Under the pieces are notes generated by a model. The model saw only the letters and a list, made by a program, of their open reading frames with translations. It did not search any database and was not told where the DNA came from. Source: Bacteroidales bacterium (GTDB lineage: Bacteria; Bacteroidota; Bacteroidia; Bacteroidales; VadinHA17). From it: DNA of 50,879 nucleotides. Below, one piece after another: positions 1-50,879 of this stretch. Within the stretch, counting starts at the first letter, position 1. Every line of letters begins with the position of its first letter. Location of the stretch: the NCBI GenBank assembly GCA_027028505.1, contig JALVJE010000249.1:1-50879 (forward strand). Reading direction: 5' to 3'. The position numbers and the translations under genes are program-made.

Positions 1-125
1 GTCCCCTAAAGGGGAAGTCCGCCCACAAAATAATAGCAAGCGTGGGTAGGGGTTCCCCCTTCCTTGGGTACCGAAGTCCCGGTAAACCGGGACGGAGGTA
101 CCAGGAGGTCAGGGGGGCGGGGCAG
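1..125. repeat. G/C-homopolymer-rich hairpin-bearing intergenic repeat, similar in style to the repeats flanking the DUF559 gene
   Basis: Contains CCCCTAAAGGGG (start) and GTCCCGGTAAACCGGGAC (76-93), both with TAAA loops, and runs such as caggggggcgggg. Similarity in style only; not an alignable copy of the 78-bp repeat. Confidence 0.5.
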
Positions 126-213
126 GTTGGGTAATACGTTGTTTTAAAGTTGACATGACAATCGTGCCGGGTGATGGAAATTATTTTGTATTTATCAAAA
201 ATATCAGATCAAA

Positions 214-1338
214 ATGGAAGAGATCAGGGAAAGCGTTTCTCCGCGTAAAAGGCTGTTGTCGGTGGATGCCCTGCGGGGTTTTGACATGTTCTTCATCTCG
301 GGGGGAGGAGCATTTATTGTCCAGTTGCATGGCAAGACGGGTATGGGCTGGGTGGATACGCTGGCCGGGCAGATGGAGCATACGCCCTGGAACGGATTCA
401 CTTTTTACGATTTTATTTTCCCTCTGTTCCTGTTCATTTCGGGTGTTTCGCTCAGTCTTTCCCTGACGCGTCATCTGGAGAAAGGTACGGATAAGACAGC
501 GCTGTACAAAAAGGCTTTCTGGCGGATGATCATCCTGTATGTCCTCGGGCTGATCTACAAGAATTCCCCGATCCATTTCCTGGAGCCCTCCACCATTCGT
601 TTCAGCAGTGTGCTGGGGCGGATCGGCATCGCCACCTTCCTCACCACGCTCTTGTACCTGAACTTCAATATTCGTCAGCGGTTGTACTGGGTGGCCGGGA
701 TCCTGCTGGCCTATTATGCAGCGCTGTTCCTCATCCCCGTGCCGGCCAACGGCGTGGCCAATCTTACGCTGGGCGGTAACCTTACCGGCTGGATCGACCG
801 TCATATCATGCCCGGCCGGCTGATCCAGGGGGTTTATGATGAGAATGCCCTGACAGCCGATCTGCCTGCTGCCTGCCTGACCATCCTGGGAGCATGGGCG
901 GGAGATATCATCAACCGGAAAACCCTGCGGGATACCCAAAAAGTATTGTATCTTTTTATAATAGGTGTTTCTCTGATAACACTCGGAGTGTTGTGGGGAC
1001 TCCATTTTCCCGTCAACAAGCATTTGTGGAGCAGCTCTTTTATCCTGCTCACCGGCGGTATCGCCTTCCTGGCCCTGGATCTTTTCTTCCTGCTGATAGA
1101 GGTGTGGAAGTACCGGAAATGGGCTTTCTTCTTCCAGGTGATCGGATTGAACTCCCTGACGATCTACTATACCTATCATTTTATCAAGTTCAATTATACT
1201 TCGCAAAAGCTGTTCGACGGGATCTATACGCTTTTTGATCCGAAGTGGCACGAGGTGTTGGTATCCATCGGGACCGTTGTGCTGGTATGGTCTTTTTTGT
1301 ATTTTCTGTACCGGAAAAAGATCTTTATTAAGGTGTAG
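214..1338 (+). CDS. Multi-pass membrane acyltransferase-like protein (NagX / heparan-alpha-glucosaminide N-acetyltransferase-like, DUF5009 type)
   Basis: RLLSVDALRGFDMFFI N-terminus, NGFTFYDFIFPLFLFISGVS motif, many hydrophobic segments. Confidence 0.8.
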   Translation: MEEIRESVSPRKRLLSVDALRGFDMFFISGGGAFIVQLHGKTGMGWVDTLAGQMEHTPWNGFTFYDFIFPLFLFISGVSLSLSLTRHLEKGTDKTALYKKAFWRMIILYVLGLIYKNSPIHFLEPSTIRFSSVLGRIGIATFLTTLLYLNFNIRQRLYWVAGILLAYYAALFLIPVPANGVANLTLGGNLTGWIDRHIMPGRLIQGVYDENALTADLPAACLTILGAWAGDIINRKTLRDTQKVLYLFIIGVSLITLGVLWGLHFPVNKHLWSSSFILLTGGIAFLALDLFFLLIEVWKYRKWAFFFQVIGLNSLTIYYTYHFIKFNYTSQKLFDGIYTLFDPKWHEVLVSIGTVVLVWSFLYFLYRKKIFIKV

Positions 1339-1367
1339 AAAGAAGATAGCGGTTATTTTGGGGTTGT

Positions 1368-1445
1368 TACCCCTCTGCTCCGCACAAGTATAGGCATCAG
1401 GGGTAGGTTTCCCCCCTATGAATAGGGGGGACACAGGGGGGTGGT
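1368..1445. repeat. 78-bp direct repeat, copy 1 (left flank of DUF559 gene)
   Basis: tacccctctgctccgc...cccccctatgaataggggggacacaggggggtggt; 4 mismatches over 78 nt to the copy at 1867-1944. Contains CCCCCCTAT-GA-ATAGGGGGG (1411-1430) and TACCCCT...AGGGGTA inverted repeats. Confidence 0.95.
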
Positions 1446-1480
1446 ATTTGAACCGAAACAGAGAGTAAAAAAATGGGGAA

Positions 1481-1846
1481 ATGACAATTTCTGAGATCAA
1501 AGCATTTGCTGCAGAATTAAGAAAAAATCCAACGCCAGCAGAAAAAATACTTTGGGAGTATTTAAGAAAAAAACAACTGGATGGGAGGAAGTTTTTAAGA
1601 CAACATCCTATTATTCTTTATGCTATTAAAGATTACATCGCTTTCTACATACCTGATTTTTATTGTGCCCAAGAAAGATTAGTTGTGGAACTGGATGGCA
1701 AAATACATCTGAAAATGAAAGAAAGAGATAATGAGCGGGACAGGATTTTGCAGGATTATGGATTTAAAGTTTTACGGATTAAAAATGAAGAATTAAAAGA
1801 TATTGACAAAGTTTTGGGAAAAATAAGAAGTTGTTTCAGGAAATGA
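1481..1846 (+). CDS. DUF559 domain protein (Vsr/endonuclease-like fold)
   Basis: AAELRKNPTPAEKILWEYLRKKQLDGRKFLRQHPI...YIPDFYCAQERLVVELDGKIH...RDRILQDYGFKVLRIKNEEL matches the DUF559 pattern. Visibly AT-richer than its neighbours. Confidence 0.9.
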   Translation: MTISEIKAFAAELRKNPTPAEKILWEYLRKKQLDGRKFLRQHPIILYAIKDYIAFYIPDFYCAQERLVVELDGKIHLKMKERDNERDRILQDYGFKVLRIKNEELKDIDKVLGKIRSCFRK

Positions 1847-1866
1847 AATGATCAAATAGGGTTTAA

Positions 1867-1944
1867 TACCCCTCTGCTCCGCGCCAGTATAAGCATTAGG
1901 GGTAGGTTTCCCCCCTATGAATAGGGGGGACACAGGGGGGTGGT
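1867..1944. repeat. 78-bp direct repeat, copy 2 (right flank of DUF559 gene)
   Basis: Same length and ~95% identical by eye to 1368-1445. Confidence 0.95.
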
Positions 1945-2079
1945 GAGTTCATCTGTCAAAAGAAGGAAGTGGTAAATAATCTCCCTATGGAAAATAAAGG
2001 CCGAATCTGTTTTTATTCATCCATATAGCTTATATTTGTTATGAATATCGATGTGATGGGCATAAGAATGATTTTAATG

Positions 2080-2115
2080 AACTACGTAGCTGGCTACGTA
2101 GTTAGCTACGTAGTT
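2080..2115. repeat. Triple ctacgtag palindrome cluster
   Basis: aactacgtagc-tg-gctacgtagtt-agctacgtagtt: perfect 11-bp inverted repeat plus a third copy, about 70 bp upstream of the sulfatase start. Confidence 0.9.
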
Positions 2116-2181
2116 GAGTATTTATATGATAAAGATAGTCAGCTAGTAATGGGGAATGTAATAATTTAGTTTATAAAAAGT

Positions 2182-3717
2182 ATGAAAAAAGTAGTGATCT
2201 TTCCGGTTTTGGTGACTGTGCTCTTTCTCACTGCCTGCGGGGGAGGGAAGAAGGAACAGGCGTTGCCCAACATTGTATACATCCTTACCGATGACATGGG
2301 GTATGGGGATGTGTCGGCGCTGAACGAACATGCGGCGTGGAAGACGCCGAACATGGACCGGCTGGCCTCGGAAGGGATGGTCTTTACCGATGCCCATTCC
2401 GAGTCGGCGGTATGTACACCGACGCGGTACGGCATCCTCACCGGGCGGTATTCGTGGCGCACCCGTCTGAAGAGAGGGGTTTTAAAGGGCATATCGGAAC
2501 CTCTCATTGAAAAAGGAAGAATGACAGTGGCATCCCTTCTGAAGGGCCATGGTTATGAGACTGTTTGCATCGGCAAATGGCATCTGGGACTGGGATGGCA
2601 GTTGGTGCCGGGGACAAAAGACAGTATCGATTTTACCCGGCCTCTGACCGATACGCCCATTGACCATGGTTTTGACCATTCTTACATTATCCCTGCTTCG
2701 CTGGACATGCCTCCGTATGTATATATTGAAGATGACCATGTGACGGCCATCCCGGTAAAATACACGGTGAGCAAGGTGAAATACGGCTGGTGGCGCCAGG
2801 GACTGACTGCTCCCGATTTTGTCCATGAGCAGGTGCTGCCTCATCTGACCCGTCAGTCCATCGGCTTTATTGAAAAGCATGTAAAGGATCATCCGGACAA
2901 GCCCTTCTTCCTCTATTTTGCCATGCCTGCGCCTCATACTCCTATTTTACCCACCCCTGAATTTCAGGGGAAAAGCCACACCAATCCTTACGGGGACTAT
3001 GTGCTGGAGGTGGATGCCATGATCGGTAAGGTGATGCAGGCTGTGCAGGAGGCCGGCGTCGGGGATAATACGATCTTCATTGTCACCAGCGACAATGGCT
3101 GTTCTCCCCAGGCCGATTATGCGGAGCTGGCGAAGTTCGGGCACAACCCCAGCTATATTTTCCGGGGCACGAAGTCGGACATCTGGGAGGGGGGGCACCG
3201 CATCCCCTTCATTGTCCGGTGGCCGGGAACAGTAGCACCGGGGAGCCGTTGTTCGCAGACGGTGTGTCTGAACGACCTGATGGCTACGGTGGCTGCCATC
3301 ACCGGCGCGCAGCTGCCTGAGAATGCCGGCGAGGACAGCTACAATATCCTGCCCTTGCTCAAAGGCGGCAAAGAGGCGGTACGTCCTTCCCTGATCAACC
3401 ACTCCATCAACGGCAGCTTTGCCCTGCGCAAGGGACCCTGGAAACTGGAGATGTGTCCCGGCTCGGGAGGATGGAGCCATCCGAAGGACAAAGAGGCCAG
3501 GGCGATGGGACTGCCGGACTATCAGTTGTATAACCTGGACCAGGACATCCCGGAGACCCTCAACGTGGTGGATAAGCATCCTGAGATGGTGAAGCAGATG
3601 GAGGAGGAGCTGAAGAAGCAGATCCTCGACGGACGCAGCACCCCCGGGAAGCCGCAGCCGGAGGTGATGCCGGAGAAGTGGCCGGGGAGATGGTGGAAAG
3701 TGGGAAAGATGAAGTGA
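2182..3717 (+). CDS. Type I sulfatase (arylsulfatase family), predicted lipoprotein
   Basis: N-terminal lipobox LTAC; NIVYILTDDMGYGDVS; formylglycine motif CTPTR within SAVCTPTRYGILTGRY; HTPILPTPEF; GKWHLG. Confidence 0.92.
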   Translation: MKKVVIFPVLVTVLFLTACGGGKKEQALPNIVYILTDDMGYGDVSALNEHAAWKTPNMDRLASEGMVFTDAHSESAVCTPTRYGILTGRYSWRTRLKRGVLKGISEPLIEKGRMTVASLLKGHGYETVCIGKWHLGLGWQLVPGTKDSIDFTRPLTDTPIDHGFDHSYIIPASLDMPPYVYIEDDHVTAIPVKYTVSKVKYGWWRQGLTAPDFVHEQVLPHLTRQSIGFIEKHVKDHPDKPFFLYFAMPAPHTPILPTPEFQGKSHTNPYGDYVLEVDAMIGKVMQAVQEAGVGDNTIFIVTSDNGCSPQADYAELAKFGHNPSYIFRGTKSDIWEGGHRIPFIVRWPGTVAPGSRCSQTVCLNDLMATVAAITGAQLPENAGEDSYNILPLLKGGKEAVRPSLINHSINGSFALRKGPWKLEMCPGSGGWSHPKDKEARAMGLPDYQLYNLDQDIPETLNVVDKHPEMVKQMEEELKKQILDGRSTPGKPQPEVMPEKWPGRWWKVGKMK

Positions 3718-3728
3718 TAAAGGACAGA

Positions 3729-3760
3729 AGCGATGAAGCGATGATGTGATGATGCGATAA
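3729..3760. repeat. 8-bp-period degenerate tandem array
   Basis: agcgatga agcgatga tgtgatga tgcgataa. Confidence 0.7.
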
Positions 3761-3777
3761 AGAGAAATATTTTTGAG

Positions 3778-3805
3778 TTCTGAATTCTGATTGCTGATTT
3801 CTGAA
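3778..3805. repeat. 7-bp-period array
   Basis: ttctgaa ttctgat tgctgat ttctgaa. Confidence 0.8.
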
Positions 3806-3853
3806 TAGAAGTATTCACGCAGAGGCCGCGGAGATTTGCGCAATGAACGCAAT

Positions 3854-3884
3854 CCTTCGATACGCCTTCGGCTACTCAGGAACC
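3854..3884 (-). repeat. 31-bp hairpin repeat, copy 1
   Basis: ccttcgatacgccttcggctactcaggaacc; three further copies at 21393, 21525 and 22322. Confidence 0.9.
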
Positions 3885-3936
3885 AGTGTTAAGGAGCGAT
3901 GAGAAATGAGCTGTGAGTTGATGATCATAGAATGAC

Positions 3937-4034
3937 GCGCCGCAGGCGCAAATTTCGCGAGCGCAGCGAGCTAATTTCTACTTAATTTCGTCCCGACGCA
4001 GTCGGGGCTAATTTCGGCAGCGAGGCAGCCTAAT
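3937..4034. repeat. Array of mini-hairpins separated by (T/A)AATTTC heptamers
   Basis: GCGCC-GCA-GGCGC / AAATTTC / GCGAGC-GCA-GCGAGC / TAATTTC / TAATTTC / CCCGAC-GCA-GTCGGG / TAATTTC / GGCAGC-GAG-GCAGCC. Confidence 0.85.
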
Positions 4035-4072
4035 AACTCCAGGCTCCACAATTCATAAAAGGGCGAGCGTTG

Positions 4073-5194
4073 CTATGATCTTAGTGCTGCGATCATCTTT
4101 TCTGCGACGCGGGCTGAGACGCCGGGGTCTCCCATGATCTCCTGCAGGTGGCGGTAGTCGTCGAGCATCTGCCGGCGGGCGGGGGTATCCTCCAGGATCC
4201 TGTCGAGTTCCTCCCGGATGCGGGGCAGATTCACATCATTCTGTATCAGTTCCTTCACGGCCTCTTTGCCGAGGATGAGGTTGACCAGGGAGATGTAGTC
4301 GACATGCACGAAATATTTCCCAATGTGGTAGGTAAGTTTGTTCATGCGGTACATGACCACCTGGGGCACTCCCATGAGGGCGGTCTCCAGGGTGGCGGTA
4401 CCTGAAGTAACCAGGGCCGCGTGGGCTGCATGCAGGAGGTTGTAAGTGTCGTTGAAGACCACCTTCACATCCGTATTTGCCAGATAAGGAGCATAATCCT
4501 CCTCGTTGAAAGTAGGGGCGCCGGCGATGATGAACTGGTATCCGGGGTATTTCTCCGTAAGTTGAAGCATCAAAGGCAGGTGGTATTGCAGCTCCTGTTT
4601 CCGGCTGCCGGGGAGGAGGGCGATGACAGGGCGGTCGGGGAGGTCCAGCTTTTTCAGGAAGCGTTCGCGGGGTACCACCTCCTTTTTTCGGCGGGCTACT
4701 TCGTCGACGATGGGATTGCCGAGAAACTCAGCTTCGATGCCGTGTTTCCGGTAGAACTCTTTCTCAAAGGGGAGGATGATGAACATCCTGTCGACAAAAG
4801 CCTTTATTTTCTTAACGCGTTTCTGTTTCCAGGCCCACAGTTTCGGGGAGATGTAATAAAAAACCCTGAATCCCTGCTGATGGGCGAACTCTGCCATTCG
4901 CAGGTTGAAGCCCGGGTAGTCGATGAGGATCACCACATCGGGCCGGAAAGAGCGGATGGCTTCGCGGCATTTTTTCATATTACGGGAGATGGCCCGCAGG
5001 TGGGTCAGCACTTCCACGTACCCCATGTAAGCCATCTCGCGGTAATGGATCACCAGTCCCGGCGCTACCGCCTGCATCCTGTCCCCCCCGAAATAGCGGA
5101 AAGAGGCCTGCGGGTCTTGTTCCTGCAGGGCTTTCATCAGGTTGCCGCCGTGGACGTCTCCCGATGCTTCGCCGGCGATGAGGAAGTACTTCAT
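4073..5194 (-). CDS. lpxB: Lipid-A-disaccharide synthase
   Basis: MKYFLIAGEASGDVHGGNLMKAL, FGGDRM, VVILIDYPGFNLRMA, LLPGSRKQEL, SGTATLETAL. Confidence 0.96.
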   Translation of the reverse strand: MKYFLIAGEASGDVHGGNLMKALQEQDPQASFRYFGGDRMQAVAPGLVIHYREMAYMGYVEVLTHLRAISRNMKKCREAIRSFRPDVVILIDYPGFNLRMAEFAHQQGFRVFYYISPKLWAWKQKRVKKIKAFVDRMFIILPFEKEFYRKHGIEAEFLGNPIVDEVARRKKEVVPRERFLKKLDLPDRPVIALLPGSRKQELQYHLPLMLQLTEKYPGYQFIIAGAPTFNEEDYAPYLANTDVKVVFNDTYNLLHAAHAALVTSGTATLETALMGVPQVVMYRMNKLTYHIGKYFVHVDYISLVNLILGKEAVKELIQNDVNLPRIREELDRILEDTPARRQMLDDYRHLQEIMGDPGVSARVAEKMIAALRS

Positions 5195-5195
5195 C

Positions 5196-5510
5196 TTACA
5201 GGATGAACTTCAGGGCCACGATCACCAGGGCGGTGACGAAGGTGGCATACAGCACTCCCTTAGCGGCAAAGTCCCGCTTGCTCCAGATAAAGATGAAGAA
5301 CAGGAGCAGGTTGGGCAGCACGGCCAGGCTGAGGAACTTGGTCAGCACATTGGCCTTGATAGCTGTGGTGATGAATTCTCCGAAGGTACGGTGAGAGGCC
5401 CAGATGTACCAGATCAGAAAGAAGGTGAGGGGCGGCAGGATCAGTCCTGTGACCCAGCCGGTGAGGGGCTCATCCGCTTTTTTTCTTGGTTTTTGTTCTT
5501 CCATGTTCAT
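5196..5510 (-). CDS. Small membrane protein between surE and lpxB
   Basis: 104 aa with about three hydrophobic segments; same strand and packed between surE and lpxB. Confidence 0.75.
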   Translation of the reverse strand: MNMEEQKPRKKADEPLTGWVTGLILPPLTFFLIWYIWASHRTFGEFITTAIKANVLTKFLSLAVLPNLLLFFIFIWSKRDFAAKGVLYATFVTALVIVALKFIL

Positions 5511-5516
5511 TATGTT

Positions 5517-6323
5517 TTACAGTTCGGACAGGTCCATGTTCAGGTCACGGAGATGTTCCATATCGTCATACCGGGTATGGTCGGCATCGACGGGCACCAC
5601 GGCGACGAAGCCTTGTTCGAGGGCCCACTCGTCGGTGCCGGCAACGCCCGGCTCCAGGTTGTGGTAGAAACCGCGCAGCAGGTAGCCTTTTTCTCCGTTT
5701 TCATCGAGGGTCTCCTCAAACTCTTCCGACCAGTAGCCTTTGGTCTGCCGGCACACCCGGATCCCTTTGATGGTCCCGTCATCGGGGACGGGTACGTTGA
5801 CGTTAAGGCACAGGCCGGGACGGTATCCATTGGCCAGCACCTGGCGGATGATGGTGTCACTGATGCGGGCCGCGGCAGAAAAATCGGCCTCCGGGTCATA
5901 GTTGAGCAGCGACAGACCTATGGACCGTATGCCGTTGACGGCTCCTTCGAGGGCGGCGCCCATGGTGCCCGAATAGATGAGGTTGACAGAAGCATTGGAG
6001 CCGTGGTTGATACCCGATACCACCAGGTCGGGGCGCCGGGGCAGCAGTCTGTTGATGGCCAGCTTGACACAGTCGACCGGCGTGCCGGTGACGGTATAAC
6101 AGTGATAATCTCCCTCTGAGAGATCCCTCCGGTAGTTTACCCGCACCGGCCGGGAGACGGTGATAGCGTGGGACATGCCGGAGTGGGGCTCGGCGGGGAC
6201 CACGGCGTAGACCGTGCCCAGCGGCCGCACCACCTCCAGGAGGGCCTTCAGCCCGTTGGCGCCGGCACCGTCATCGTTGGTGACCAGTATGAGGGGTTTG
6301 TCAGGCATAGTTTGCAGGGGCAA
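5517..6323 (-). CDS. surE: 5'/3'-nucleotidase SurE
   Basis: LILVTNDDGAGANGLKAL, SGMSHAITV, DLVVSGINHGSNASVNLIYSGTMGAALEG. Confidence 0.95.
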   Translation of the reverse strand: MPLQTMPDKPLILVTNDDGAGANGLKALLEVVRPLGTVYAVVPAEPHSGMSHAITVSRPVRVNYRRDLSEGDYHCYTVTGTPVDCVKLAINRLLPRRPDLVVSGINHGSNASVNLIYSGTMGAALEGAVNGIRSIGLSLLNYDPEADFSAAARISDTIIRQVLANGYRPGLCLNVNVPVPDDGTIKGIRVCRQTKGYWSEEFEETLDENGEKGYLLRGFYHNLEPGVAGTDEWALEQGFVAVVPVDADHTRYDDMEHLRDLNMDLSEL

Positions 6324-6347
6324 AGATAAGATTTTATAAGGTCAAAA

Positions 6348-6480
6348 AGTTGATAAGTGCCGCAAATCTAGATTTGCGAGCCCGTCCTAACGGATGTTCA
6401 TCCGGGCGGGCATCCTCGAATTTTCAACGGATCAAAGATCCGGAAAATTCGGGATTGATAAGTTGAAGAGTTGAAGAGTT
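6348..6480 (+). repeat. Double-hairpin modular element, copy A, carrying an internal ~30-bp hairpin insertion
   Basis: cgcaaatctagatttgcg (6361-6378) - inserted cccgtcctaacggatgttcatccgggcggg (6381-6410) - catcctcga - gaattttcaacggatcaaagatccggaaaattc (6418-6450) - gggattgataagttgaagagtt. Aligns to the reverse complement of 25487-25584. Confidence 0.9.
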
Positions 6481-6493
6481 GTAACTCGAACTA

Positions 6494-6535
6494 GAACCAC
6501 GAACCATGAACCATGAACTATGAACTATGAACTCT
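6494..6535. repeat. 7-bp-period array
   Basis: gaaccac gaaccat gaaccat gaactat gaactat gaactct, followed by an aactcca aactcca segment. Confidence 0.9.
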
Positions 6536-6659
6536 TTAACTCCAAACTCCAGGCACTCCACACTCCACACTTTATTAACGTATTTAGAAAATATGTACTT
6601 TTGTGCTTCGGAAAATATTTTGAGATACGGCGTGAGGCCGGTAATTTTAAGCTACAGAG

Positions 6660-9116
6660 ATGAAGATATCGTATAACTGGCTCCGGGAGTATATTCCGGT
6701 GGATATGAGCCCCGCAGAGGTATCCCGCATCCTGACCGGTACGGGTCTGGAGGTGGAAGGTATGGAAGAGGTGGAACAGGTGCCGGGCGGTCTGAAAGGG
6801 GTGGTGATAGGCAAGGTGCTGGAGTGTCACCGGCATCCCAATGCCGACCGGCTTTCGGTGACGAAGGTGGATATTGGCGGAGGAACGGTGTTGCCCATCG
6901 TCTGTGGGGCCCCCAATGTGGCGGAAGGGCAGAAAGTGCCGGTAGCCCTGGTGGGAACAACGCTTACGATGGGGGATAAGAAGATCACGCTGAAAAAAAC
7001 GAAGATACGCGGGGAGGTTTCGGAAGGGATGATCTGTGCCGAGGATGAACTGGGGCTGGGCGACTCGCACGAGGGGATCATGGTGCTGGACGAGGATGCT
7101 CCCGTAGGTCTGCCAGCAGCTGATTATTTCCATCTGGAGAGCGACACGGTCTTTGAGATCGGCCTCACTCCCAACCGCATCGACGGGGCTTCCCACCTGG
7201 GCGTGGCACGCGACCTGGCGGCTTTCCTCAATCAGGAAGAGGACAAGGTGTCGGTGAAGTATCCCGATGTCTCCGCATTCACTGTGGACAACCACGATCT
7301 CCCCATGGAGATCATCATTGAGGAGAAAGAGGGATGTCGCCGGTACAGTGGCATCACGCTGAAAGATGTGAAAGTGGGACCTTCTCCCGAATGGTTGCAG
7401 CGTCATCTCAAAGCGGTGGGTCTGACGCCCATCAACAATGTGGTGGACGTGACCAACTTCGTCCTTTATGAGACGGGGCATCCCATGCATGCTTTTGATG
7501 CTGCTAAGATCAAAGGCAACAAGGTGATCATCCGCACCCTCCCGGAGGGGACCGTATTCCGCACTCTCGACGGGGAAGAACGCAAACTCAGCGCTGAGGA
7601 CCTGATGATCTGCAACGAGGAGGAGGGGATGTGCATTGCAGGGGTGTTCGGAGGCTATGATTCGGGTGTCACGGAAGAGACTACATCGGTGTTCCTGGAG
7701 AGCGCCTGGTTCAATCCCACCTGGATACGCAGGACGGCCCGGCGTCATCAGCTCAATACGGACGCTTCGTTCCATTTTGAGCGGGGCGCCGATCCCAATA
7801 TTACGATTTATGCTCTCAAAAGGGCTGCTATGCTGATCCGTGAGATCGCCGGCGGCACTGTCAGCTCGGAGATCCTGGATGTCTACCCAGACCCGATCCC
7901 TGATCTCCGGGTTACTCTCAGATACCGCCAGCTGGCCCGTCTCTCGGGCTTTGACATCCCGCACGAGCGGGTGAAGAAGATCCTGCAGAACCTGGACATC
8001 CGTATCCTCGGTGAGGATGAGGAGAAACTGGACCTGCAGGTGCCTGCTTACCGGGTGGATGTACAGCGTGAGGCGGATGTGATCGAGGAGGTGTTGCGGA
8101 TCTTTGGTTATGATAATATTCCCATACCTGGGGAGGTGCGTTCGGCGGTCACCTATTCGGAGAAGCCGGACAAGGAAAAAGTGGTGAACAATATCTCCGG
8201 CATGCTCACCTCACTGGGTTTTGCCGAGATCATGTCCAATTCGCTGACCCCTTCAGCCTATTACGAAGATCTGAAGGACTATCCTGCCGAAAAAACCGTA
8301 AAGCTGTTCAATCCGCTCAGCTCAGAACTGGACGGCATGCGGCAGACCCTTCTTTTTGGTGGGCTGGAAGCGATCCGGCGGAATGTAAATTATAAAAGGA
8401 ACAGACTGCGTCTGTACGAATTCGGCAATGTCTATTTCCGGGAACCGGGGAAAGAGGGTGCTTCTCCTTTGGATAAGTACGGGGAAGATGCACGCTTTGC
8501 CTTGTTCGTCTCGGGTCCGCAGGAGCCGGAATCGTGGCGGCGCAAGCCTGCCGAACCCGATTACTATGTGATCCGTTCGTATGTGGACCGTCTGCTGGAG
8601 AAGGCAGGTCTGCCGGAGAGCAGATTGCAAAAGCAGGAGCTCACGGAAAGTGATGTTTTTTCTGCGGGCATGAAGTACATGCTGGGAAAGGATGAGGTGG
8701 TCCGTTTCGGGGAGATACAGGGTGCTCTGCTGGATAAGTTCGAGGTAGAGCAGGGAGTCTTCTTTGCAGAGATACGTTTGGAGCCTTTGCTGAAGATACG
8801 GAAGAACCTCCGGGTGAAGTACCATGAGATGCCACGTTATCCGGCCGTGCGCAGGGACCTGGCCCTGCTGCTGGACAAGGAGGTCCGTTTCGAGGATATA
8901 CGCGCCCTGGCTTTCCGGACAGAAAAGAAACTGTTGCGGGAAGTGAATGTCTTTGATGTCTTTACGGATCCCCGGCTGGGGGAGAACAAGAAATCGTATG
9001 CCGTGAGTTTTGTGCTGCAGGATCCTGAGCGTACGCTCACCGACAAGCAGATCGATAAAGTGATGAAGAGGCTGATGCAGGCGTATGAGAAGGAGATGGA
9101 GGCGAAGATAAGGTAA
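6660..9116 (+). CDS. pheT: Phenylalanine--tRNA ligase beta subunit
   Basis: MKISYNWLREYIPVDMSP; tRNA-binding domain; GLTPNRIDGASHLGVARDLAAFL; B3/B4 and FDX-ACB regions; 818 aa. Confidence 0.97.
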   Translation: MKISYNWLREYIPVDMSPAEVSRILTGTGLEVEGMEEVEQVPGGLKGVVIGKVLECHRHPNADRLSVTKVDIGGGTVLPIVCGAPNVAEGQKVPVALVGTTLTMGDKKITLKKTKIRGEVSEGMICAEDELGLGDSHEGIMVLDEDAPVGLPAADYFHLESDTVFEIGLTPNRIDGASHLGVARDLAAFLNQEEDKVSVKYPDVSAFTVDNHDLPMEIIIEEKEGCRRYSGITLKDVKVGPSPEWLQRHLKAVGLTPINNVVDVTNFVLYETGHPMHAFDAAKIKGNKVIIRTLPEGTVFRTLDGEERKLSAEDLMICNEEEGMCIAGVFGGYDSGVTEETTSVFLESAWFNPTWIRRTARRHQLNTDASFHFERGADPNITIYALKRAAMLIREIAGGTVSSEILDVYPDPIPDLRVTLRYRQLARLSGFDIPHERVKKILQNLDIRILGEDEEKLDLQVPAYRVDVQREADVIEEVLRIFGYDNIPIPGEVRSAVTYSEKPDKEKVVNNISGMLTSLGFAEIMSNSLTPSAYYEDLKDYPAEKTVKLFNPLSSELDGMRQTLLFGGLEAIRRNVNYKRNRLRLYEFGNVYFREPGKEGASPLDKYGEDARFALFVSGPQEPESWRRKPAEPDYYVIRSYVDRLLEKAGLPESRLQKQELTESDVFSAGMKYMLGKDEVVRFGEIQGALLDKFEVEQGVFFAEIRLEPLLKIRKNLRVKYHEMPRYPAVRRDLALLLDKEVRFEDIRALAFRTEKKLLREVNVFDVFTDPRLGENKKSYAVSFVLQDPERTLTDKQIDKVMKRLMQAYEKEMEAKIR

Positions 9117-9149
9117 GCTTGAAGCTCGATGCTCGAAGCTTGAAGTAAA
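9115..9149. repeat. 7-bp-period array starting inside the pheT stop codon
   Basis: aagcttg aagctcg atgctcg aagcttg aagtaaa; TAA stop is 9114-9116. Confidence 0.9.
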
Positions 9150-9150
9150 G

Positions 9151-9206
9151 AACTGTGAACTGAGAACTGTGAACTGAGAACTGTGAACTGAGAACTTTGA
9201 ACTATG
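9151..9206. repeat. 7-bp-period array of eight units; the last unit contains the ATG of the next gene
   Basis: aactgtg aactgag x3, then aactttg aactatg; ATG at 9204-9206. Confidence 0.97.
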
Positions 9207-9719
9207 AACCGCATTGATCTGATACAGGGAGACATCACAAAGCTGGAGGTGGATGCCATAGTGAACGCTGCCAACAGCAGTCTGCTGGGGGGTGGCGGTG
9301 TGGACGGGGCCATCCACCGGGCTGCCGGGCCACAGCTGCTGGAGGAGTGCCGTACCCTGAACGGGTGTCCTACGGGGGATGCGAAGATCACCAAAGGATA
9401 CCGTTTACCGGCGAAGTATGTTATTCATGCTGTGGGTCCGCGTTACCGGGATGGCAAGCATGGTGAGGCGGAGCTGCTGGCCTCGGCCTATCGCCGTTCG
9501 CTGGAGGTGGCGCTGGAGAACGGGGTGAAGAGCATTGCTTTTCCCAATATAAGTACCGGCATCTACGGCTATCCCAAAGAGGAGGCGGCGGAGATTGCCA
9601 TCCGCGAGGTAAAAGACTTCCTGGCAAAGCATCCGGAGATCGAAAAAGTAATTTTTGTTACCTTTGACAGGGATAATTACAGGATCTACCAGGAGAAACT
9701 GAAGGAGGAGGATGCGTAG
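9204..9719 (+). CDS. Macrodomain protein (O-acetyl-ADP-ribose deacetylase-like, YmdB family)
   Basis: [62 protein letters not shown]. Confidence 0.95.
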
Positions 9720-9746
9720 CGGACAGGATACCGGAACAGAGATTGT

Positions 9747-10679
9747 ATGACGGGATATAAAAAATACCGGAACGGCAGGCTGACAGGCACTGACAAGGTT
9801 ACCCTGGCATATATTATTTTTACCGCTTTGTTGCTTATAGCCGGCGCCGGAAGGCTGGAAGATGCCGGTTCGCATTTCCTGATGCGGGCACTCATGATCG
9901 TTTTCATGGGTGTGGTCGTTTATCTGGAGCAGGAATATGAGGCCCGTTGGCCGAAGACCCTGCATGCGCTCTATCCCCTGTTATTTCTGGTCTATTTTTT
10001 TCCGGAGACCGATTATCTGAATGATCTTTTCATGGATGCCCTGGATCCGGCCGTCATCCGGCTGGAGATCTCGGTATTCGGTTTTATGCCCAGTGTGGCT
10101 TTCAGTGCCTGTTGTCCCCAGCCATGGATCAGCGAGATCATGCATGCGGGTTATTTCTCTTTTTATTTCATCATCCTCTTTTTTACGCTTTACTATTTTC
10201 TGAAAAGACCGGAGTTGTTCCAGGAGAGGATGTTCCAGTTTTTTCTTGCATTTTACATTTTCTACATCATATTTGATCTTTTCCCCTCCGAAGGCCCGCA
10301 GTATTTCCTGGCTGCTTCGCTCCCTGAGGTACCACGGGGTTATCTGATCACACGTTTGATGAACGGTATCCTGGAGGTCGGTGATCGTCCCACGGGGGCT
10401 TTCCCCAGTTCGCATATCGGTATGACCTGGCTGATCATGTACTTTTTCTTCCGGGACCGTCGCAGGCTTTTTTATTACTGGCTGGTGCCGGCCCTTATCC
10501 TTACTCTTTCCACCGTATACATCCGGGCTCACTATGCAGTGGATGTGCTGGGAGGGTTCCTGATGGTTCCTGTGCTGGTCTGGGCCGGACAGAAGGCGTG
10601 GCAACGGCTTCGCAGGCTGGAGGTCGTGGCCGGGGAGGATAGCGTCCCCGAGTCTCCGGTGGTTCCTCCTCTCGGATAA
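9747..10679 (+). CDS. PAP2-superfamily membrane phosphatase
   Basis: Multi-pass protein with GAFPSSHIGMTWL and RAHYAVDVLGGF motifs. Confidence 0.85.
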   Translation: MTGYKKYRNGRLTGTDKVTLAYIIFTALLLIAGAGRLEDAGSHFLMRALMIVFMGVVVYLEQEYEARWPKTLHALYPLLFLVYFFPETDYLNDLFMDALDPAVIRLEISVFGFMPSVAFSACCPQPWISEIMHAGYFSFYFIILFFTLYYFLKRPELFQERMFQFFLAFYIFYIIFDLFPSEGPQYFLAASLPEVPRGYLITRLMNGILEVGDRPTGAFPSSHIGMTWLIMYFFFRDRRRLFYYWLVPALILTLSTVYIRAHYAVDVLGGFLMVPVLVWAGQKAWQRLRRLEVVAGEDSVPESPVVPPLG

Positions 10680-10724
10680 AATTATTTTTTTACTTTTACG
10701 GTTGCTGTTATTAAAACTCCGATC

Positions 10725-11846
10725 ATGGAAGTGACCATACAACCTGTCAAAACGCGCAGGGACCTGCGCAAGTTCATTTATCTTCCGGAGAAGATCCATA
10801 AAGACCACGAGACATGGATGCCTCCGTTGTATGTGGATGAATGGACTTTTTTCAATCCGAAGAAAAACAAATCCTTTCAGTATTCCGACACCGTCCTTTA
10901 CCTTGCCTACAAGGGGAAGGAGGTCGTAGGACGTATCATGGGGATCATCAATCACCGGTACAACGAGATCCACAAAGAGAAAGACGGTCGTTTTATTTTT
11001 ATGGAGTGTTATGATGACCAGGAAGTGGCCCATGCCCTGATCACGGCTGTGGAATCGTGGGCCCGGGAGAAAGGCATGAGCCGCATGGTGGGGCCCCTCG
11101 GTTTTTCGGATAAGGATCCGCAGGGATTTCAGATCGAAGGGTTCCAGTACCAGACCGTTGTGGCGATGGTGGGCAACTATCCTTATATGCCGCGTCTTAT
11201 TGAAAATGAAGGATACAGCAAGAAGGTGGACCTGCATGATTATCTTATCGAGGTGCCGGAAGTGCTGCCGCAACTGTATCAGCGGGTGTATGACCGTATT
11301 TCCGGTCGCTCCACTACCTATGAGATGCTGGAGTTCAGCTCAAAAAAGGAGTTGAAAGATTATATCGTTCCCTGTTTCCGTCTGGTGAATGAGATCTATG
11401 CCCCCATTTACGGTTTTGTTCCCCTGACGGAGAAAGAGATGCATGAGCTGGCCAAAAGGTATCTTCCTGCTTTGGACCCGGCCTTTGCCAAGGTAGTGGT
11501 CGACAAAGGAGAGGTGGTGGCTTTTGTGGTGGGGATCGGCGATTTCAGTGAAGGTGCCAAAAAGTCGAGAGGGAGGCTCTTTCCATTTGGATTTATTCAC
11601 ATCCTCCGGGCCCTGAAGAGATCGAAACATCTGGTGCTGCTGCTGGGCGGCATCAAGCCGGAGTACCGGAACAACGGTCTGGATGTGCTGATGGGGATCA
11701 AGATGCTGGAGTCCGCTTCAAAAAAAGGTATGGAGACGATCGAGAGCCATCTGATCCTGGAAACCAATACCCCCATGATCGGAGAGGTACAGAAAGTGGG
11801 AGGGGAGCTGATCAAGAAGTTCAGGATATATCAGAAGGGTTTGTAG
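10725..11846 (+). CDS. GNAT-like N-acetyltransferase family protein, specificity unknown
   Basis: MEVTIQPVKTRRDLRKFIYLPEKIHKDHETWMPPL...VVGRIMGIINHRYNE; GNAT-like pattern. Confidence 0.65.
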   Translation: MEVTIQPVKTRRDLRKFIYLPEKIHKDHETWMPPLYVDEWTFFNPKKNKSFQYSDTVLYLAYKGKEVVGRIMGIINHRYNEIHKEKDGRFIFMECYDDQEVAHALITAVESWAREKGMSRMVGPLGFSDKDPQGFQIEGFQYQTVVAMVGNYPYMPRLIENEGYSKKVDLHDYLIEVPEVLPQLYQRVYDRISGRSTTYEMLEFSSKKELKDYIVPCFRLVNEIYAPIYGFVPLTEKEMHELAKRYLPALDPAFAKVVVDKGEVVAFVVGIGDFSEGAKKSRGRLFPFGFIHILRALKRSKHLVLLLGGIKPEYRNNGLDVLMGIKMLESASKKGMETIESHLILETNTPMIGEVQKVGGELIKKFRIYQKGL

Positions 11847-11865
11847 GAAAGAAGTTTGGAGTCCC

Positions 11866-11949
11866 GCAACTCTCAGGATCTTCGATCCTTTAGAGTTGCG
11901 AGGATCCTCGAAAAACAACGCAAATCAAAGATTTGCTGTTTTTCGGGAT
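11866..11949 (+). repeat. Double-hairpin modular element, copy C
   Basis: gcaactctcaggatcttcgatcctttagagttgc (11866-11899) - gaggatcctcg - gaaaaacaacgcaaatcaaagatttgctgtttttc (11910-11944) - gggat. Confidence 0.85.
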
Positions 11950-11955
11950 GCCTAG

Positions 11956-12011
11956 AGTTTGGAGTTGTGAGTTGCGGGTATCGGGTTTGAGGTTTGAGGT
12001 TTGAGGTTTGA
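11956..12011. repeat. 7-bp-period array of eight units
   Basis: agtttgg agttgtg agttgcg ggtatcg ggtttga ggtttga ggtttga ggtttga. Confidence 0.92.
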
Positions 12012-12070
12012 TGCAGCCAGAACGGCTGCGTTTGGAGACGCAATGAATTGCGTCTGTACGATGTATGTTT

Positions 12071-12105
12071 CAGGTTCCAGGTTTCAGGTTCCAGGTTTCA
12101 GGTTC
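12071..12105. repeat. 7-bp-period array of five units
   Basis: caggttc caggttt caggttc caggttt caggttc. Confidence 0.93.
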
Positions 12106-12120
12106 AGTTTTATTGACTTA

Positions 12121-13947
12121 TCAAAACTTATATCTGAACCCTATATTGAGGTATTGTTTGAACTGCAGGCCGGGGGAGCGTTTCTGCTTGCCGTCCGGTC
12201 CCAGCACGGGTTCGCCCTCGCTGTCATAAACAGGCAATTTGATGTCGTCGTCGTAGATCATGTGGGTATAGAGATTGATATTGAAGAAGGGGCCCAGCTT
12301 GACGATAAAGGCCATCTCCCAGTCGACATCTATATTCTGCGGGTTGCGGTTGTACTGGGAGAAGAGGTTGATGCGATGGGTCATGTACATGGTTTTGGAG
12401 AAATCGTAGCGAATGAATGTCTTGACATAGGCACCGACATCATTCCTGGCCCGTTTGCCACTTTGGACCCCATACCGGGTAGGATCGATGCTGGCGGTAT
12501 CCAGGACGAAGGAGCTTTTCCAGGTGAGGGGCGAGACCAGCACGGAGATCTTCTTGTTGGGCCGGTAATCCATCCCCAGGGAGATGTGGAGGTATCCGGG
12601 GGCGAAGAGTTTCGAGATAGGTACGCTGTCATTGGGGTATTTATAGCCGTTGGCGAACTGACTTTTCAGGTTAAAAGCCGCACTGTAATACCATCTTTTC
12701 GAAGCTTTCAGCCCGTAGCGGGAGTCTATTTCCCATGAGTCTTCATTCTTCCGCAGCCCTTTGCTTTTGCCTGATTTAAGCAGGCCGTATTTCATGCGGA
12801 AGGTGTTGTTCCAGTGGTGTTTTTTCTTGTTGTAGTTGGCAAAGGAGTTAAGCAGCAATAACATGGAGACGGAGTTCTCACCCCCTTCCGCCCAGTTGGA
12901 GATCACGCCTTCCGTCAGGTTGACCGATCCCAGTCCTCCCAGCTTCCATGGGTTTACCTTGATCACCACCGGTTTGACAGCATGCAGGCTGGTGCCGGTG
13001 AGCTTATTTTCCGGGATCAGGAAGGTTTCTTTTTTCTTGTATTTGTCGATGCGGTGGAAGAAGACATTATTATCCACAGTGAGACGCACCTCGTTACGGG
13101 CGAGGTTCTGGATCCAGATCCCAATGGAATCCTTGTATTCGTTTTTCAACCAGAAGCGGTGAAAATCCTTGTTGTTGTTCTTCAGCCACAAGCAGATGGT
13201 GTTGTTACCCAGGTTCTGGAAACAGATACGCGTGGAATCCTCCTGTGTCTTCTGGAGCAGACGGCTGACGGCCTGTTTCAACGAATCGCCGGCAATGAGA
13301 TAATCCATATCGGTAACGGGGATCACAGTGGTATCTCCGCGGTAGGCGATGTAGATCAGCGGGGATTCTTCCAGAAGAGGCAGGGGGGGGCTTTTTTCCA
13401 TCCGGAAGAGGGTGTCCTGCCGGATGAGGTAAAGGGGGACACCGGCAGGGATCCGTTGCAGAAGGCTGTCAGGCAGGCGGTGGTACAGCGGACCGGAAAG
13501 CCATATCGCGGAGGTGTCAGCGCCGAAGAGCAGGGAGTCCGGCCTCATACCGGATACAATGGTCGTGTCGGAAATAATAAGTTCCTTGTTCTTTTTCATG
13601 AGGCTGTCCTCCCGGATGCGGTATATGGAGGTGTCCAGGAGTGATGGGAAAGGATATTTGCTGAGGAAAGATACGGTCGAATCGATGGGGGGTGACTCGA
13701 AATAACGGATCAGATCACCGAGCGATCTGCGGAGGTTTTTCTGGTCATAGCGCCAGAACTGGTCATTGCTGTAATAGCGTTTCAGGGTTTCCAGCGCCTG
13801 GCGGATGGTGTCGGAGACAGGCAATAGGGTATCCTGTCCGCTTTTTCCCGTCGGGGCCGGAGCATTCTGGGCAGAAGCGATCTGCATCCCAAAGAAGATC
13901 ACGGAGATCATCAGGGTCACCATGTATCGTACCTTGCTCTTCTTCAT
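12121..13947 (-). CDS. DUF3078-like exported protein
   Basis: Signal peptide after internal Met (MKKSKVRYMVTLMISVIFFGMQIASAQ); C-terminal NPWKLGGLGSVNLTEGVISNWAEGGENSVSMLLLLNSFANY...YLNIGFRYKF is DUF3078-like. Start moved from the ORF call (14055) to 13947. Confidence 0.75.
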   Translation of the reverse strand: MKKSKVRYMVTLMISVIFFGMQIASAQNAPAPTGKSGQDTLLPVSDTIRQALETLKRYYSNDQFWRYDQKNLRRSLGDLIRYFESPPIDSTVSFLSKYPFPSLLDTSIYRIREDSLMKKNKELIISDTTIVSGMRPDSLLFGADTSAIWLSGPLYHRLPDSLLQRIPAGVPLYLIRQDTLFRMEKSPPLPLLEESPLIYIAYRGDTTVIPVTDMDYLIAGDSLKQAVSRLLQKTQEDSTRICFQNLGNNTICLWLKNNNKDFHRFWLKNEYKDSIGIWIQNLARNEVRLTVDNNVFFHRIDKYKKKETFLIPENKLTGTSLHAVKPVVIKVNPWKLGGLGSVNLTEGVISNWAEGGENSVSMLLLLNSFANYNKKKHHWNNTFRMKYGLLKSGKSKGLRKNEDSWEIDSRYGLKASKRWYYSAAFNLKSQFANGYKYPNDSVPISKLFAPGYLHISLGMDYRPNKKISVLVSPLTWKSSFVLDTASIDPTRYGVQSGKRARNDVGAYVKTFIRYDFSKTMYMTHRINLFSQYNRNPQNIDVDWEMAFIVKLGPFFNINLYTHMIYDDDIKLPVYDSEGEPVLGPDGKQKRSPGLQFKQYLNIGFRYKF

Positions 13948-14189
13948 GATCTTTCTCGCGTGTTTTCGTCCCTGAGAATAAAAAAATCGTAAATTTGTAA
14001 CTGATACCTTAACCTGTTTATTGTCTTTCTGGTATGATCCTGAACATTTTATCATATCTTGCCCTCTCCAGGTTCCGGAACGTCAAAAATAGGGACAGCT
14101 TTACTCTTTTCAAATAATACGGTCTCTTTTTTTGATCCGTATTCACATTTTCCTTTATAATTATCGTGTTTTAATCATAAAACGTTAAT

Positions 14190-14207
14190 ATTCTTTAATA
14201 AGAATAA
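14190..14207. promoter_or_regulatory. Inverted repeat TATTCTT-TAAT-AAGAATA upstream of the tryptophanase-like gene
   Basis: Perfect 7-bp arms ending 13 nt before the ATG. Function inferred only from position. Confidence 0.4.
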
Positions 14208-14220
14208 TAGACTGAAAGAT

Positions 14221-15618
14221 ATGGAACTACATTATTTTGAGCCGTTCAAGACCAAGATGACGGAGCCCATCCGGCTAAGCACGCGTGAGGAGCGGGAAGA
14301 ATGGATCCGTCATGCCCATTACAATATGTTCAATCTCCGGAGCGATCAGGTGATGATCGACCTGCTGACCGATTCGGGGACGGGAGCGATGAGCCATCAT
14401 CAGTGGGCTGCTTTGATGGAGGGAGATGAGAGTTATGCGGGGGCTTCCTCCTATGAACATCTGAAGGAGACCATCCGGGAGATCACAGGTTTTGAATATT
14501 TTCTGCCCACGCATCAGGGACGGGCCGCAGAGAACGTCCTGTTCACGGTGCTGGTGAAAGCAGGGGATATCGTCCCGGGCAACAGTCATTTCGATACCAC
14601 CAAAGGTCACATCGAATACCGGAAGGCTACGGCTGTAGACTGCAGTGTGGGAGCGGCTTTTGATATTACGAACGAATATCCTTTCAAAGGGAATGTGGAT
14701 CCGGAAAAGCTGGAGGACATTTTCAGAAGCCATCCCGTTGAAAAGATCCCCCTGGTGATCATGACCCTCACCTGTAACACCACCGGCGGGCAGCCTGTGA
14801 GCATGAAGAACCTGCGGGAAGTATCTGAGCTGGTGCATCGTTACGGGTCGCTCCTGTTCATCGACGGAGCCCGTTTTGCAGAGAATGCCTGGTTCATCCA
14901 TACGCGTGAGGAAGGGTATGGTGACAAGGGCGTCCGGGAGATCGTCCGGGAGATGTTCAGCTATGCTGACGGCATGACCATGAGCAGCAAGAAGGACGGT
15001 CTGGTGAACATTGGAGGTTTCATCGGTTTCAGGGAGGAGGAACTGTTCCGCCGGGCTACCACCTTCAATATCATGTTCGAGGGGTTCATTACCTATGGCG
15101 GCATGGCAGGACGGGATATGAACGCCCTGGCACAGGGGCTGAAGGAGTCTACTACCGAAGAATATCTCTCTTACCGCATCCGGCAGATCGCTTTCCTGGG
15201 TGAGCGCATTGCTTCGTATGGTATACATGTGATCAGGCCTTTCGGTGGTCATGCCGTATTTGTGGATGCCCTGGGTTTCCTGCCTCACATCCCGCGCGAG
15301 GAGTTCCCGGCACAGACCCTTTCTGTTGAGCTTTATATCGAAGCAGGTGTGCGGACGGCAGAGATCGGTGCGCTAATGGCCGACCGCGATCCGGTGACGC
15401 GGGAAAACCGTTACCCTGCCCTGGAGATGATCCGTCTGGCAGTGCCGCGCCGGGTGTACAGCGACAATCACATGCAGGCGGTAGCCGACGGGCTGGGAAG
15501 GGTCTGGGCCCGAAGGAAAGAGATCAAAAAGGGAATGCGTATCGTTGAGGAAGCGCCTATTTTGAGGCATTTTACGGTGAAACTGGAAAGGAGTGAGTTC
15601 ACAGTTCACAGTTCATAG
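14221..15618 (+). CDS. tnaA: Tryptophanase / beta-eliminating lyase (PLP enzyme)
   Basis: FEPFKTKMTEPIRLSTREEREEWIRHAHYNMFNLRSDQVMIDLLTDSGTGAMSHHQWAALMEGDESYAG; MTMSSKKDGLVNIGG PLP-lysine region. Tyrosine phenol-lyase not fully excluded. Confidence 0.88.
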   Translation: MELHYFEPFKTKMTEPIRLSTREEREEWIRHAHYNMFNLRSDQVMIDLLTDSGTGAMSHHQWAALMEGDESYAGASSYEHLKETIREITGFEYFLPTHQGRAAENVLFTVLVKAGDIVPGNSHFDTTKGHIEYRKATAVDCSVGAAFDITNEYPFKGNVDPEKLEDIFRSHPVEKIPLVIMTLTCNTTGGQPVSMKNLREVSELVHRYGSLLFIDGARFAENAWFIHTREEGYGDKGVREIVREMFSYADGMTMSSKKDGLVNIGGFIGFREEELFRRATTFNIMFEGFITYGGMAGRDMNALAQGLKESTTEEYLSYRIRQIAFLGERIASYGIHVIRPFGGHAVFVDALGFLPHIPREEFPAQTLSVELYIEAGVRTAEIGALMADRDPVTRENRYPALEMIRLAVPRRVYSDNHMQAVADGLGRVWARRKEIKKGMRIVEEAPILRHFTVKLERSEFTVHSS

Positions 15619-15637
15619 TTCAAAGTTCATAGTTGAG
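15596..15637. repeat. 7-bp-period array containing the tnaA stop codon
   Basis: agttcac agttcac agttcat agttcaa agttcat agttgag; TAG stop 15616-15618. Confidence 0.95.
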
Positions 15638-15702
15638 TTAAGAAGGGTTTAGGGTGAAGGGAGAAAAAGATTAACTTTGCCTTCGGTCAAAAAAATGCAG
15701 GT

Positions 15703-16434
15703 ATGGCGGCATTGTTGTGGAAAGAGATATCGGAGTTTTTCAGTACGGTCACGGGCTATGTGGTGGTGATCGTGTTCCTGCTGGCCAACAGTCTTTTCCT
15801 GTGGATCTTTCCGGGGGATACGAACGTCCTGGACAGCGGTTATGCTTCGCTGGACACTTTCTTCATGATGGCGCCCTGGATCTTTCTCTTTCTGGTGCCG
15901 GCGGTGACGATGCGTTCTTTTGCGGAGGAGAGTCGCAGCGGTACTCTGGAACTGCTCTTCACGCGGCCTCTCACGGACATGCAGATCGTGCTGGGTAAAT
16001 ATTTTGCCGGTGTGGTCCTGGTGCTGGTATCCCTGCTGCCCACGCTGATCTATGTGGTGTCGGTATGGATGCTGGGGGATCCTCCGGGCAACCTGGATAT
16101 GGGTGGTATCTGGGGATCGTATGTAGGATTGTTCTTTCTGGCGCTCATTTACGTGGCCATCGGTATTTTCTCATCTTCCCTTACCGGCAATCCCATTGTG
16201 GCCTTCATCATTGCAGTGTTGCTGAGCTTTGTCCTCTATATCGGCTTCGATTATCTCAGCTCCATGGGGGCTTTCCACAAGATCAATTTCCTGGTGATCA
16301 GGGCCGGCATCAATGAGCATTACCGGTCGATGAGCCGGGGGGTGCTCGACTCACGGGATATCCTATATTTCCTGGGAGTGATCGCCCTGTTCCTATGGAT
16401 GACGCGTTTTGTACTTCAGAGTAGGAGGTGGTAA
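15703..16434 (+). CDS. gldF: Gliding motility ABC transporter permease GldF
   Basis: ABC-2 permease: MAALLWKEISEFFSTVTGYVVVIVFLLANSLFLW...AEESRSGTLELLFTRPLTDMQIVLGKYFAG; adjacent to gldG. Confidence 0.92.
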   Translation: MAALLWKEISEFFSTVTGYVVVIVFLLANSLFLWIFPGDTNVLDSGYASLDTFFMMAPWIFLFLVPAVTMRSFAEESRSGTLELLFTRPLTDMQIVLGKYFAGVVLVLVSLLPTLIYVVSVWMLGDPPGNLDMGGIWGSYVGLFFLALIYVAIGIFSSSLTGNPIVAFIIAVLLSFVLYIGFDYLSSMGAFHKINFLVIRAGINEHYRSMSRGVLDSRDILYFLGVIALFLWMTRFVLQSRRW

Positions 16435-16435
16435 G

Positions 16436-18187
16436 ATGGTGAAGAAACAGGATCCCGGAAGCGATAACAGGCGCAGGCTGGTACTGCGGAATGTCACAGG
16501 ATTTTTCCTGATGATCCTGGTGCTGCTGGTGCTGGGTGTGATCTCTTCCCGCTGGTTCTTTCGCCTGGACCTGACGGCGGAGAAACGTTTTACGCTTTCT
16601 CCCAAGACCAAAAGCATTCTGCGTGATCTGAACAAGGACGTGTATGTCCGGGTTTATCTGAAGGGAGAGATGCCGGTAGGGTTCAAGCGTATGCAAACAG
16701 CCGTCAAGGATATGCTGGATGAGTTCCGTGCCTATGCCGGCCGCCATCTGACGTATGAGTTCATCAATCCGGCCGAAGGGAAGGATACGAAAGAAAGGAA
16801 CAAGCTGTACAAGAGTCTCATTGCAAAAGGACTGCGGCCTACGGATGTGCAGCAGCGCGACAAGGAGGGGGCTATCTCCTCCAGGATCATTTTCCCCGGT
16901 GCTATCGTCAATTACAACGGCATGGAGATGGCTGTTAATTTCCTCAACAACAATCCTTCGTTGCCGGCAGCCGTCAACCTGAACCACTCGATCGAGGGCA
17001 TTGAGTACGATCTGATCCACAGCATACGCAGCCTGAGCGCCGATACCGTCTATCACATTGCCTTTACCGAAGGACACGGCGAGTTGCCGGAGCCGGAGGT
17101 GGAGGATGCGGAGAAAGCGCTGGCCCGTTATTTTACGATCGACCGGGGTGTGATCGGCGGCAAGCCGGGCATCCTGGACAAGTATGCCGCAGTGATCATC
17201 GCCAAGCCCACGAAGCCTTTCAGCAAGGCAGACAAGTATGTGCTGGACCAGTATCTTATGCAGGGCGGTAAGATCCTCTGGCTGCTGGACAAGGTGGCGG
17301 TGGATGCGGACAGTCTGATGTATGCCAGTTTTACTTTTGCGGTGCCCACGGACCTGAACCTTTCGGACATGCTGTTCAAATACGGTGTCCGTCTGGAAGG
17401 CTCGCTCATCCAGGATATGAGATGTGCCATGGTGCCGGTGAATACGGCGGTGGTGGGGAATGCTCCTCATTATGTGCCGGCTCCCTGGCCTTATTTTCCG
17501 CTGATGGCGCCGCAAAAGCATCCACTCTCGCGCAACCTGAACCTGGTGCGTGGGGAGTTTGTGAACCCGCTGGATACGGTGGAAGGCAACGGCGATATCA
17601 CCAAGACGGTGCTGCTGCGCACCTCCCGCTACAGCCGCACGCGGGGGGCTCCGGTGATGATCAGCCTGGAGGAGATCAAAAGGCCTCCCACGGAGAAAGA
17701 ATTCAACCGTCCCCACCTGATCACCGGTGTTTTGCTTGAGGGTACGTTTGAGTCGGCTTTCCACAACCGCATGATCCCGGCCGTTATTTCCGGTCCTCAT
17801 CCGCCTTTCCTGGACAGGAGTGTGCCGACGCGTATGATCGTGATCTCCGACGGGGATGTGATCCGCAACAAGGTGCGCCGTGCCGGTGACAAATGGGTGG
17901 CCCTGCCGCTGGGGCAGGACCGTCTCACGCAGCAGACCTATGGCAATAAGGACTTTATCGTCAATGCGGTCAACTACCTGGTGGATGAAAACGATCTTAT
18001 GGAGTTGCGCGGCCGCGAGTTCAGACTGCGCCTTCTCGACCGGGAGAAGGTAGCTGCCGGCAGGCTTTACTGGCAGTTGTTCAATACCCTGATCCCGGTG
18101 TTGCTGATCGTGATCGCAGGTATTGTGGTGAATATGATCCGCCGGCGGAAGTATGGCGTGTCTCTGCAAAAGAGGAACAAGGGATGA
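16436..18187 (+). CDS. gldG: Gliding motility ABC transporter auxiliary protein GldG
   Basis: WFFRLDLTAEKRFTLSPKTKSILRDLNKDVYVRVYLKGEMPVGFKRMQ; aggaggtgg RBS before ATG 16436. Confidence 0.92.
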   Translation: MVKKQDPGSDNRRRLVLRNVTGFFLMILVLLVLGVISSRWFFRLDLTAEKRFTLSPKTKSILRDLNKDVYVRVYLKGEMPVGFKRMQTAVKDMLDEFRAYAGRHLTYEFINPAEGKDTKERNKLYKSLIAKGLRPTDVQQRDKEGAISSRIIFPGAIVNYNGMEMAVNFLNNNPSLPAAVNLNHSIEGIEYDLIHSIRSLSADTVYHIAFTEGHGELPEPEVEDAEKALARYFTIDRGVIGGKPGILDKYAAVIIAKPTKPFSKADKYVLDQYLMQGGKILWLLDKVAVDADSLMYASFTFAVPTDLNLSDMLFKYGVRLEGSLIQDMRCAMVPVNTAVVGNAPHYVPAPWPYFPLMAPQKHPLSRNLNLVRGEFVNPLDTVEGNGDITKTVLLRTSRYSRTRGAPVMISLEEIKRPPTEKEFNRPHLITGVLLEGTFESAFHNRMIPAVISGPHPPFLDRSVPTRMIVISDGDVIRNKVRRAGDKWVALPLGQDRLTQQTYGNKDFIVNAVNYLVDENDLMELRGREFRLRLLDREKVAAGRLYWQLFNTLIPVLLIVIAGIVVNMIRRRKYGVSLQKRNKG

Positions 18188-19173
18188 TGAAGAAAAGCCT
18201 GATCCTTGCGGGTTCCTTCGTGGCAGCCTTGCTGCTTGTTGCCGGGGTACTAATGGTCCGGCAACAGAAAGCTCAGCCCGGCGGGCAGTTCCGGGTGAAA
18301 GATACGGAGCGGATACGCCGGATCGTGTTCGTTCGTGATACCACACGTCTGGAACTGCGGAAGAAAGACGGGGTCTGGTGGGCCAATGACGCATGGAAAG
18401 CAAGGCCGCGTGCCATGAAGGTCCTCCTGAAGGTGCTGGGGGAAACGGAGGTCAGGTCTCCTTTATCAGGGGAGCTGCCGCAGCGTGTGCAAGAGGATAC
18501 AGCCAGCATACATACGGAGGTGGCGGTGTATGGCAGGCTCCTGCCTAAAAAGCGATTTGAGGTGTATCTGAACAAAAAGATCCCGGGAGGCAACATGATG
18601 CGGCTGCACGGGAAAAAGAAATGGTACATCACAGAGCTCCCCGGAGAGGATGTCAATCCGGCTGCGCTCTTTGTCACCGATCCTTATTACTGGAGGGACC
18701 TGCGTCTTTTTCATTTCCGGCCCGGCGAGGTGACCGGCGTGGAGATAAGGTATGGAAAGAACGAGGGGTTTCGGGCCGGGATCGATACGGTCACGGGGCG
18801 GGTGACCTTTGTTCCTTTTGACCCTTCACTGGCCGGTATGCCGGTGGACAGTGGTAAGGTGAGAAGGTTCCTGACCTATTTTCAGGATCTCTCGGCAGAT
18901 GTCTGGGAGCATCTCCCGGAAAGAGAAGCGGACAGCATTCTGAAAGAAAATTCGCTGTATGAGATCCGTATCGATGCGGCCGGAGGGAAAGAGTTCAGGA
19001 TGCTGGTTTTTCCGGTGCTGAAAAAGGACAGTATCACCGGAGCCGGAGAGGTAGATCCGGATGTGGCCAGGGCCTGGGTGGATCCGCCGGGAGAAATGGT
19101 GTTGATCAAATATTACAGGATAGATCCTTTCCTGCTCAAAGCGAAAGAGTTTGTTTTGAGGGGGAGGGAGTAA
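18184..19173 (+). CDS. DUF4340-like protein downstream of gldG
   Basis: N-terminal membrane anchor; 4-bp overlap with gldG; DTERIRRIVFVRDTTRLELRKKDGVWWAND pattern. Confidence 0.6.
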   Translation: MMKKSLILAGSFVAALLLVAGVLMVRQQKAQPGGQFRVKDTERIRRIVFVRDTTRLELRKKDGVWWANDAWKARPRAMKVLLKVLGETEVRSPLSGELPQRVQEDTASIHTEVAVYGRLLPKKRFEVYLNKKIPGGNMMRLHGKKKWYITELPGEDVNPAALFVTDPYYWRDLRLFHFRPGEVTGVEIRYGKNEGFRAGIDTVTGRVTFVPFDPSLAGMPVDSGKVRRFLTYFQDLSADVWEHLPEREADSILKENSLYEIRIDAAGGKEFRMLVFPVLKKDSITGAGEVDPDVARAWVDPPGEMVLIKYYRIDPFLLKAKEFVLRGRE

Positions 19174-19330
19174 TTTGGAGATCTGGAAAAATAAATATTT
19201 TTTAGGGGGAAAGGAGTGGCAAATTGTTACTTTCCGGGGGAAAACAAAAATTGGCACAGTGACATTTTTTTTGTATTATTGATACCGTAATTTTTCCGCA
19301 AAAAACCATAACGAAAAAAGTGATAAACCG

Positions 19331-20467
19331 ATGAGATTTGTAGTTTCAAGTCATGAATTGCTTCAACATCTTCAGTCTGTCAGCCGGGTGATCAGCTCGA
19401 AGAATTCCCTTCCCATTCTGGACGATTATCTTTTCAAGTTGGAGGACAATGTGCTGACGATCACCGCCTCGGATCTGGAGACGACCCTGATCACGCAGAT
19501 GAAGATAGAGAATGCCGATGAGGACGGCAGCATTGCGTTGCCTGCGCTGCGTCTGACCAATACCCTGAAAGAATTTCCCGAGGAGCCGCTCACGTTTGAG
19601 ATCAATCTGGAGACGCTGGCCGTGGAGATCCTGGCCGAGCAGGGGAAATACAGTATTGTGGGGCAGCGGGCCGTGGAGTATCCGCAGGTGCCTTCGCTCA
19701 AGGAGGAGACCAAAACCGTTCTGAACATGGATCCGGGGGTGTTGTACAATGGTATCACGCGCACAATTTTTGCTACGGCCAACGACGATCTGCGGCCCAT
19801 CATGAACGGGATCTTTTTTGACATCGAAGAAGACAAGGTCACACTCGTGGCCAGTGATGCTCACAAGCTGGTGCGTTATATACGGAAAGGTCTGAGTGTG
19901 GAGAAGCCGGGATCGTTCATCCTGCCCAAGAAACCGGCCTCCCTGTTGAAGAACATTCTGCCCAAAGAGGAGGACGATGTGCTCGTTGAGTTTGATGATA
20001 AGAATGCCCGTTTTGTGCTGAGTGACCATACGCTGGTATGCCGCCTGGTGGAAGGAAGCTATCCCAGTTACAATTCGGTCATCCCCCAGGACAATCCCAA
20101 TAAGATGCATGTGGACAGGATGGCCATGATCAATGCGCTGCGGAGGGTATCGGTCTTTTCCAGTCAGGCGAGCAACCTGGTACGGCTCTCCCTCACGGCC
20201 AACCAGCTGACTCTTTCCGCCCAGGACATCGACTTCTCGGTATCGGCCAGCGAATGGCTCAAGTGCCAGTATGACGGGGATGAGATGGAGATGGGCTTCA
20301 AGTCAACCTTCCTGCTGGAGATCCTCAATAATCTGCCGGGCGATGAGGTGGTCTTTGAACTGGCTGATCCTACGCGTGCCGGGATCATTCTGCCGTCCGA
20401 GCAGGAGTCAGAGGATGACGACCTGCTGATGTTGCTGATGCCGATGATGATCGGCGGACCCAGTTGA
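19331..20467 (+). CDS. dnaN: DNA polymerase III subunit beta
   Basis: MRFVVSSHELLQHLQSVSRVISSKNSLPILDDYLFKLEDNVLTITASDLETTL; three-domain clamp; C-terminal LLMLLMPMMI. Confidence 0.97.
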   Translation: MRFVVSSHELLQHLQSVSRVISSKNSLPILDDYLFKLEDNVLTITASDLETTLITQMKIENADEDGSIALPALRLTNTLKEFPEEPLTFEINLETLAVEILAEQGKYSIVGQRAVEYPQVPSLKEETKTVLNMDPGVLYNGITRTIFATANDDLRPIMNGIFFDIEEDKVTLVASDAHKLVRYIRKGLSVEKPGSFILPKKPASLLKNILPKEEDDVLVEFDDKNARFVLSDHTLVCRLVEGSYPSYNSVIPQDNPNKMHVDRMAMINALRRVSVFSSQASNLVRLSLTANQLTLSAQDIDFSVSASEWLKCQYDGDEMEMGFKSTFLLEILNNLPGDEVVFELADPTRAGIILPSEQESEDDDLLMLLMPMMIGGPS

Positions 20468-20545
20468 TCTTCACTTATTTAAACGATCTTTTACACGTTG
20501 CCTTCGGCATGATGCTGCCGTGAGGAGAGATAATTATTCTTTAAA

Positions 20546-21313
20546 ATGGAACTCAACCTGAAGAAACCCATTGCTTTTTTCGACCTGGAGACGACGGGCC
20601 TCGACATCAGCAAAGACCGTATCGTGGAGATCGCTGTGCTAAAGGTATTGCCGGATGGTAAAGAAGAGAGGTTTTACTCGCTGGTCAATCCGGAGATGCC
20701 GATCGATCCGCGTGCCATGGCGGTGCATGGCATCACCCAGGAAAAGGTGGCAAATGCGCCCACTTTTTCGCAGATCGCCAGGAGGCTGGCCGATTTCATT
20801 GCCGGGTGCGATCTGGCAGGATATAACTGCAACCGTTTCGATGTGCCGATGCTGGCCGAGGAGTTCGCCCGGTGCAATGTGGAGATCGACCTGAAGAACC
20901 GCAAGATCATCGATGTGCAGGTGGTTTTCTTCAAGAAAGAGCAACGGACCCTGTCCGCTGCCTATAAGTTTTATCTGGACCGGGAGATGCAGGATGCCCA
21001 TACGGCAGAGGCCGATACCGACGCGACTTACCAGATCCTGAAAGCCCAGCTGGACCGGTATGATGATCTTAAAAATGATGTGGCCTACCTGTCGGAGTTC
21101 ACGTCGCAGACGAAGAATGTCGATTTCCTGGGGAGGATCGTGTACAATGAAAAGAATGAGGAGGTCTTTAATTTCGGGAAATATAAGGGGCAGAAGGTGG
21201 CCGATGTACTGAAGAAGGATCCTGCCTATTATGACTGGATGATGAAGGGGGATTTTCCGAGGTATACGAAGAAGGTACTGACACAGATCAGGTTGAGGGA
21301 GTTTGGGAGGTGA
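20546..21313 (+). CDS. DnaQ-like 3'-5' exonuclease
   Basis: PIAFFDLETTGLDISKDRIVEIAVLKV; YNCNRFDVPMLAEEF; C-terminal FNFGKYKGQKVADVLKKDPAYYDWM. Confidence 0.92.
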   Translation: MELNLKKPIAFFDLETTGLDISKDRIVEIAVLKVLPDGKEERFYSLVNPEMPIDPRAMAVHGITQEKVANAPTFSQIARRLADFIAGCDLAGYNCNRFDVPMLAEEFARCNVEIDLKNRKIIDVQVVFFKKEQRTLSAAYKFYLDREMQDAHTAEADTDATYQILKAQLDRYDDLKNDVAYLSEFTSQTKNVDFLGRIVYNEKNEEVFNFGKYKGQKVADVLKKDPAYYDWMMKGDFPRYTKKVLTQIRLREFGR

Positions 21314-21322
21314 GAAGGGGAA

Positions 21323-21375
21323 AGTAATAAGGCAAAAGGCAGAAGTAATAAGGCAAAAGGCAGAAGTAAAAAGGC
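21323..21375. repeat. 7-bp-period array with 21-bp higher-order repeat
   Basis: agtaata aggcaaa aggcaga | agtaata aggcaaa aggcaga | agtaaaa aggc. Confidence 0.95.
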
Positions 21376-21392
21376 ATCCGACTTCGTCCCGC

Positions 21393-21423
21393 CCTTCGGT
21401 ACGCCTGCGGCTACTCAGGGACC
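21393..21423 (-). repeat. 31-bp hairpin repeat, copy 2
   Basis: ccttcggtacgcctgcggctactcagggacc. Confidence 0.9.
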
Positions 21424-21453
21424 AGGGACTTCGGCGGACGAGGAAAAGGAAGG

Positions 21454-21485
21454 AATATTGGAATAATGGAATGATGGAAGAGTGG
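21454..21485. repeat. 8-bp-period degenerate array
   Basis: aatattgg aataatgg aatgatgg aagagtgg. Confidence 0.75.
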
Positions 21486-21493
21486 GGAAAGTC

Positions 21494-21521
21494 AGCTATG
21501 AGCAGTGAGCTATGAGAGATG
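21494..21521. repeat. 7-bp-period array
   Basis: agctatg agcagtg agctatg agagatg. Confidence 0.85.
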
Positions 21522-21524
21522 AGT

Positions 21525-21555
21525 CCTTTGGTACGCCTGTGGCTACTCAGGAACC
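21525..21555 (-). repeat. 31-bp hairpin repeat, copy 3
   Basis: cctttggtacgcctgtggctactcaggaacc. Confidence 0.9.
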
Positions 21556-21566
21556 GGCCTTGAGAA

Positions 21567-21610
21567 GCCCCGAAGGGGCGGAAGCTACCAGGATCGGGCG
21601 CAGCCCGATC
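21567..21610. repeat. Two perfect triloop mini-hairpins
   Basis: GCCCC-GAA-GGGGC (21567-21579) and GATCGGGC-GCA-GCCCGATC (21592-21610). Confidence 0.9.
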
Positions 21611-21632
21611 ATCATTTTAAAATACAGTAATT

Positions 21633-22238
21633 ATGAAGATCATTTGTATCGGGAGGAATTATGCGGAGCATGCGAAAGAGCTGAACAATGCCGTGCCGGA
21701 GAAGCCGGTCTTTTTTATGAAGCCGGATACGGCCCTGTTGACGGACAACAAACCTTTCTATCTTCCGGACTTCTCGCAGGAGGTTCATTATGAGACGGAG
21801 CTGGTACTGCGCATCTCAAAGATGGGGAAGCATGTTGAAAAAGGCTTTGCCCGGCGCTATTATGATGAGATCGGTATCGGCATTGACTTTACGGCCCGTG
21901 ACCTGCAGCGGGAGTGCAAACAAAAAGGCCTGCCGTGGGAGATCGCCAAGGCTTTTGACAACTCAGCGCCTCTGGGCGGGTTCCTGCCCAAAAAGGAACT
22001 GCCCGATCCCATCCTGTTCCATCTGAATATCAACGGAGAGACAGTCCAGGAGGGGACTACGGAGGACCTTCTTTTTTCTTTCGATGAGCTGATCGCCTAT
22101 GTGTCACGCTTCATCACCCTGCGTACCGGCGACCTGATCTATACCGGCACACCGGCAGGGGTAGGGTCGGTGAAGAAAGGTGACCGGTTGCAGGCTTATA
22201 TCGGGGAGAAGCTCCTGCTGGATTTTGAGGTGAAGTAG
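21633..22238 (+). CDS. Fumarylacetoacetate hydrolase family protein
   Basis: MKIICIGRNYAEHAKELNN, VHYETELVLRISK, IGIDFTARDLQ, GDLIYTGTPAGVG. Confidence 0.95.
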   Translation: MKIICIGRNYAEHAKELNNAVPEKPVFFMKPDTALLTDNKPFYLPDFSQEVHYETELVLRISKMGKHVEKGFARRYYDEIGIGIDFTARDLQRECKQKGLPWEIAKAFDNSAPLGGFLPKKELPDPILFHLNINGETVQEGTTEDLLFSFDELIAYVSRFITLRTGDLIYTGTPAGVGSVKKGDRLQAYIGEKLLLDFEVK

Positions 22239-22265
22239 AGAATGTGTACTGGGTTCAGGGTACTG

Positions 22266-22295
22266 CCCGCCCGGACGAATGTCCGTTCGGACGGG
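22266..22295 (-). repeat. 30-bp hairpin module, second copy of the insertion in the 6.4-kb element (inverted)
   Basis: Reverse complement cccgtccgaacggacattcgtccgggcggg vs 6381-6410 cccgtcctaacggatgttcatccgggcggg: 26/30 identical. Confidence 0.9.
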
Positions 22296-22321
22296 GTTGC
22301 TGGGTGCTCCACCTTCGCCGT

Positions 22322-22353
22322 CCTTCGGTACGCCTGACGGCTACTCAGGAACC
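22322..22353 (-). repeat. 31/32-bp hairpin repeat, copy 4
   Basis: ccttcggtacgcctgacggctactcaggaacc. Confidence 0.9.
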
Positions 22354-22393
22354 GGCTTCGGTGGACAAAGTGGTTGCTGGGGGGAAAGCGTGA

Positions 22394-22435
22394 AGCACAG
22401 AGCGTAGAGCACAGAGCACAGGGCACAGGGCTCAG
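22394..22435. repeat. 7-bp-period array of six units
   Basis: agcacag agcgtag agcacag agcacag ggcacag ggctcag. Confidence 0.92.
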
Positions 22436-22458
22436 TGGGTCTGGTACCGGATCGCAGA

Positions 22459-22490
22459 TCGCTTCATCTCATCATCGCATCATCTCTTCC
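22459..22490. repeat. 8-bp-period array, inverted relative of 3729-3760
   Basis: tcgcttca tctcatca tcgcatca tctcttcc. Confidence 0.7.
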
Positions 22491-22507
22491 TGCCTGCGGC
22501 AGGCAGG
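22489..22507. repeat. Perfect 19-nt hairpin
   Basis: CCTGCCTGC-G-GCAGGCAGG. Confidence 0.9.
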
Positions 22508-22576
22508 CATCGTTTCATCCTTGGGGCCTGGGGGGGGTAAGAGGGGTACTGGATGCGTCAAAATCCAGTTGGCATA

Positions 22577-23005
22577 TCACTGATCTTTAATATTCATCAG
22601 CATCTCCACGATCCTTTGGGGAGGACGGATGGGTCTGAAGGTCTTTCCGTCGGTAAAGATCAGTTCCGTGGTGGCGGTGGCCACCTGTTTCCCCTCTTCG
22701 TTGGTCAGGTCGTAGGAGAAGAGGATCCTGGGACCGCGGATCTCCTCCATCGTCACTTTCACGGAGATAATGTCATCGTAATAGGCTGGGTAGAGGAACG
22801 TGATGTTGATATTCCTCACAGGAAAGATGATCCCGCTGTCCTCAAGCTGCTTATAGGTTATTTCGGAGCGGCGCATCAGGTCGGTGCGTGCCTCCTCCAG
22901 ATAAAGGGGATATACACTGTGATGCAGCACTCCCATCCTGTCGGTCTCACCGTAGCGGACCCGTATGCGGGAGATGTGTGTGGGTTTCTTCTGATCGTTG
23001 GCCAT
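22577..23005 (-). CDS. Acyl-CoA thioesterase (4HBT/YbgC-like)
   Basis: HISRIRVRYGETDRMGVLHHSVYPLYLEEARTDLMR hot-dog fold signature. Confidence 0.9.
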   Translation of the reverse strand: MANDQKKPTHISRIRVRYGETDRMGVLHHSVYPLYLEEARTDLMRRSEITYKQLEDSGIIFPVRNINITFLYPAYYDDIISVKVTMEEIRGPRILFSYDLTNEEGKQVATATTELIFTDGKTFRPIRPPQRIVEMLMNIKDQ

Positions 23006-23075
23006 GGTCCTGCCTGGTTTGTTTTGCCGGCTAAGTTAAGCGGAAGGCTTTTGTTTTCCAAATGGGGTGTCGGGA

Positions 23076-24536
23076 TCAGACTTTCACGCCGGCTCCTTTT
23101 CTGCGGATCAGGAACAGTCCCGCGAAGGTGATCAGTCCGTTGAGGATGAGCATCTCAAAGCCGAACTTATACCCGTCAAACCAGGCTGTGGAGTTGATGT
23201 TCAGTATGTAGCAGATGACCGGCGAGAGGATGGCGACCACCGGCACCCACTTGTCTTTTACCTGCCAGCGGGTGAAGAGCCCGAAAGCGTACAGGCCGAG
23301 GAGCGGACCGTAAGTATATCCGGCAGCGGTGAAGAGGGAGCTGATCACGCTCTCGTTGTTGATGGCCCGGAACAGGAGTATCAGGAGCACCATCACCCCG
23401 GAGATGAGGATGTGGACCCGCATGCGGGTTTTTTTGATCGTTTCCTCGCTTTTCCCTTTGGTGCCCAGGATATCCACGGTGAAGGAGGTGGTCAGAGCGG
23501 TCAGGGCGGAATCGGCACTGGAGTATGCTGCCGCAATGAGTCCCAGCATGAAGAAAACGGAGACGACCGCCGGCAGGTAACCGCCGGTGGCGATCACCGG
23601 GAAGAGCTCGTCGGCACGGGCCGGCAGGGGGATGCTATTGTGGGCGGCAAAGATGAAGAGTAGGGCCCCCAGCAAGAGAAAGAGCAGGTTGACAGGCACC
23701 AGGATGATGCTGAACCAGTACATGTTCTTTTTTGCCTCCCCGATGTTCTTGCAGCTCAGGTTCTTCTGCATCATGTCCTGGTCGAGGCCGGTCATGACGA
23801 TGGTGATAAAAGCGCCGCTGAGGAACTGTTTCAGGAAAAAACGCTTGTCGTGCCAGTCGTCGAAGAAAAAAATGCGGGAGTAGTTGCTGGCACGTATCTC
23901 CCGGACCATCCCGCCGAAGTCGAGTCCCATCTGTTTGGAGACGAAGATGACCGTGAGGATCACGGAGAGGAGCATGAAAGTGGTCTGGAGGGTATCGGTC
24001 CAGATGATCGTCTTGATCCCTCCCCGGAAGGTGTAAAGCCAGATCAGGAGGATGGTGATGATGACCGTGACCCAGAAAGGTATGTGCCAGCTCTGGAAGA
24101 TGGTGATCTGCAGTACGGTGGCCATCAGGAAGAGCCTGAATGAGGCTCCGATGATGCGGGAGAGCAGGAAAAAGGAGGCGCCGGTCTTGTAGGAACGGTG
24201 CCCGAAACGGGTCTCCAGGTAGGTGTATATAGAGGTGAGGTTGAGCCGGTAATAAAGGGGCATCAGCACTTCGGCGATGAAAAGGTATCCCAGCAGGTAC
24301 CCCAGGACCATCTGCATGTATGCGAACTGGCTCTCACCCACCCAACCCGGCACACTGATGAAGGTGACCCCTGAGAGAGAGGCGCCAATCATGCCGAAAG
24401 CCACCACGTACCAGGGGGATCTGCGGTTGCCCAGGAAAAAGCCTTTGTTGCCCGCATTGCGCCCCGTGATCAGGGAGATGGCCAGCATGAGGAGAAAGTA
24501 AGAGACAATGATCAGAGCCAGAAAAACAGGTTGCAT
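23076..24536 (-). CDS. Sodium:solute symporter family protein
   Basis: MQPVFLALIIVSYFLLMLAISLITGRNAGNKGFFLGNRRSPWYVVAFGMIGASLSGVTFISVPG; many TM segments. Start chosen at MQPVF. Confidence 0.92.
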   Translation of the reverse strand: MQPVFLALIIVSYFLLMLAISLITGRNAGNKGFFLGNRRSPWYVVAFGMIGASLSGVTFISVPGWVGESQFAYMQMVLGYLLGYLFIAEVLMPLYYRLNLTSIYTYLETRFGHRSYKTGASFFLLSRIIGASFRLFLMATVLQITIFQSWHIPFWVTVIITILLIWLYTFRGGIKTIIWTDTLQTTFMLLSVILTVIFVSKQMGLDFGGMVREIRASNYSRIFFFDDWHDKRFFLKQFLSGAFITIVMTGLDQDMMQKNLSCKNIGEAKKNMYWFSIILVPVNLLFLLLGALLFIFAAHNSIPLPARADELFPVIATGGYLPAVVSVFFMLGLIAAAYSSADSALTALTTSFTVDILGTKGKSEETIKKTRMRVHILISGVMVLLILLFRAINNESVISSLFTAAGYTYGPLLGLYAFGLFTRWQVKDKWVPVVAILSPVICYILNINSTAWFDGYKFGFEMLILNGLITFAGLFLIRRKGAGVKV

Positions 24537-24656
24537 GCTGTTCTTTTTTGAAGGACGAAATATATGGAAAATTACGGGGAAATTGCAATTCCGGTTTTCC
24601 CGCAGTAAATTTGACGGGAAATCTATCCCGGCGGACGGGATGGAAAAAAACAAGAG

Positions 24657-25283
24657 ATGGAAATATCCAGGTATCCTTCGAAATTACTGGAAGAGGCGGT
24701 GGAGGTCTTTGCCGGGCTGCCGGGCATAGGCCGAAAGACGGCCCTGCGGCTGGTGCTGTTCCTGTTGCGTCAGGACAAGGAAGTGATCGGGCGTTTCGGG
24801 GAGACCATCCTGCGCCTGAAGGATGAGATCCGTTATTGTCGCAGTTGCAACAATATCTCGGATAAAGAGATCTGTGATATCTGTGCTAATCCTGCACGGG
24901 ACCACTCTGTCGTGTGTGTGGTAGAGAACCCGCAGGATGTAATGGCCATTGAGAATACCGGCCAGTACCATGGCATCTATCATGTGCTGGGGGGACTGAT
25001 CTCTCCTGTCGACGGCATCGGGCCGGATGACCTTGTGACAGCTCCCCTGGAAGAGAAGATACGGAAAGGGGAGGTGAAGGAGCTGATCCTGGCCCTGAAC
25101 ACCACCATGGAGGGGGATACCACCAACTTTTACCTTTTCCGCAAGTTCAGGGATACGCCGGTGAAGATCACCACCCTGGCACGGGGGGTGGCCATCGGCG
25201 GCGAGCTGGAATATGCCGACGAGATCACCCTGGGGCGCTCCATTGCCAACCGGACGTTGTTCGAGGAGACGTTTAAGTTATAA
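24657..25283 (+). CDS. recR: Recombination mediator RecR
   Basis: [17 protein letters not shown]; zinc motif [16 protein letters not shown]; Toprim [29 protein letters not shown]. Confidence 0.96.
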
Positions 25284-25309
25284 GCTCGAAGCTTGAAGCT
25301 CGATGCTTG
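25282..25309. repeat. 7-bp-period array starting inside the recR stop codon
   Basis: aagctcg aagcttg aagctcg atgcttg; TAA stop 25281-25283. Same unit family as 9115-9142. Confidence 0.92.
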
Positions 25310-25439
25310 AAGGAAAGAAGGGGGTAAAGCTTGAAGCTCGAATGAGAGAAGAAAACTCTTAAACCCCAGCAGCGCCGTCGGCTAGCCTATGGCGGCCGAT
25401 GGCAAGCCGGGATTCCTGCCTGTCGGCAGACAGGAGTTC

Positions 25440-25481
25440 GACTGTGTGATTTTATTTCGGCGACCTCATAAAATCACAGTC
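25440..25481. repeat. Long inverted repeat
   Basis: gactgtgtgattttat-ttcggcgacctc-ataaaatcacagtc; arms match apart from a 2-nt bulge. Confidence 0.85.
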
Positions 25482-25486
25482 TCACT

Positions 25487-25584
25487 AACTCTTCAACTTA
25501 TCAATCCCGAATTTCCCGGATCTTTGATCCGTTGGAAATTCGAGGATGCTCGCAAATCGTAGATTTGCGGCAATCATCAACTTT
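25487..25584 (-). repeat. Double-hairpin modular element, copy B
   Basis: Reverse complement gttgatgattgccgcaaatctacgatttgcgagcatcctcgaatttccaacggatcaaagatccgggaaattcgggattgataagttgaagagtt aligns with 6348-6480 minus its 30-bp insertion. Confidence 0.92.
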
Positions 25585-25640
25585 GTATATTTATCCGTAT
25601 GATGTATAACATCCGGTATTGTTTGTTTATGTGAGGGGTA

Positions 25641-26888
25641 ATGCCGAAATTTAGGGAAAATAGGAGAGAGATGGCATTATCAGTGAACAACCGTTTTTCC
25701 CGTATTGCGGGGAACATGAAAAGGTCGGCGATCCGTGAGTTGCTGAAGCTCACGCAGCAGCCGGATATCATTTCCTTTGCCGGCGGGTTGCCTTCGCCCG
25801 AATCTTTTCCTGTGGAGGATCTGCAGGAGATCATGGTGCAGGTTTTGAAAGAGCACGGGGCTGAGGCATTGCAGTACGGTACTACCGAAGGGGATGTACA
25901 TTTGCGGGAGCTCCTTCTGGAGCGGGTGCGAAAGGAAGGGGTGCAGGCTGGTATGGAGAACCTGGTCATCTCCACTGCTTCCCAGCAGGGGCTTGACCTG
26001 ATGGGAAAGATCTTCCTGGACCCGGGCGATGTGGTGATCTGCGGCTCGCCGAGCTATCTGGGGGGGATCAGTGCCTTCAGTGCCTACGGGGCCCGGCTGA
26101 TCGGCATCCCTTTTGATGATCAGGGGATGCGCCTGGATGAGCTTTACTCCGTATTGAAGGAGTTGAAGGACGAAGGCAGGAAAGTTAAGTTCATCTATCT
26201 GATCCCTGATTTTCAGAACCCTGCCGGCATCACGCTGCCGGAGGTACGAAGAAAGCGCATCCTGGAACTGGCGGAGGAGTTTGACCTGCTGGTATTGGAA
26301 GACAGCCCTTACCGGGAGATCCGTTTTGAGGGGCAGCCGCAGCCTATGATGAAGGCCCTCGACACCTCCGGGCGTGTGATCACCCTGGGTACATTTTCCA
26401 AGATCTTTGTGCCGGGATTCCGTCTGGGATGGGTAATCGGGCATGAAAAGATCATTGAAAAGTTTGTCATGGCCAAGCAGACGGCGGATCTTTGCCCACC
26501 CGTTTTCCTGCAGAAGGTGGCGGCAGCTTACCTGGATTCAGGGCATTTTGAGAAAAACCTGGCCCGCACTGTCGATCTGTACCGGGAGAAAAGAGACCTG
26601 ATGCTTGAGGGCTTTCGCAAACACATGCCGGAAGGGGTCACTTGGACCGAACCGGAAGGCGGTCTGTTCCTGTTCATGACCCTTCCGCCCTGGATGAATG
26701 CGGAAAAACTGCTTAGGGAAGCCATCGTCCATAAGGTGGCTTTTGTAGCCGGAAATGTCTTTTTTGCCGATAACGGCGGGAAAAATACCATCCGCATCAA
26801 TTTCTCCTATGCTACGAAGGAGGAGAACAGGGAGGGGGTGGAAAGACTGGCTGAAGTGATACGCGAAGAGATGAAGAATCACGGCTGA
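25641..26888 (+). CDS. PLP-dependent aminotransferase (2-aminoadipate/LysN-like class I)
   Basis: ISFAGGLPSPESFPVEDLQ, LQYGTTEGDVHLRELL, YLIPDFQNPAGITLPEVRR, LGTFSKIFVPGFRLGW. Start may be 25671. Confidence 0.9.
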   Translation: MPKFRENRREMALSVNNRFSRIAGNMKRSAIRELLKLTQQPDIISFAGGLPSPESFPVEDLQEIMVQVLKEHGAEALQYGTTEGDVHLRELLLERVRKEGVQAGMENLVISTASQQGLDLMGKIFLDPGDVVICGSPSYLGGISAFSAYGARLIGIPFDDQGMRLDELYSVLKELKDEGRKVKFIYLIPDFQNPAGITLPEVRRKRILELAEEFDLLVLEDSPYREIRFEGQPQPMMKALDTSGRVITLGTFSKIFVPGFRLGWVIGHEKIIEKFVMAKQTADLCPPVFLQKVAAAYLDSGHFEKNLARTVDLYREKRDLMLEGFRKHMPEGVTWTEPEGGLFLFMTLPPWMNAEKLLREAIVHKVAFVAGNVFFADNGGKNTIRINFSYATKEENREGVERLAEVIREEMKNHG

Positions 26889-26941
26889 TCCTGCTTTTTT
26901 CTGCGAGCCTTTGTATATTTGTCGAAACATATAGCCGGCCC

Positions 26942-28900
26942 GTGGATATTTCCGTCATCATCGTCAGTTTTAATGTAAGGTATTTTCTGGAGTCGTGCCT
27001 CTATTCTGTTTTCAAATCGCTGAAGGAGACGCAGGGGGGTGAAGTGATCGTTGTGGACAACAATTCGGTGGACGGTACGGTGCGCATGCTGGAAGAGAAG
27101 TTCCCCGAAGTAAAGCTGATCCGCAATAAAGAGAACAAAGGTTTTGCCAAAGCCTGCAACCAGGGCCTGGCAGTGGCCCGCGGCCGGTATGTATTGCTGC
27201 TGAATCCCGATACGCTCATTGAAGAAGATACGCTCTCGAAAACGGTGCGGTTCATGGACGATCATCCGGATGCGGGAGCTCTGGGGGTGAGGATGATCGA
27301 CGGCAAAGGGAACTTCCTGCCCGAGTCCAAAAGGGCTTTTCCCACACCTATGGTGGCTTTTTACAAGATCTTCGGACTGGCCTCCCTGTTCCCCCGCTCC
27401 AAAAGGTTCAACCGGTACTACATGGGCCATCTGCCGGAGGATGAGACCCATCCGGTGGAAGTGCTTACCGGTGCTTTTATGCTGATCAGGAGCTCTCTTC
27501 TGAAGAAGATCGGAGGTCTGGATGAGGAGTATTTCATGTACGGGGAGGACATTGATCTTTCTTACCGGATCCTGAAAGAAGGATACAAAAACTACTATTT
27601 TCCAGAAACGACCATCATTCACTATAAGGGTGAGAGCACCAAAAAAGGGTCGCTCAACTATGTCCTGCTGTTCTACAAGGCCATGCTGATCTTTGCCCGG
27701 AAGCATTTCTCTCCCCGGCAGGCGGGCTTCATCGGCATGCTGCTCTATCCTGCGATCTATCTGAGGGCTGCTATGTCGGCGCTGAAGAGGGTCTTGTCCC
27801 TGTTGTTCTATCCGGTGTTGGATGTGTTGTTGCTCTTTGCCGGCTATTTTTTCCTGGTGCCCCTGTGGGAAAAGATCCGATTCCATTCCGAGTATATTTA
27901 TCCGCCGCTCTTCATGAAATATGTGATCCCTGCTTACATCCTGGTATGGATCCTTTCTGTCTGGTTGGCGGGAGGCTACCGGCGTCCTGTGAGGCCGGGC
28001 AAGGTGGTCAGGGGTTTTGTGCTGGGCACCGTGGTCATCCTGGTGGTGTATGCCCTGCTGCCGGTGAACCTGCGTTTCTCCCGGGTGCTGATCCTGGCCG
28101 GAATGACCTGGGGAATCCTCTCTGCCACAGGGGTGCGTTGGCTGCTGGGTTTTCTGCCGGGAGAGACTTTTGAGCTTTCCGGACAGCGTAAAAAGAAGAT
28201 CCTGGTGATATCCGGACCGGAAGAGTTTGCAAGGATCTCGGGATTCCTTAGGCAGGTGGATGAAAAGGTGGACATCGCCGGATATGTGCCTCCGCCGGGG
28301 GAAGCCATGCCCGATGATGCGTTGGGGAGCACGGAACAGCTGCCGGATATCGTGAAGGTGCATGATGTGCGTGAGATCATTTTCTCTGCCGTGGATAACC
28401 GTTCGGGACAGATCATCCGGACCATGAACCGCCTGGCCGGAGTGCCCGTTGAATTCAAGGTGGCTTTACCCGAAGGAAGCCCTATCGTCGGGAGCAATTC
28501 TGTGGAACGTCCCGGCGAACTCTATCTGATCGAGCTGAATGCCCTTTCCCAGAAGGGGAACCGGAGCAAAAAAAGAGCCCTCGACCTGCTCCTCTCCTTC
28601 ACGTTCCTTTTACTGCTGCCGTTCCTGCTCATTGTGGTGAAGCAGCGGGGGAGTTTTGTAAAAAATATTTTCCGGGTGATAAAGAACCGGTGCACCTGGG
28701 TGGGATACTGTCCTGTGCCCGGACAGCAGGATCTGCCGGCTCTGCCTCCCGGCGTGCTGTGTCCTGCCAGCAGACTGCTTTCTTCGGGGCGGGAACCGGA
28801 GGTATTGCAGAATATGAACCAGACCTACGCCCGGAATTACCACTTGTCCCTGGATCTCAGGATCATTGCCGGCAACCTGCGGAACCTTGGAAATGAGTGA
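26942..28900 (+). CDS. Family 2 glycosyltransferase (rhamnosyltransferase-like) with C-terminal membrane / sugar-transferase-like region
   Basis: MDISVIIVSFNVRYFLESCLYSV, VVDNNSVDGTVRMLEEKFPEVKLIRNKENKGFAKACNQGL, FMYGEDIDLSYRI; C-terminal ~350 aa with TMs and KRALDLLLSFTFLLLLPFLLIVVKQRGS. GTG start. Confidence 0.85.
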   Translation: MDISVIIVSFNVRYFLESCLYSVFKSLKETQGGEVIVVDNNSVDGTVRMLEEKFPEVKLIRNKENKGFAKACNQGLAVARGRYVLLLNPDTLIEEDTLSKTVRFMDDHPDAGALGVRMIDGKGNFLPESKRAFPTPMVAFYKIFGLASLFPRSKRFNRYYMGHLPEDETHPVEVLTGAFMLIRSSLLKKIGGLDEEYFMYGEDIDLSYRILKEGYKNYYFPETTIIHYKGESTKKGSLNYVLLFYKAMLIFARKHFSPRQAGFIGMLLYPAIYLRAAMSALKRVLSLLFYPVLDVLLLFAGYFFLVPLWEKIRFHSEYIYPPLFMKYVIPAYILVWILSVWLAGGYRRPVRPGKVVRGFVLGTVVILVVYALLPVNLRFSRVLILAGMTWGILSATGVRWLLGFLPGETFELSGQRKKKILVISGPEEFARISGFLRQVDEKVDIAGYVPPPGEAMPDDALGSTEQLPDIVKVHDVREIIFSAVDNRSGQIIRTMNRLAGVPVEFKVALPEGSPIVGSNSVERPGELYLIELNALSQKGNRSKKRALDLLLSFTFLLLLPFLLIVVKQRGSFVKNIFRVIKNRCTWVGYCPVPGQQDLPALPPGVLCPASRLLSSGREPEVLQNMNQTYARNYHLSLDLRIIAGNLRNLGNE

Positions 28901-28916
28901 ACCAAACTCCCGGAAC

Positions 28917-28946
28917 TTGCATATTGACCAAAAAAGATTAAATTTG
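28917..28946 (+). promoter_or_regulatory. Bacteroidota-type promoter upstream of the E2 gene
   Basis: TTG (28917-28919) - 19 nt - TAAATTTG (28939-28946), matching the TTTG/TAnnTTTG consensus. Confidence 0.7.
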
Positions 28947-28979
28947 CAAATAATTAAGACTAAATAAAAATAGACAACA

Positions 28980-30281
28980 ATGGCCCAGAAAGAGATCCCG
29001 TTGCCCGGGCTGGGAGAGGGAGTGATAGAAGCGACGGTCACCCGGTGGCTGGTGAAGGAGGGGGAGCCGGTGGAAGAAGATCAGCCGCTGGTGGAGATCG
29101 CCACGGATAAAGTGGATTCGGAGGTGGTGAGCCCTGTAGAGGGAACGGTCATTAAGATACTCCGGGAGGAGGGTGCTACGGTGAAGGTGGGAGAGGCACT
29201 GCTCCTGATCGAGGATGGCTCTCCGGAGGAGGTTGATAAAAAGGAAATAAGTGTAGGAAAGGTTGAAGAGAAGATCCTGGAGGATACAAGGCCGGAAGAG
29301 AAGGTAGACCGTCCGGAAAGAAAGCAGGAAGAACCCCGGAAAGTATCGCAGGGCCGGTTTCTCTCGCCCCTGGTACGGAAGATCGCCAAAGAAGAAAATA
29401 TCTCAGAAGAAGAGTTGGCCGGTATCGCCGGAAGCGGGGCCGGTGGCCGGATCACAAAAGAGGATGTGTTGAAATGGCTGGAGGAAAGAAAAACTGCTGG
29501 GATACCTCCTGTGAAGAAAGCTGAAAAGATCAAAGAAGAGCCTGAACGTGAGGGGGCAGCGGCAGGAGGTGAAGACTTTGAAGTGATCGAGATGGACCGG
29601 GTACGGCGTATCATTGCCGAACACATGGTGGAGTCGGCCCGTACCGCGCCCCATGTCACCTCATTCATCGAGGTGGATGTTACGGAGATCGTGAACTGGC
29701 GTAACCGCATCAAGGATGATCTTTTCAGACGTGAAGGAGAGAAGATCACTTTCACACCCATTTTTATTGAGGCGGTGGCTCAGGTGTTGCGGGAAATGCC
29801 GATGGTGAATATTTCGGTGGACGGCACCCGTATCCTGCGGAAGAAACATATCAACATCGGGATGGCCACGGCCCTGCCCGATGGTAATCTGATCGTGCCG
29901 GTGATCCATGATGCCGATCAGAAGAGTCTGCCGGGTTTGGTGAAAGCGGTGAATGACCTGGCCTTCCGTGCCCGCAGCGGCGCTTTGAAACCGCATGAGA
30001 TCAGGGGAGGGACCTTTACGGTCACCAATTTCGGAACCTTCCGTAATCTGACGGGCACGCCCATCATCAACCAGCCGGAGTCGGCCATCCTGGGCGTGGG
30101 TGCCATACTGAAGAAACCGGCCGTGGTGGAGACCCCGCAGGGGGATGCTCTGGCGGTGCGGCATCTGGTGATCCTTTCGCTCTCCTATGATCACCGTGTG
30201 ATCGATGGTGCGCTGGGAGGACGTTTCCTACAGCGCCTGGCTGAAATTCTGGAGAGCTTCGATCCGGACCGGCGTATCTGA
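28980..30281 (+). CDS. 2-oxo acid dehydrogenase E2 component (dihydrolipoamide acyltransferase)
   Basis: Lipoyl domain EIATDKVDSEVVSPVEGTV; peripheral-subunit-binding domain; catalytic LSYDHRVIDGALGGRFL. Confidence 0.95.
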   Translation: MAQKEIPLPGLGEGVIEATVTRWLVKEGEPVEEDQPLVEIATDKVDSEVVSPVEGTVIKILREEGATVKVGEALLLIEDGSPEEVDKKEISVGKVEEKILEDTRPEEKVDRPERKQEEPRKVSQGRFLSPLVRKIAKEENISEEELAGIAGSGAGGRITKEDVLKWLEERKTAGIPPVKKAEKIKEEPEREGAAAGGEDFEVIEMDRVRRIIAEHMVESARTAPHVTSFIEVDVTEIVNWRNRIKDDLFRREGEKITFTPIFIEAVAQVLREMPMVNISVDGTRILRKKHINIGMATALPDGNLIVPVIHDADQKSLPGLVKAVNDLAFRARSGALKPHEIRGGTFTVTNFGTFRNLTGTPIINQPESAILGVGAILKKPAVVETPQGDALAVRHLVILSLSYDHRVIDGALGGRFLQRLAEILESFDPDRRI

Positions 30282-30330
30282 AAAAATTGAGACGGCCCGG
30301 AAACTTGCGAAAAAGCGTACTTTTGTAGTT

Positions 30331-31374
30331 ATGAAGTTGGTTCTTAATAAAAGGCTTGCGGCTTACCTGGCGGTACTTCTGCTGATCTTCGTGGTCACGT
30401 ATGTGCCCCCGGAGAAAGAGCCTGTGCAGTATGTTGACAGGGCCAGTGGCGATCTGATCACCGAGCAGATCCCGGGAGAGCGGTGGCTGTTGTGGCTGTA
30501 TGACAATCCTGCCGGCGAGCTGACACTGAACGCACTTGTGAAGAGGAAGTTCGTCTCCGAGCTGTACGGCAGGAGGATGGACAAGCCCGGCTCCGTCAAA
30601 AAGATCCGTCCATTTGTCCGGGAGTACCATATTGATCTATCCATCTGCCGGGATACCCTGTTCGACTCCTTCAATGATTTTTTTACACGCCGGCTCAAGT
30701 CTTCCGCACGGCCCGTAGATCCAGATCCCATGGTGCTGGTCTCTCCGGCGGACGGAAAGCTGCTGGCATATCAGGATCTCTCCGGTGAGGATTTCATTGT
30801 AAAAGGGTATCGCTTTGATCTGCTCTCTTTCCTGCAGGACACGTCACTGGCCCATGAATTTGCCGGGAGCAGCATGGTGGTGGTACGGCTGGCCCCTGTG
30901 GATTATCACCGGTTCCATTTCCCGGCGGACGGGACGATCCTCTATGAAAAAAAACTGGACGGTACCTATTATTCCGTGAATCCCCTGGCCCTGCGAAAAA
31001 AGGTGGAACTGCTGTGTGAGAATGAACGTTCCTATACGGTCATGGATGCCGACCGTTTCGGGAAGATGATCATGGCGGAAGTAGGGGCGACCCTGGTGGG
31101 ATCGATCATACAGACCTGTATGGGGCCCCGTGTGGTCAAAGGGGAGGAGAAAGGATATTTTAAGTTCGGGGGATCTTCGGTGATCCTCTTTTTCAGAAGA
31201 GGAACCGTCAGGATCGATGATGACCTGCTCCTGAACACTTCCAACCATCTGGAGACGGCTGTGAAGATGGGAGAGCACATTGGCGTGGCTTTACCAGCTG
31301 CCGCCGGCACCACCTCCTCCGAAACTTCCTCCGCCAAAGCCACCAAAACCGCCGAAGCCTCCACTGCCACTTGA
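30331..31374 (+). CDS. psd: Phosphatidylserine decarboxylase
   Basis: FFTRRLKSSARPVDPDPMVLVSPADGKLLAYQ, VVVRLAPVDYHRFHFPADG, autocleavage region YFKFGGSSVILFF. Start chosen at MKLVLNKR. Confidence 0.93.
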   Translation: MKLVLNKRLAAYLAVLLLIFVVTYVPPEKEPVQYVDRASGDLITEQIPGERWLLWLYDNPAGELTLNALVKRKFVSELYGRRMDKPGSVKKIRPFVREYHIDLSICRDTLFDSFNDFFTRRLKSSARPVDPDPMVLVSPADGKLLAYQDLSGEDFIVKGYRFDLLSFLQDTSLAHEFAGSSMVVVRLAPVDYHRFHFPADGTILYEKKLDGTYYSVNPLALRKKVELLCENERSYTVMDADRFGKMIMAEVGATLVGSIIQTCMGPRVVKGEEKGYFKFGGSSVILFFRRGTVRIDDDLLLNTSNHLETAVKMGEHIGVALPAAAGTTSSETSSAKATKTAEASTAT

Positions 31375-32088
31375 GAAATCACTGAAGCTGCCTCCGGAAC
31401 GTCCGGCGCCTCCCAGGAAAAAAAGTGTCCAGAAGGGAACATTCCTCCCCATGGTGGCATGGCGTCTTCTTCGGTGGCCTCCGAAGAAAATAAAGAACAA
31501 AAACAGCAGGGAAACAAAAAAGGCTAAAATATCATCATTCTCTTTTTTGGAAATACGCCGGGCATATTCTTCCGCAGTATATTCTCCGCGCGTCAGTTCC
31601 ATCAAACGTGTCACAGCTTTGTTGAGACCGGCATAATAGTTTCCTTTTTTGAATTCGGGAATGATCTCTGCTTCGACGATGCGTTTGGCAATGGCATCGG
31701 GGACAGCTCCTTCTACGCCGTAACCTGTTGCAATAAAAACTTTTCCTTTCCCGGCGGCTGTTTTGGGTTTGACCAGGATGAGCATGCCATTGTTCTTGTC
31801 TTTTTGTCCTATGCCCCATTGTTCTGCCAGGCGCTGGGCATAGTCGGAGGGATCATAACCATGCAGGTCCGGGACAATGGCAATGGCTATCTGCGTGGAG
31901 GTCTCCCGGGCAAACTGTTCCAGGGTGCTCTCCAGCTGGTTGCGCTCCTGGGGTGACAGGAAGTTCCCCGTAAGGTCATTGACCAGCCGGGGCGGTTTGG
32001 GCCGGGGCGGGAAATCCCCGGCAAAAAGGGGTGAGGCAAGGAGTAGGACTCCCAGCAAAAGGACCAGGGTCTTTGTTTTTCTGTTCAT
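31291..32088 (-). CDS. TPM-domain (YgcG-like) protein with glycine-rich C-terminus
   Basis: Signal peptide; VNDLTGNFLSPQERNQLESTLEQFARETSTQIAIAIVPDLHGYDPSDYAQRLAEQWGIGQKDKNNGMLILV; tail GGFGGFGGFGGGSFGGGGAGGSW. Confidence 0.93.
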   Translation of the reverse strand: MNRKTKTLVLLLGVLLLASPLFAGDFPPRPKPPRLVNDLTGNFLSPQERNQLESTLEQFARETSTQIAIAIVPDLHGYDPSDYAQRLAEQWGIGQKDKNNGMLILVKPKTAAGKGKVFIATGYGVEGAVPDAIAKRIVEAEIIPEFKKGNYYAGLNKAVTRLMELTRGEYTAEEYARRISKKENDDILAFFVSLLFLFFIFFGGHRRRRHATMGRNVPFWTLFFLGGAGRSGGSFSDFSSGSGGFGGFGGFGGGSFGGGGAGGSW

Positions 32089-32540
32089 TTTTTATCTTTC
32101 ATTTTATCCCCGAAAGAGATCTCGTCCGAAAGTTCATTGACATCATCCTGCTGGTAAGGAAAATGTTCTTTAAGTTTTTCCCCGGCCATCAGGATCCCTT
32201 TCACCAGACCGTCGGCAATGCGGTTTTCCCTGAAATACTCCAGCATCTTTTCCTTGATGTTATCCCAGAAATCGTCAGGTGTGACACGGTTGATCCCTGC
32301 GTCGCCGAGAATAGCGAACTTCCGGTCTTCCAACGCCAGATAGAAAAGCACCCCATTGCGTAGTTTGGTCTTGTGCATCTTCAGCTTTTTGAAGATATAA
32401 GCGGCCCGGTCGAGTACATCGGTCTTGCAGTCTTTCTCGATGTGCACACGGATCTCGCCGGAGGTGTTCTTTTCCGCCTCTTCGATGGCCCGGACGATCT
32501 TATCTTTTTCTTCCTGTGAAAAAAATTCTGAGGGTTTCAT
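32085..32540 (-). CDS. TPM-domain protein
   Basis: IVRAIEEAEKNTSGEIRVHIEKDC...RNGVLFYLALEDRKFAILGDAGIN; 4-bp overlap with the next gene. Confidence 0.9.
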   Translation of the reverse strand: MKPSEFFSQEEKDKIVRAIEEAEKNTSGEIRVHIEKDCKTDVLDRAAYIFKKLKMHKTKLRNGVLFYLALEDRKFAILGDAGINRVTPDDFWDNIKEKMLEYFRENRIADGLVKGILMAGEKLKEHFPYQQDDVNELSDEISFGDKMKDKK

Positions 32541-32552
32541 GTGCAGTGCAGA

Positions 32553-33137
32553 TTAAAACTTAACCTCGGGAGCCTTTTCGGCGCCTTCGGTCGCTTTGAA
32601 ATAGCCTTTTTCACCAAAGCCAAAGATCCTGGCGTAGAGTACCTGAGGGAACCTTTTGATGTAGGTGTTGTATTTCCGGGTCTCCTCATTGAATTTCCTT
32701 CTTTCCACTGCGATCCTGTTCTCAGTGCCTTCCAGCTGTGCCTGTAATTCCAGGAAATTCTGGTTGGCTTTCAATTCCGGATATCGTTCCACCACGACCA
32801 TCAGACGGGAGAGTGCTGAGCTCAGCTGGTCCTGTGCGGCCTGAAATTTTTGCAGGGATTGCGGGTCCAGTTGGTTGGCATTGATCTGTACCGACGTGGC
32901 TTTGGCCCTGGCTTCGATGACCTGGGTAAGCGTTGACTTTTCAAAATCTGCATACCCTTTTACGGTATTGACCAGGTTGGGGATCAGATCGGCCCTTCGC
33001 TGATAGACATTTTCCACCTGTGCCCATTGCGATTTCACGGCCTCATCCATTTTAACCATTTTGTTATATCCGGAGGCAAGGAACAGTACAAGTACGGCGA
33101 TGATGCCTATCCAGATCCATAAGCTCTTATTTTTCAT
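32553..33137 (-). CDS. LemA family protein
   Basis: YNKMVKMDEAVKSQWAQVENVYQRRADLIPNLVNTVKGYADFEKSTLTQVIEARAKA. Confidence 0.95.
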   Translation of the reverse strand: MKNKSLWIWIGIIAVLVLFLASGYNKMVKMDEAVKSQWAQVENVYQRRADLIPNLVNTVKGYADFEKSTLTQVIEARAKATSVQINANQLDPQSLQKFQAAQDQLSSALSRLMVVVERYPELKANQNFLELQAQLEGTENRIAVERRKFNEETRKYNTYIKRFPQVLYARIFGFGEKGYFKATEGAEKAPEVKF

Positions 33138-33270
33138 GATCTAACGGTTTTTGTTTTTCGTGCGTAAAGATAGCAAAAAGTTTGCTACAGAGGGGAAGGA
33201 TATTTATGCTGCTCTGTCGGGAATATGGGAGGAAAGTTGTAACTTTATACCACCATCAAAAAATGAAGAA

Positions 33271-35286
33271 ATGACCACGAAAGAGTTCAGAAAGGATATA
33301 TTGACAGGTATTCCTGTCACGCTGCCGCCCCCGGCCAAAAGGGACCCCGGGGTGAGCCATGCCCCTCGCAGAAGGGATGTGTTAACGGCGGAAGAAAAAA
33401 AGCTGGCCCTGAAAAATGCGTTGCGATATTTCCCCGAACATTTTCATAAAAAGTTGGCTCCCGAGTTTGCCGAAGAGTTGCGGCAGTACGGTCGTATTTA
33501 CATGTACCGGTTCAGGCCACATTACCGCATCTATGCCCGTCCCATTCATGAGTACCCTTACCGTTCCCTGCAGGCGGCAGCGATCATGCTGATGATCAGC
33601 AACAATCTGGATGAGGCGGTGGCGCAGCATCCTCACGAGCTGATCACCTATGGAGGCAATGGGGCTGTTTTCCAGAACTGGGCGCAGTACCGTTTGACCA
33701 TGAAGTACCTGGCTGAGATGACCGACGAGCAGACCCTGGTCATGTACTCGGGTCATCCCCTGGGGTTGTTCCCCTCGCACCGGGAGGCTCCGCGTGTAGT
33801 GGTGACCAACGGCATGGTCATCCCCAATTATTCTTCGCAGGAGGAGTATGAGAAATTCAATGCTCTGGGGGTTACGCAGTATGGCCAGATGACGGCCGGT
33901 TCCTACATGTATATCGGTCCGCAGGGGATCGTCCACGGGACTACGATCACCGTGCTGAATGCAGGACGCAAAGCGCTGGGAACATCAGATACCCTGCGGG
34001 GTCATGTTTTTGTCTCATCCGGGCTGGGCGGGATGTCAGGAGCTCAGGCGAAGGCTGCTGTGATCGCCGGGGCCGTGGGCGTCATCGCCGAAGTGAATCC
34101 GGCTGCGATAAAAAAAAGATATGAGCAGGGATGGCTCAATGAGATGTATGAAGATCTCGACAAAGTGATCGGCCGCATGCAGGAGGCCAGAAAGAACAAA
34201 GAAGCGGTCTCCATAGGATATCAGGGAAACATTGTTGATCTCTGGGAAGCTCTGGTGGAGAAGAATATCGGGGTGGAACTGGGGTCGGACCAAACCTCTC
34301 TGCACAATCCTTATGCGGGAGGGTATTATCCTGCAGGTCTCACTTTTGAAGAATCCAACAGGATGATGGCAGAGGCGCCGGAAGAGTTCAGGGAGAGGGT
34401 CCATGCCTCCCTGCGGCGTCATGTTGAGGCTGTTAATACCATGGCGGCCCGCGGCATGTATTTCTGGGACTACGGCAATGCTTTCCTGCTGGAGTCCGGA
34501 AGAGCCGGTGCCGATATCTTCCGGCCGGACGGTACGTTCCGTTATGCATCCTACGTGGAGGATATCATGGGGCCTCTTTTCTTCGATTATGGTTTCGGAC
34601 CTTTCCGTTGGGTATGCACCTCGGGTGATCCGGAGGACCTTAAGAAGACAGACCGTATGGCGGCAGAGGTGATGGAAGAGATCGCTTCTATCGCACCGGC
34701 ACAGATACAACATCAGATGCGGGACAATATCCACTGGATCCGCGAAGCCTGGGACAATAAGCTGGTGGTGGGCTCGCAGGCGCGTATCCTGTATGCCGAC
34801 TGTGAAGGCCGTGTTAAAATTGCACGGCGGTTCAACCGGGCGGTGAGAGAGGGGATACTCAAGGCTCCCGTGGTGTTGGGACGCGATCACCATGATGTAT
34901 CAGGAACGGATTCCCCCTTTCGTGAGACCGCTAATATATACGATGGCAGCCGTTTTACGGCGGATATGGCCGTACAGAATGTGATCGGGGATGCTTTCAG
35001 GGGGGCTACCTGGGTGTCCCTCCACAACGGAGGAGGCGTCGGCTGGGGAGAGGTGATCAACGGCGGGTTTGGAATGGTTCTTGATGGTACTCCAGAGGCG
35101 GACCGGAGGATCGACCAGATGCTTTTCTGGGATGTGAACAACGGCATTGCCCGCCGCAGCTGGGCCCGCAACAAGGAGGCCATGTTCGCTATACGCAGGG
35201 AGATGGCACGAACTCCTTCGCTGAAAGTGACGGTGCCGCACCAGGCTGATGACGATCTGGTGGACTGGGCTATTGGAGAAAAATAA
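33271..35286 (+). CDS. hutU: Urocanate hydratase
   Basis: Urocanase signature throughout (ELITYGGNGAVFQNWAQYRLTMKYL, VTNGMVIPNYSS, SGLGGMSGAQAKAAVIAG, LHNGGGVGWGEVINGGFGMVLDG). Start chosen at MTTKEF. Confidence 0.95.
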   Translation: MTTKEFRKDILTGIPVTLPPPAKRDPGVSHAPRRRDVLTAEEKKLALKNALRYFPEHFHKKLAPEFAEELRQYGRIYMYRFRPHYRIYARPIHEYPYRSLQAAAIMLMISNNLDEAVAQHPHELITYGGNGAVFQNWAQYRLTMKYLAEMTDEQTLVMYSGHPLGLFPSHREAPRVVVTNGMVIPNYSSQEEYEKFNALGVTQYGQMTAGSYMYIGPQGIVHGTTITVLNAGRKALGTSDTLRGHVFVSSGLGGMSGAQAKAAVIAGAVGVIAEVNPAAIKKRYEQGWLNEMYEDLDKVIGRMQEARKNKEAVSIGYQGNIVDLWEALVEKNIGVELGSDQTSLHNPYAGGYYPAGLTFEESNRMMAEAPEEFRERVHASLRRHVEAVNTMAARGMYFWDYGNAFLLESGRAGADIFRPDGTFRYASYVEDIMGPLFFDYGFGPFRWVCTSGDPEDLKKTDRMAAEVMEEIASIAPAQIQHQMRDNIHWIREAWDNKLVVGSQARILYADCEGRVKIARRFNRAVREGILKAPVVLGRDHHDVSGTDSPFRETANIYDGSRFTADMAVQNVIGDAFRGATWVSLHNGGGVGWGEVINGGFGMVLDGTPEADRRIDQMLFWDVNNGIARRSWARNKEAMFAIRREMARTPSLKVTVPHQADDDLVDWAIGEK

Positions 35287-35287
35287 A

Positions 35288-35683
35288 ATGATCAGGAAAA
35301 GGGAAATACGGATACTTGTTGGAATGTTCCTGCTGCTGGTCGTGGCAGGAGGATGCAGCGAGGACAAGACCGGACTGCTCCTGAACGGTACATGGCATGT
35401 GGAGGAGAACAGCCAGTTGTACGGGACGTCGCATTATGATGCAGATATTTCGCAGATCGACAGCGCAAAGATCGAGATCACCAACTTTTACAACATCGGC
35501 CTGGGTTCGTACGTGACAGCATATGTCAACGGTCTGGAGATCGCGATCCCGAGCCAGTCGGTGAAGGGATATGATCTTAAAGGATCCGGTGAGATCTCTG
35601 CGGATAAGAACTCCATCCTCTTCACTTTTACGGCCAACGATGGAGCGGTCATCGACCACGTGATCGCTCAATACAAAAGATAA
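35288..35683 (+). CDS. Small predicted lipoprotein of unknown function
   Basis: MIRKREIRILVGMFLLLVVAGGCSEDKTG lipobox; immediately follows hutU. Confidence 0.75.
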   Translation: MIRKREIRILVGMFLLLVVAGGCSEDKTGLLLNGTWHVEENSQLYGTSHYDADISQIDSAKIEITNFYNIGLGSYVTAYVNGLEIAIPSQSVKGYDLKGSGEISADKNSILFTFTANDGAVIDHVIAQYKR

Positions 35684-35691
35684 GACAGGGA

Positions 35692-36024
35692 TCAGTTGCT
35701 AAAGAGCAGAGTATACGGGCGATGGATCTGTTCATACAGTTCCTGCAACCCTATGTTGCGGCTTTTCCGGATGAATTCCTTTCCATCGAACAGTACGGAG
35801 ATGGTAGGCACGGCAAAGACCGATTCCTGACCAGCCACTGCGGGTAGCTCTTTTATGTTCACGTAATACATCTCCAGACCGGGGAAATGGTCTGAGATCA
35901 TGTCATGGATCTTCGGTTTCAGGACCTTGCATACATTGCACTCGTCATGGGAGAAATAAAACAGTACTCCCTCTTTTTTCTTCAGTTCTTCAAATTCCTT
36001 TTCGGATGTGATCGTACGGATCAT
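35692..36024 (-). CDS. Thioredoxin-fold protein
   Basis: GVLFYFSHDECNVCKVLKPKIHDMI (CxxC = CNVC), AVPTISVLFDG cis-Pro region. Confidence 0.88.
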   Translation of the reverse strand: MIRTITSEKEFEELKKKEGVLFYFSHDECNVCKVLKPKIHDMISDHFPGLEMYYVNIKELPAVAGQESVFAVPTISVLFDGKEFIRKSRNIGLQELYEQIHRPYTLLFSN

Positions 36025-36509
36025 TTTTCTTCAGTTTTTTGAACCATAACCAGGGCCTGACAGGCCCATCCTTTTTCTTCTCCGGCAAAACCCATTTTTT
36101 CATGGGTAGTGGCTTTGACGGAGATCATGTCCGGGCTGATGTTCAAAATCCGTGCCATGTTTTCTCTGATAGCCGGAATGTAAGGTTTTAGTTTGGGTTT
36201 TTCGAGGATAATGACGGTATCGATATTCACGATATCGAAGCCTTTCTCCCGTACCAGAGTGATGGCTTTTTCCAGGAATATATTGCTGGGCATATCTTTC
36301 CAGGCATCATTGTCGTCGGGAAAGTGTTGACCGATATCTCCGAGGGCCAGTGATCCCAGCAGTGCATCGGTAACAGCATGAAGGAGGGCATCTCCATCGG
36401 AATGGCCCAGTGTGCCGAGGGTATGGGGAACAGTTATACCTCCGATAATGAGGGGGCGTCCGGCGACCAGCGGGTGGACATCATACCCCAATCCTGTGCG
36501 GAAGATCAT
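36021..36509 (-). CDS. ispF: 2-C-methyl-D-erythritol 2,4-cyclodiphosphate synthase
   Basis: FRTGLGYDVHPLVAGRPLIIGGITVPHTLGTLGHSDGDALLHAVTDALLGSLALGDIGQHFPD; KATTHEKMGFAGEEKG. Confidence 0.97.
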   Translation of the reverse strand: MIFRTGLGYDVHPLVAGRPLIIGGITVPHTLGTLGHSDGDALLHAVTDALLGSLALGDIGQHFPDDNDAWKDMPSNIFLEKAITLVREKGFDIVNIDTVIILEKPKLKPYIPAIRENMARILNISPDMISVKATTHEKMGFAGEEKGWACQALVMVQKTEEK

Positions 36510-37702
36510 GTCCTTTTTTTGCTTGTGTTTTTCTTGGAGGGGTCGAAATTAAATAGCAGCGAGAATCGCAGGGTGCCGGCCAGCGGGTTGTTCTGATGCA
36601 GTGGGATGAGGTAGGAGAAGTCAACAGCGAAGACGTTCAGTCGCAGGCCCAGGCCCATCGAAAAATATTTCCGGTTGCCCTTGGTCTCGTGTTCATAGAA
36701 AAAGCCACCCCGGATGGCCAGCAACTGGTTGTACCAGTATTCCACGCCAGTGGACCACATGATCTCATGGAATTCTTCTTTTGCGCCGCCCGGAGCATCA
36801 TAAAAAGAATGGAGCATGCCCACAGGTACCGACACGTCGGGATCCATCCCCGCAATGATCTCTCCGGTCGAGTCATTGTATATGGGCGGTGTGGGTACCA
36901 GCAGTTTGTTGATGTCCAGCGTGAAGTTCATCCGGTTGAACTTATCCAGATCGATCCCCAGAGCACCTCCCAAACGCAGGTTGGTGGGAATGAAATCCGC
37001 TTCCTGGTTAGGGGTATATGACATTTTTGTGCCGATGTTGGAAATATTGGCACCGAAAGAGGCCTCGCCATCCTTGGACCCAAGAGATACTTTAGAGTGG
37101 TAATACATGTTGATATCTGCAGCAAAAGACATCCCGGGCTTTGTATCACTACCTCCTACGCCGGTACCTCCCGTAAGGTTGGAATAGATATACCTGAAGA
37201 CGATCCCGGCTGATATTTTATCGGAGAAGGCCCGGGCATAGCCGGCATCGATGGAAAACTCATTGGGGTTGAAATTGCGGATGGTGGAACCCCATTCATC
37301 GGTGAACTGTATATCCCCGAGCGAAAAATAGCGCAGGCTCATGCTCACTGCCTGAAGTTTGTCGATGCGGTAATATCCGGCCAGGTAAGCCAGATTGATA
37401 TCATTGACGAGGTTCCGCAGCCAGGGCGAGTAAGAGACCCCGACCCCCCATTTGCCTTCCTGGAAAGCATATTTTGAAGAGTTCCAGTATTGTGAATTGA
37501 TATCCGGAGTAGTGGCCACTCCTGCATCACCCATGCCTCCGGCCCTGGAATCAGGGGTGATCGTCATAAAAGGAACGGCCGTCTGTATGGCATTCACCTG
37601 TCCCGCCAGCTCGCTTACCGGTATCTGCGCCTGTGCGCCGGTATACAACAGGGTGATGAATATCAGGAGAGAGGAGGTCTTGAACCTGTGCATTATTATC
37701 AT
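36506..37702 (-). CDS. porV: Type IX secretion outer-membrane protein PorV (LptO)
   Basis: AIQTAVPFMTITPDSRAGGMGDAGVATTPDINSQYWNSSKYAF; beta-barrel; directly downstream of porU. Confidence 0.92.
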   Translation of the reverse strand: MIIMHRFKTSSLLIFITLLYTGAQAQIPVSELAGQVNAIQTAVPFMTITPDSRAGGMGDAGVATTPDINSQYWNSSKYAFQEGKWGVGVSYSPWLRNLVNDINLAYLAGYYRIDKLQAVSMSLRYFSLGDIQFTDEWGSTIRNFNPNEFSIDAGYARAFSDKISAGIVFRYIYSNLTGGTGVGGSDTKPGMSFAADINMYYHSKVSLGSKDGEASFGANISNIGTKMSYTPNQEADFIPTNLRLGGALGIDLDKFNRMNFTLDINKLLVPTPPIYNDSTGEIIAGMDPDVSVPVGMLHSFYDAPGGAKEEFHEIMWSTGVEYWYNQLLAIRGGFFYEHETKGNRKYFSMGLGLRLNVFAVDFSYLIPLHQNNPLAGTLRFSLLFNFDPSKKNTSKKRT

Positions 37703-37755
37703 TTTGATGGTGGTACAAAAGTAAGAAATAACACTTAAATATACAGCATATTAAT

Positions 37756-40700
37756 TTATTTTACAATAATCATTTTTCCCGTGCCGGTGACAGGATCTTT
37801 ATCAACAGAACGTATGATGATCTTGAAAACGTATATTCCGCCGGAAACTTTTTGACCGTCCACGCTTTTCCCATCCCAATGCACGGGGTTAATGGTGTAA
37901 CCGTCAGTAAATTGATGGTCCTCCAGTATCCTTACGAGATGGCCTCCCAGATCAAAAATATAGATGAGGATATCCATTTCACTGTCTCCCATGTTGTGGT
38001 CGAAGGTGATCCAGGTATCTTCGGAAAAGGGATTGGGATAGTTCCGCAGGTTTTCGATCTTTTCCGTTCTCCCCTCATTCACATGAAAGGTGATCTCGGC
38101 AACCGTGGAGTTATTGTAGTTATCCCACACCTTGAACCGGATCGTATGTTCACCGTCCGGGAGGTTGAAGAATGGATATCTTACGGTGCCTCGCTGGTAT
38201 TGATCGCTTTCATAGGAGAAATAGTCATTGAGTACGATGGGATCATTTTCATTGCCATCCAGAATGGCCGTGATATCATGACCGATCCCGTTACCGACTG
38301 TGTTGATCCCCCCTTCGTCGGTAACATAAGCCAGGAAAACGGGATTTTCATCCGTGAGTCCTCCGTTCCTGAAGAGCGTGTCATTGAGGTAAAGCCTTAC
38401 CTCAGGGCCTTCCTCGTCGACGGCAGGATCCTCCGCAAAACCACCCACCGGGAGGTCACTGAAACTGCCGGCCCCTTCATGCAGCGAGTCCAGGGTGGCA
38501 TAGTAATTTATCTTGCCCGGTCCTATATTATAAGAGATATCCTTGGGCACCAGGAAAGAGAACCGGAAAAGACCGTCATGGATCTCTGCTTTTCCCCTGA
38601 AAATGATATTGTCACGGACAAAGAAGGTCATGGTGCTACCTCCGTCATTTGCAAGGGTAGTGACTTTTCTTGACTTATCGAAGATGGTGGGATAGAGGAC
38701 TCCTCCGGTCCCCGGCATAGGGATTCCGGAAGGATCTTCTACGTGGCCGGAGATGGTCACCAGAGAAAGGGCTTTCAGCGTGTCCAGTGGTTCTGTGACG
38801 GCGATCCCGTTGACCGAATCGGTGACAATGCGGTACCGGGGGTAGGCCAGCTCCAGGGCCGGATCCCCCAGCAGGGTAAAGTTCAGTTTGTTGGTGCTGC
38901 TGCCCGAAACATTCTTGGTATAACGCAGCGCATCACCGAAAGTGTTGGGTCGACCGAGATCATTTCGTTCGAAGATATACCGGTAGAAATTTTTGTTCAG
39001 GACATAGTTGGGGCTGGAGTATACCAGACGGGTTGTGGTCAGCAGCGCAATACTCCCTCCGTTCGGGGAGAGCAGGACGTGCTCGCCGGCAGATGTTTTC
39101 GGGGTGATCACACCGTTGGCATCGATGTCCACATCATCAAAACGGCTGAATTCGCAGGTGGCTGTGATAAAAAGAGGACAACGCGGAAAGTTGTTCCAGG
39201 AGATAATGTCGTTGATGCCCAGGATGCTTTCATGTGCCAGTCCCCGCTCGTTCCCATGGCCCACATAGTTAAAGATGAGCAGACCTTTTTCGATATTGTC
39301 GGTGATAGCCTGATTGACATCCGGATATCTCTCCCCGCTGGCTGTAGATATCTGCTGGTAGGCATCCAGATAGATCTTTTTCAGGACAAAGGAAGGATAG
39401 GTCGTATCAACGTATGTGGCCAGGCGGTCGGCATCCTTCATGTGGAGGTTGTTGTCTTCATCATCTCCCACAAAACATAATCTGTTGCGCCAGTCTCCCA
39501 GGGCATCTTCGGAATAATATGCTTTGATCTTGTCAACGATGATCCCTGCCTCTTCAGCTGAGCCGACGGGGAACCTGCCCACTCCTATATCCAGCAGGCC
39601 GCTCACACCTCCTTCATTGCTGTCAAGCAGACCGAAAAAATCATCAGAGACAAAGGACTGGGTAGGTACCAGCGAATTGGGGGATTGATAGGTGGGGATA
39701 TAATTACAATTGTTCGGATCGATGGTCAGGTTATCGTATGAGCCGTCCCCCAGCAAGAGGAGATAGCGGGGCTTGTCCGTTTTGCTCGTGGCACGGTCGT
39801 AGAACATCTTCATAAAATTGCGGATCGCTCCGATATCACGGGCGCCTGAGGAAAACTCATTATAAACCTGGTCTGTGGTCACAACGGCTACGGCCATATC
39901 ATCCCTTTCATGATGGTATTGTCCGAGAGCGATGGCCTGTTCCATGAAATCCGGAAAGCTAACGATCACCAGGCGGGGCTGGGGAAGGCCGTGCAGGTCC
40001 TGGTTCGGTAGTCCTTCTACAACGATCTCCGGCGAAGGGAAATCCTCCCCCCGGAAAACCACGAACTGTCTCAGTGTATCGGTATGGGTACGGAACTCCA
40101 GCGTATTGTTCTCTTCTCTTGTTTCCATCCTTTTTACCTGGTGAAGGTCCGTGACATCCCATACTTCCCCTTCTCCATTTGTAATGAGGAAAGAGGTGAT
40201 CTTTCCTGTTCCAAAGGTTCTGATGTCCCTGAAGAACAGTATATTGCCGGACATGGCAAGCTGCCTGCGGGCCTGGATATCAATCTTGTCCAGCCAGGCC
40301 CCGGCATTCACCTTGTCGTTGCTTTGAAATGAGATCGAGACCGGAATATCTTCCCCATTTGTAGTGAACAGGTATTCTCTCAGATTAGTTTTAGCATATG
40401 CTGAAGTATAGCTATAAATATTAACAGGGCCCACGGAAATAGAAGGGAGGTCCTGATCACCGGCCTGGATGCCAAAATAAGAGGTTCTGGAAGAACGTGC
40501 AACGACACGTACGCGCATACGTATCACGTCGGAGAGGATCCTGTCCGGAAAAGCGAAGGTGAAAGTGACCGGAGAGAGTGCCGGCAGGGGTTCATACCAT
40601 TCCCTGCCTGATTTGATCAGGTTTTCACGGTCAACCTCATGAAAAAGGTAGTCATCAAAAGAGGTGGAGATGTCCGTAGGGTCTTCGTCGGTAAAGGGTT

Positions 40701-41163
40701 CCTGGGTGATCTCATTCGCCGGGGCCGTTGAGGAAGTGATAAAATAGTACGCTGCGTTGTCGTAAAGCGGGTTGATATGGTAAAAAGAGGAGTCGTTGGA
40801 TGAATATTTCCATTGTACGGGGCCGGTAGCATAAAAAAGCAGATAATCTCCTTTGCTGAACACACCGTCCGATCCTTTGTAAAGGCGGAGCGGGATTTCC
40901 AGGAGATCGTCGGGGTGAGGCACGTTGTTCTTCTCCGGGAGCATGCCGCCGCCATTTCCAAAAATGTGAGGGTGGGAGGGATCGGGAAGCCCCATTTTTT
41001 TCAGCTCATCATAGGTGATCTTGTAGATCCCTGTCTCTTTGATCTTTATCTTTACCCAATATCCATCTGCCAGAACCGACCGCCCGACCCAGGAAGAGCC
41101 GAACGAGGTGTTCAGAAAAAAAAATATCCCTGAAAGGAGTATTATGAACGTTTTTTTGATCAT
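37756..41163 (-). CDS. porU: Type IX secretion sortase PorU (C25-like)
   Basis: Catalytic-type motifs NYVGHGNERGLAHE and LFITATCEFSRFDD; C-terminal NYPNPFSEDTWITF...GGIYVFKIII. Start chosen at MIKKTF. Confidence 0.93.
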   Translation of the reverse strand: MIKKTFIILLSGIFFFLNTSFGSSWVGRSVLADGYWVKIKIKETGIYKITYDELKKMGLPDPSHPHIFGNGGGMLPEKNNVPHPDDLLEIPLRLYKGSDGVFSKGDYLLFYATGPVQWKYSSNDSSFYHINPLYDNAAYYFITSSTAPANEITQEPFTDEDPTDISTSFDDYLFHEVDRENLIKSGREWYEPLPALSPVTFTFAFPDRILSDVIRMRVRVVARSSRTSYFGIQAGDQDLPSISVGPVNIYSYTSAYAKTNLREYLFTTNGEDIPVSISFQSNDKVNAGAWLDKIDIQARRQLAMSGNILFFRDIRTFGTGKITSFLITNGEGEVWDVTDLHQVKRMETREENNTLEFRTHTDTLRQFVVFRGEDFPSPEIVVEGLPNQDLHGLPQPRLVIVSFPDFMEQAIALGQYHHERDDMAVAVVTTDQVYNEFSSGARDIGAIRNFMKMFYDRATSKTDKPRYLLLLGDGSYDNLTIDPNNCNYIPTYQSPNSLVPTQSFVSDDFFGLLDSNEGGVSGLLDIGVGRFPVGSAEEAGIIVDKIKAYYSEDALGDWRNRLCFVGDDEDNNLHMKDADRLATYVDTTYPSFVLKKIYLDAYQQISTASGERYPDVNQAITDNIEKGLLIFNYVGHGNERGLAHESILGINDIISWNNFPRCPLFITATCEFSRFDDVDIDANGVITPKTSAGEHVLLSPNGGSIALLTTTRLVYSSPNYVLNKNFYRYIFERNDLGRPNTFGDALRYTKNVSGSSTNKLNFTLLGDPALELAYPRYRIVTDSVNGIAVTEPLDTLKALSLVTISGHVEDPSGIPMPGTGGVLYPTIFDKSRKVTTLANDGGSTMTFFVRDNIIFRGKAEIHDGLFRFSFLVPKDISYNIGPGKINYYATLDSLHEGAGSFSDLPVGGFAEDPAVDEEGPEVRLYLNDTLFRNGGLTDENPVFLAYVTDEGGINTVGNGIGHDITAILDGNENDPIVLNDYFSYESDQYQRGTVRYPFFNLPDGEHTIRFKVWDNYNNSTVAEITFHVNEGRTEKIENLRNYPNPFSEDTWITFDHNMGDSEMDILIYIFDLGGHLVRILEDHQFTDGYTINPVHWDGKSVDGQKVSGGIYVFKIIIRSVDKDPVTGTGKMIIVK

Positions 41164-41300
41164 AAGGGTAAGTGGGACAAAAATATATTTTTTATAACAG
41201 CGTTTACTATAAGATCCGATTTTTCTCCTTTTGGTTATCAAAACGTACGAATGACCCTAATATTGTTATTTTTGGAGGTGAATAGTTCTCATCGGAAAGG

Positions 41301-42263
41301 GTGTTCAATGTGAGAAATAAATTTTTAATATCAGTCTTGCTGGCAGGGGTGGTGTTTAACGCTGCCAGGGCTCAGGATCCTTCTTTTTCCATGATGTTCG
41401 CGGAGCGAATGTATTATAATCCTGCTTTTGCCGGGCTGGAGAACGGCAGAGCATCGCTCGGTTTCAGGGATCACTATCCCGGCAGTGACGCCAGTTTCAT
41501 CACCGCCGTGGCCTCATGGGACCAACCGGTAGATTTCCTGCATGGAGGTTATGGTGTGATGCTGATGCATGATCGTTCGGCCGGCGGGATGTTGTCTCTT
41601 TCGGGTATATCCCTTACCTATTCCTATCACCTTCAGATCTCCCGTTCCCTGTTCCTGAACAGTGGCTTTACGGCTTCGCTGATGCAAAAATATTTCGATG
41701 CAGGCAAGGTTGTCCTGCCTGATATGATATCACCCACCGGCGGGATCATCCTGCCCCCGGGCGAAACGATCGGATCCGAGAGCACTTTCTTCCCGGATTT
41801 CGCCGTGGGCTTCCTTTTATACGGAGAGAACTGGTTGGGAAGCATCGCTGCCTGGCACCTGATGGAACCATATCAGTCGGAAGTGAAGAATGACCAGACC
41901 GTCCTGAAAAGGAAATATACTTTTCTTTTCAGTTATAGTGTCTCCGCAGGGAATGAATTGTATGTCGTTCCCTGGATCGGAGGGATGGTGCAGGGAAGAA
42001 GCCAACAATATGTGCTGGGAGGGCAGGTGATCTATAAGATCATCTCTGCAGGGCTTGCCTGGAAGAAAAACTTCGGAAACCGGTATGATGCGGCCATTGT
42101 ATCAATGTCCCTGGATGCCGGGAACGTACGTTTCTTATACAGTTATGACGCCTCTCTGGGAGGGGGTGGAAATCCTTCCGGGGGAGGGGCGCATGAGGCT
42201 GGCATCGTCGTTGGCATAGGAAAGTCACAAAGCCGCAGGACAATAATTTTCCCTCACTTGTAG
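41301..42263 (+). CDS. PorP/SprF family type IX secretion membrane protein
   Basis: AQDPSFSMMFAERMYYNPAFAGLENGRASLGFRDHYPG. Confidence 0.93.
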   Translation: MFNVRNKFLISVLLAGVVFNAARAQDPSFSMMFAERMYYNPAFAGLENGRASLGFRDHYPGSDASFITAVASWDQPVDFLHGGYGVMLMHDRSAGGMLSLSGISLTYSYHLQISRSLFLNSGFTASLMQKYFDAGKVVLPDMISPTGGIILPPGETIGSESTFFPDFAVGFLLYGENWLGSIAAWHLMEPYQSEVKNDQTVLKRKYTFLFSYSVSAGNELYVVPWIGGMVQGRSQQYVLGGQVIYKIISAGLAWKKNFGNRYDAAIVSMSLDAGNVRFLYSYDASLGGGGNPSGGGAHEAGIVVGIGKSQSRRTIIFPHL

Positions 42264-42353
42264 TTATTAAAAAATAAAATGCTTATTTTTGTTAAATAAA
42301 TAATTATTACTTTTGGTTTATTGTATTTCATAAACGGTGAAAAATCTTTGATC

Positions 42354-43853
42354 ATGCGTATTGGTAAAATGAAAGCATTAATCGTTCCGGTGGTCCTTGC
42401 AGGTTTAGTTACTTTAAGTTCTTGCGGTTTATTAGGGAAAGGGAAAGAAGATGTCTCCCCGACGACCGGCTGGAAGTATAACGATCCGGAGAACGGAGGG
42501 TTTGAGGTCAAAACCGCTTTTGAGCAGCCCACCGGACCAGGGCTTGTTTTTATTGAAGGAGGTACCTTCACCATGGGACGGGTAGAGCAGGATGTGATGT
42601 ATGACTGGAACAACATCCCTCGCCGTGTTACCATCACCTCTTTTTATATGGATGAGACGGAGGTCAGGAATGTGGACTACAGGGAGTATCTTTACTGGCT
42701 CCAGCGGGTCTATAAAAGTTATCCTGAAGTATACCGTCAGGCCCTGCCTGACACACTGGTGTGGAGAAGCCCGCTCGCCTATAATGAACCGTATGTGAAA
42801 TATTACTTCCGGTATCCCTCTTACAATGATTATCCCGTTGTGGGGGTGAACTGGTTGCAGGCCAATGATTACTGTTCCTGGCGTACCGACAGGGTGAATG
42901 AGAAGATCCTGATCGACGAAGGGATCCTGAACCCGGACCCCAACCAGACCGATGAGAACAACTTCAATACGGAGGCATACCTGGCAGGCCAGTATGAGGG
43001 ACTTGTCAATCAGAACCTTCCCAGTCTCAATCCCAACCAGGAGAGCAGAAGGGTGACCCTGGAAGATGGTCTTCTCCTGCCTGCTTACAGGCTGCCTACG
43101 GAAGCTGAATGGGAGTATGCTGCGCTGGCCCTCATCGGGAATACTTATGAGGAACGTTTGTATGAACGGCGTCTCTACCCGTGGGATGGACATTATCTTA
43201 GAAATGCATCCCGGAAATACAGGGGACGTTTTATGGCCAACTTTGTCAGAGGTAATGGCGACTACATGGGACTGGCCGGCGATCTGAACGATGCTGCCGC
43301 CATTACGGCTCCGGTGAAATCCTTCTGGCCCAATGACTATGGCCTGTACTGTATGGCCGGGAACGTGAATGAGTGGGTGGCAGATGTGTACCGGCAACTG
43401 AACAGCGTAGAAGTAGACGGTCTGAATCCCTACAGGGGAAATATCTACAAGGTGCTGGTAAGAGACCAGGATGGGAATGTGGCTGAAAAAGACAGCCTGG
43501 GTCGTTTGCGTTACCGGGAGGTCACACCCGAGGAGGTGGCAGACAGATACAATTACCAGAAAGCCGATTACAGGAATTACAAAGATGGGGATCTGCAGTC
43601 TGCCATCAGTAATACGGATGACTGGAAGGGGGAAGATAAAGGTACCGGTCAGATGTATTCACAGGATGTCCAGAACAATGATTATACCACCCTTATCAAC
43701 GACCGGGCCAGGGTTTACAAAGGAGGCTCGTGGCTTGACAGGGCCTACTGGCTGATCCCTTCCACCCGCCGTTTCCTGGATGAAAAAAGCGCACGGGCCG
43801 ACCTGGGTTTCCGTTGTGCCATGACCAGGGTAGGAAGTTCTTCAGGATCATAA
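42354..43853 (+). CDS. gldJ: Gliding motility / T9SS lipoprotein GldJ (FGE-sulfatase fold)
   Basis: Lipobox LSSC; GLVFIEGGTFTMGRVEQDVMYDWNNIPRRVTITSFYMDETEVRNVDYREYLYWL; RLPTEAEWEYAAL; adjacent to porU/porV. GldK paralogy considered; GldJ favoured by neighbourhood. Confidence 0.85.
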   Translation: MRIGKMKALIVPVVLAGLVTLSSCGLLGKGKEDVSPTTGWKYNDPENGGFEVKTAFEQPTGPGLVFIEGGTFTMGRVEQDVMYDWNNIPRRVTITSFYMDETEVRNVDYREYLYWLQRVYKSYPEVYRQALPDTLVWRSPLAYNEPYVKYYFRYPSYNDYPVVGVNWLQANDYCSWRTDRVNEKILIDEGILNPDPNQTDENNFNTEAYLAGQYEGLVNQNLPSLNPNQESRRVTLEDGLLLPAYRLPTEAEWEYAALALIGNTYEERLYERRLYPWDGHYLRNASRKYRGRFMANFVRGNGDYMGLAGDLNDAAAITAPVKSFWPNDYGLYCMAGNVNEWVADVYRQLNSVEVDGLNPYRGNIYKVLVRDQDGNVAEKDSLGRLRYREVTPEEVADRYNYQKADYRNYKDGDLQSAISNTDDWKGEDKGTGQMYSQDVQNNDYTTLINDRARVYKGGSWLDRAYWLIPSTRRFLDEKSARADLGFRCAMTRVGSSSGS

Positions 43854-43874
43854 AAAGAAACAACATGAAGGAAC

Positions 43875-43907
43875 AGGCCTCATTATTTTGTGTAATGGGG
43901 CCTTTTT
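43875..43907 (+). terminator. Rho-independent terminator of gldJ
   Basis: AGGCCTCATTA-TTTTGTG-TAATGGGGCCT followed by TTTT; one G-U wobble. Confidence 0.85.
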
Positions 43908-43916
43908 CTATTTCCG

Positions 43917-45218
43917 ATGAAGATAAAACAACTTTATAAGATCTTTTCCGGCCATCCGGATGTCATTACTGATTCTAGGTTATGCCGGGAGGGTGCACTA
44001 TTTTTTGCCCTTAAAGGTGAAAAATATGACGGAAACATGTATGCCTCACAGGCACTGGAGAAGGGCTGTGCCTATGCTGTGGTGAGTGATCCTGCCGTGG
44101 TGCATGATGAGCGTTATATCCTGGTGAAAGACACACTTTCAACCTTACAGGAACTGGCACGTTATCACAGACAGCAGCTGGATGTTCCGGTACTGGCGAT
44201 CACAGGGACCAATGGCAAAACGACCACCAAAGAGCTGATCATCGGGGTGCTCTCCAGGAAATACAAGGTGACAGGGACCCGCGGAAATCTTAACAATCAT
44301 ATCGGACTCCCTCTGACACTCCTTGCTGCTGACAGGGAAACCGGCATACTGGTCACAGAGATGGGAGCGAACCATCCGGGAGAGATCGCTTTCCTGTGCG
44401 GGATCGCCGATCCCACACATGGGATCATCACGAACATCGGCAAAGCCCATCTCGAAGGATTTGGCAGTTTTGAGAAGATCGTGGAAACGAAGACGGAACT
44501 CTATGATCACCTGGCTAAAAAGGGTGGAGTAGTTTTCTATAATGCAGGCAATCCCATTCTGAAAAAAGAGGTCAGGAAGGTAAGGAACAGGATCTCGTAT
44601 GGTCTGGAAGGGGAGGGTGCAGATATCTCATTTCGTCGCTCCGGAAAAGGTTCCCCACTCCGTTTCATCTGGAACGCCCCGGACGGAGAGCGGCTGGTAA
44701 AAACGCGCCTTTACGGAAGCTATAATCTTGAGAACGTGATGGCTGCAGTGGCTGTGGGCGTTGGTTTCGGGGTGCCTCCGGAGGATATTACGGAGGCTGT
44801 CTCGGAATATGTCCCCGAAAATATGAGGTCACAGGTGATCACCACGCAAAAGGGGAATACCGTTATCCTGGATGCGTACAATGCCAACCCGACCAGCATG
44901 GAAATAGCCATCCTGGAATTTGCCGGGGTGGAAGGCGATAAAAAGGCTGTGATCCTCGGAGATATGCTGGAACTGGGCTCTTATGCTGAAGAGGAACATA
45001 AAAGGATCCTGGAGCTCCTGAGAATGAAAGGGTTTGAAAATAATGTATATTTAGCCGGTAAATATTTTGCCGGCGTGTCCGGTAAATATGGATATACCGG
45101 ATTCTCTGACAGCAAGGAACTGAAAGCATATCTGAAGAGAACAAACTGGACCGGTTATGCTATCCTGATCAAAGGTTCACGGCTGATGCAACTGGAAGAA
45201 TTATTGGATGAATTATAA
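43917..45218 (+). CDS. murF: UDP-N-acetylmuramoyl-tripeptide--D-alanyl-D-alanine ligase
   Basis: VLAITGTNGKTTTKELI, TRGNLNNHIGLPLTLL, EMGANHPGEIAFLC, YNANPTSME. Confidence 0.96.
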   Translation: MKIKQLYKIFSGHPDVITDSRLCREGALFFALKGEKYDGNMYASQALEKGCAYAVVSDPAVVHDERYILVKDTLSTLQELARYHRQQLDVPVLAITGTNGKTTTKELIIGVLSRKYKVTGTRGNLNNHIGLPLTLLAADRETGILVTEMGANHPGEIAFLCGIADPTHGIITNIGKAHLEGFGSFEKIVETKTELYDHLAKKGGVVFYNAGNPILKKEVRKVRNRISYGLEGEGADISFRRSGKGSPLRFIWNAPDGERLVKTRLYGSYNLENVMAAVAVGVGFGVPPEDITEAVSEYVPENMRSQVITTQKGNTVILDAYNANPTSMEIAILEFAGVEGDKKAVILGDMLELGSYAEEEHKRILELLRMKGFENNVYLAGKYFAGVSGKYGYTGFSDSKELKAYLKRTNWTGYAILIKGSRLMQLEELLDEL

Positions 45219-45233
45219 TTAACAACTAAAAAT

Positions 45234-45887
45234 ATGGCTGATAATTTTATGGATCCCATAGGGCGACTGATGGGATTACGGTTTAAATCCCACCCCTGGC
45301 ATGGGGTGGAGATCGGGGAAAAAGCTCCCGAAGTGGTTACTACGTATATTGAAATGGTGCCCACAGATACAGTGAAATATGAAGTGGACAAAAAGAGTGG
45401 ATACCTGATGATCGACCGGCCGCAAAAATATTCCAATATTGTCCCTGCTTTGTATGGTTTTATTCCCCAGACCTACAGTGGGAAGAAAGTAGCTGCATTT
45501 TCCATGGAGAAGTCTGGGAAGACAAGTCTTACGGGGGATGGTGACCCCATGGATATCCTTGTGCTGACCGAGAAAGAGATCACGCATGGAGATATCCTGG
45601 TTTTTGCCCGTCCCATAGGAGGCTTGCGGATGATCGACGGAGCAGATGCCGATGACAAGATCATAGCGATCCTGGACAATGACGCGGTATATGGTAGGTT
45701 CCGGAATATCTTTGATCTTCCCAAGGCTATCATCGACAGGCTGAAGCATTACTTCCTGACTTACAAGGACCTCCCGGGGAACAAAAGAGAAAGGGAGATC
45801 ACGGATGTATACGGCCTGGAGGAGGCCCACGAGGTGATCCGCTTTTCCATCGAGGATTACCGGGAGAGGTTCAGCCAGATGGTATGA
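45234..45887 (+). CDS. ppa: Inorganic pyrophosphatase
   Basis: VTTYIEMVPTDTVKYEVDKKSGYLMIDRPQKYSNIVPALYGFIPQTYSG; DGDPMDILVLTE. Confidence 0.96.
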   Translation: MADNFMDPIGRLMGLRFKSHPWHGVEIGEKAPEVVTTYIEMVPTDTVKYEVDKKSGYLMIDRPQKYSNIVPALYGFIPQTYSGKKVAAFSMEKSGKTSLTGDGDPMDILVLTEKEITHGDILVFARPIGGLRMIDGADADDKIIAILDNDAVYGRFRNIFDLPKAIIDRLKHYFLTYKDLPGNKREREITDVYGLEEAHEVIRFSIEDYRERFSQMV

Positions 45888-45921
45888 TCCCCAAGGGGTC
45901 GCCAGGGGGTAAGAAGGGTGT

Positions 45922-48000
45922 TTATTTCTGCTCTGTTGTTAGGAAGTATTCCCTGAATGTAGGTCTTTCTCCTGCCATTTTCAGGAAAATATCGAGTGGG
46001 ACCGTTTCGTAATCGTTGCCAAGCCCCTGGAGTATCTGAACCACTTTATCGATATTGTTCCATTGTCTGACATGCATAAGCAGAAAATAGGGCCGGGTGG
46101 GATTAAGGCCTGCCAGGTCGTGGATGTCGTTTATAGCCTCTTCTGTGCTCCTTCCCGGATCGAGGTAATAATCGTATGAAATAAGGGGGATCTTATTTTT
46201 CACAGTAAAAGTAAAAGCCGGTGCATATCCGTTGATGAAACCGATGGATCCCGGCATATGTTCATAATAGGTGTCGATCACTTTTTTTGTGAGATCGGTA
46301 TTACCTTCGAGGGTGGCCCCCTGGGAATAGTCCATGATCTCGAAAACGTTCAGGTCCAGCGCCTGCATAAGCGACCAGGCCGAATCCAGCAATGCTGGCA
46401 ATAAAGTGTCGGGGACCGCTTTGGGATAAATATATCCCGGACCCGAGAGAGAGCCGATGAAATAATCCCTGGGGGAGGCTTGTGAGTAAAAATACTCCAG
46501 CAATACCGGGGCAATGTGGTACCAGTTCATCGTCACCTCCCAGGCATAAGGGATCTCTCCTCTCCCCGGTTGGTTCCAGGCACCCAGTCCCAGACAGTCG
46601 GTCTGTACACAGGAAATGTACACTTTCTTTTCGGGTTTGTATATCTTTCCGGCCTCTGCCGCATGATTGTTATGGAATGTAAAATCTTTGTCCAGGGGGA
46701 TGTGATGGACAAAGCTTATATTGGGCAGTGTGTGGAGACCCTCAACACGCAGACCATAGCGGGAGGCCAGTTTAACATAATCCCGTTCTTTGTCTTTGCC
46801 ATAAACATGCCAACCGTACAGAATGCTCAGGGGCTGATAGGAAGAGAAGATCTCACGGGACACTTCATACTCCGTTGTATCTTTCTCTTCGGTAGAAAGA
46901 TCCGCAAAGAACGCCCGGTTCATGACGCCCCAGTCGGCTATGCCGGGTTTGCGGACATTGCCGGTTTCTCCTCCCAGCCAAACGAGCATATCCGGAGAAC
47001 ACTCTTTCCGGTATCTCTCAAAAGTCCACCGATAGATCTCAGGATCATTCATCCCTGTGAACATCTTCCTGAGATCGGCGACCAGCGGCAGATCACTTCC
47101 TTCGACGAGAGGAAGAAGATCTGCCGATATCACAATAGCATCCTTCAGTCCTGCCAGCGTGAAGGCAACATCCAGGGTGACGGGGCGGTCTTTGTCCCAG
47201 ATAATGTATCCCTTAAAATCATCCCGGAACAGGGTGAAAGTTTTACGCAGCGATTGCAGGGGTTTGAAAGTGAAATATTTACTCGTCGTAAGGTATTGCA
47301 TCAGGCTCCCTGTGAAACGGAAATCCCATCCTTCGGGATAGATGAAATACAGACGTGGAGCATCTCTGTTAACAAGACCCTGCATGGAGAGCAGGAGCAC
47401 CTGGACATCCAGATCGCTGTTGAGTTTCCAGTCGTCCGACAGCTTTACGGCATAGGCTTCCCGGTACCCTTCTTTTTTAAAAAGATATTTGTATTGTCTG
47501 TGTTGATCTCCGAAAGTCAGGGACAGGTCCAGCCGGAGAAGGTTATGGTTGTCCAGGAGATTGAAATGATCAGTTTCGGAAATATCCATGTGCCCCTGGG
47601 ACGTCAGGACATTATATGTCTTTTTCAGGGAGAATCTGTTTTGGGTATCCTCTCTGTTCACCGGCCCCGTCAGCGTTTCCCCGGCAGGCATTCTTACTCC
47701 CAGGAAAACATTGAGCGGAAAGACCCTGTCAGGAATATGCCATGTATACTGACCGTTTATAACGAGTAATGTGTCCCTGTGGGTGCGGTTTCCTGTTCCC
47801 CAGATGAAGAACAAGGTATCGTTGCCAGCGGTGGATCCATTAGAAACCTCGAGAGTCAGACTTTTCAGAAGAGGAATGGATACACTGTGATCCGGGATCA
47901 TGGTCCATTTTCCCGTCAGATCCTCAGGCAGCTGGGCAACCACAGAGGAGAGAAAAAACAGGAACAGTAAGGCTGTTAAGGGGAAAGTCCTTTTTTTCAT
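45922..48000 (-). CDS. GxGYxYP family (putative glycoside hydrolase) exported protein
   Basis: Signal peptide MKKRTFPLTALLFLFFLSSVVAQ; VLLLSMQGLVNRDAPRLYFIY; SLSGPGYIYPKAVP contains the GxGYxYP signature. ATG start 48000; alternative GTG start 48012. Confidence 0.88.
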   Translation of the reverse strand: MKKRTFPLTALLFLFFLSSVVAQLPEDLTGKWTMIPDHSVSIPLLKSLTLEVSNGSTAGNDTLFFIWGTGNRTHRDTLLVINGQYTWHIPDRVFPLNVFLGVRMPAGETLTGPVNREDTQNRFSLKKTYNVLTSQGHMDISETDHFNLLDNHNLLRLDLSLTFGDQHRQYKYLFKKEGYREAYAVKLSDDWKLNSDLDVQVLLLSMQGLVNRDAPRLYFIYPEGWDFRFTGSLMQYLTTSKYFTFKPLQSLRKTFTLFRDDFKGYIIWDKDRPVTLDVAFTLAGLKDAIVISADLLPLVEGSDLPLVADLRKMFTGMNDPEIYRWTFERYRKECSPDMLVWLGGETGNVRKPGIADWGVMNRAFFADLSTEEKDTTEYEVSREIFSSYQPLSILYGWHVYGKDKERDYVKLASRYGLRVEGLHTLPNISFVHHIPLDKDFTFHNNHAAEAGKIYKPEKKVYISCVQTDCLGLGAWNQPGRGEIPYAWEVTMNWYHIAPVLLEYFYSQASPRDYFIGSLSGPGYIYPKAVPDTLLPALLDSAWSLMQALDLNVFEIMDYSQGATLEGNTDLTKKVIDTYYEHMPGSIGFINGYAPAFTFTVKNKIPLISYDYYLDPGRSTEEAINDIHDLAGLNPTRPYFLLMHVRQWNNIDKVVQILQGLGNDYETVPLDIFLKMAGERPTFREYFLTTEQK

Positions 48001-48011
48001 TTCGCCCTTCA

Positions 48012-48995
48012 CTAATATCTGTTGAGCCAGCGGTAACGACGTGCATTATCACCGAACTTGGCTGCAAACATAAACTCATAAGAACCGAAACTGAAGCGTT
48101 GCAGCTTGTTCAGGGTATAGTCAAAGGCAAAGCCGAAGTAGTAGTTTTGATATTTGATGCCTCCCAGGACACTGATGGCATCATTGGTCCGGTAAGACAA
48201 TCCTGCCCAGTAATTGTCCTTATAATATAAGGTGGCGGTGAGGGTGGTCTGGAAAGTCCGGAAGTTATCAAATGTTTTGGCCATGATCGTGGGACGTATC
48301 GACAGGTCATAAGAGAGGTCGAAACGATAACCGCCAATGAGATAGTAATGACGCATCAGCTGGTATCCATTGTTGCCGTTCTTTCCTATCTTGATCGACG
48401 AGTTGAACAGCTGCATGGCAGAAAACCCGACATAATAGTCCCGCGTCATGTAATAAGCCCCAAAGTTGAAATCCGGGATGAATACCACCATGTCATAGTT
48501 CTGGAGATACACATCGCTGTTGTCCAGAACGAAAATATCATCGGGATCGATCTTGAACTGGAAAGCGTTCAGGGACAACCCGAAAGAGAGCTGTGATGTT
48601 CTCATGGGGATGTGATATGCGTAAGTCATTTGGAAGCCGTTCCTCCGGATGATCCCGTTCTTGTCATTGAAAAGATATCCTCCCAGTCCTACGCGTCCCC
48701 CGCGGGAGGGATGGCGCATCTTCCTGCGGATCGAAGTAGATTTGGAGATGTAACTTTTTTTCAGCAGGCGTGTCTGAAAACTCAGTGCCTGTGTGCTGGG
48801 GGAGTTGGGAAGTCCCGCCCATTGCTCACGGGCCGTGAGATTGACAGACGTATAGCCGTCACTCCCCGCCAGAGCCGGGTTCACCAGGAAACGGTTCATG
48901 AAGTACTGGGTGTAGAGAGGCAATTGCTGTGCCCTTGAGGGGATCCATATCCCCCCCAGGGCCGCAATGATCAAAATGATTTTTAACTTACGCAT
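48012..48995 (-). CDS. PorP/SprF family type IX secretion membrane protein
   Basis: QQLPLYTQYFMNRFLVNPALAGSDGYTSVNLTAREQWAGLPNSPSTQALSF. Confidence 0.95.
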   Translation of the reverse strand: MRKLKIILIIAALGGIWIPSRAQQLPLYTQYFMNRFLVNPALAGSDGYTSVNLTAREQWAGLPNSPSTQALSFQTRLLKKSYISKSTSIRRKMRHPSRGGRVGLGGYLFNDKNGIIRRNGFQMTYAYHIPMRTSQLSFGLSLNAFQFKIDPDDIFVLDNSDVYLQNYDMVVFIPDFNFGAYYMTRDYYVGFSAMQLFNSSIKIGKNGNNGYQLMRHYYLIGGYRFDLSYDLSIRPTIMAKTFDNFRTFQTTLTATLYYKDNYWAGLSYRTNDAISVLGGIKYQNYYFGFAFDYTLNKLQRFSFGSYEFMFAAKFGDNARRYRWLNRY

Positions 48996-49016
48996 ATCCT
49001 TTATCCTTATACAGGG

Positions 49017-50879
49017 TTATCTGATAACAGTGATATTTCCGGTGATGGGTTCTGAACCGTCGCCCAGATTGATGATATAGTGATATGAATCCATAGGCAT
49101 CAGCTTCCCTTTATACCTGCCATCCCACGGCGTTGAGTATCCTTTGTCGGAATGGAAGATATGTTTACCCCAGCGGGTATAGATATCGATCACAACATTG
49201 GGATACAGCTCGATGTTCCCGATCTGCCACGTATCATTGTGTCCGTCACCGTTAGGTGTCAGCACCGTCGGGATACGCAGGCAGGAGCTACCAACGTAGA
49301 TAAGGTCGAAATCTTTGCTCACCGTGCACATGTTATTATCGGTTACCGTGACCGTGTAAGTACCGGCCAGCAGATCCGTGATCTCCTCACCCGACTGGCC
49401 ATTCGACCAATTGATGTTATAGGGTTCCGTACCTCCGGTAACCGTGACCCGGATAGAACCGTTCGCTTCATCCGGACAGGTTGGATTCGTTACATCTTCT
49501 GTGACCACCAGTGCAGGAGCCTCATTGATGGTGTATGTTTCCGTTATGCGGCACCCGTTGTTGTCCGAGATGGTAACGGCATACGTGCCTTTGGTCAGAG
49601 TGGTCTGGTCCTGAGCATCGGGAACCAGTCCCGTGCCGTCGGAGGTGGTCCAGGCAAACTGATAGGGAGGCGTGCCGCCCGTGACGCTCAGGATGATGGT
49701 ACCGTCATTGCCGCCATGACACTTGACATCCGTAACCTGTGCCGTAGCCGTTATCGGCAGCGGATCATTGATGACCATGGTGTCGGTGGCAGTTACACAA
49801 CCATTGCTGTCGGTAACTTCCAGATGATATTGACCCGGACCCAGATCTGTGAGATCTTCATCCACTGAGATCACGCCTGTAGCATCATACCACTGGTAAG
49901 AGTATGGTGTCACACCACCGCTGACCGTTACCTCTATGGATCCGTCAGCAGCACCGGGACAACTGATGTTACTGATGTTATCAACATGTATGACCAGTTC
50001 CGGAGGCTCTGTAATGGTGATCGGGCCAGCTTGTGCGGAACAGCCGTTCTGGTCAGTTACCGTAAGGTTATAGTCTCCCGGAGTGAGGCCTGCAATGTCT
50101 TCCGCATTGTCGGTGTAACCATTGGGACCGGTCCACAGGTAGGTATAAGATCCTGTGCCTCCTGTCACCGTCACTTCGATGGCACCCGTAGCAGATCCGT
50201 AGCAATGGATCTGGACCACTGTATCGAGGGTGATGGTGACAGCCTCCGGCTCACTGACGGTGTATGTAGCGGAATCGCTGCAACCGTTGGCGTCGGTGAC
50301 CAGTACTTTGTAATCACCACCGGCCAGTCCTGCCAGATCCTCAGAAGTAGCTCCGTTGCTCCACAGGTAGGTATAGGGTGAAGTACCGTTGCTCACCGTG
50401 AGGTCGATAGCTCCATTACTGTCTCCGTTACAACTAACATCGGTAACGGATGCGGAGAGTGTAAGCGCCAATGGTTCATTGACCGTATAGGTAGCACTGT
50501 CCTGACAGCCATGAGCGTCAGTGACGATAACTTTGTAATCACCGGCTGTGAGGCCTGTAAGGTCTTCTGAGGTAGCGCCGTTGTCCCATGCGAAGGTGAA
50601 TCCACCCGAACCGCCTGTGACCGTCAGGTCGATGGCTCCGTCGTTACCTCCGTTGCAGTTAACATCGGTGACCGTACCTGAGAGAGTAATGGCCGGAGGC
50701 TCGCTGACCGTGAAGGTAGCGCTGTCCTGACAGCCGTGGGCGTCGGTTACGACGACCTTGTAATCACCGGCAGTGATATCAGCGAGGTCTTCGGATGAAG
50801 CGCCGTTGTCCCATGCGAAGGTGAATCCGCCTGAGCCGCCGCCAACCGTAATATCAATGGCCCCGTCGTTGCCACCGTT
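49017..50879 (-). CDS. SprB-repeat adhesin-like protein with gliding-motility-associated C-terminal (T9SS) domain; truncated by window end
   Basis: Tandem ~75-aa repeats (VTDVSCNGDSNGAIDLTVSNGTSPYTYLWSNGATSEDLAGLAGGDYKVLVTDANGCSDSATYTVSEP); C-terminal IPTVLTPNGDGHNDTWQIGNIELYPNVVIDIYTRWGKHIF. The ORF-track start at 50471 is a TTG inside a repeat; the frame stays open to the edge. Confidence 0.93.
   Translation of the reverse strand, partial: NGGNDGAIDITVGGGSGGFTFAWDNGASSEDLADITAGDYKVVVTDAHGCQDSATFTVSEPPAITLSGTVTDVNCNGGNDGAIDLTVTGGSGGFTFAWDNGATSEDLTGLTAGDYKVIVTDAHGCQDSATYTVNEPLALTLSASVTDVSCNGDSNGAIDLTVSNGTSPYTYLWSNGATSEDLAGLAGGDYKVLVTDANGCSDSATYTVSEPEAVTITLDTVVQIHCYGSATGAIEVTVTGGTGSYTYLWTGPNGYTDNAEDIAGLTPGDYNLTVTDQNGCSAQAGPITITEPPELVIHVDNISNISCPGAADGSIEVTVSGGVTPYSYQWYDATGVISVDEDLTDLGPGQYHLEVTDSNGCVTATDTMVINDPLPITATAQVTDVKCHGGNDGTIILSVTGGTPPYQFAWTTSDGTGLVPDAQDQTTLTKGTYAVTISDNNGCRITETYTINEAPALVVTEDVTNPTCPDEANGSIRVTVTGGTEPYNINWSNGQSGEEITDLLAGTYTVTVTDNNMCTVSKDFDLIYVGSSCLRIPTVLTPNGDGHNDTWQIGNIELYPNVVIDIYTRWGKHIFHSDKGYSTPWDGRYKGKLMPMDSYHYIINLGDGSEPITGNITVIR

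Follow-up and report, generated by a model that had tools for sequence, protein, structure and literature searches.

The seven-base tandem arrays described here are real and are part of a genome-wide phenomenon. They are probably heptameric SSRs that are made and remade by slippage, with units dispersed among loci, and that are tolerated in the 3′ flanks of genes. A sequence-specific function of the arrays is most likely absent.

Heptameric arrays in the window and the genome sample

A first-pass annotation of the window, i.e., the whole 50,879-nt stretch of Bacteroidales DNA that was analysed, listed eleven arrays. Tandem Repeats Finder recovered all of them, although the one at 11956 is clearly developed only from 11984 onward. 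The features are given below, none with an assigned strand. The arrays were delimited by Tandem Repeats Finder, and the hairpin modules and palindromic elements by self-BLAST (21379–21449 and the palindromic elements by sequence and self-BLAST).

3708–3762: period-8 array GATGAAGC, spanning the stop of the sulfatase gene
3774–3806: period-7 array TGAATTC (ttctgaa), after the sulfatase gene 2182–3717 (Pfam Sulfatase)
3814–4038: dispersed hairpin modules, including GGCTACTCAGGAACC at 3870–3884
6346–6453: dispersed palindromic element, with a related inverted copy at 25505–25584
6461–6481: period-8 array AGTTGAAG, adjoining the palindromic element 6346–6453
6488–6533: period-7 array GAACCAT/GAACTAT
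6539–6571: period-7 array ACTCCAC, absent from the first-pass list
9115–9145: period-7 array AAGCTCG/AAGCTTG, beginning at the stop of a PheT-like gene
9150–9209: period-7 array GAACTGT/GAACTGA with a 14-mer higher-order unit
11847–12120: 274-bp gap with arrays, replaced in the sister species G001
11984–12011: period-7 array GGTTTGA, 4 exact copies, preceded by degenerate heptads from ~11956
12067–12105: period-7 array GTTCCAG/GTTTCAG with a 14-mer higher-order unit
15596–15634: period-7 array AGTTCAC, reverse complement of the GAACTGT class
21314–21632: 319-bp filler of heptad and octad arrays and hairpin modules, flanked by a DnaQ-like exonuclease gene and an FAA-hydrolase gene (Pfam)
21322–21376: 21-mer higher-order array of three heptads, AAGTAAT-AAGGCAA-AAGGCAG (period-7 row 21329–21376)
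21379–21449: dispersed hairpin module CCTTCGGTACGCCTGCGGCTACTCAGGGACC
21452–21479: period-8 array GGAATAAT
21494–21516: period-7 array AGCTATG/AGCAGTG
21524–21585: dispersed hairpin module, with GGCTACTCAGGAACC at 21541–21555
22264–22370: dispersed hairpin modules, with GGCTACTCAGGAACC at 22339–22353
22394–22435: period-7 array AGCACAG/AGGGCAC, with related arrays in congeners
25282–25312: period-7 array AAGCTCG/AAGCTTG, beginning at the stop of the RecR gene 24657–25283 (Pfam RecR)
25505–25584: dispersed palindromic element, inverted relative to 6346–6453

The period had been called strictly 7 bp. Seven is indeed dominant, but it is neither strict nor exclusive: the array at 6539–6571 has 14% indels, and period-8 rows share gaps with period-7 rows at 3708–3762, 6461–6481, 21452–21479 and 22458–22484, the last being a further row found by Tandem Repeats Finder. 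Of the period-8 classes in the genome sample, GATGAAGC is the most frequent.

This sample covers 620 kb of a draft genome in 275 contigs. A lag scan found 137–138 period-7 arrays in it, about 1 per 4.5 kb, compared with about 0 in block-shuffled sequence scanned as a control for the 620 kb. By period, there were 137 arrays for 7, 43 for 8, 30 for 9, 23 for 12, 5 for 6 and 1 or none for 5; a sharp lower edge at 7 marks the spectrum, which declines above it. Intergenic exact runs at lag 7 numbered 177, where 5.4 were expected. The period histogram thus has the excess at 7 over shuffled sequence that the first-pass reading implies, and this significant excess of 7-nt tandem repeats places the arrays among the heptameric SSRs (LSSR, 7-nt class).

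That the arrays are chance low-complexity sequence or an assembly artefact is hardly credible. The draft state of the genome would favour this explanation, but the shuffles, the lag-7 excess and the contig ends, which carry no surplus of arrays (2 of 33, with 6% expected), led us to reject it. Moreover, the separately assembled sister genome G001 contains the same unit families.

Among two-copy duplications, with arrays masked, 7 is not preferred over 8, 9, 11 or 14. The preference for 7 would therefore have to lie in expansion. Slippage in replication or repair could create short duplications at many spacings of at least 7, and those with a 7-nt step would expand most readily. Periods 5 and 6 may be so rare because mismatch repair removes short loops, a suggestion with which the presence of MutS is consistent. 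Neighbouring units are exactly identical at a frequency of 0.24, compared with 0.16 falling to 0.09 for units 2–6 apart. Units would mutate, re-homogenise locally and change copy number in multiples of 7, the last of these as seen in a few cases in sister species.

Placement relative to genes

The arrays had been described as intergenic, and 131 of the 137 period-7 arrays in the genome sample (96%) are. The description does not hold throughout the window, since the array at 15596–15634 takes in the C-terminal end of ORF 14221–15618 with its stop codon, and the array at 9150–9209 has the ATG of a Macro-domain gene (9204–9719) inside its last units. Convergent gaps hold 42 of 119 arrays (21% expected, p=0.0005) and divergent gaps, which contain promoters, hold 16 of 119 (29% expected, p=0.0001). 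Of arrays in tandem gaps, 31% start at most 10 bp from the upstream stop, versus 11% under random placement, while 15% of arrays are at most 10 bp from a start codon, versus 12%. We saw no strand preference of arrays in the genome sample. Arrays presumably persist where they would be least harmful, namely directly behind stop codons and in convergent gaps.

Transcriptional or post-transcriptional regulatory sites, in the form of repeated protein-binding sites as proposed for TAACTGA in Beggiatoaceae, are an improbable explanation of this placement. Some arrays do abut a start codon, e.g., the one at 9150–9209, and most repeats in one species lie just upstream of starts (MacGregor 2015, PMC4679880). 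However, arrays in our genome gather behind stops rather than ahead of starts and are underrepresented in divergent gaps. They lie on the two strands in roughly equal numbers and fall into 68 unit classes, and the corresponding positions in congeners usually have no array. RNA-binding or start-codon regulation was rejected because of this placement and strand use.

The enrichment behind stops and in convergent gaps would also suit transcription terminators or 3′-end insulators acting between convergent or tandem genes, but we consider such a role similarly improbable. The arrays have no excess of RNA structure (median fold z 0), similar arrays within one gap are inverted in only 1 of 7 pairs, and no Rfam family reaches the gathering threshold in the window. 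Most congeners are also without arrays at the same gene ends.

Unit sharing and turnover among relatives

The arrays' units had been judged largely unrelated, a view that ignored rotation and strand and that did not survive. For example, agttcac reverse-complements to gtgaact, which is aactgtg in another rotation, and the arrays at 9115 and 25282 form one class (AAGCTCG), which has four arrays in the genome sample. An exact unit-class partner elsewhere exists for 90 of 131 arrays, versus about 20 by chance, and these 131 arrays comprise 68 unit classes, versus about 120. The commonest period-7 class, TGAACTG, has 11 arrays, including that at 9150–9209. GG/CC occurs in the unit consensus at 0.63 of its background level. 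Single-linkage clustering gave no information on the units, since random heptamers link too.

Other Bacteroidales have heptad arrays with the same period and other vocabularies. A GAACYRT pattern fared no better than its reversed control, which occurs in at least as many other genomes. Because each relative has its own vocabulary, the period rather than the sequence is conserved between genomes, as the first-pass annotation had proposed; within the genome, the proposal is only partly correct, given that 90 of 131 arrays share classes. Unit sequences seem to spread between loci, perhaps by ectopic template switching or recombination between arrays, and this spread would lead to a shared but broad genome vocabulary.

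The flanks of same-class arrays are mostly unrelated, so we rejected the idea that arrays are part of larger dispersed elements. Long unit strings common to different loci are at only about twice the permuted-order level, and one pair of shared strings is a single array split by a 20-kb stretch boundary; such strings were therefore rejected as proof of copying.

Copy number varies between relatives by whole units, in a small sample with few cases. Between our genome and its 93%-identical sister G001, the length difference is exactly 21 nt (3 × 7) in two orthologous arrays, and two paralogous array copies on L070 differ by 28 nt. One of the 21-nt differences is the only indel of at least 3 nt in 2.8 kb. 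Of the shared generating or spacing mechanism previously suggested, the generating part agrees with these differences, with the lower edge at 7 and with the arrays of other Bacteroidales; a selected spacing function is without support.

Larger changes also occur. Array-bearing filler is wholly replaced relative to G001 at two junctions between conserved genes, one of them in the window: the 274-bp gap at 11847–12120 has an unrelated 391-bp filler in G001, with flanking genes ~93% identical. The 319-bp gap at 21314–21632 is only 9–15 bp in five more distant congeners, and the gap holding the 9150–9209 array is 19–65 bp in congeners. Heptads like those at 21322–21376 occur at other loci in G001. 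At orthologous positions, congeners usually have no array, and comparison of these positions shows derived insertions, not chance low-complexity sequence. When the comparison was widened to 11 orthologous gaps with arrays, length gain was not uniform; in this set, L064 8691–8855 and the median for window positions 22239–22576 are probably inflated by intervening genes. Array density has a 25-fold range within the genus, from 0.8 to 22 per 100 kb. The arrays, the 8-nt arrays and the 30–33-bp hairpin modules may together constitute fast-evolving filler that is wholly replaceable between sister species.

It is possible, but unlikely, that array-plus-hairpin blocks are mobile cassettes moved by a transposase, REP/RAYT- or MITE-like, and that slippage variation came later. 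The 319-bp filler facing 9–15 bp in all five congeners fits this explanation, as do the replacement of whole gaps and the presence or absence of a 30-nt hairpin adjoining an array between the 93%-identical sisters. So does the hairpin family (GGCTACTCAGGAACC), with 97 copies in our genome, 78 in G001 and 0 in G002–G006. By contrast, same-class arrays rarely share flanks, long shared unit strings are only modestly above permuted order, and we saw no target-site duplication by eye at the 21314–21632 junction. Y1 transposases (Y1_Tnp) are present but uncorrelated with array density, with none found in array-rich G003 and six in array-poor G004. A REP transposase is therefore an unlikely driver.

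None of MutS1, Ku, DinB, reverse transcriptase and Y1 transposase correlates with density within the genus. Loss of mismatch repair was rejected because MutS1 is intact in all seven congeneric genomes, end joining because Ku was found in none of the congeners, and DinB loss because it has no pattern across congeners. Reverse transcriptase (PF00078) had no match in the array-rich genomes G000, G001 and G003, which are drafts 85–92% complete, and RT-templated (retron) repeats were rejected on this basis.

Slippage remains our preferred explanation, although the lack of a preference for 7 among two-copy duplications, the 25-fold density range with no correlate among these genes and the uneven length gain count against it. 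On its own, it leaves unexplained the sharing of units between loci, the replacement of whole gaps at 93% identity and the growth of a 9–15-bp gap to 319 bp. Therefore, a second process is needed. We tentatively suggest, as a less likely reading, an undescribed filler-building process in this lineage, in which heptad, octad and 30–33-bp hairpin modules would be copied among gene ends and block-replaced within the divergence time of 93% identity, the 7-nt step being set by the copying enzyme and not by sequence.

We found no test of the favoured 7-nt step in the literature, though the preference has been noted since 2007. The genus offers a natural experiment, with its 25-fold density range, differing vocabularies, constant step and changes in multiples of 7 between sisters. 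Given this range, step and multiples, slippage and the mismatch-repair lower edge can be put to a direct test. The arrays would also be useful as fast-evolving strain markers, and their example warns against taking gene-adjacent repeats for regulatory sites.

Comparison with known heptameric repeats

The STRRs of heterocystous cyanobacteria (Calothrix) are tandem intergenic heptamers with several unit families per genome and few consensus units. Our arrays share the tandem intergenic heptamers and the several families, but have a broad vocabulary where STRRs have few consensus units: 68 classes in 131 arrays, the commonest with 11. STRRs, which PMC4692102 cites, had been named as the nearest known parallel, yet the TAACTGA repeats (PMC4679880) and the Xanthomonas GGGAATC repeats (PMC4692102) are equally close.

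Among LSSRs of bacteria, 7-nt units are the commonest long SSR class, and a polymerase-linked slippage step has been put forward to explain this preference (Mrazek et al. 2007, as cited in PMC4679880 and PMC4692102). Our arrays belong to the same 7-nt class, but the 131 arrays of one genome fall into ~68 unit classes and are interspersed with period-8 arrays and hairpin modules, and sister species reveal their turnover.

The GGGAATC and GGGGA(C/T)T heptamers of Xanthomonas and Nostoc are intergenic, occur on both strands, vary in length between related species and are nearer to the upstream than to the downstream ORF (average 28 versus 160 nt). They form one G-rich, G-quadruplex-capable family, which two species mostly retain between the same genes (PMC4692102). 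Our arrays are alike in intergenic position, use of both strands, nearness to the upstream ORF and length variation. By contrast, they have many units of mixed composition, lack the G-tracts for G-quadruplexes (given the depletion of GG/CC) and are mostly absent from the corresponding junctions of congeners.

TAACTGA direct repeats are intergenic heptamers with a patchy phylogeny in Beggiatoaceae, cyanobacteria and Bacteroidetes, and their indels between close Cyanothece strains are mostly 7-nt steps. In the best-studied genome, one favoured sequence occurs in forward orientation upstream of start codons (PMC4679880). Both systems are intergenic heptamers with 7-nt steps, but ours has many sequences, with TGAACTG the commonest, placed after stops (31% versus 11%) with no strand bias. 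Seven-base repeats of a similar kind occur in other bacteria, while such variety in one genome, together with a direct view of turnover, is less usual.

Period and unit vocabulary of the arrays

The window is contig C249, one of 275 in a 3.38-Mb draft genome. Judged by the phenylalanyl-tRNA synthetase beta-like gene at 6660-9116, the named relatives of this genome are MAGs of Bacteroidales, with 74-76% protein identity for the nearest. Tandem Repeats Finder (TRF) returned all eleven period-7 arrays that the first-pass annotation had reported in the window. However, its description of the period as strictly 7 is overstated, because period-8 rows share gaps with the period-7 arrays; a twelfth 7-bp row is also present (6539-6571). 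Period 7 dominates the histogram, with a lower edge below 7. In a lag scan of 620 kb, period 7 accounts for 137-138 arrays, period 8 for 43-49, period 9 for 30, period 12 for 23, period 6 for five and period 5 for at most one; shuffled sequence yielded none of period 7. Part of the genome sample was picked for contigs holding GAACTG repeats and part without that criterion, but TRF counts of period-7 arrays are similar in the two parts (61 per 354 kb, 40 per 216 kb), so the density is not inflated by contig selection. In a Paludibacteraceae MAG (L044), period-8 arrays (ACTAAACG type) outnumber period-7 arrays, so lineages differ in whether they favour a step of 7.

The units had been described as largely unrelated. 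Within the genome this holds only in part: the 131 intergenic arrays form 68 unit classes when rotation and strand are allowed, versus about 120 expected, and 90 of them have an exact class partner elsewhere, versus about 20 expected. In the window, the arrays at 9115 and 25282 belong to one common class, and the 15596 unit, agttcac, matches the 9150 class when read on the opposite strand. Sequences flanking same-class arrays are mostly unrelated. Neighbouring units within arrays are locally similar, and adjacent unit families merge gradually within a single register, e.g. GGAAGCTCGAAGCTTGAAACTAAAAACTATGAACTGTGAACCG (stretch L065).

Between genomes, the description stands, as vocabularies differ (TTTTCAA in L037, GGAGTTA in L044, AGATAAT in L054). 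The genome has 463 GAACYRT repeats. Only 12 of 392 other Bacteroidales genomes searched have them, none with more than 34, while the reversed control pattern turns up in about as many genomes or more. GAACTGT heptad arrays are also present in three IMG/VR contigs (L233, L236, L237), most of which differ in base composition. L236 has heptad arrays at 6119-6232 and 8277-8331 and includes a long GAACAGG array; its ORFs resembling phage structural genes by eye suggest that heptads occur in phages too.

Placement and turnover

The arrays are intergenic in 131 of 137 cases, according to hexamer-based gene calls made for this analysis, which contain some error. Placement is biased toward 3′ ends of genes. 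Convergent gaps hold 21% of intergenic bases yet 35% of arrays, while divergent gaps hold 29% of bases but 13% of arrays. In tandem gaps, 31% of arrays begin no more than 10 bp from the upstream stop, versus 11% expected if placed at random; downstream starts show no excess. Approximately 14 of 61 arrays begin before the upstream reading frame has ended or right at its end. The 3′ end of a beta-eliminating-lyase ORF (14221-15618) enters a heptad array both here (15596-15634) and in a congener, G002 (L109 3195-3226), and in these two species the protein's final residues and stop codon seem to have been rewritten by array sequence. Heptads occur 3′ of this gene in three species, differing in unit and orientation.

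We found neither strand preference nor unusual RNA structure in the arrays. In another Bacteroidales MAG (L037 5201-6153), heptad arrays adjoin their own reverse complement (TTGAAAA beside TTTTCAA) and could form large hairpins, unlike those of this genome.

At several orthologous positions, array-bearing gaps differ between species. The gap at 21314-21632 is 319 bp here versus 9-15 bp in five congeneric species with conserved gene order, and that at 11847-12120 is 274 bp versus 12-64 bp in four. Array-free, promoter-bearing gaps keep their length (e.g. 120 versus 111-148 bp in congeners). When the comparison was extended beyond the window, the outcome for array-bearing gaps (n=11 in all) was mixed, while the length differences of 58 array-free gaps did not exceed about 10 bp at the quartiles.

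In a few cases copy number changes in whole units. Relative to the sister species G001 (93% identity), arrays in L059 and L084 each differ by 21 nt; the L059 difference is a single gap in MAFFT and smaller pieces in BLAST with cheap gaps, and a neighbouring 30-nt hairpin is present in only one species. Outside arrays, 27.5 kb of alignable sequence contains only three indels of at least 3 nt (4, 9 and 30 nt). Filler between conserved genes is replaced relative to G001 at 11847-12120 and in L069/L070, and two paralogous copies in L070 differ by 28 nt.

Other repeats in the gaps

In 65 kb of intergenic sequence, about 15 kb has dispersed copies that are not arrays. One hairpin family, whose members contain GGCTACTCAGGAACC and frequently stand in tandem with a 33-bp period, is represented by 97 copies in this genome and 78 in G001; five other congeners lack it. 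The filler vocabulary is thus lineage-specific and inherited over short distances. Copies in the window have GGCTACTCAGGAACC at:

3870-3884, hairpin with GGCTACTCAGGAACC
21541-21555, hairpin with GGCTACTCAGGAACC
22339-22353, hairpin with GGCTACTCAGGAACC

A dispersed palindromic element with nested hairpins (6346-6453, 25505-25584) has an end (AAGTTGATAAGTTGAAGAG) that continues into a period-8 array, as though such ends could give rise to arrays. A 121-aa ORF (1481-1846) resembling a DUF559-type endonuclease by eye is bordered on both sides by an 86-bp intergenic repeat (GGGGTAGGTTTCCCCCCTATGAATAGGGGGGACACAGGGGGGTGG), in similar copies at 1360-1445 and 1859-1944, possibly forming a mobile endonuclease cassette. 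A palindromic 12-bp tandem repeat (CTACGTAGTTAG; 2082-2115) is located 5′ of a sulfatase gene.

Mechanism and known heptameric repeats

Slippage would be the engine of array change, and mismatch repair might set the edge below 7: MutS1 is intact in 7 of 7 congeners, and in E. coli the protein is established to act on loops of no more than about 4 nt. Per 100 kb, heptad array density is 22 here, 17 in G001, 11 in congener G003 and 7, 4, 1 and 0.8 in the others, and is not tracked by MutS1, Ku, DinB, RT or Y1 transposases. With arrays masked, two-copy duplications do not prefer 7 over 8, so the preference for 7 would lie in expansion.

Heptameric SSRs are already known. Mrazek 2007, as cited in PMC4679880 and PMC4692102, found 7 nt to be the commonest long SSR class and put forward polymerase-linked slippage. 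Like our arrays, Xanthomonas GGGAATC repeats are 3′-proximal and use both strands, and TAACTGA repeats have a patchy phylogeny and 7-nt indels. What sets our arrays apart is the broad unit vocabulary, the mosaic with hairpins and the turnover caught between sister species.
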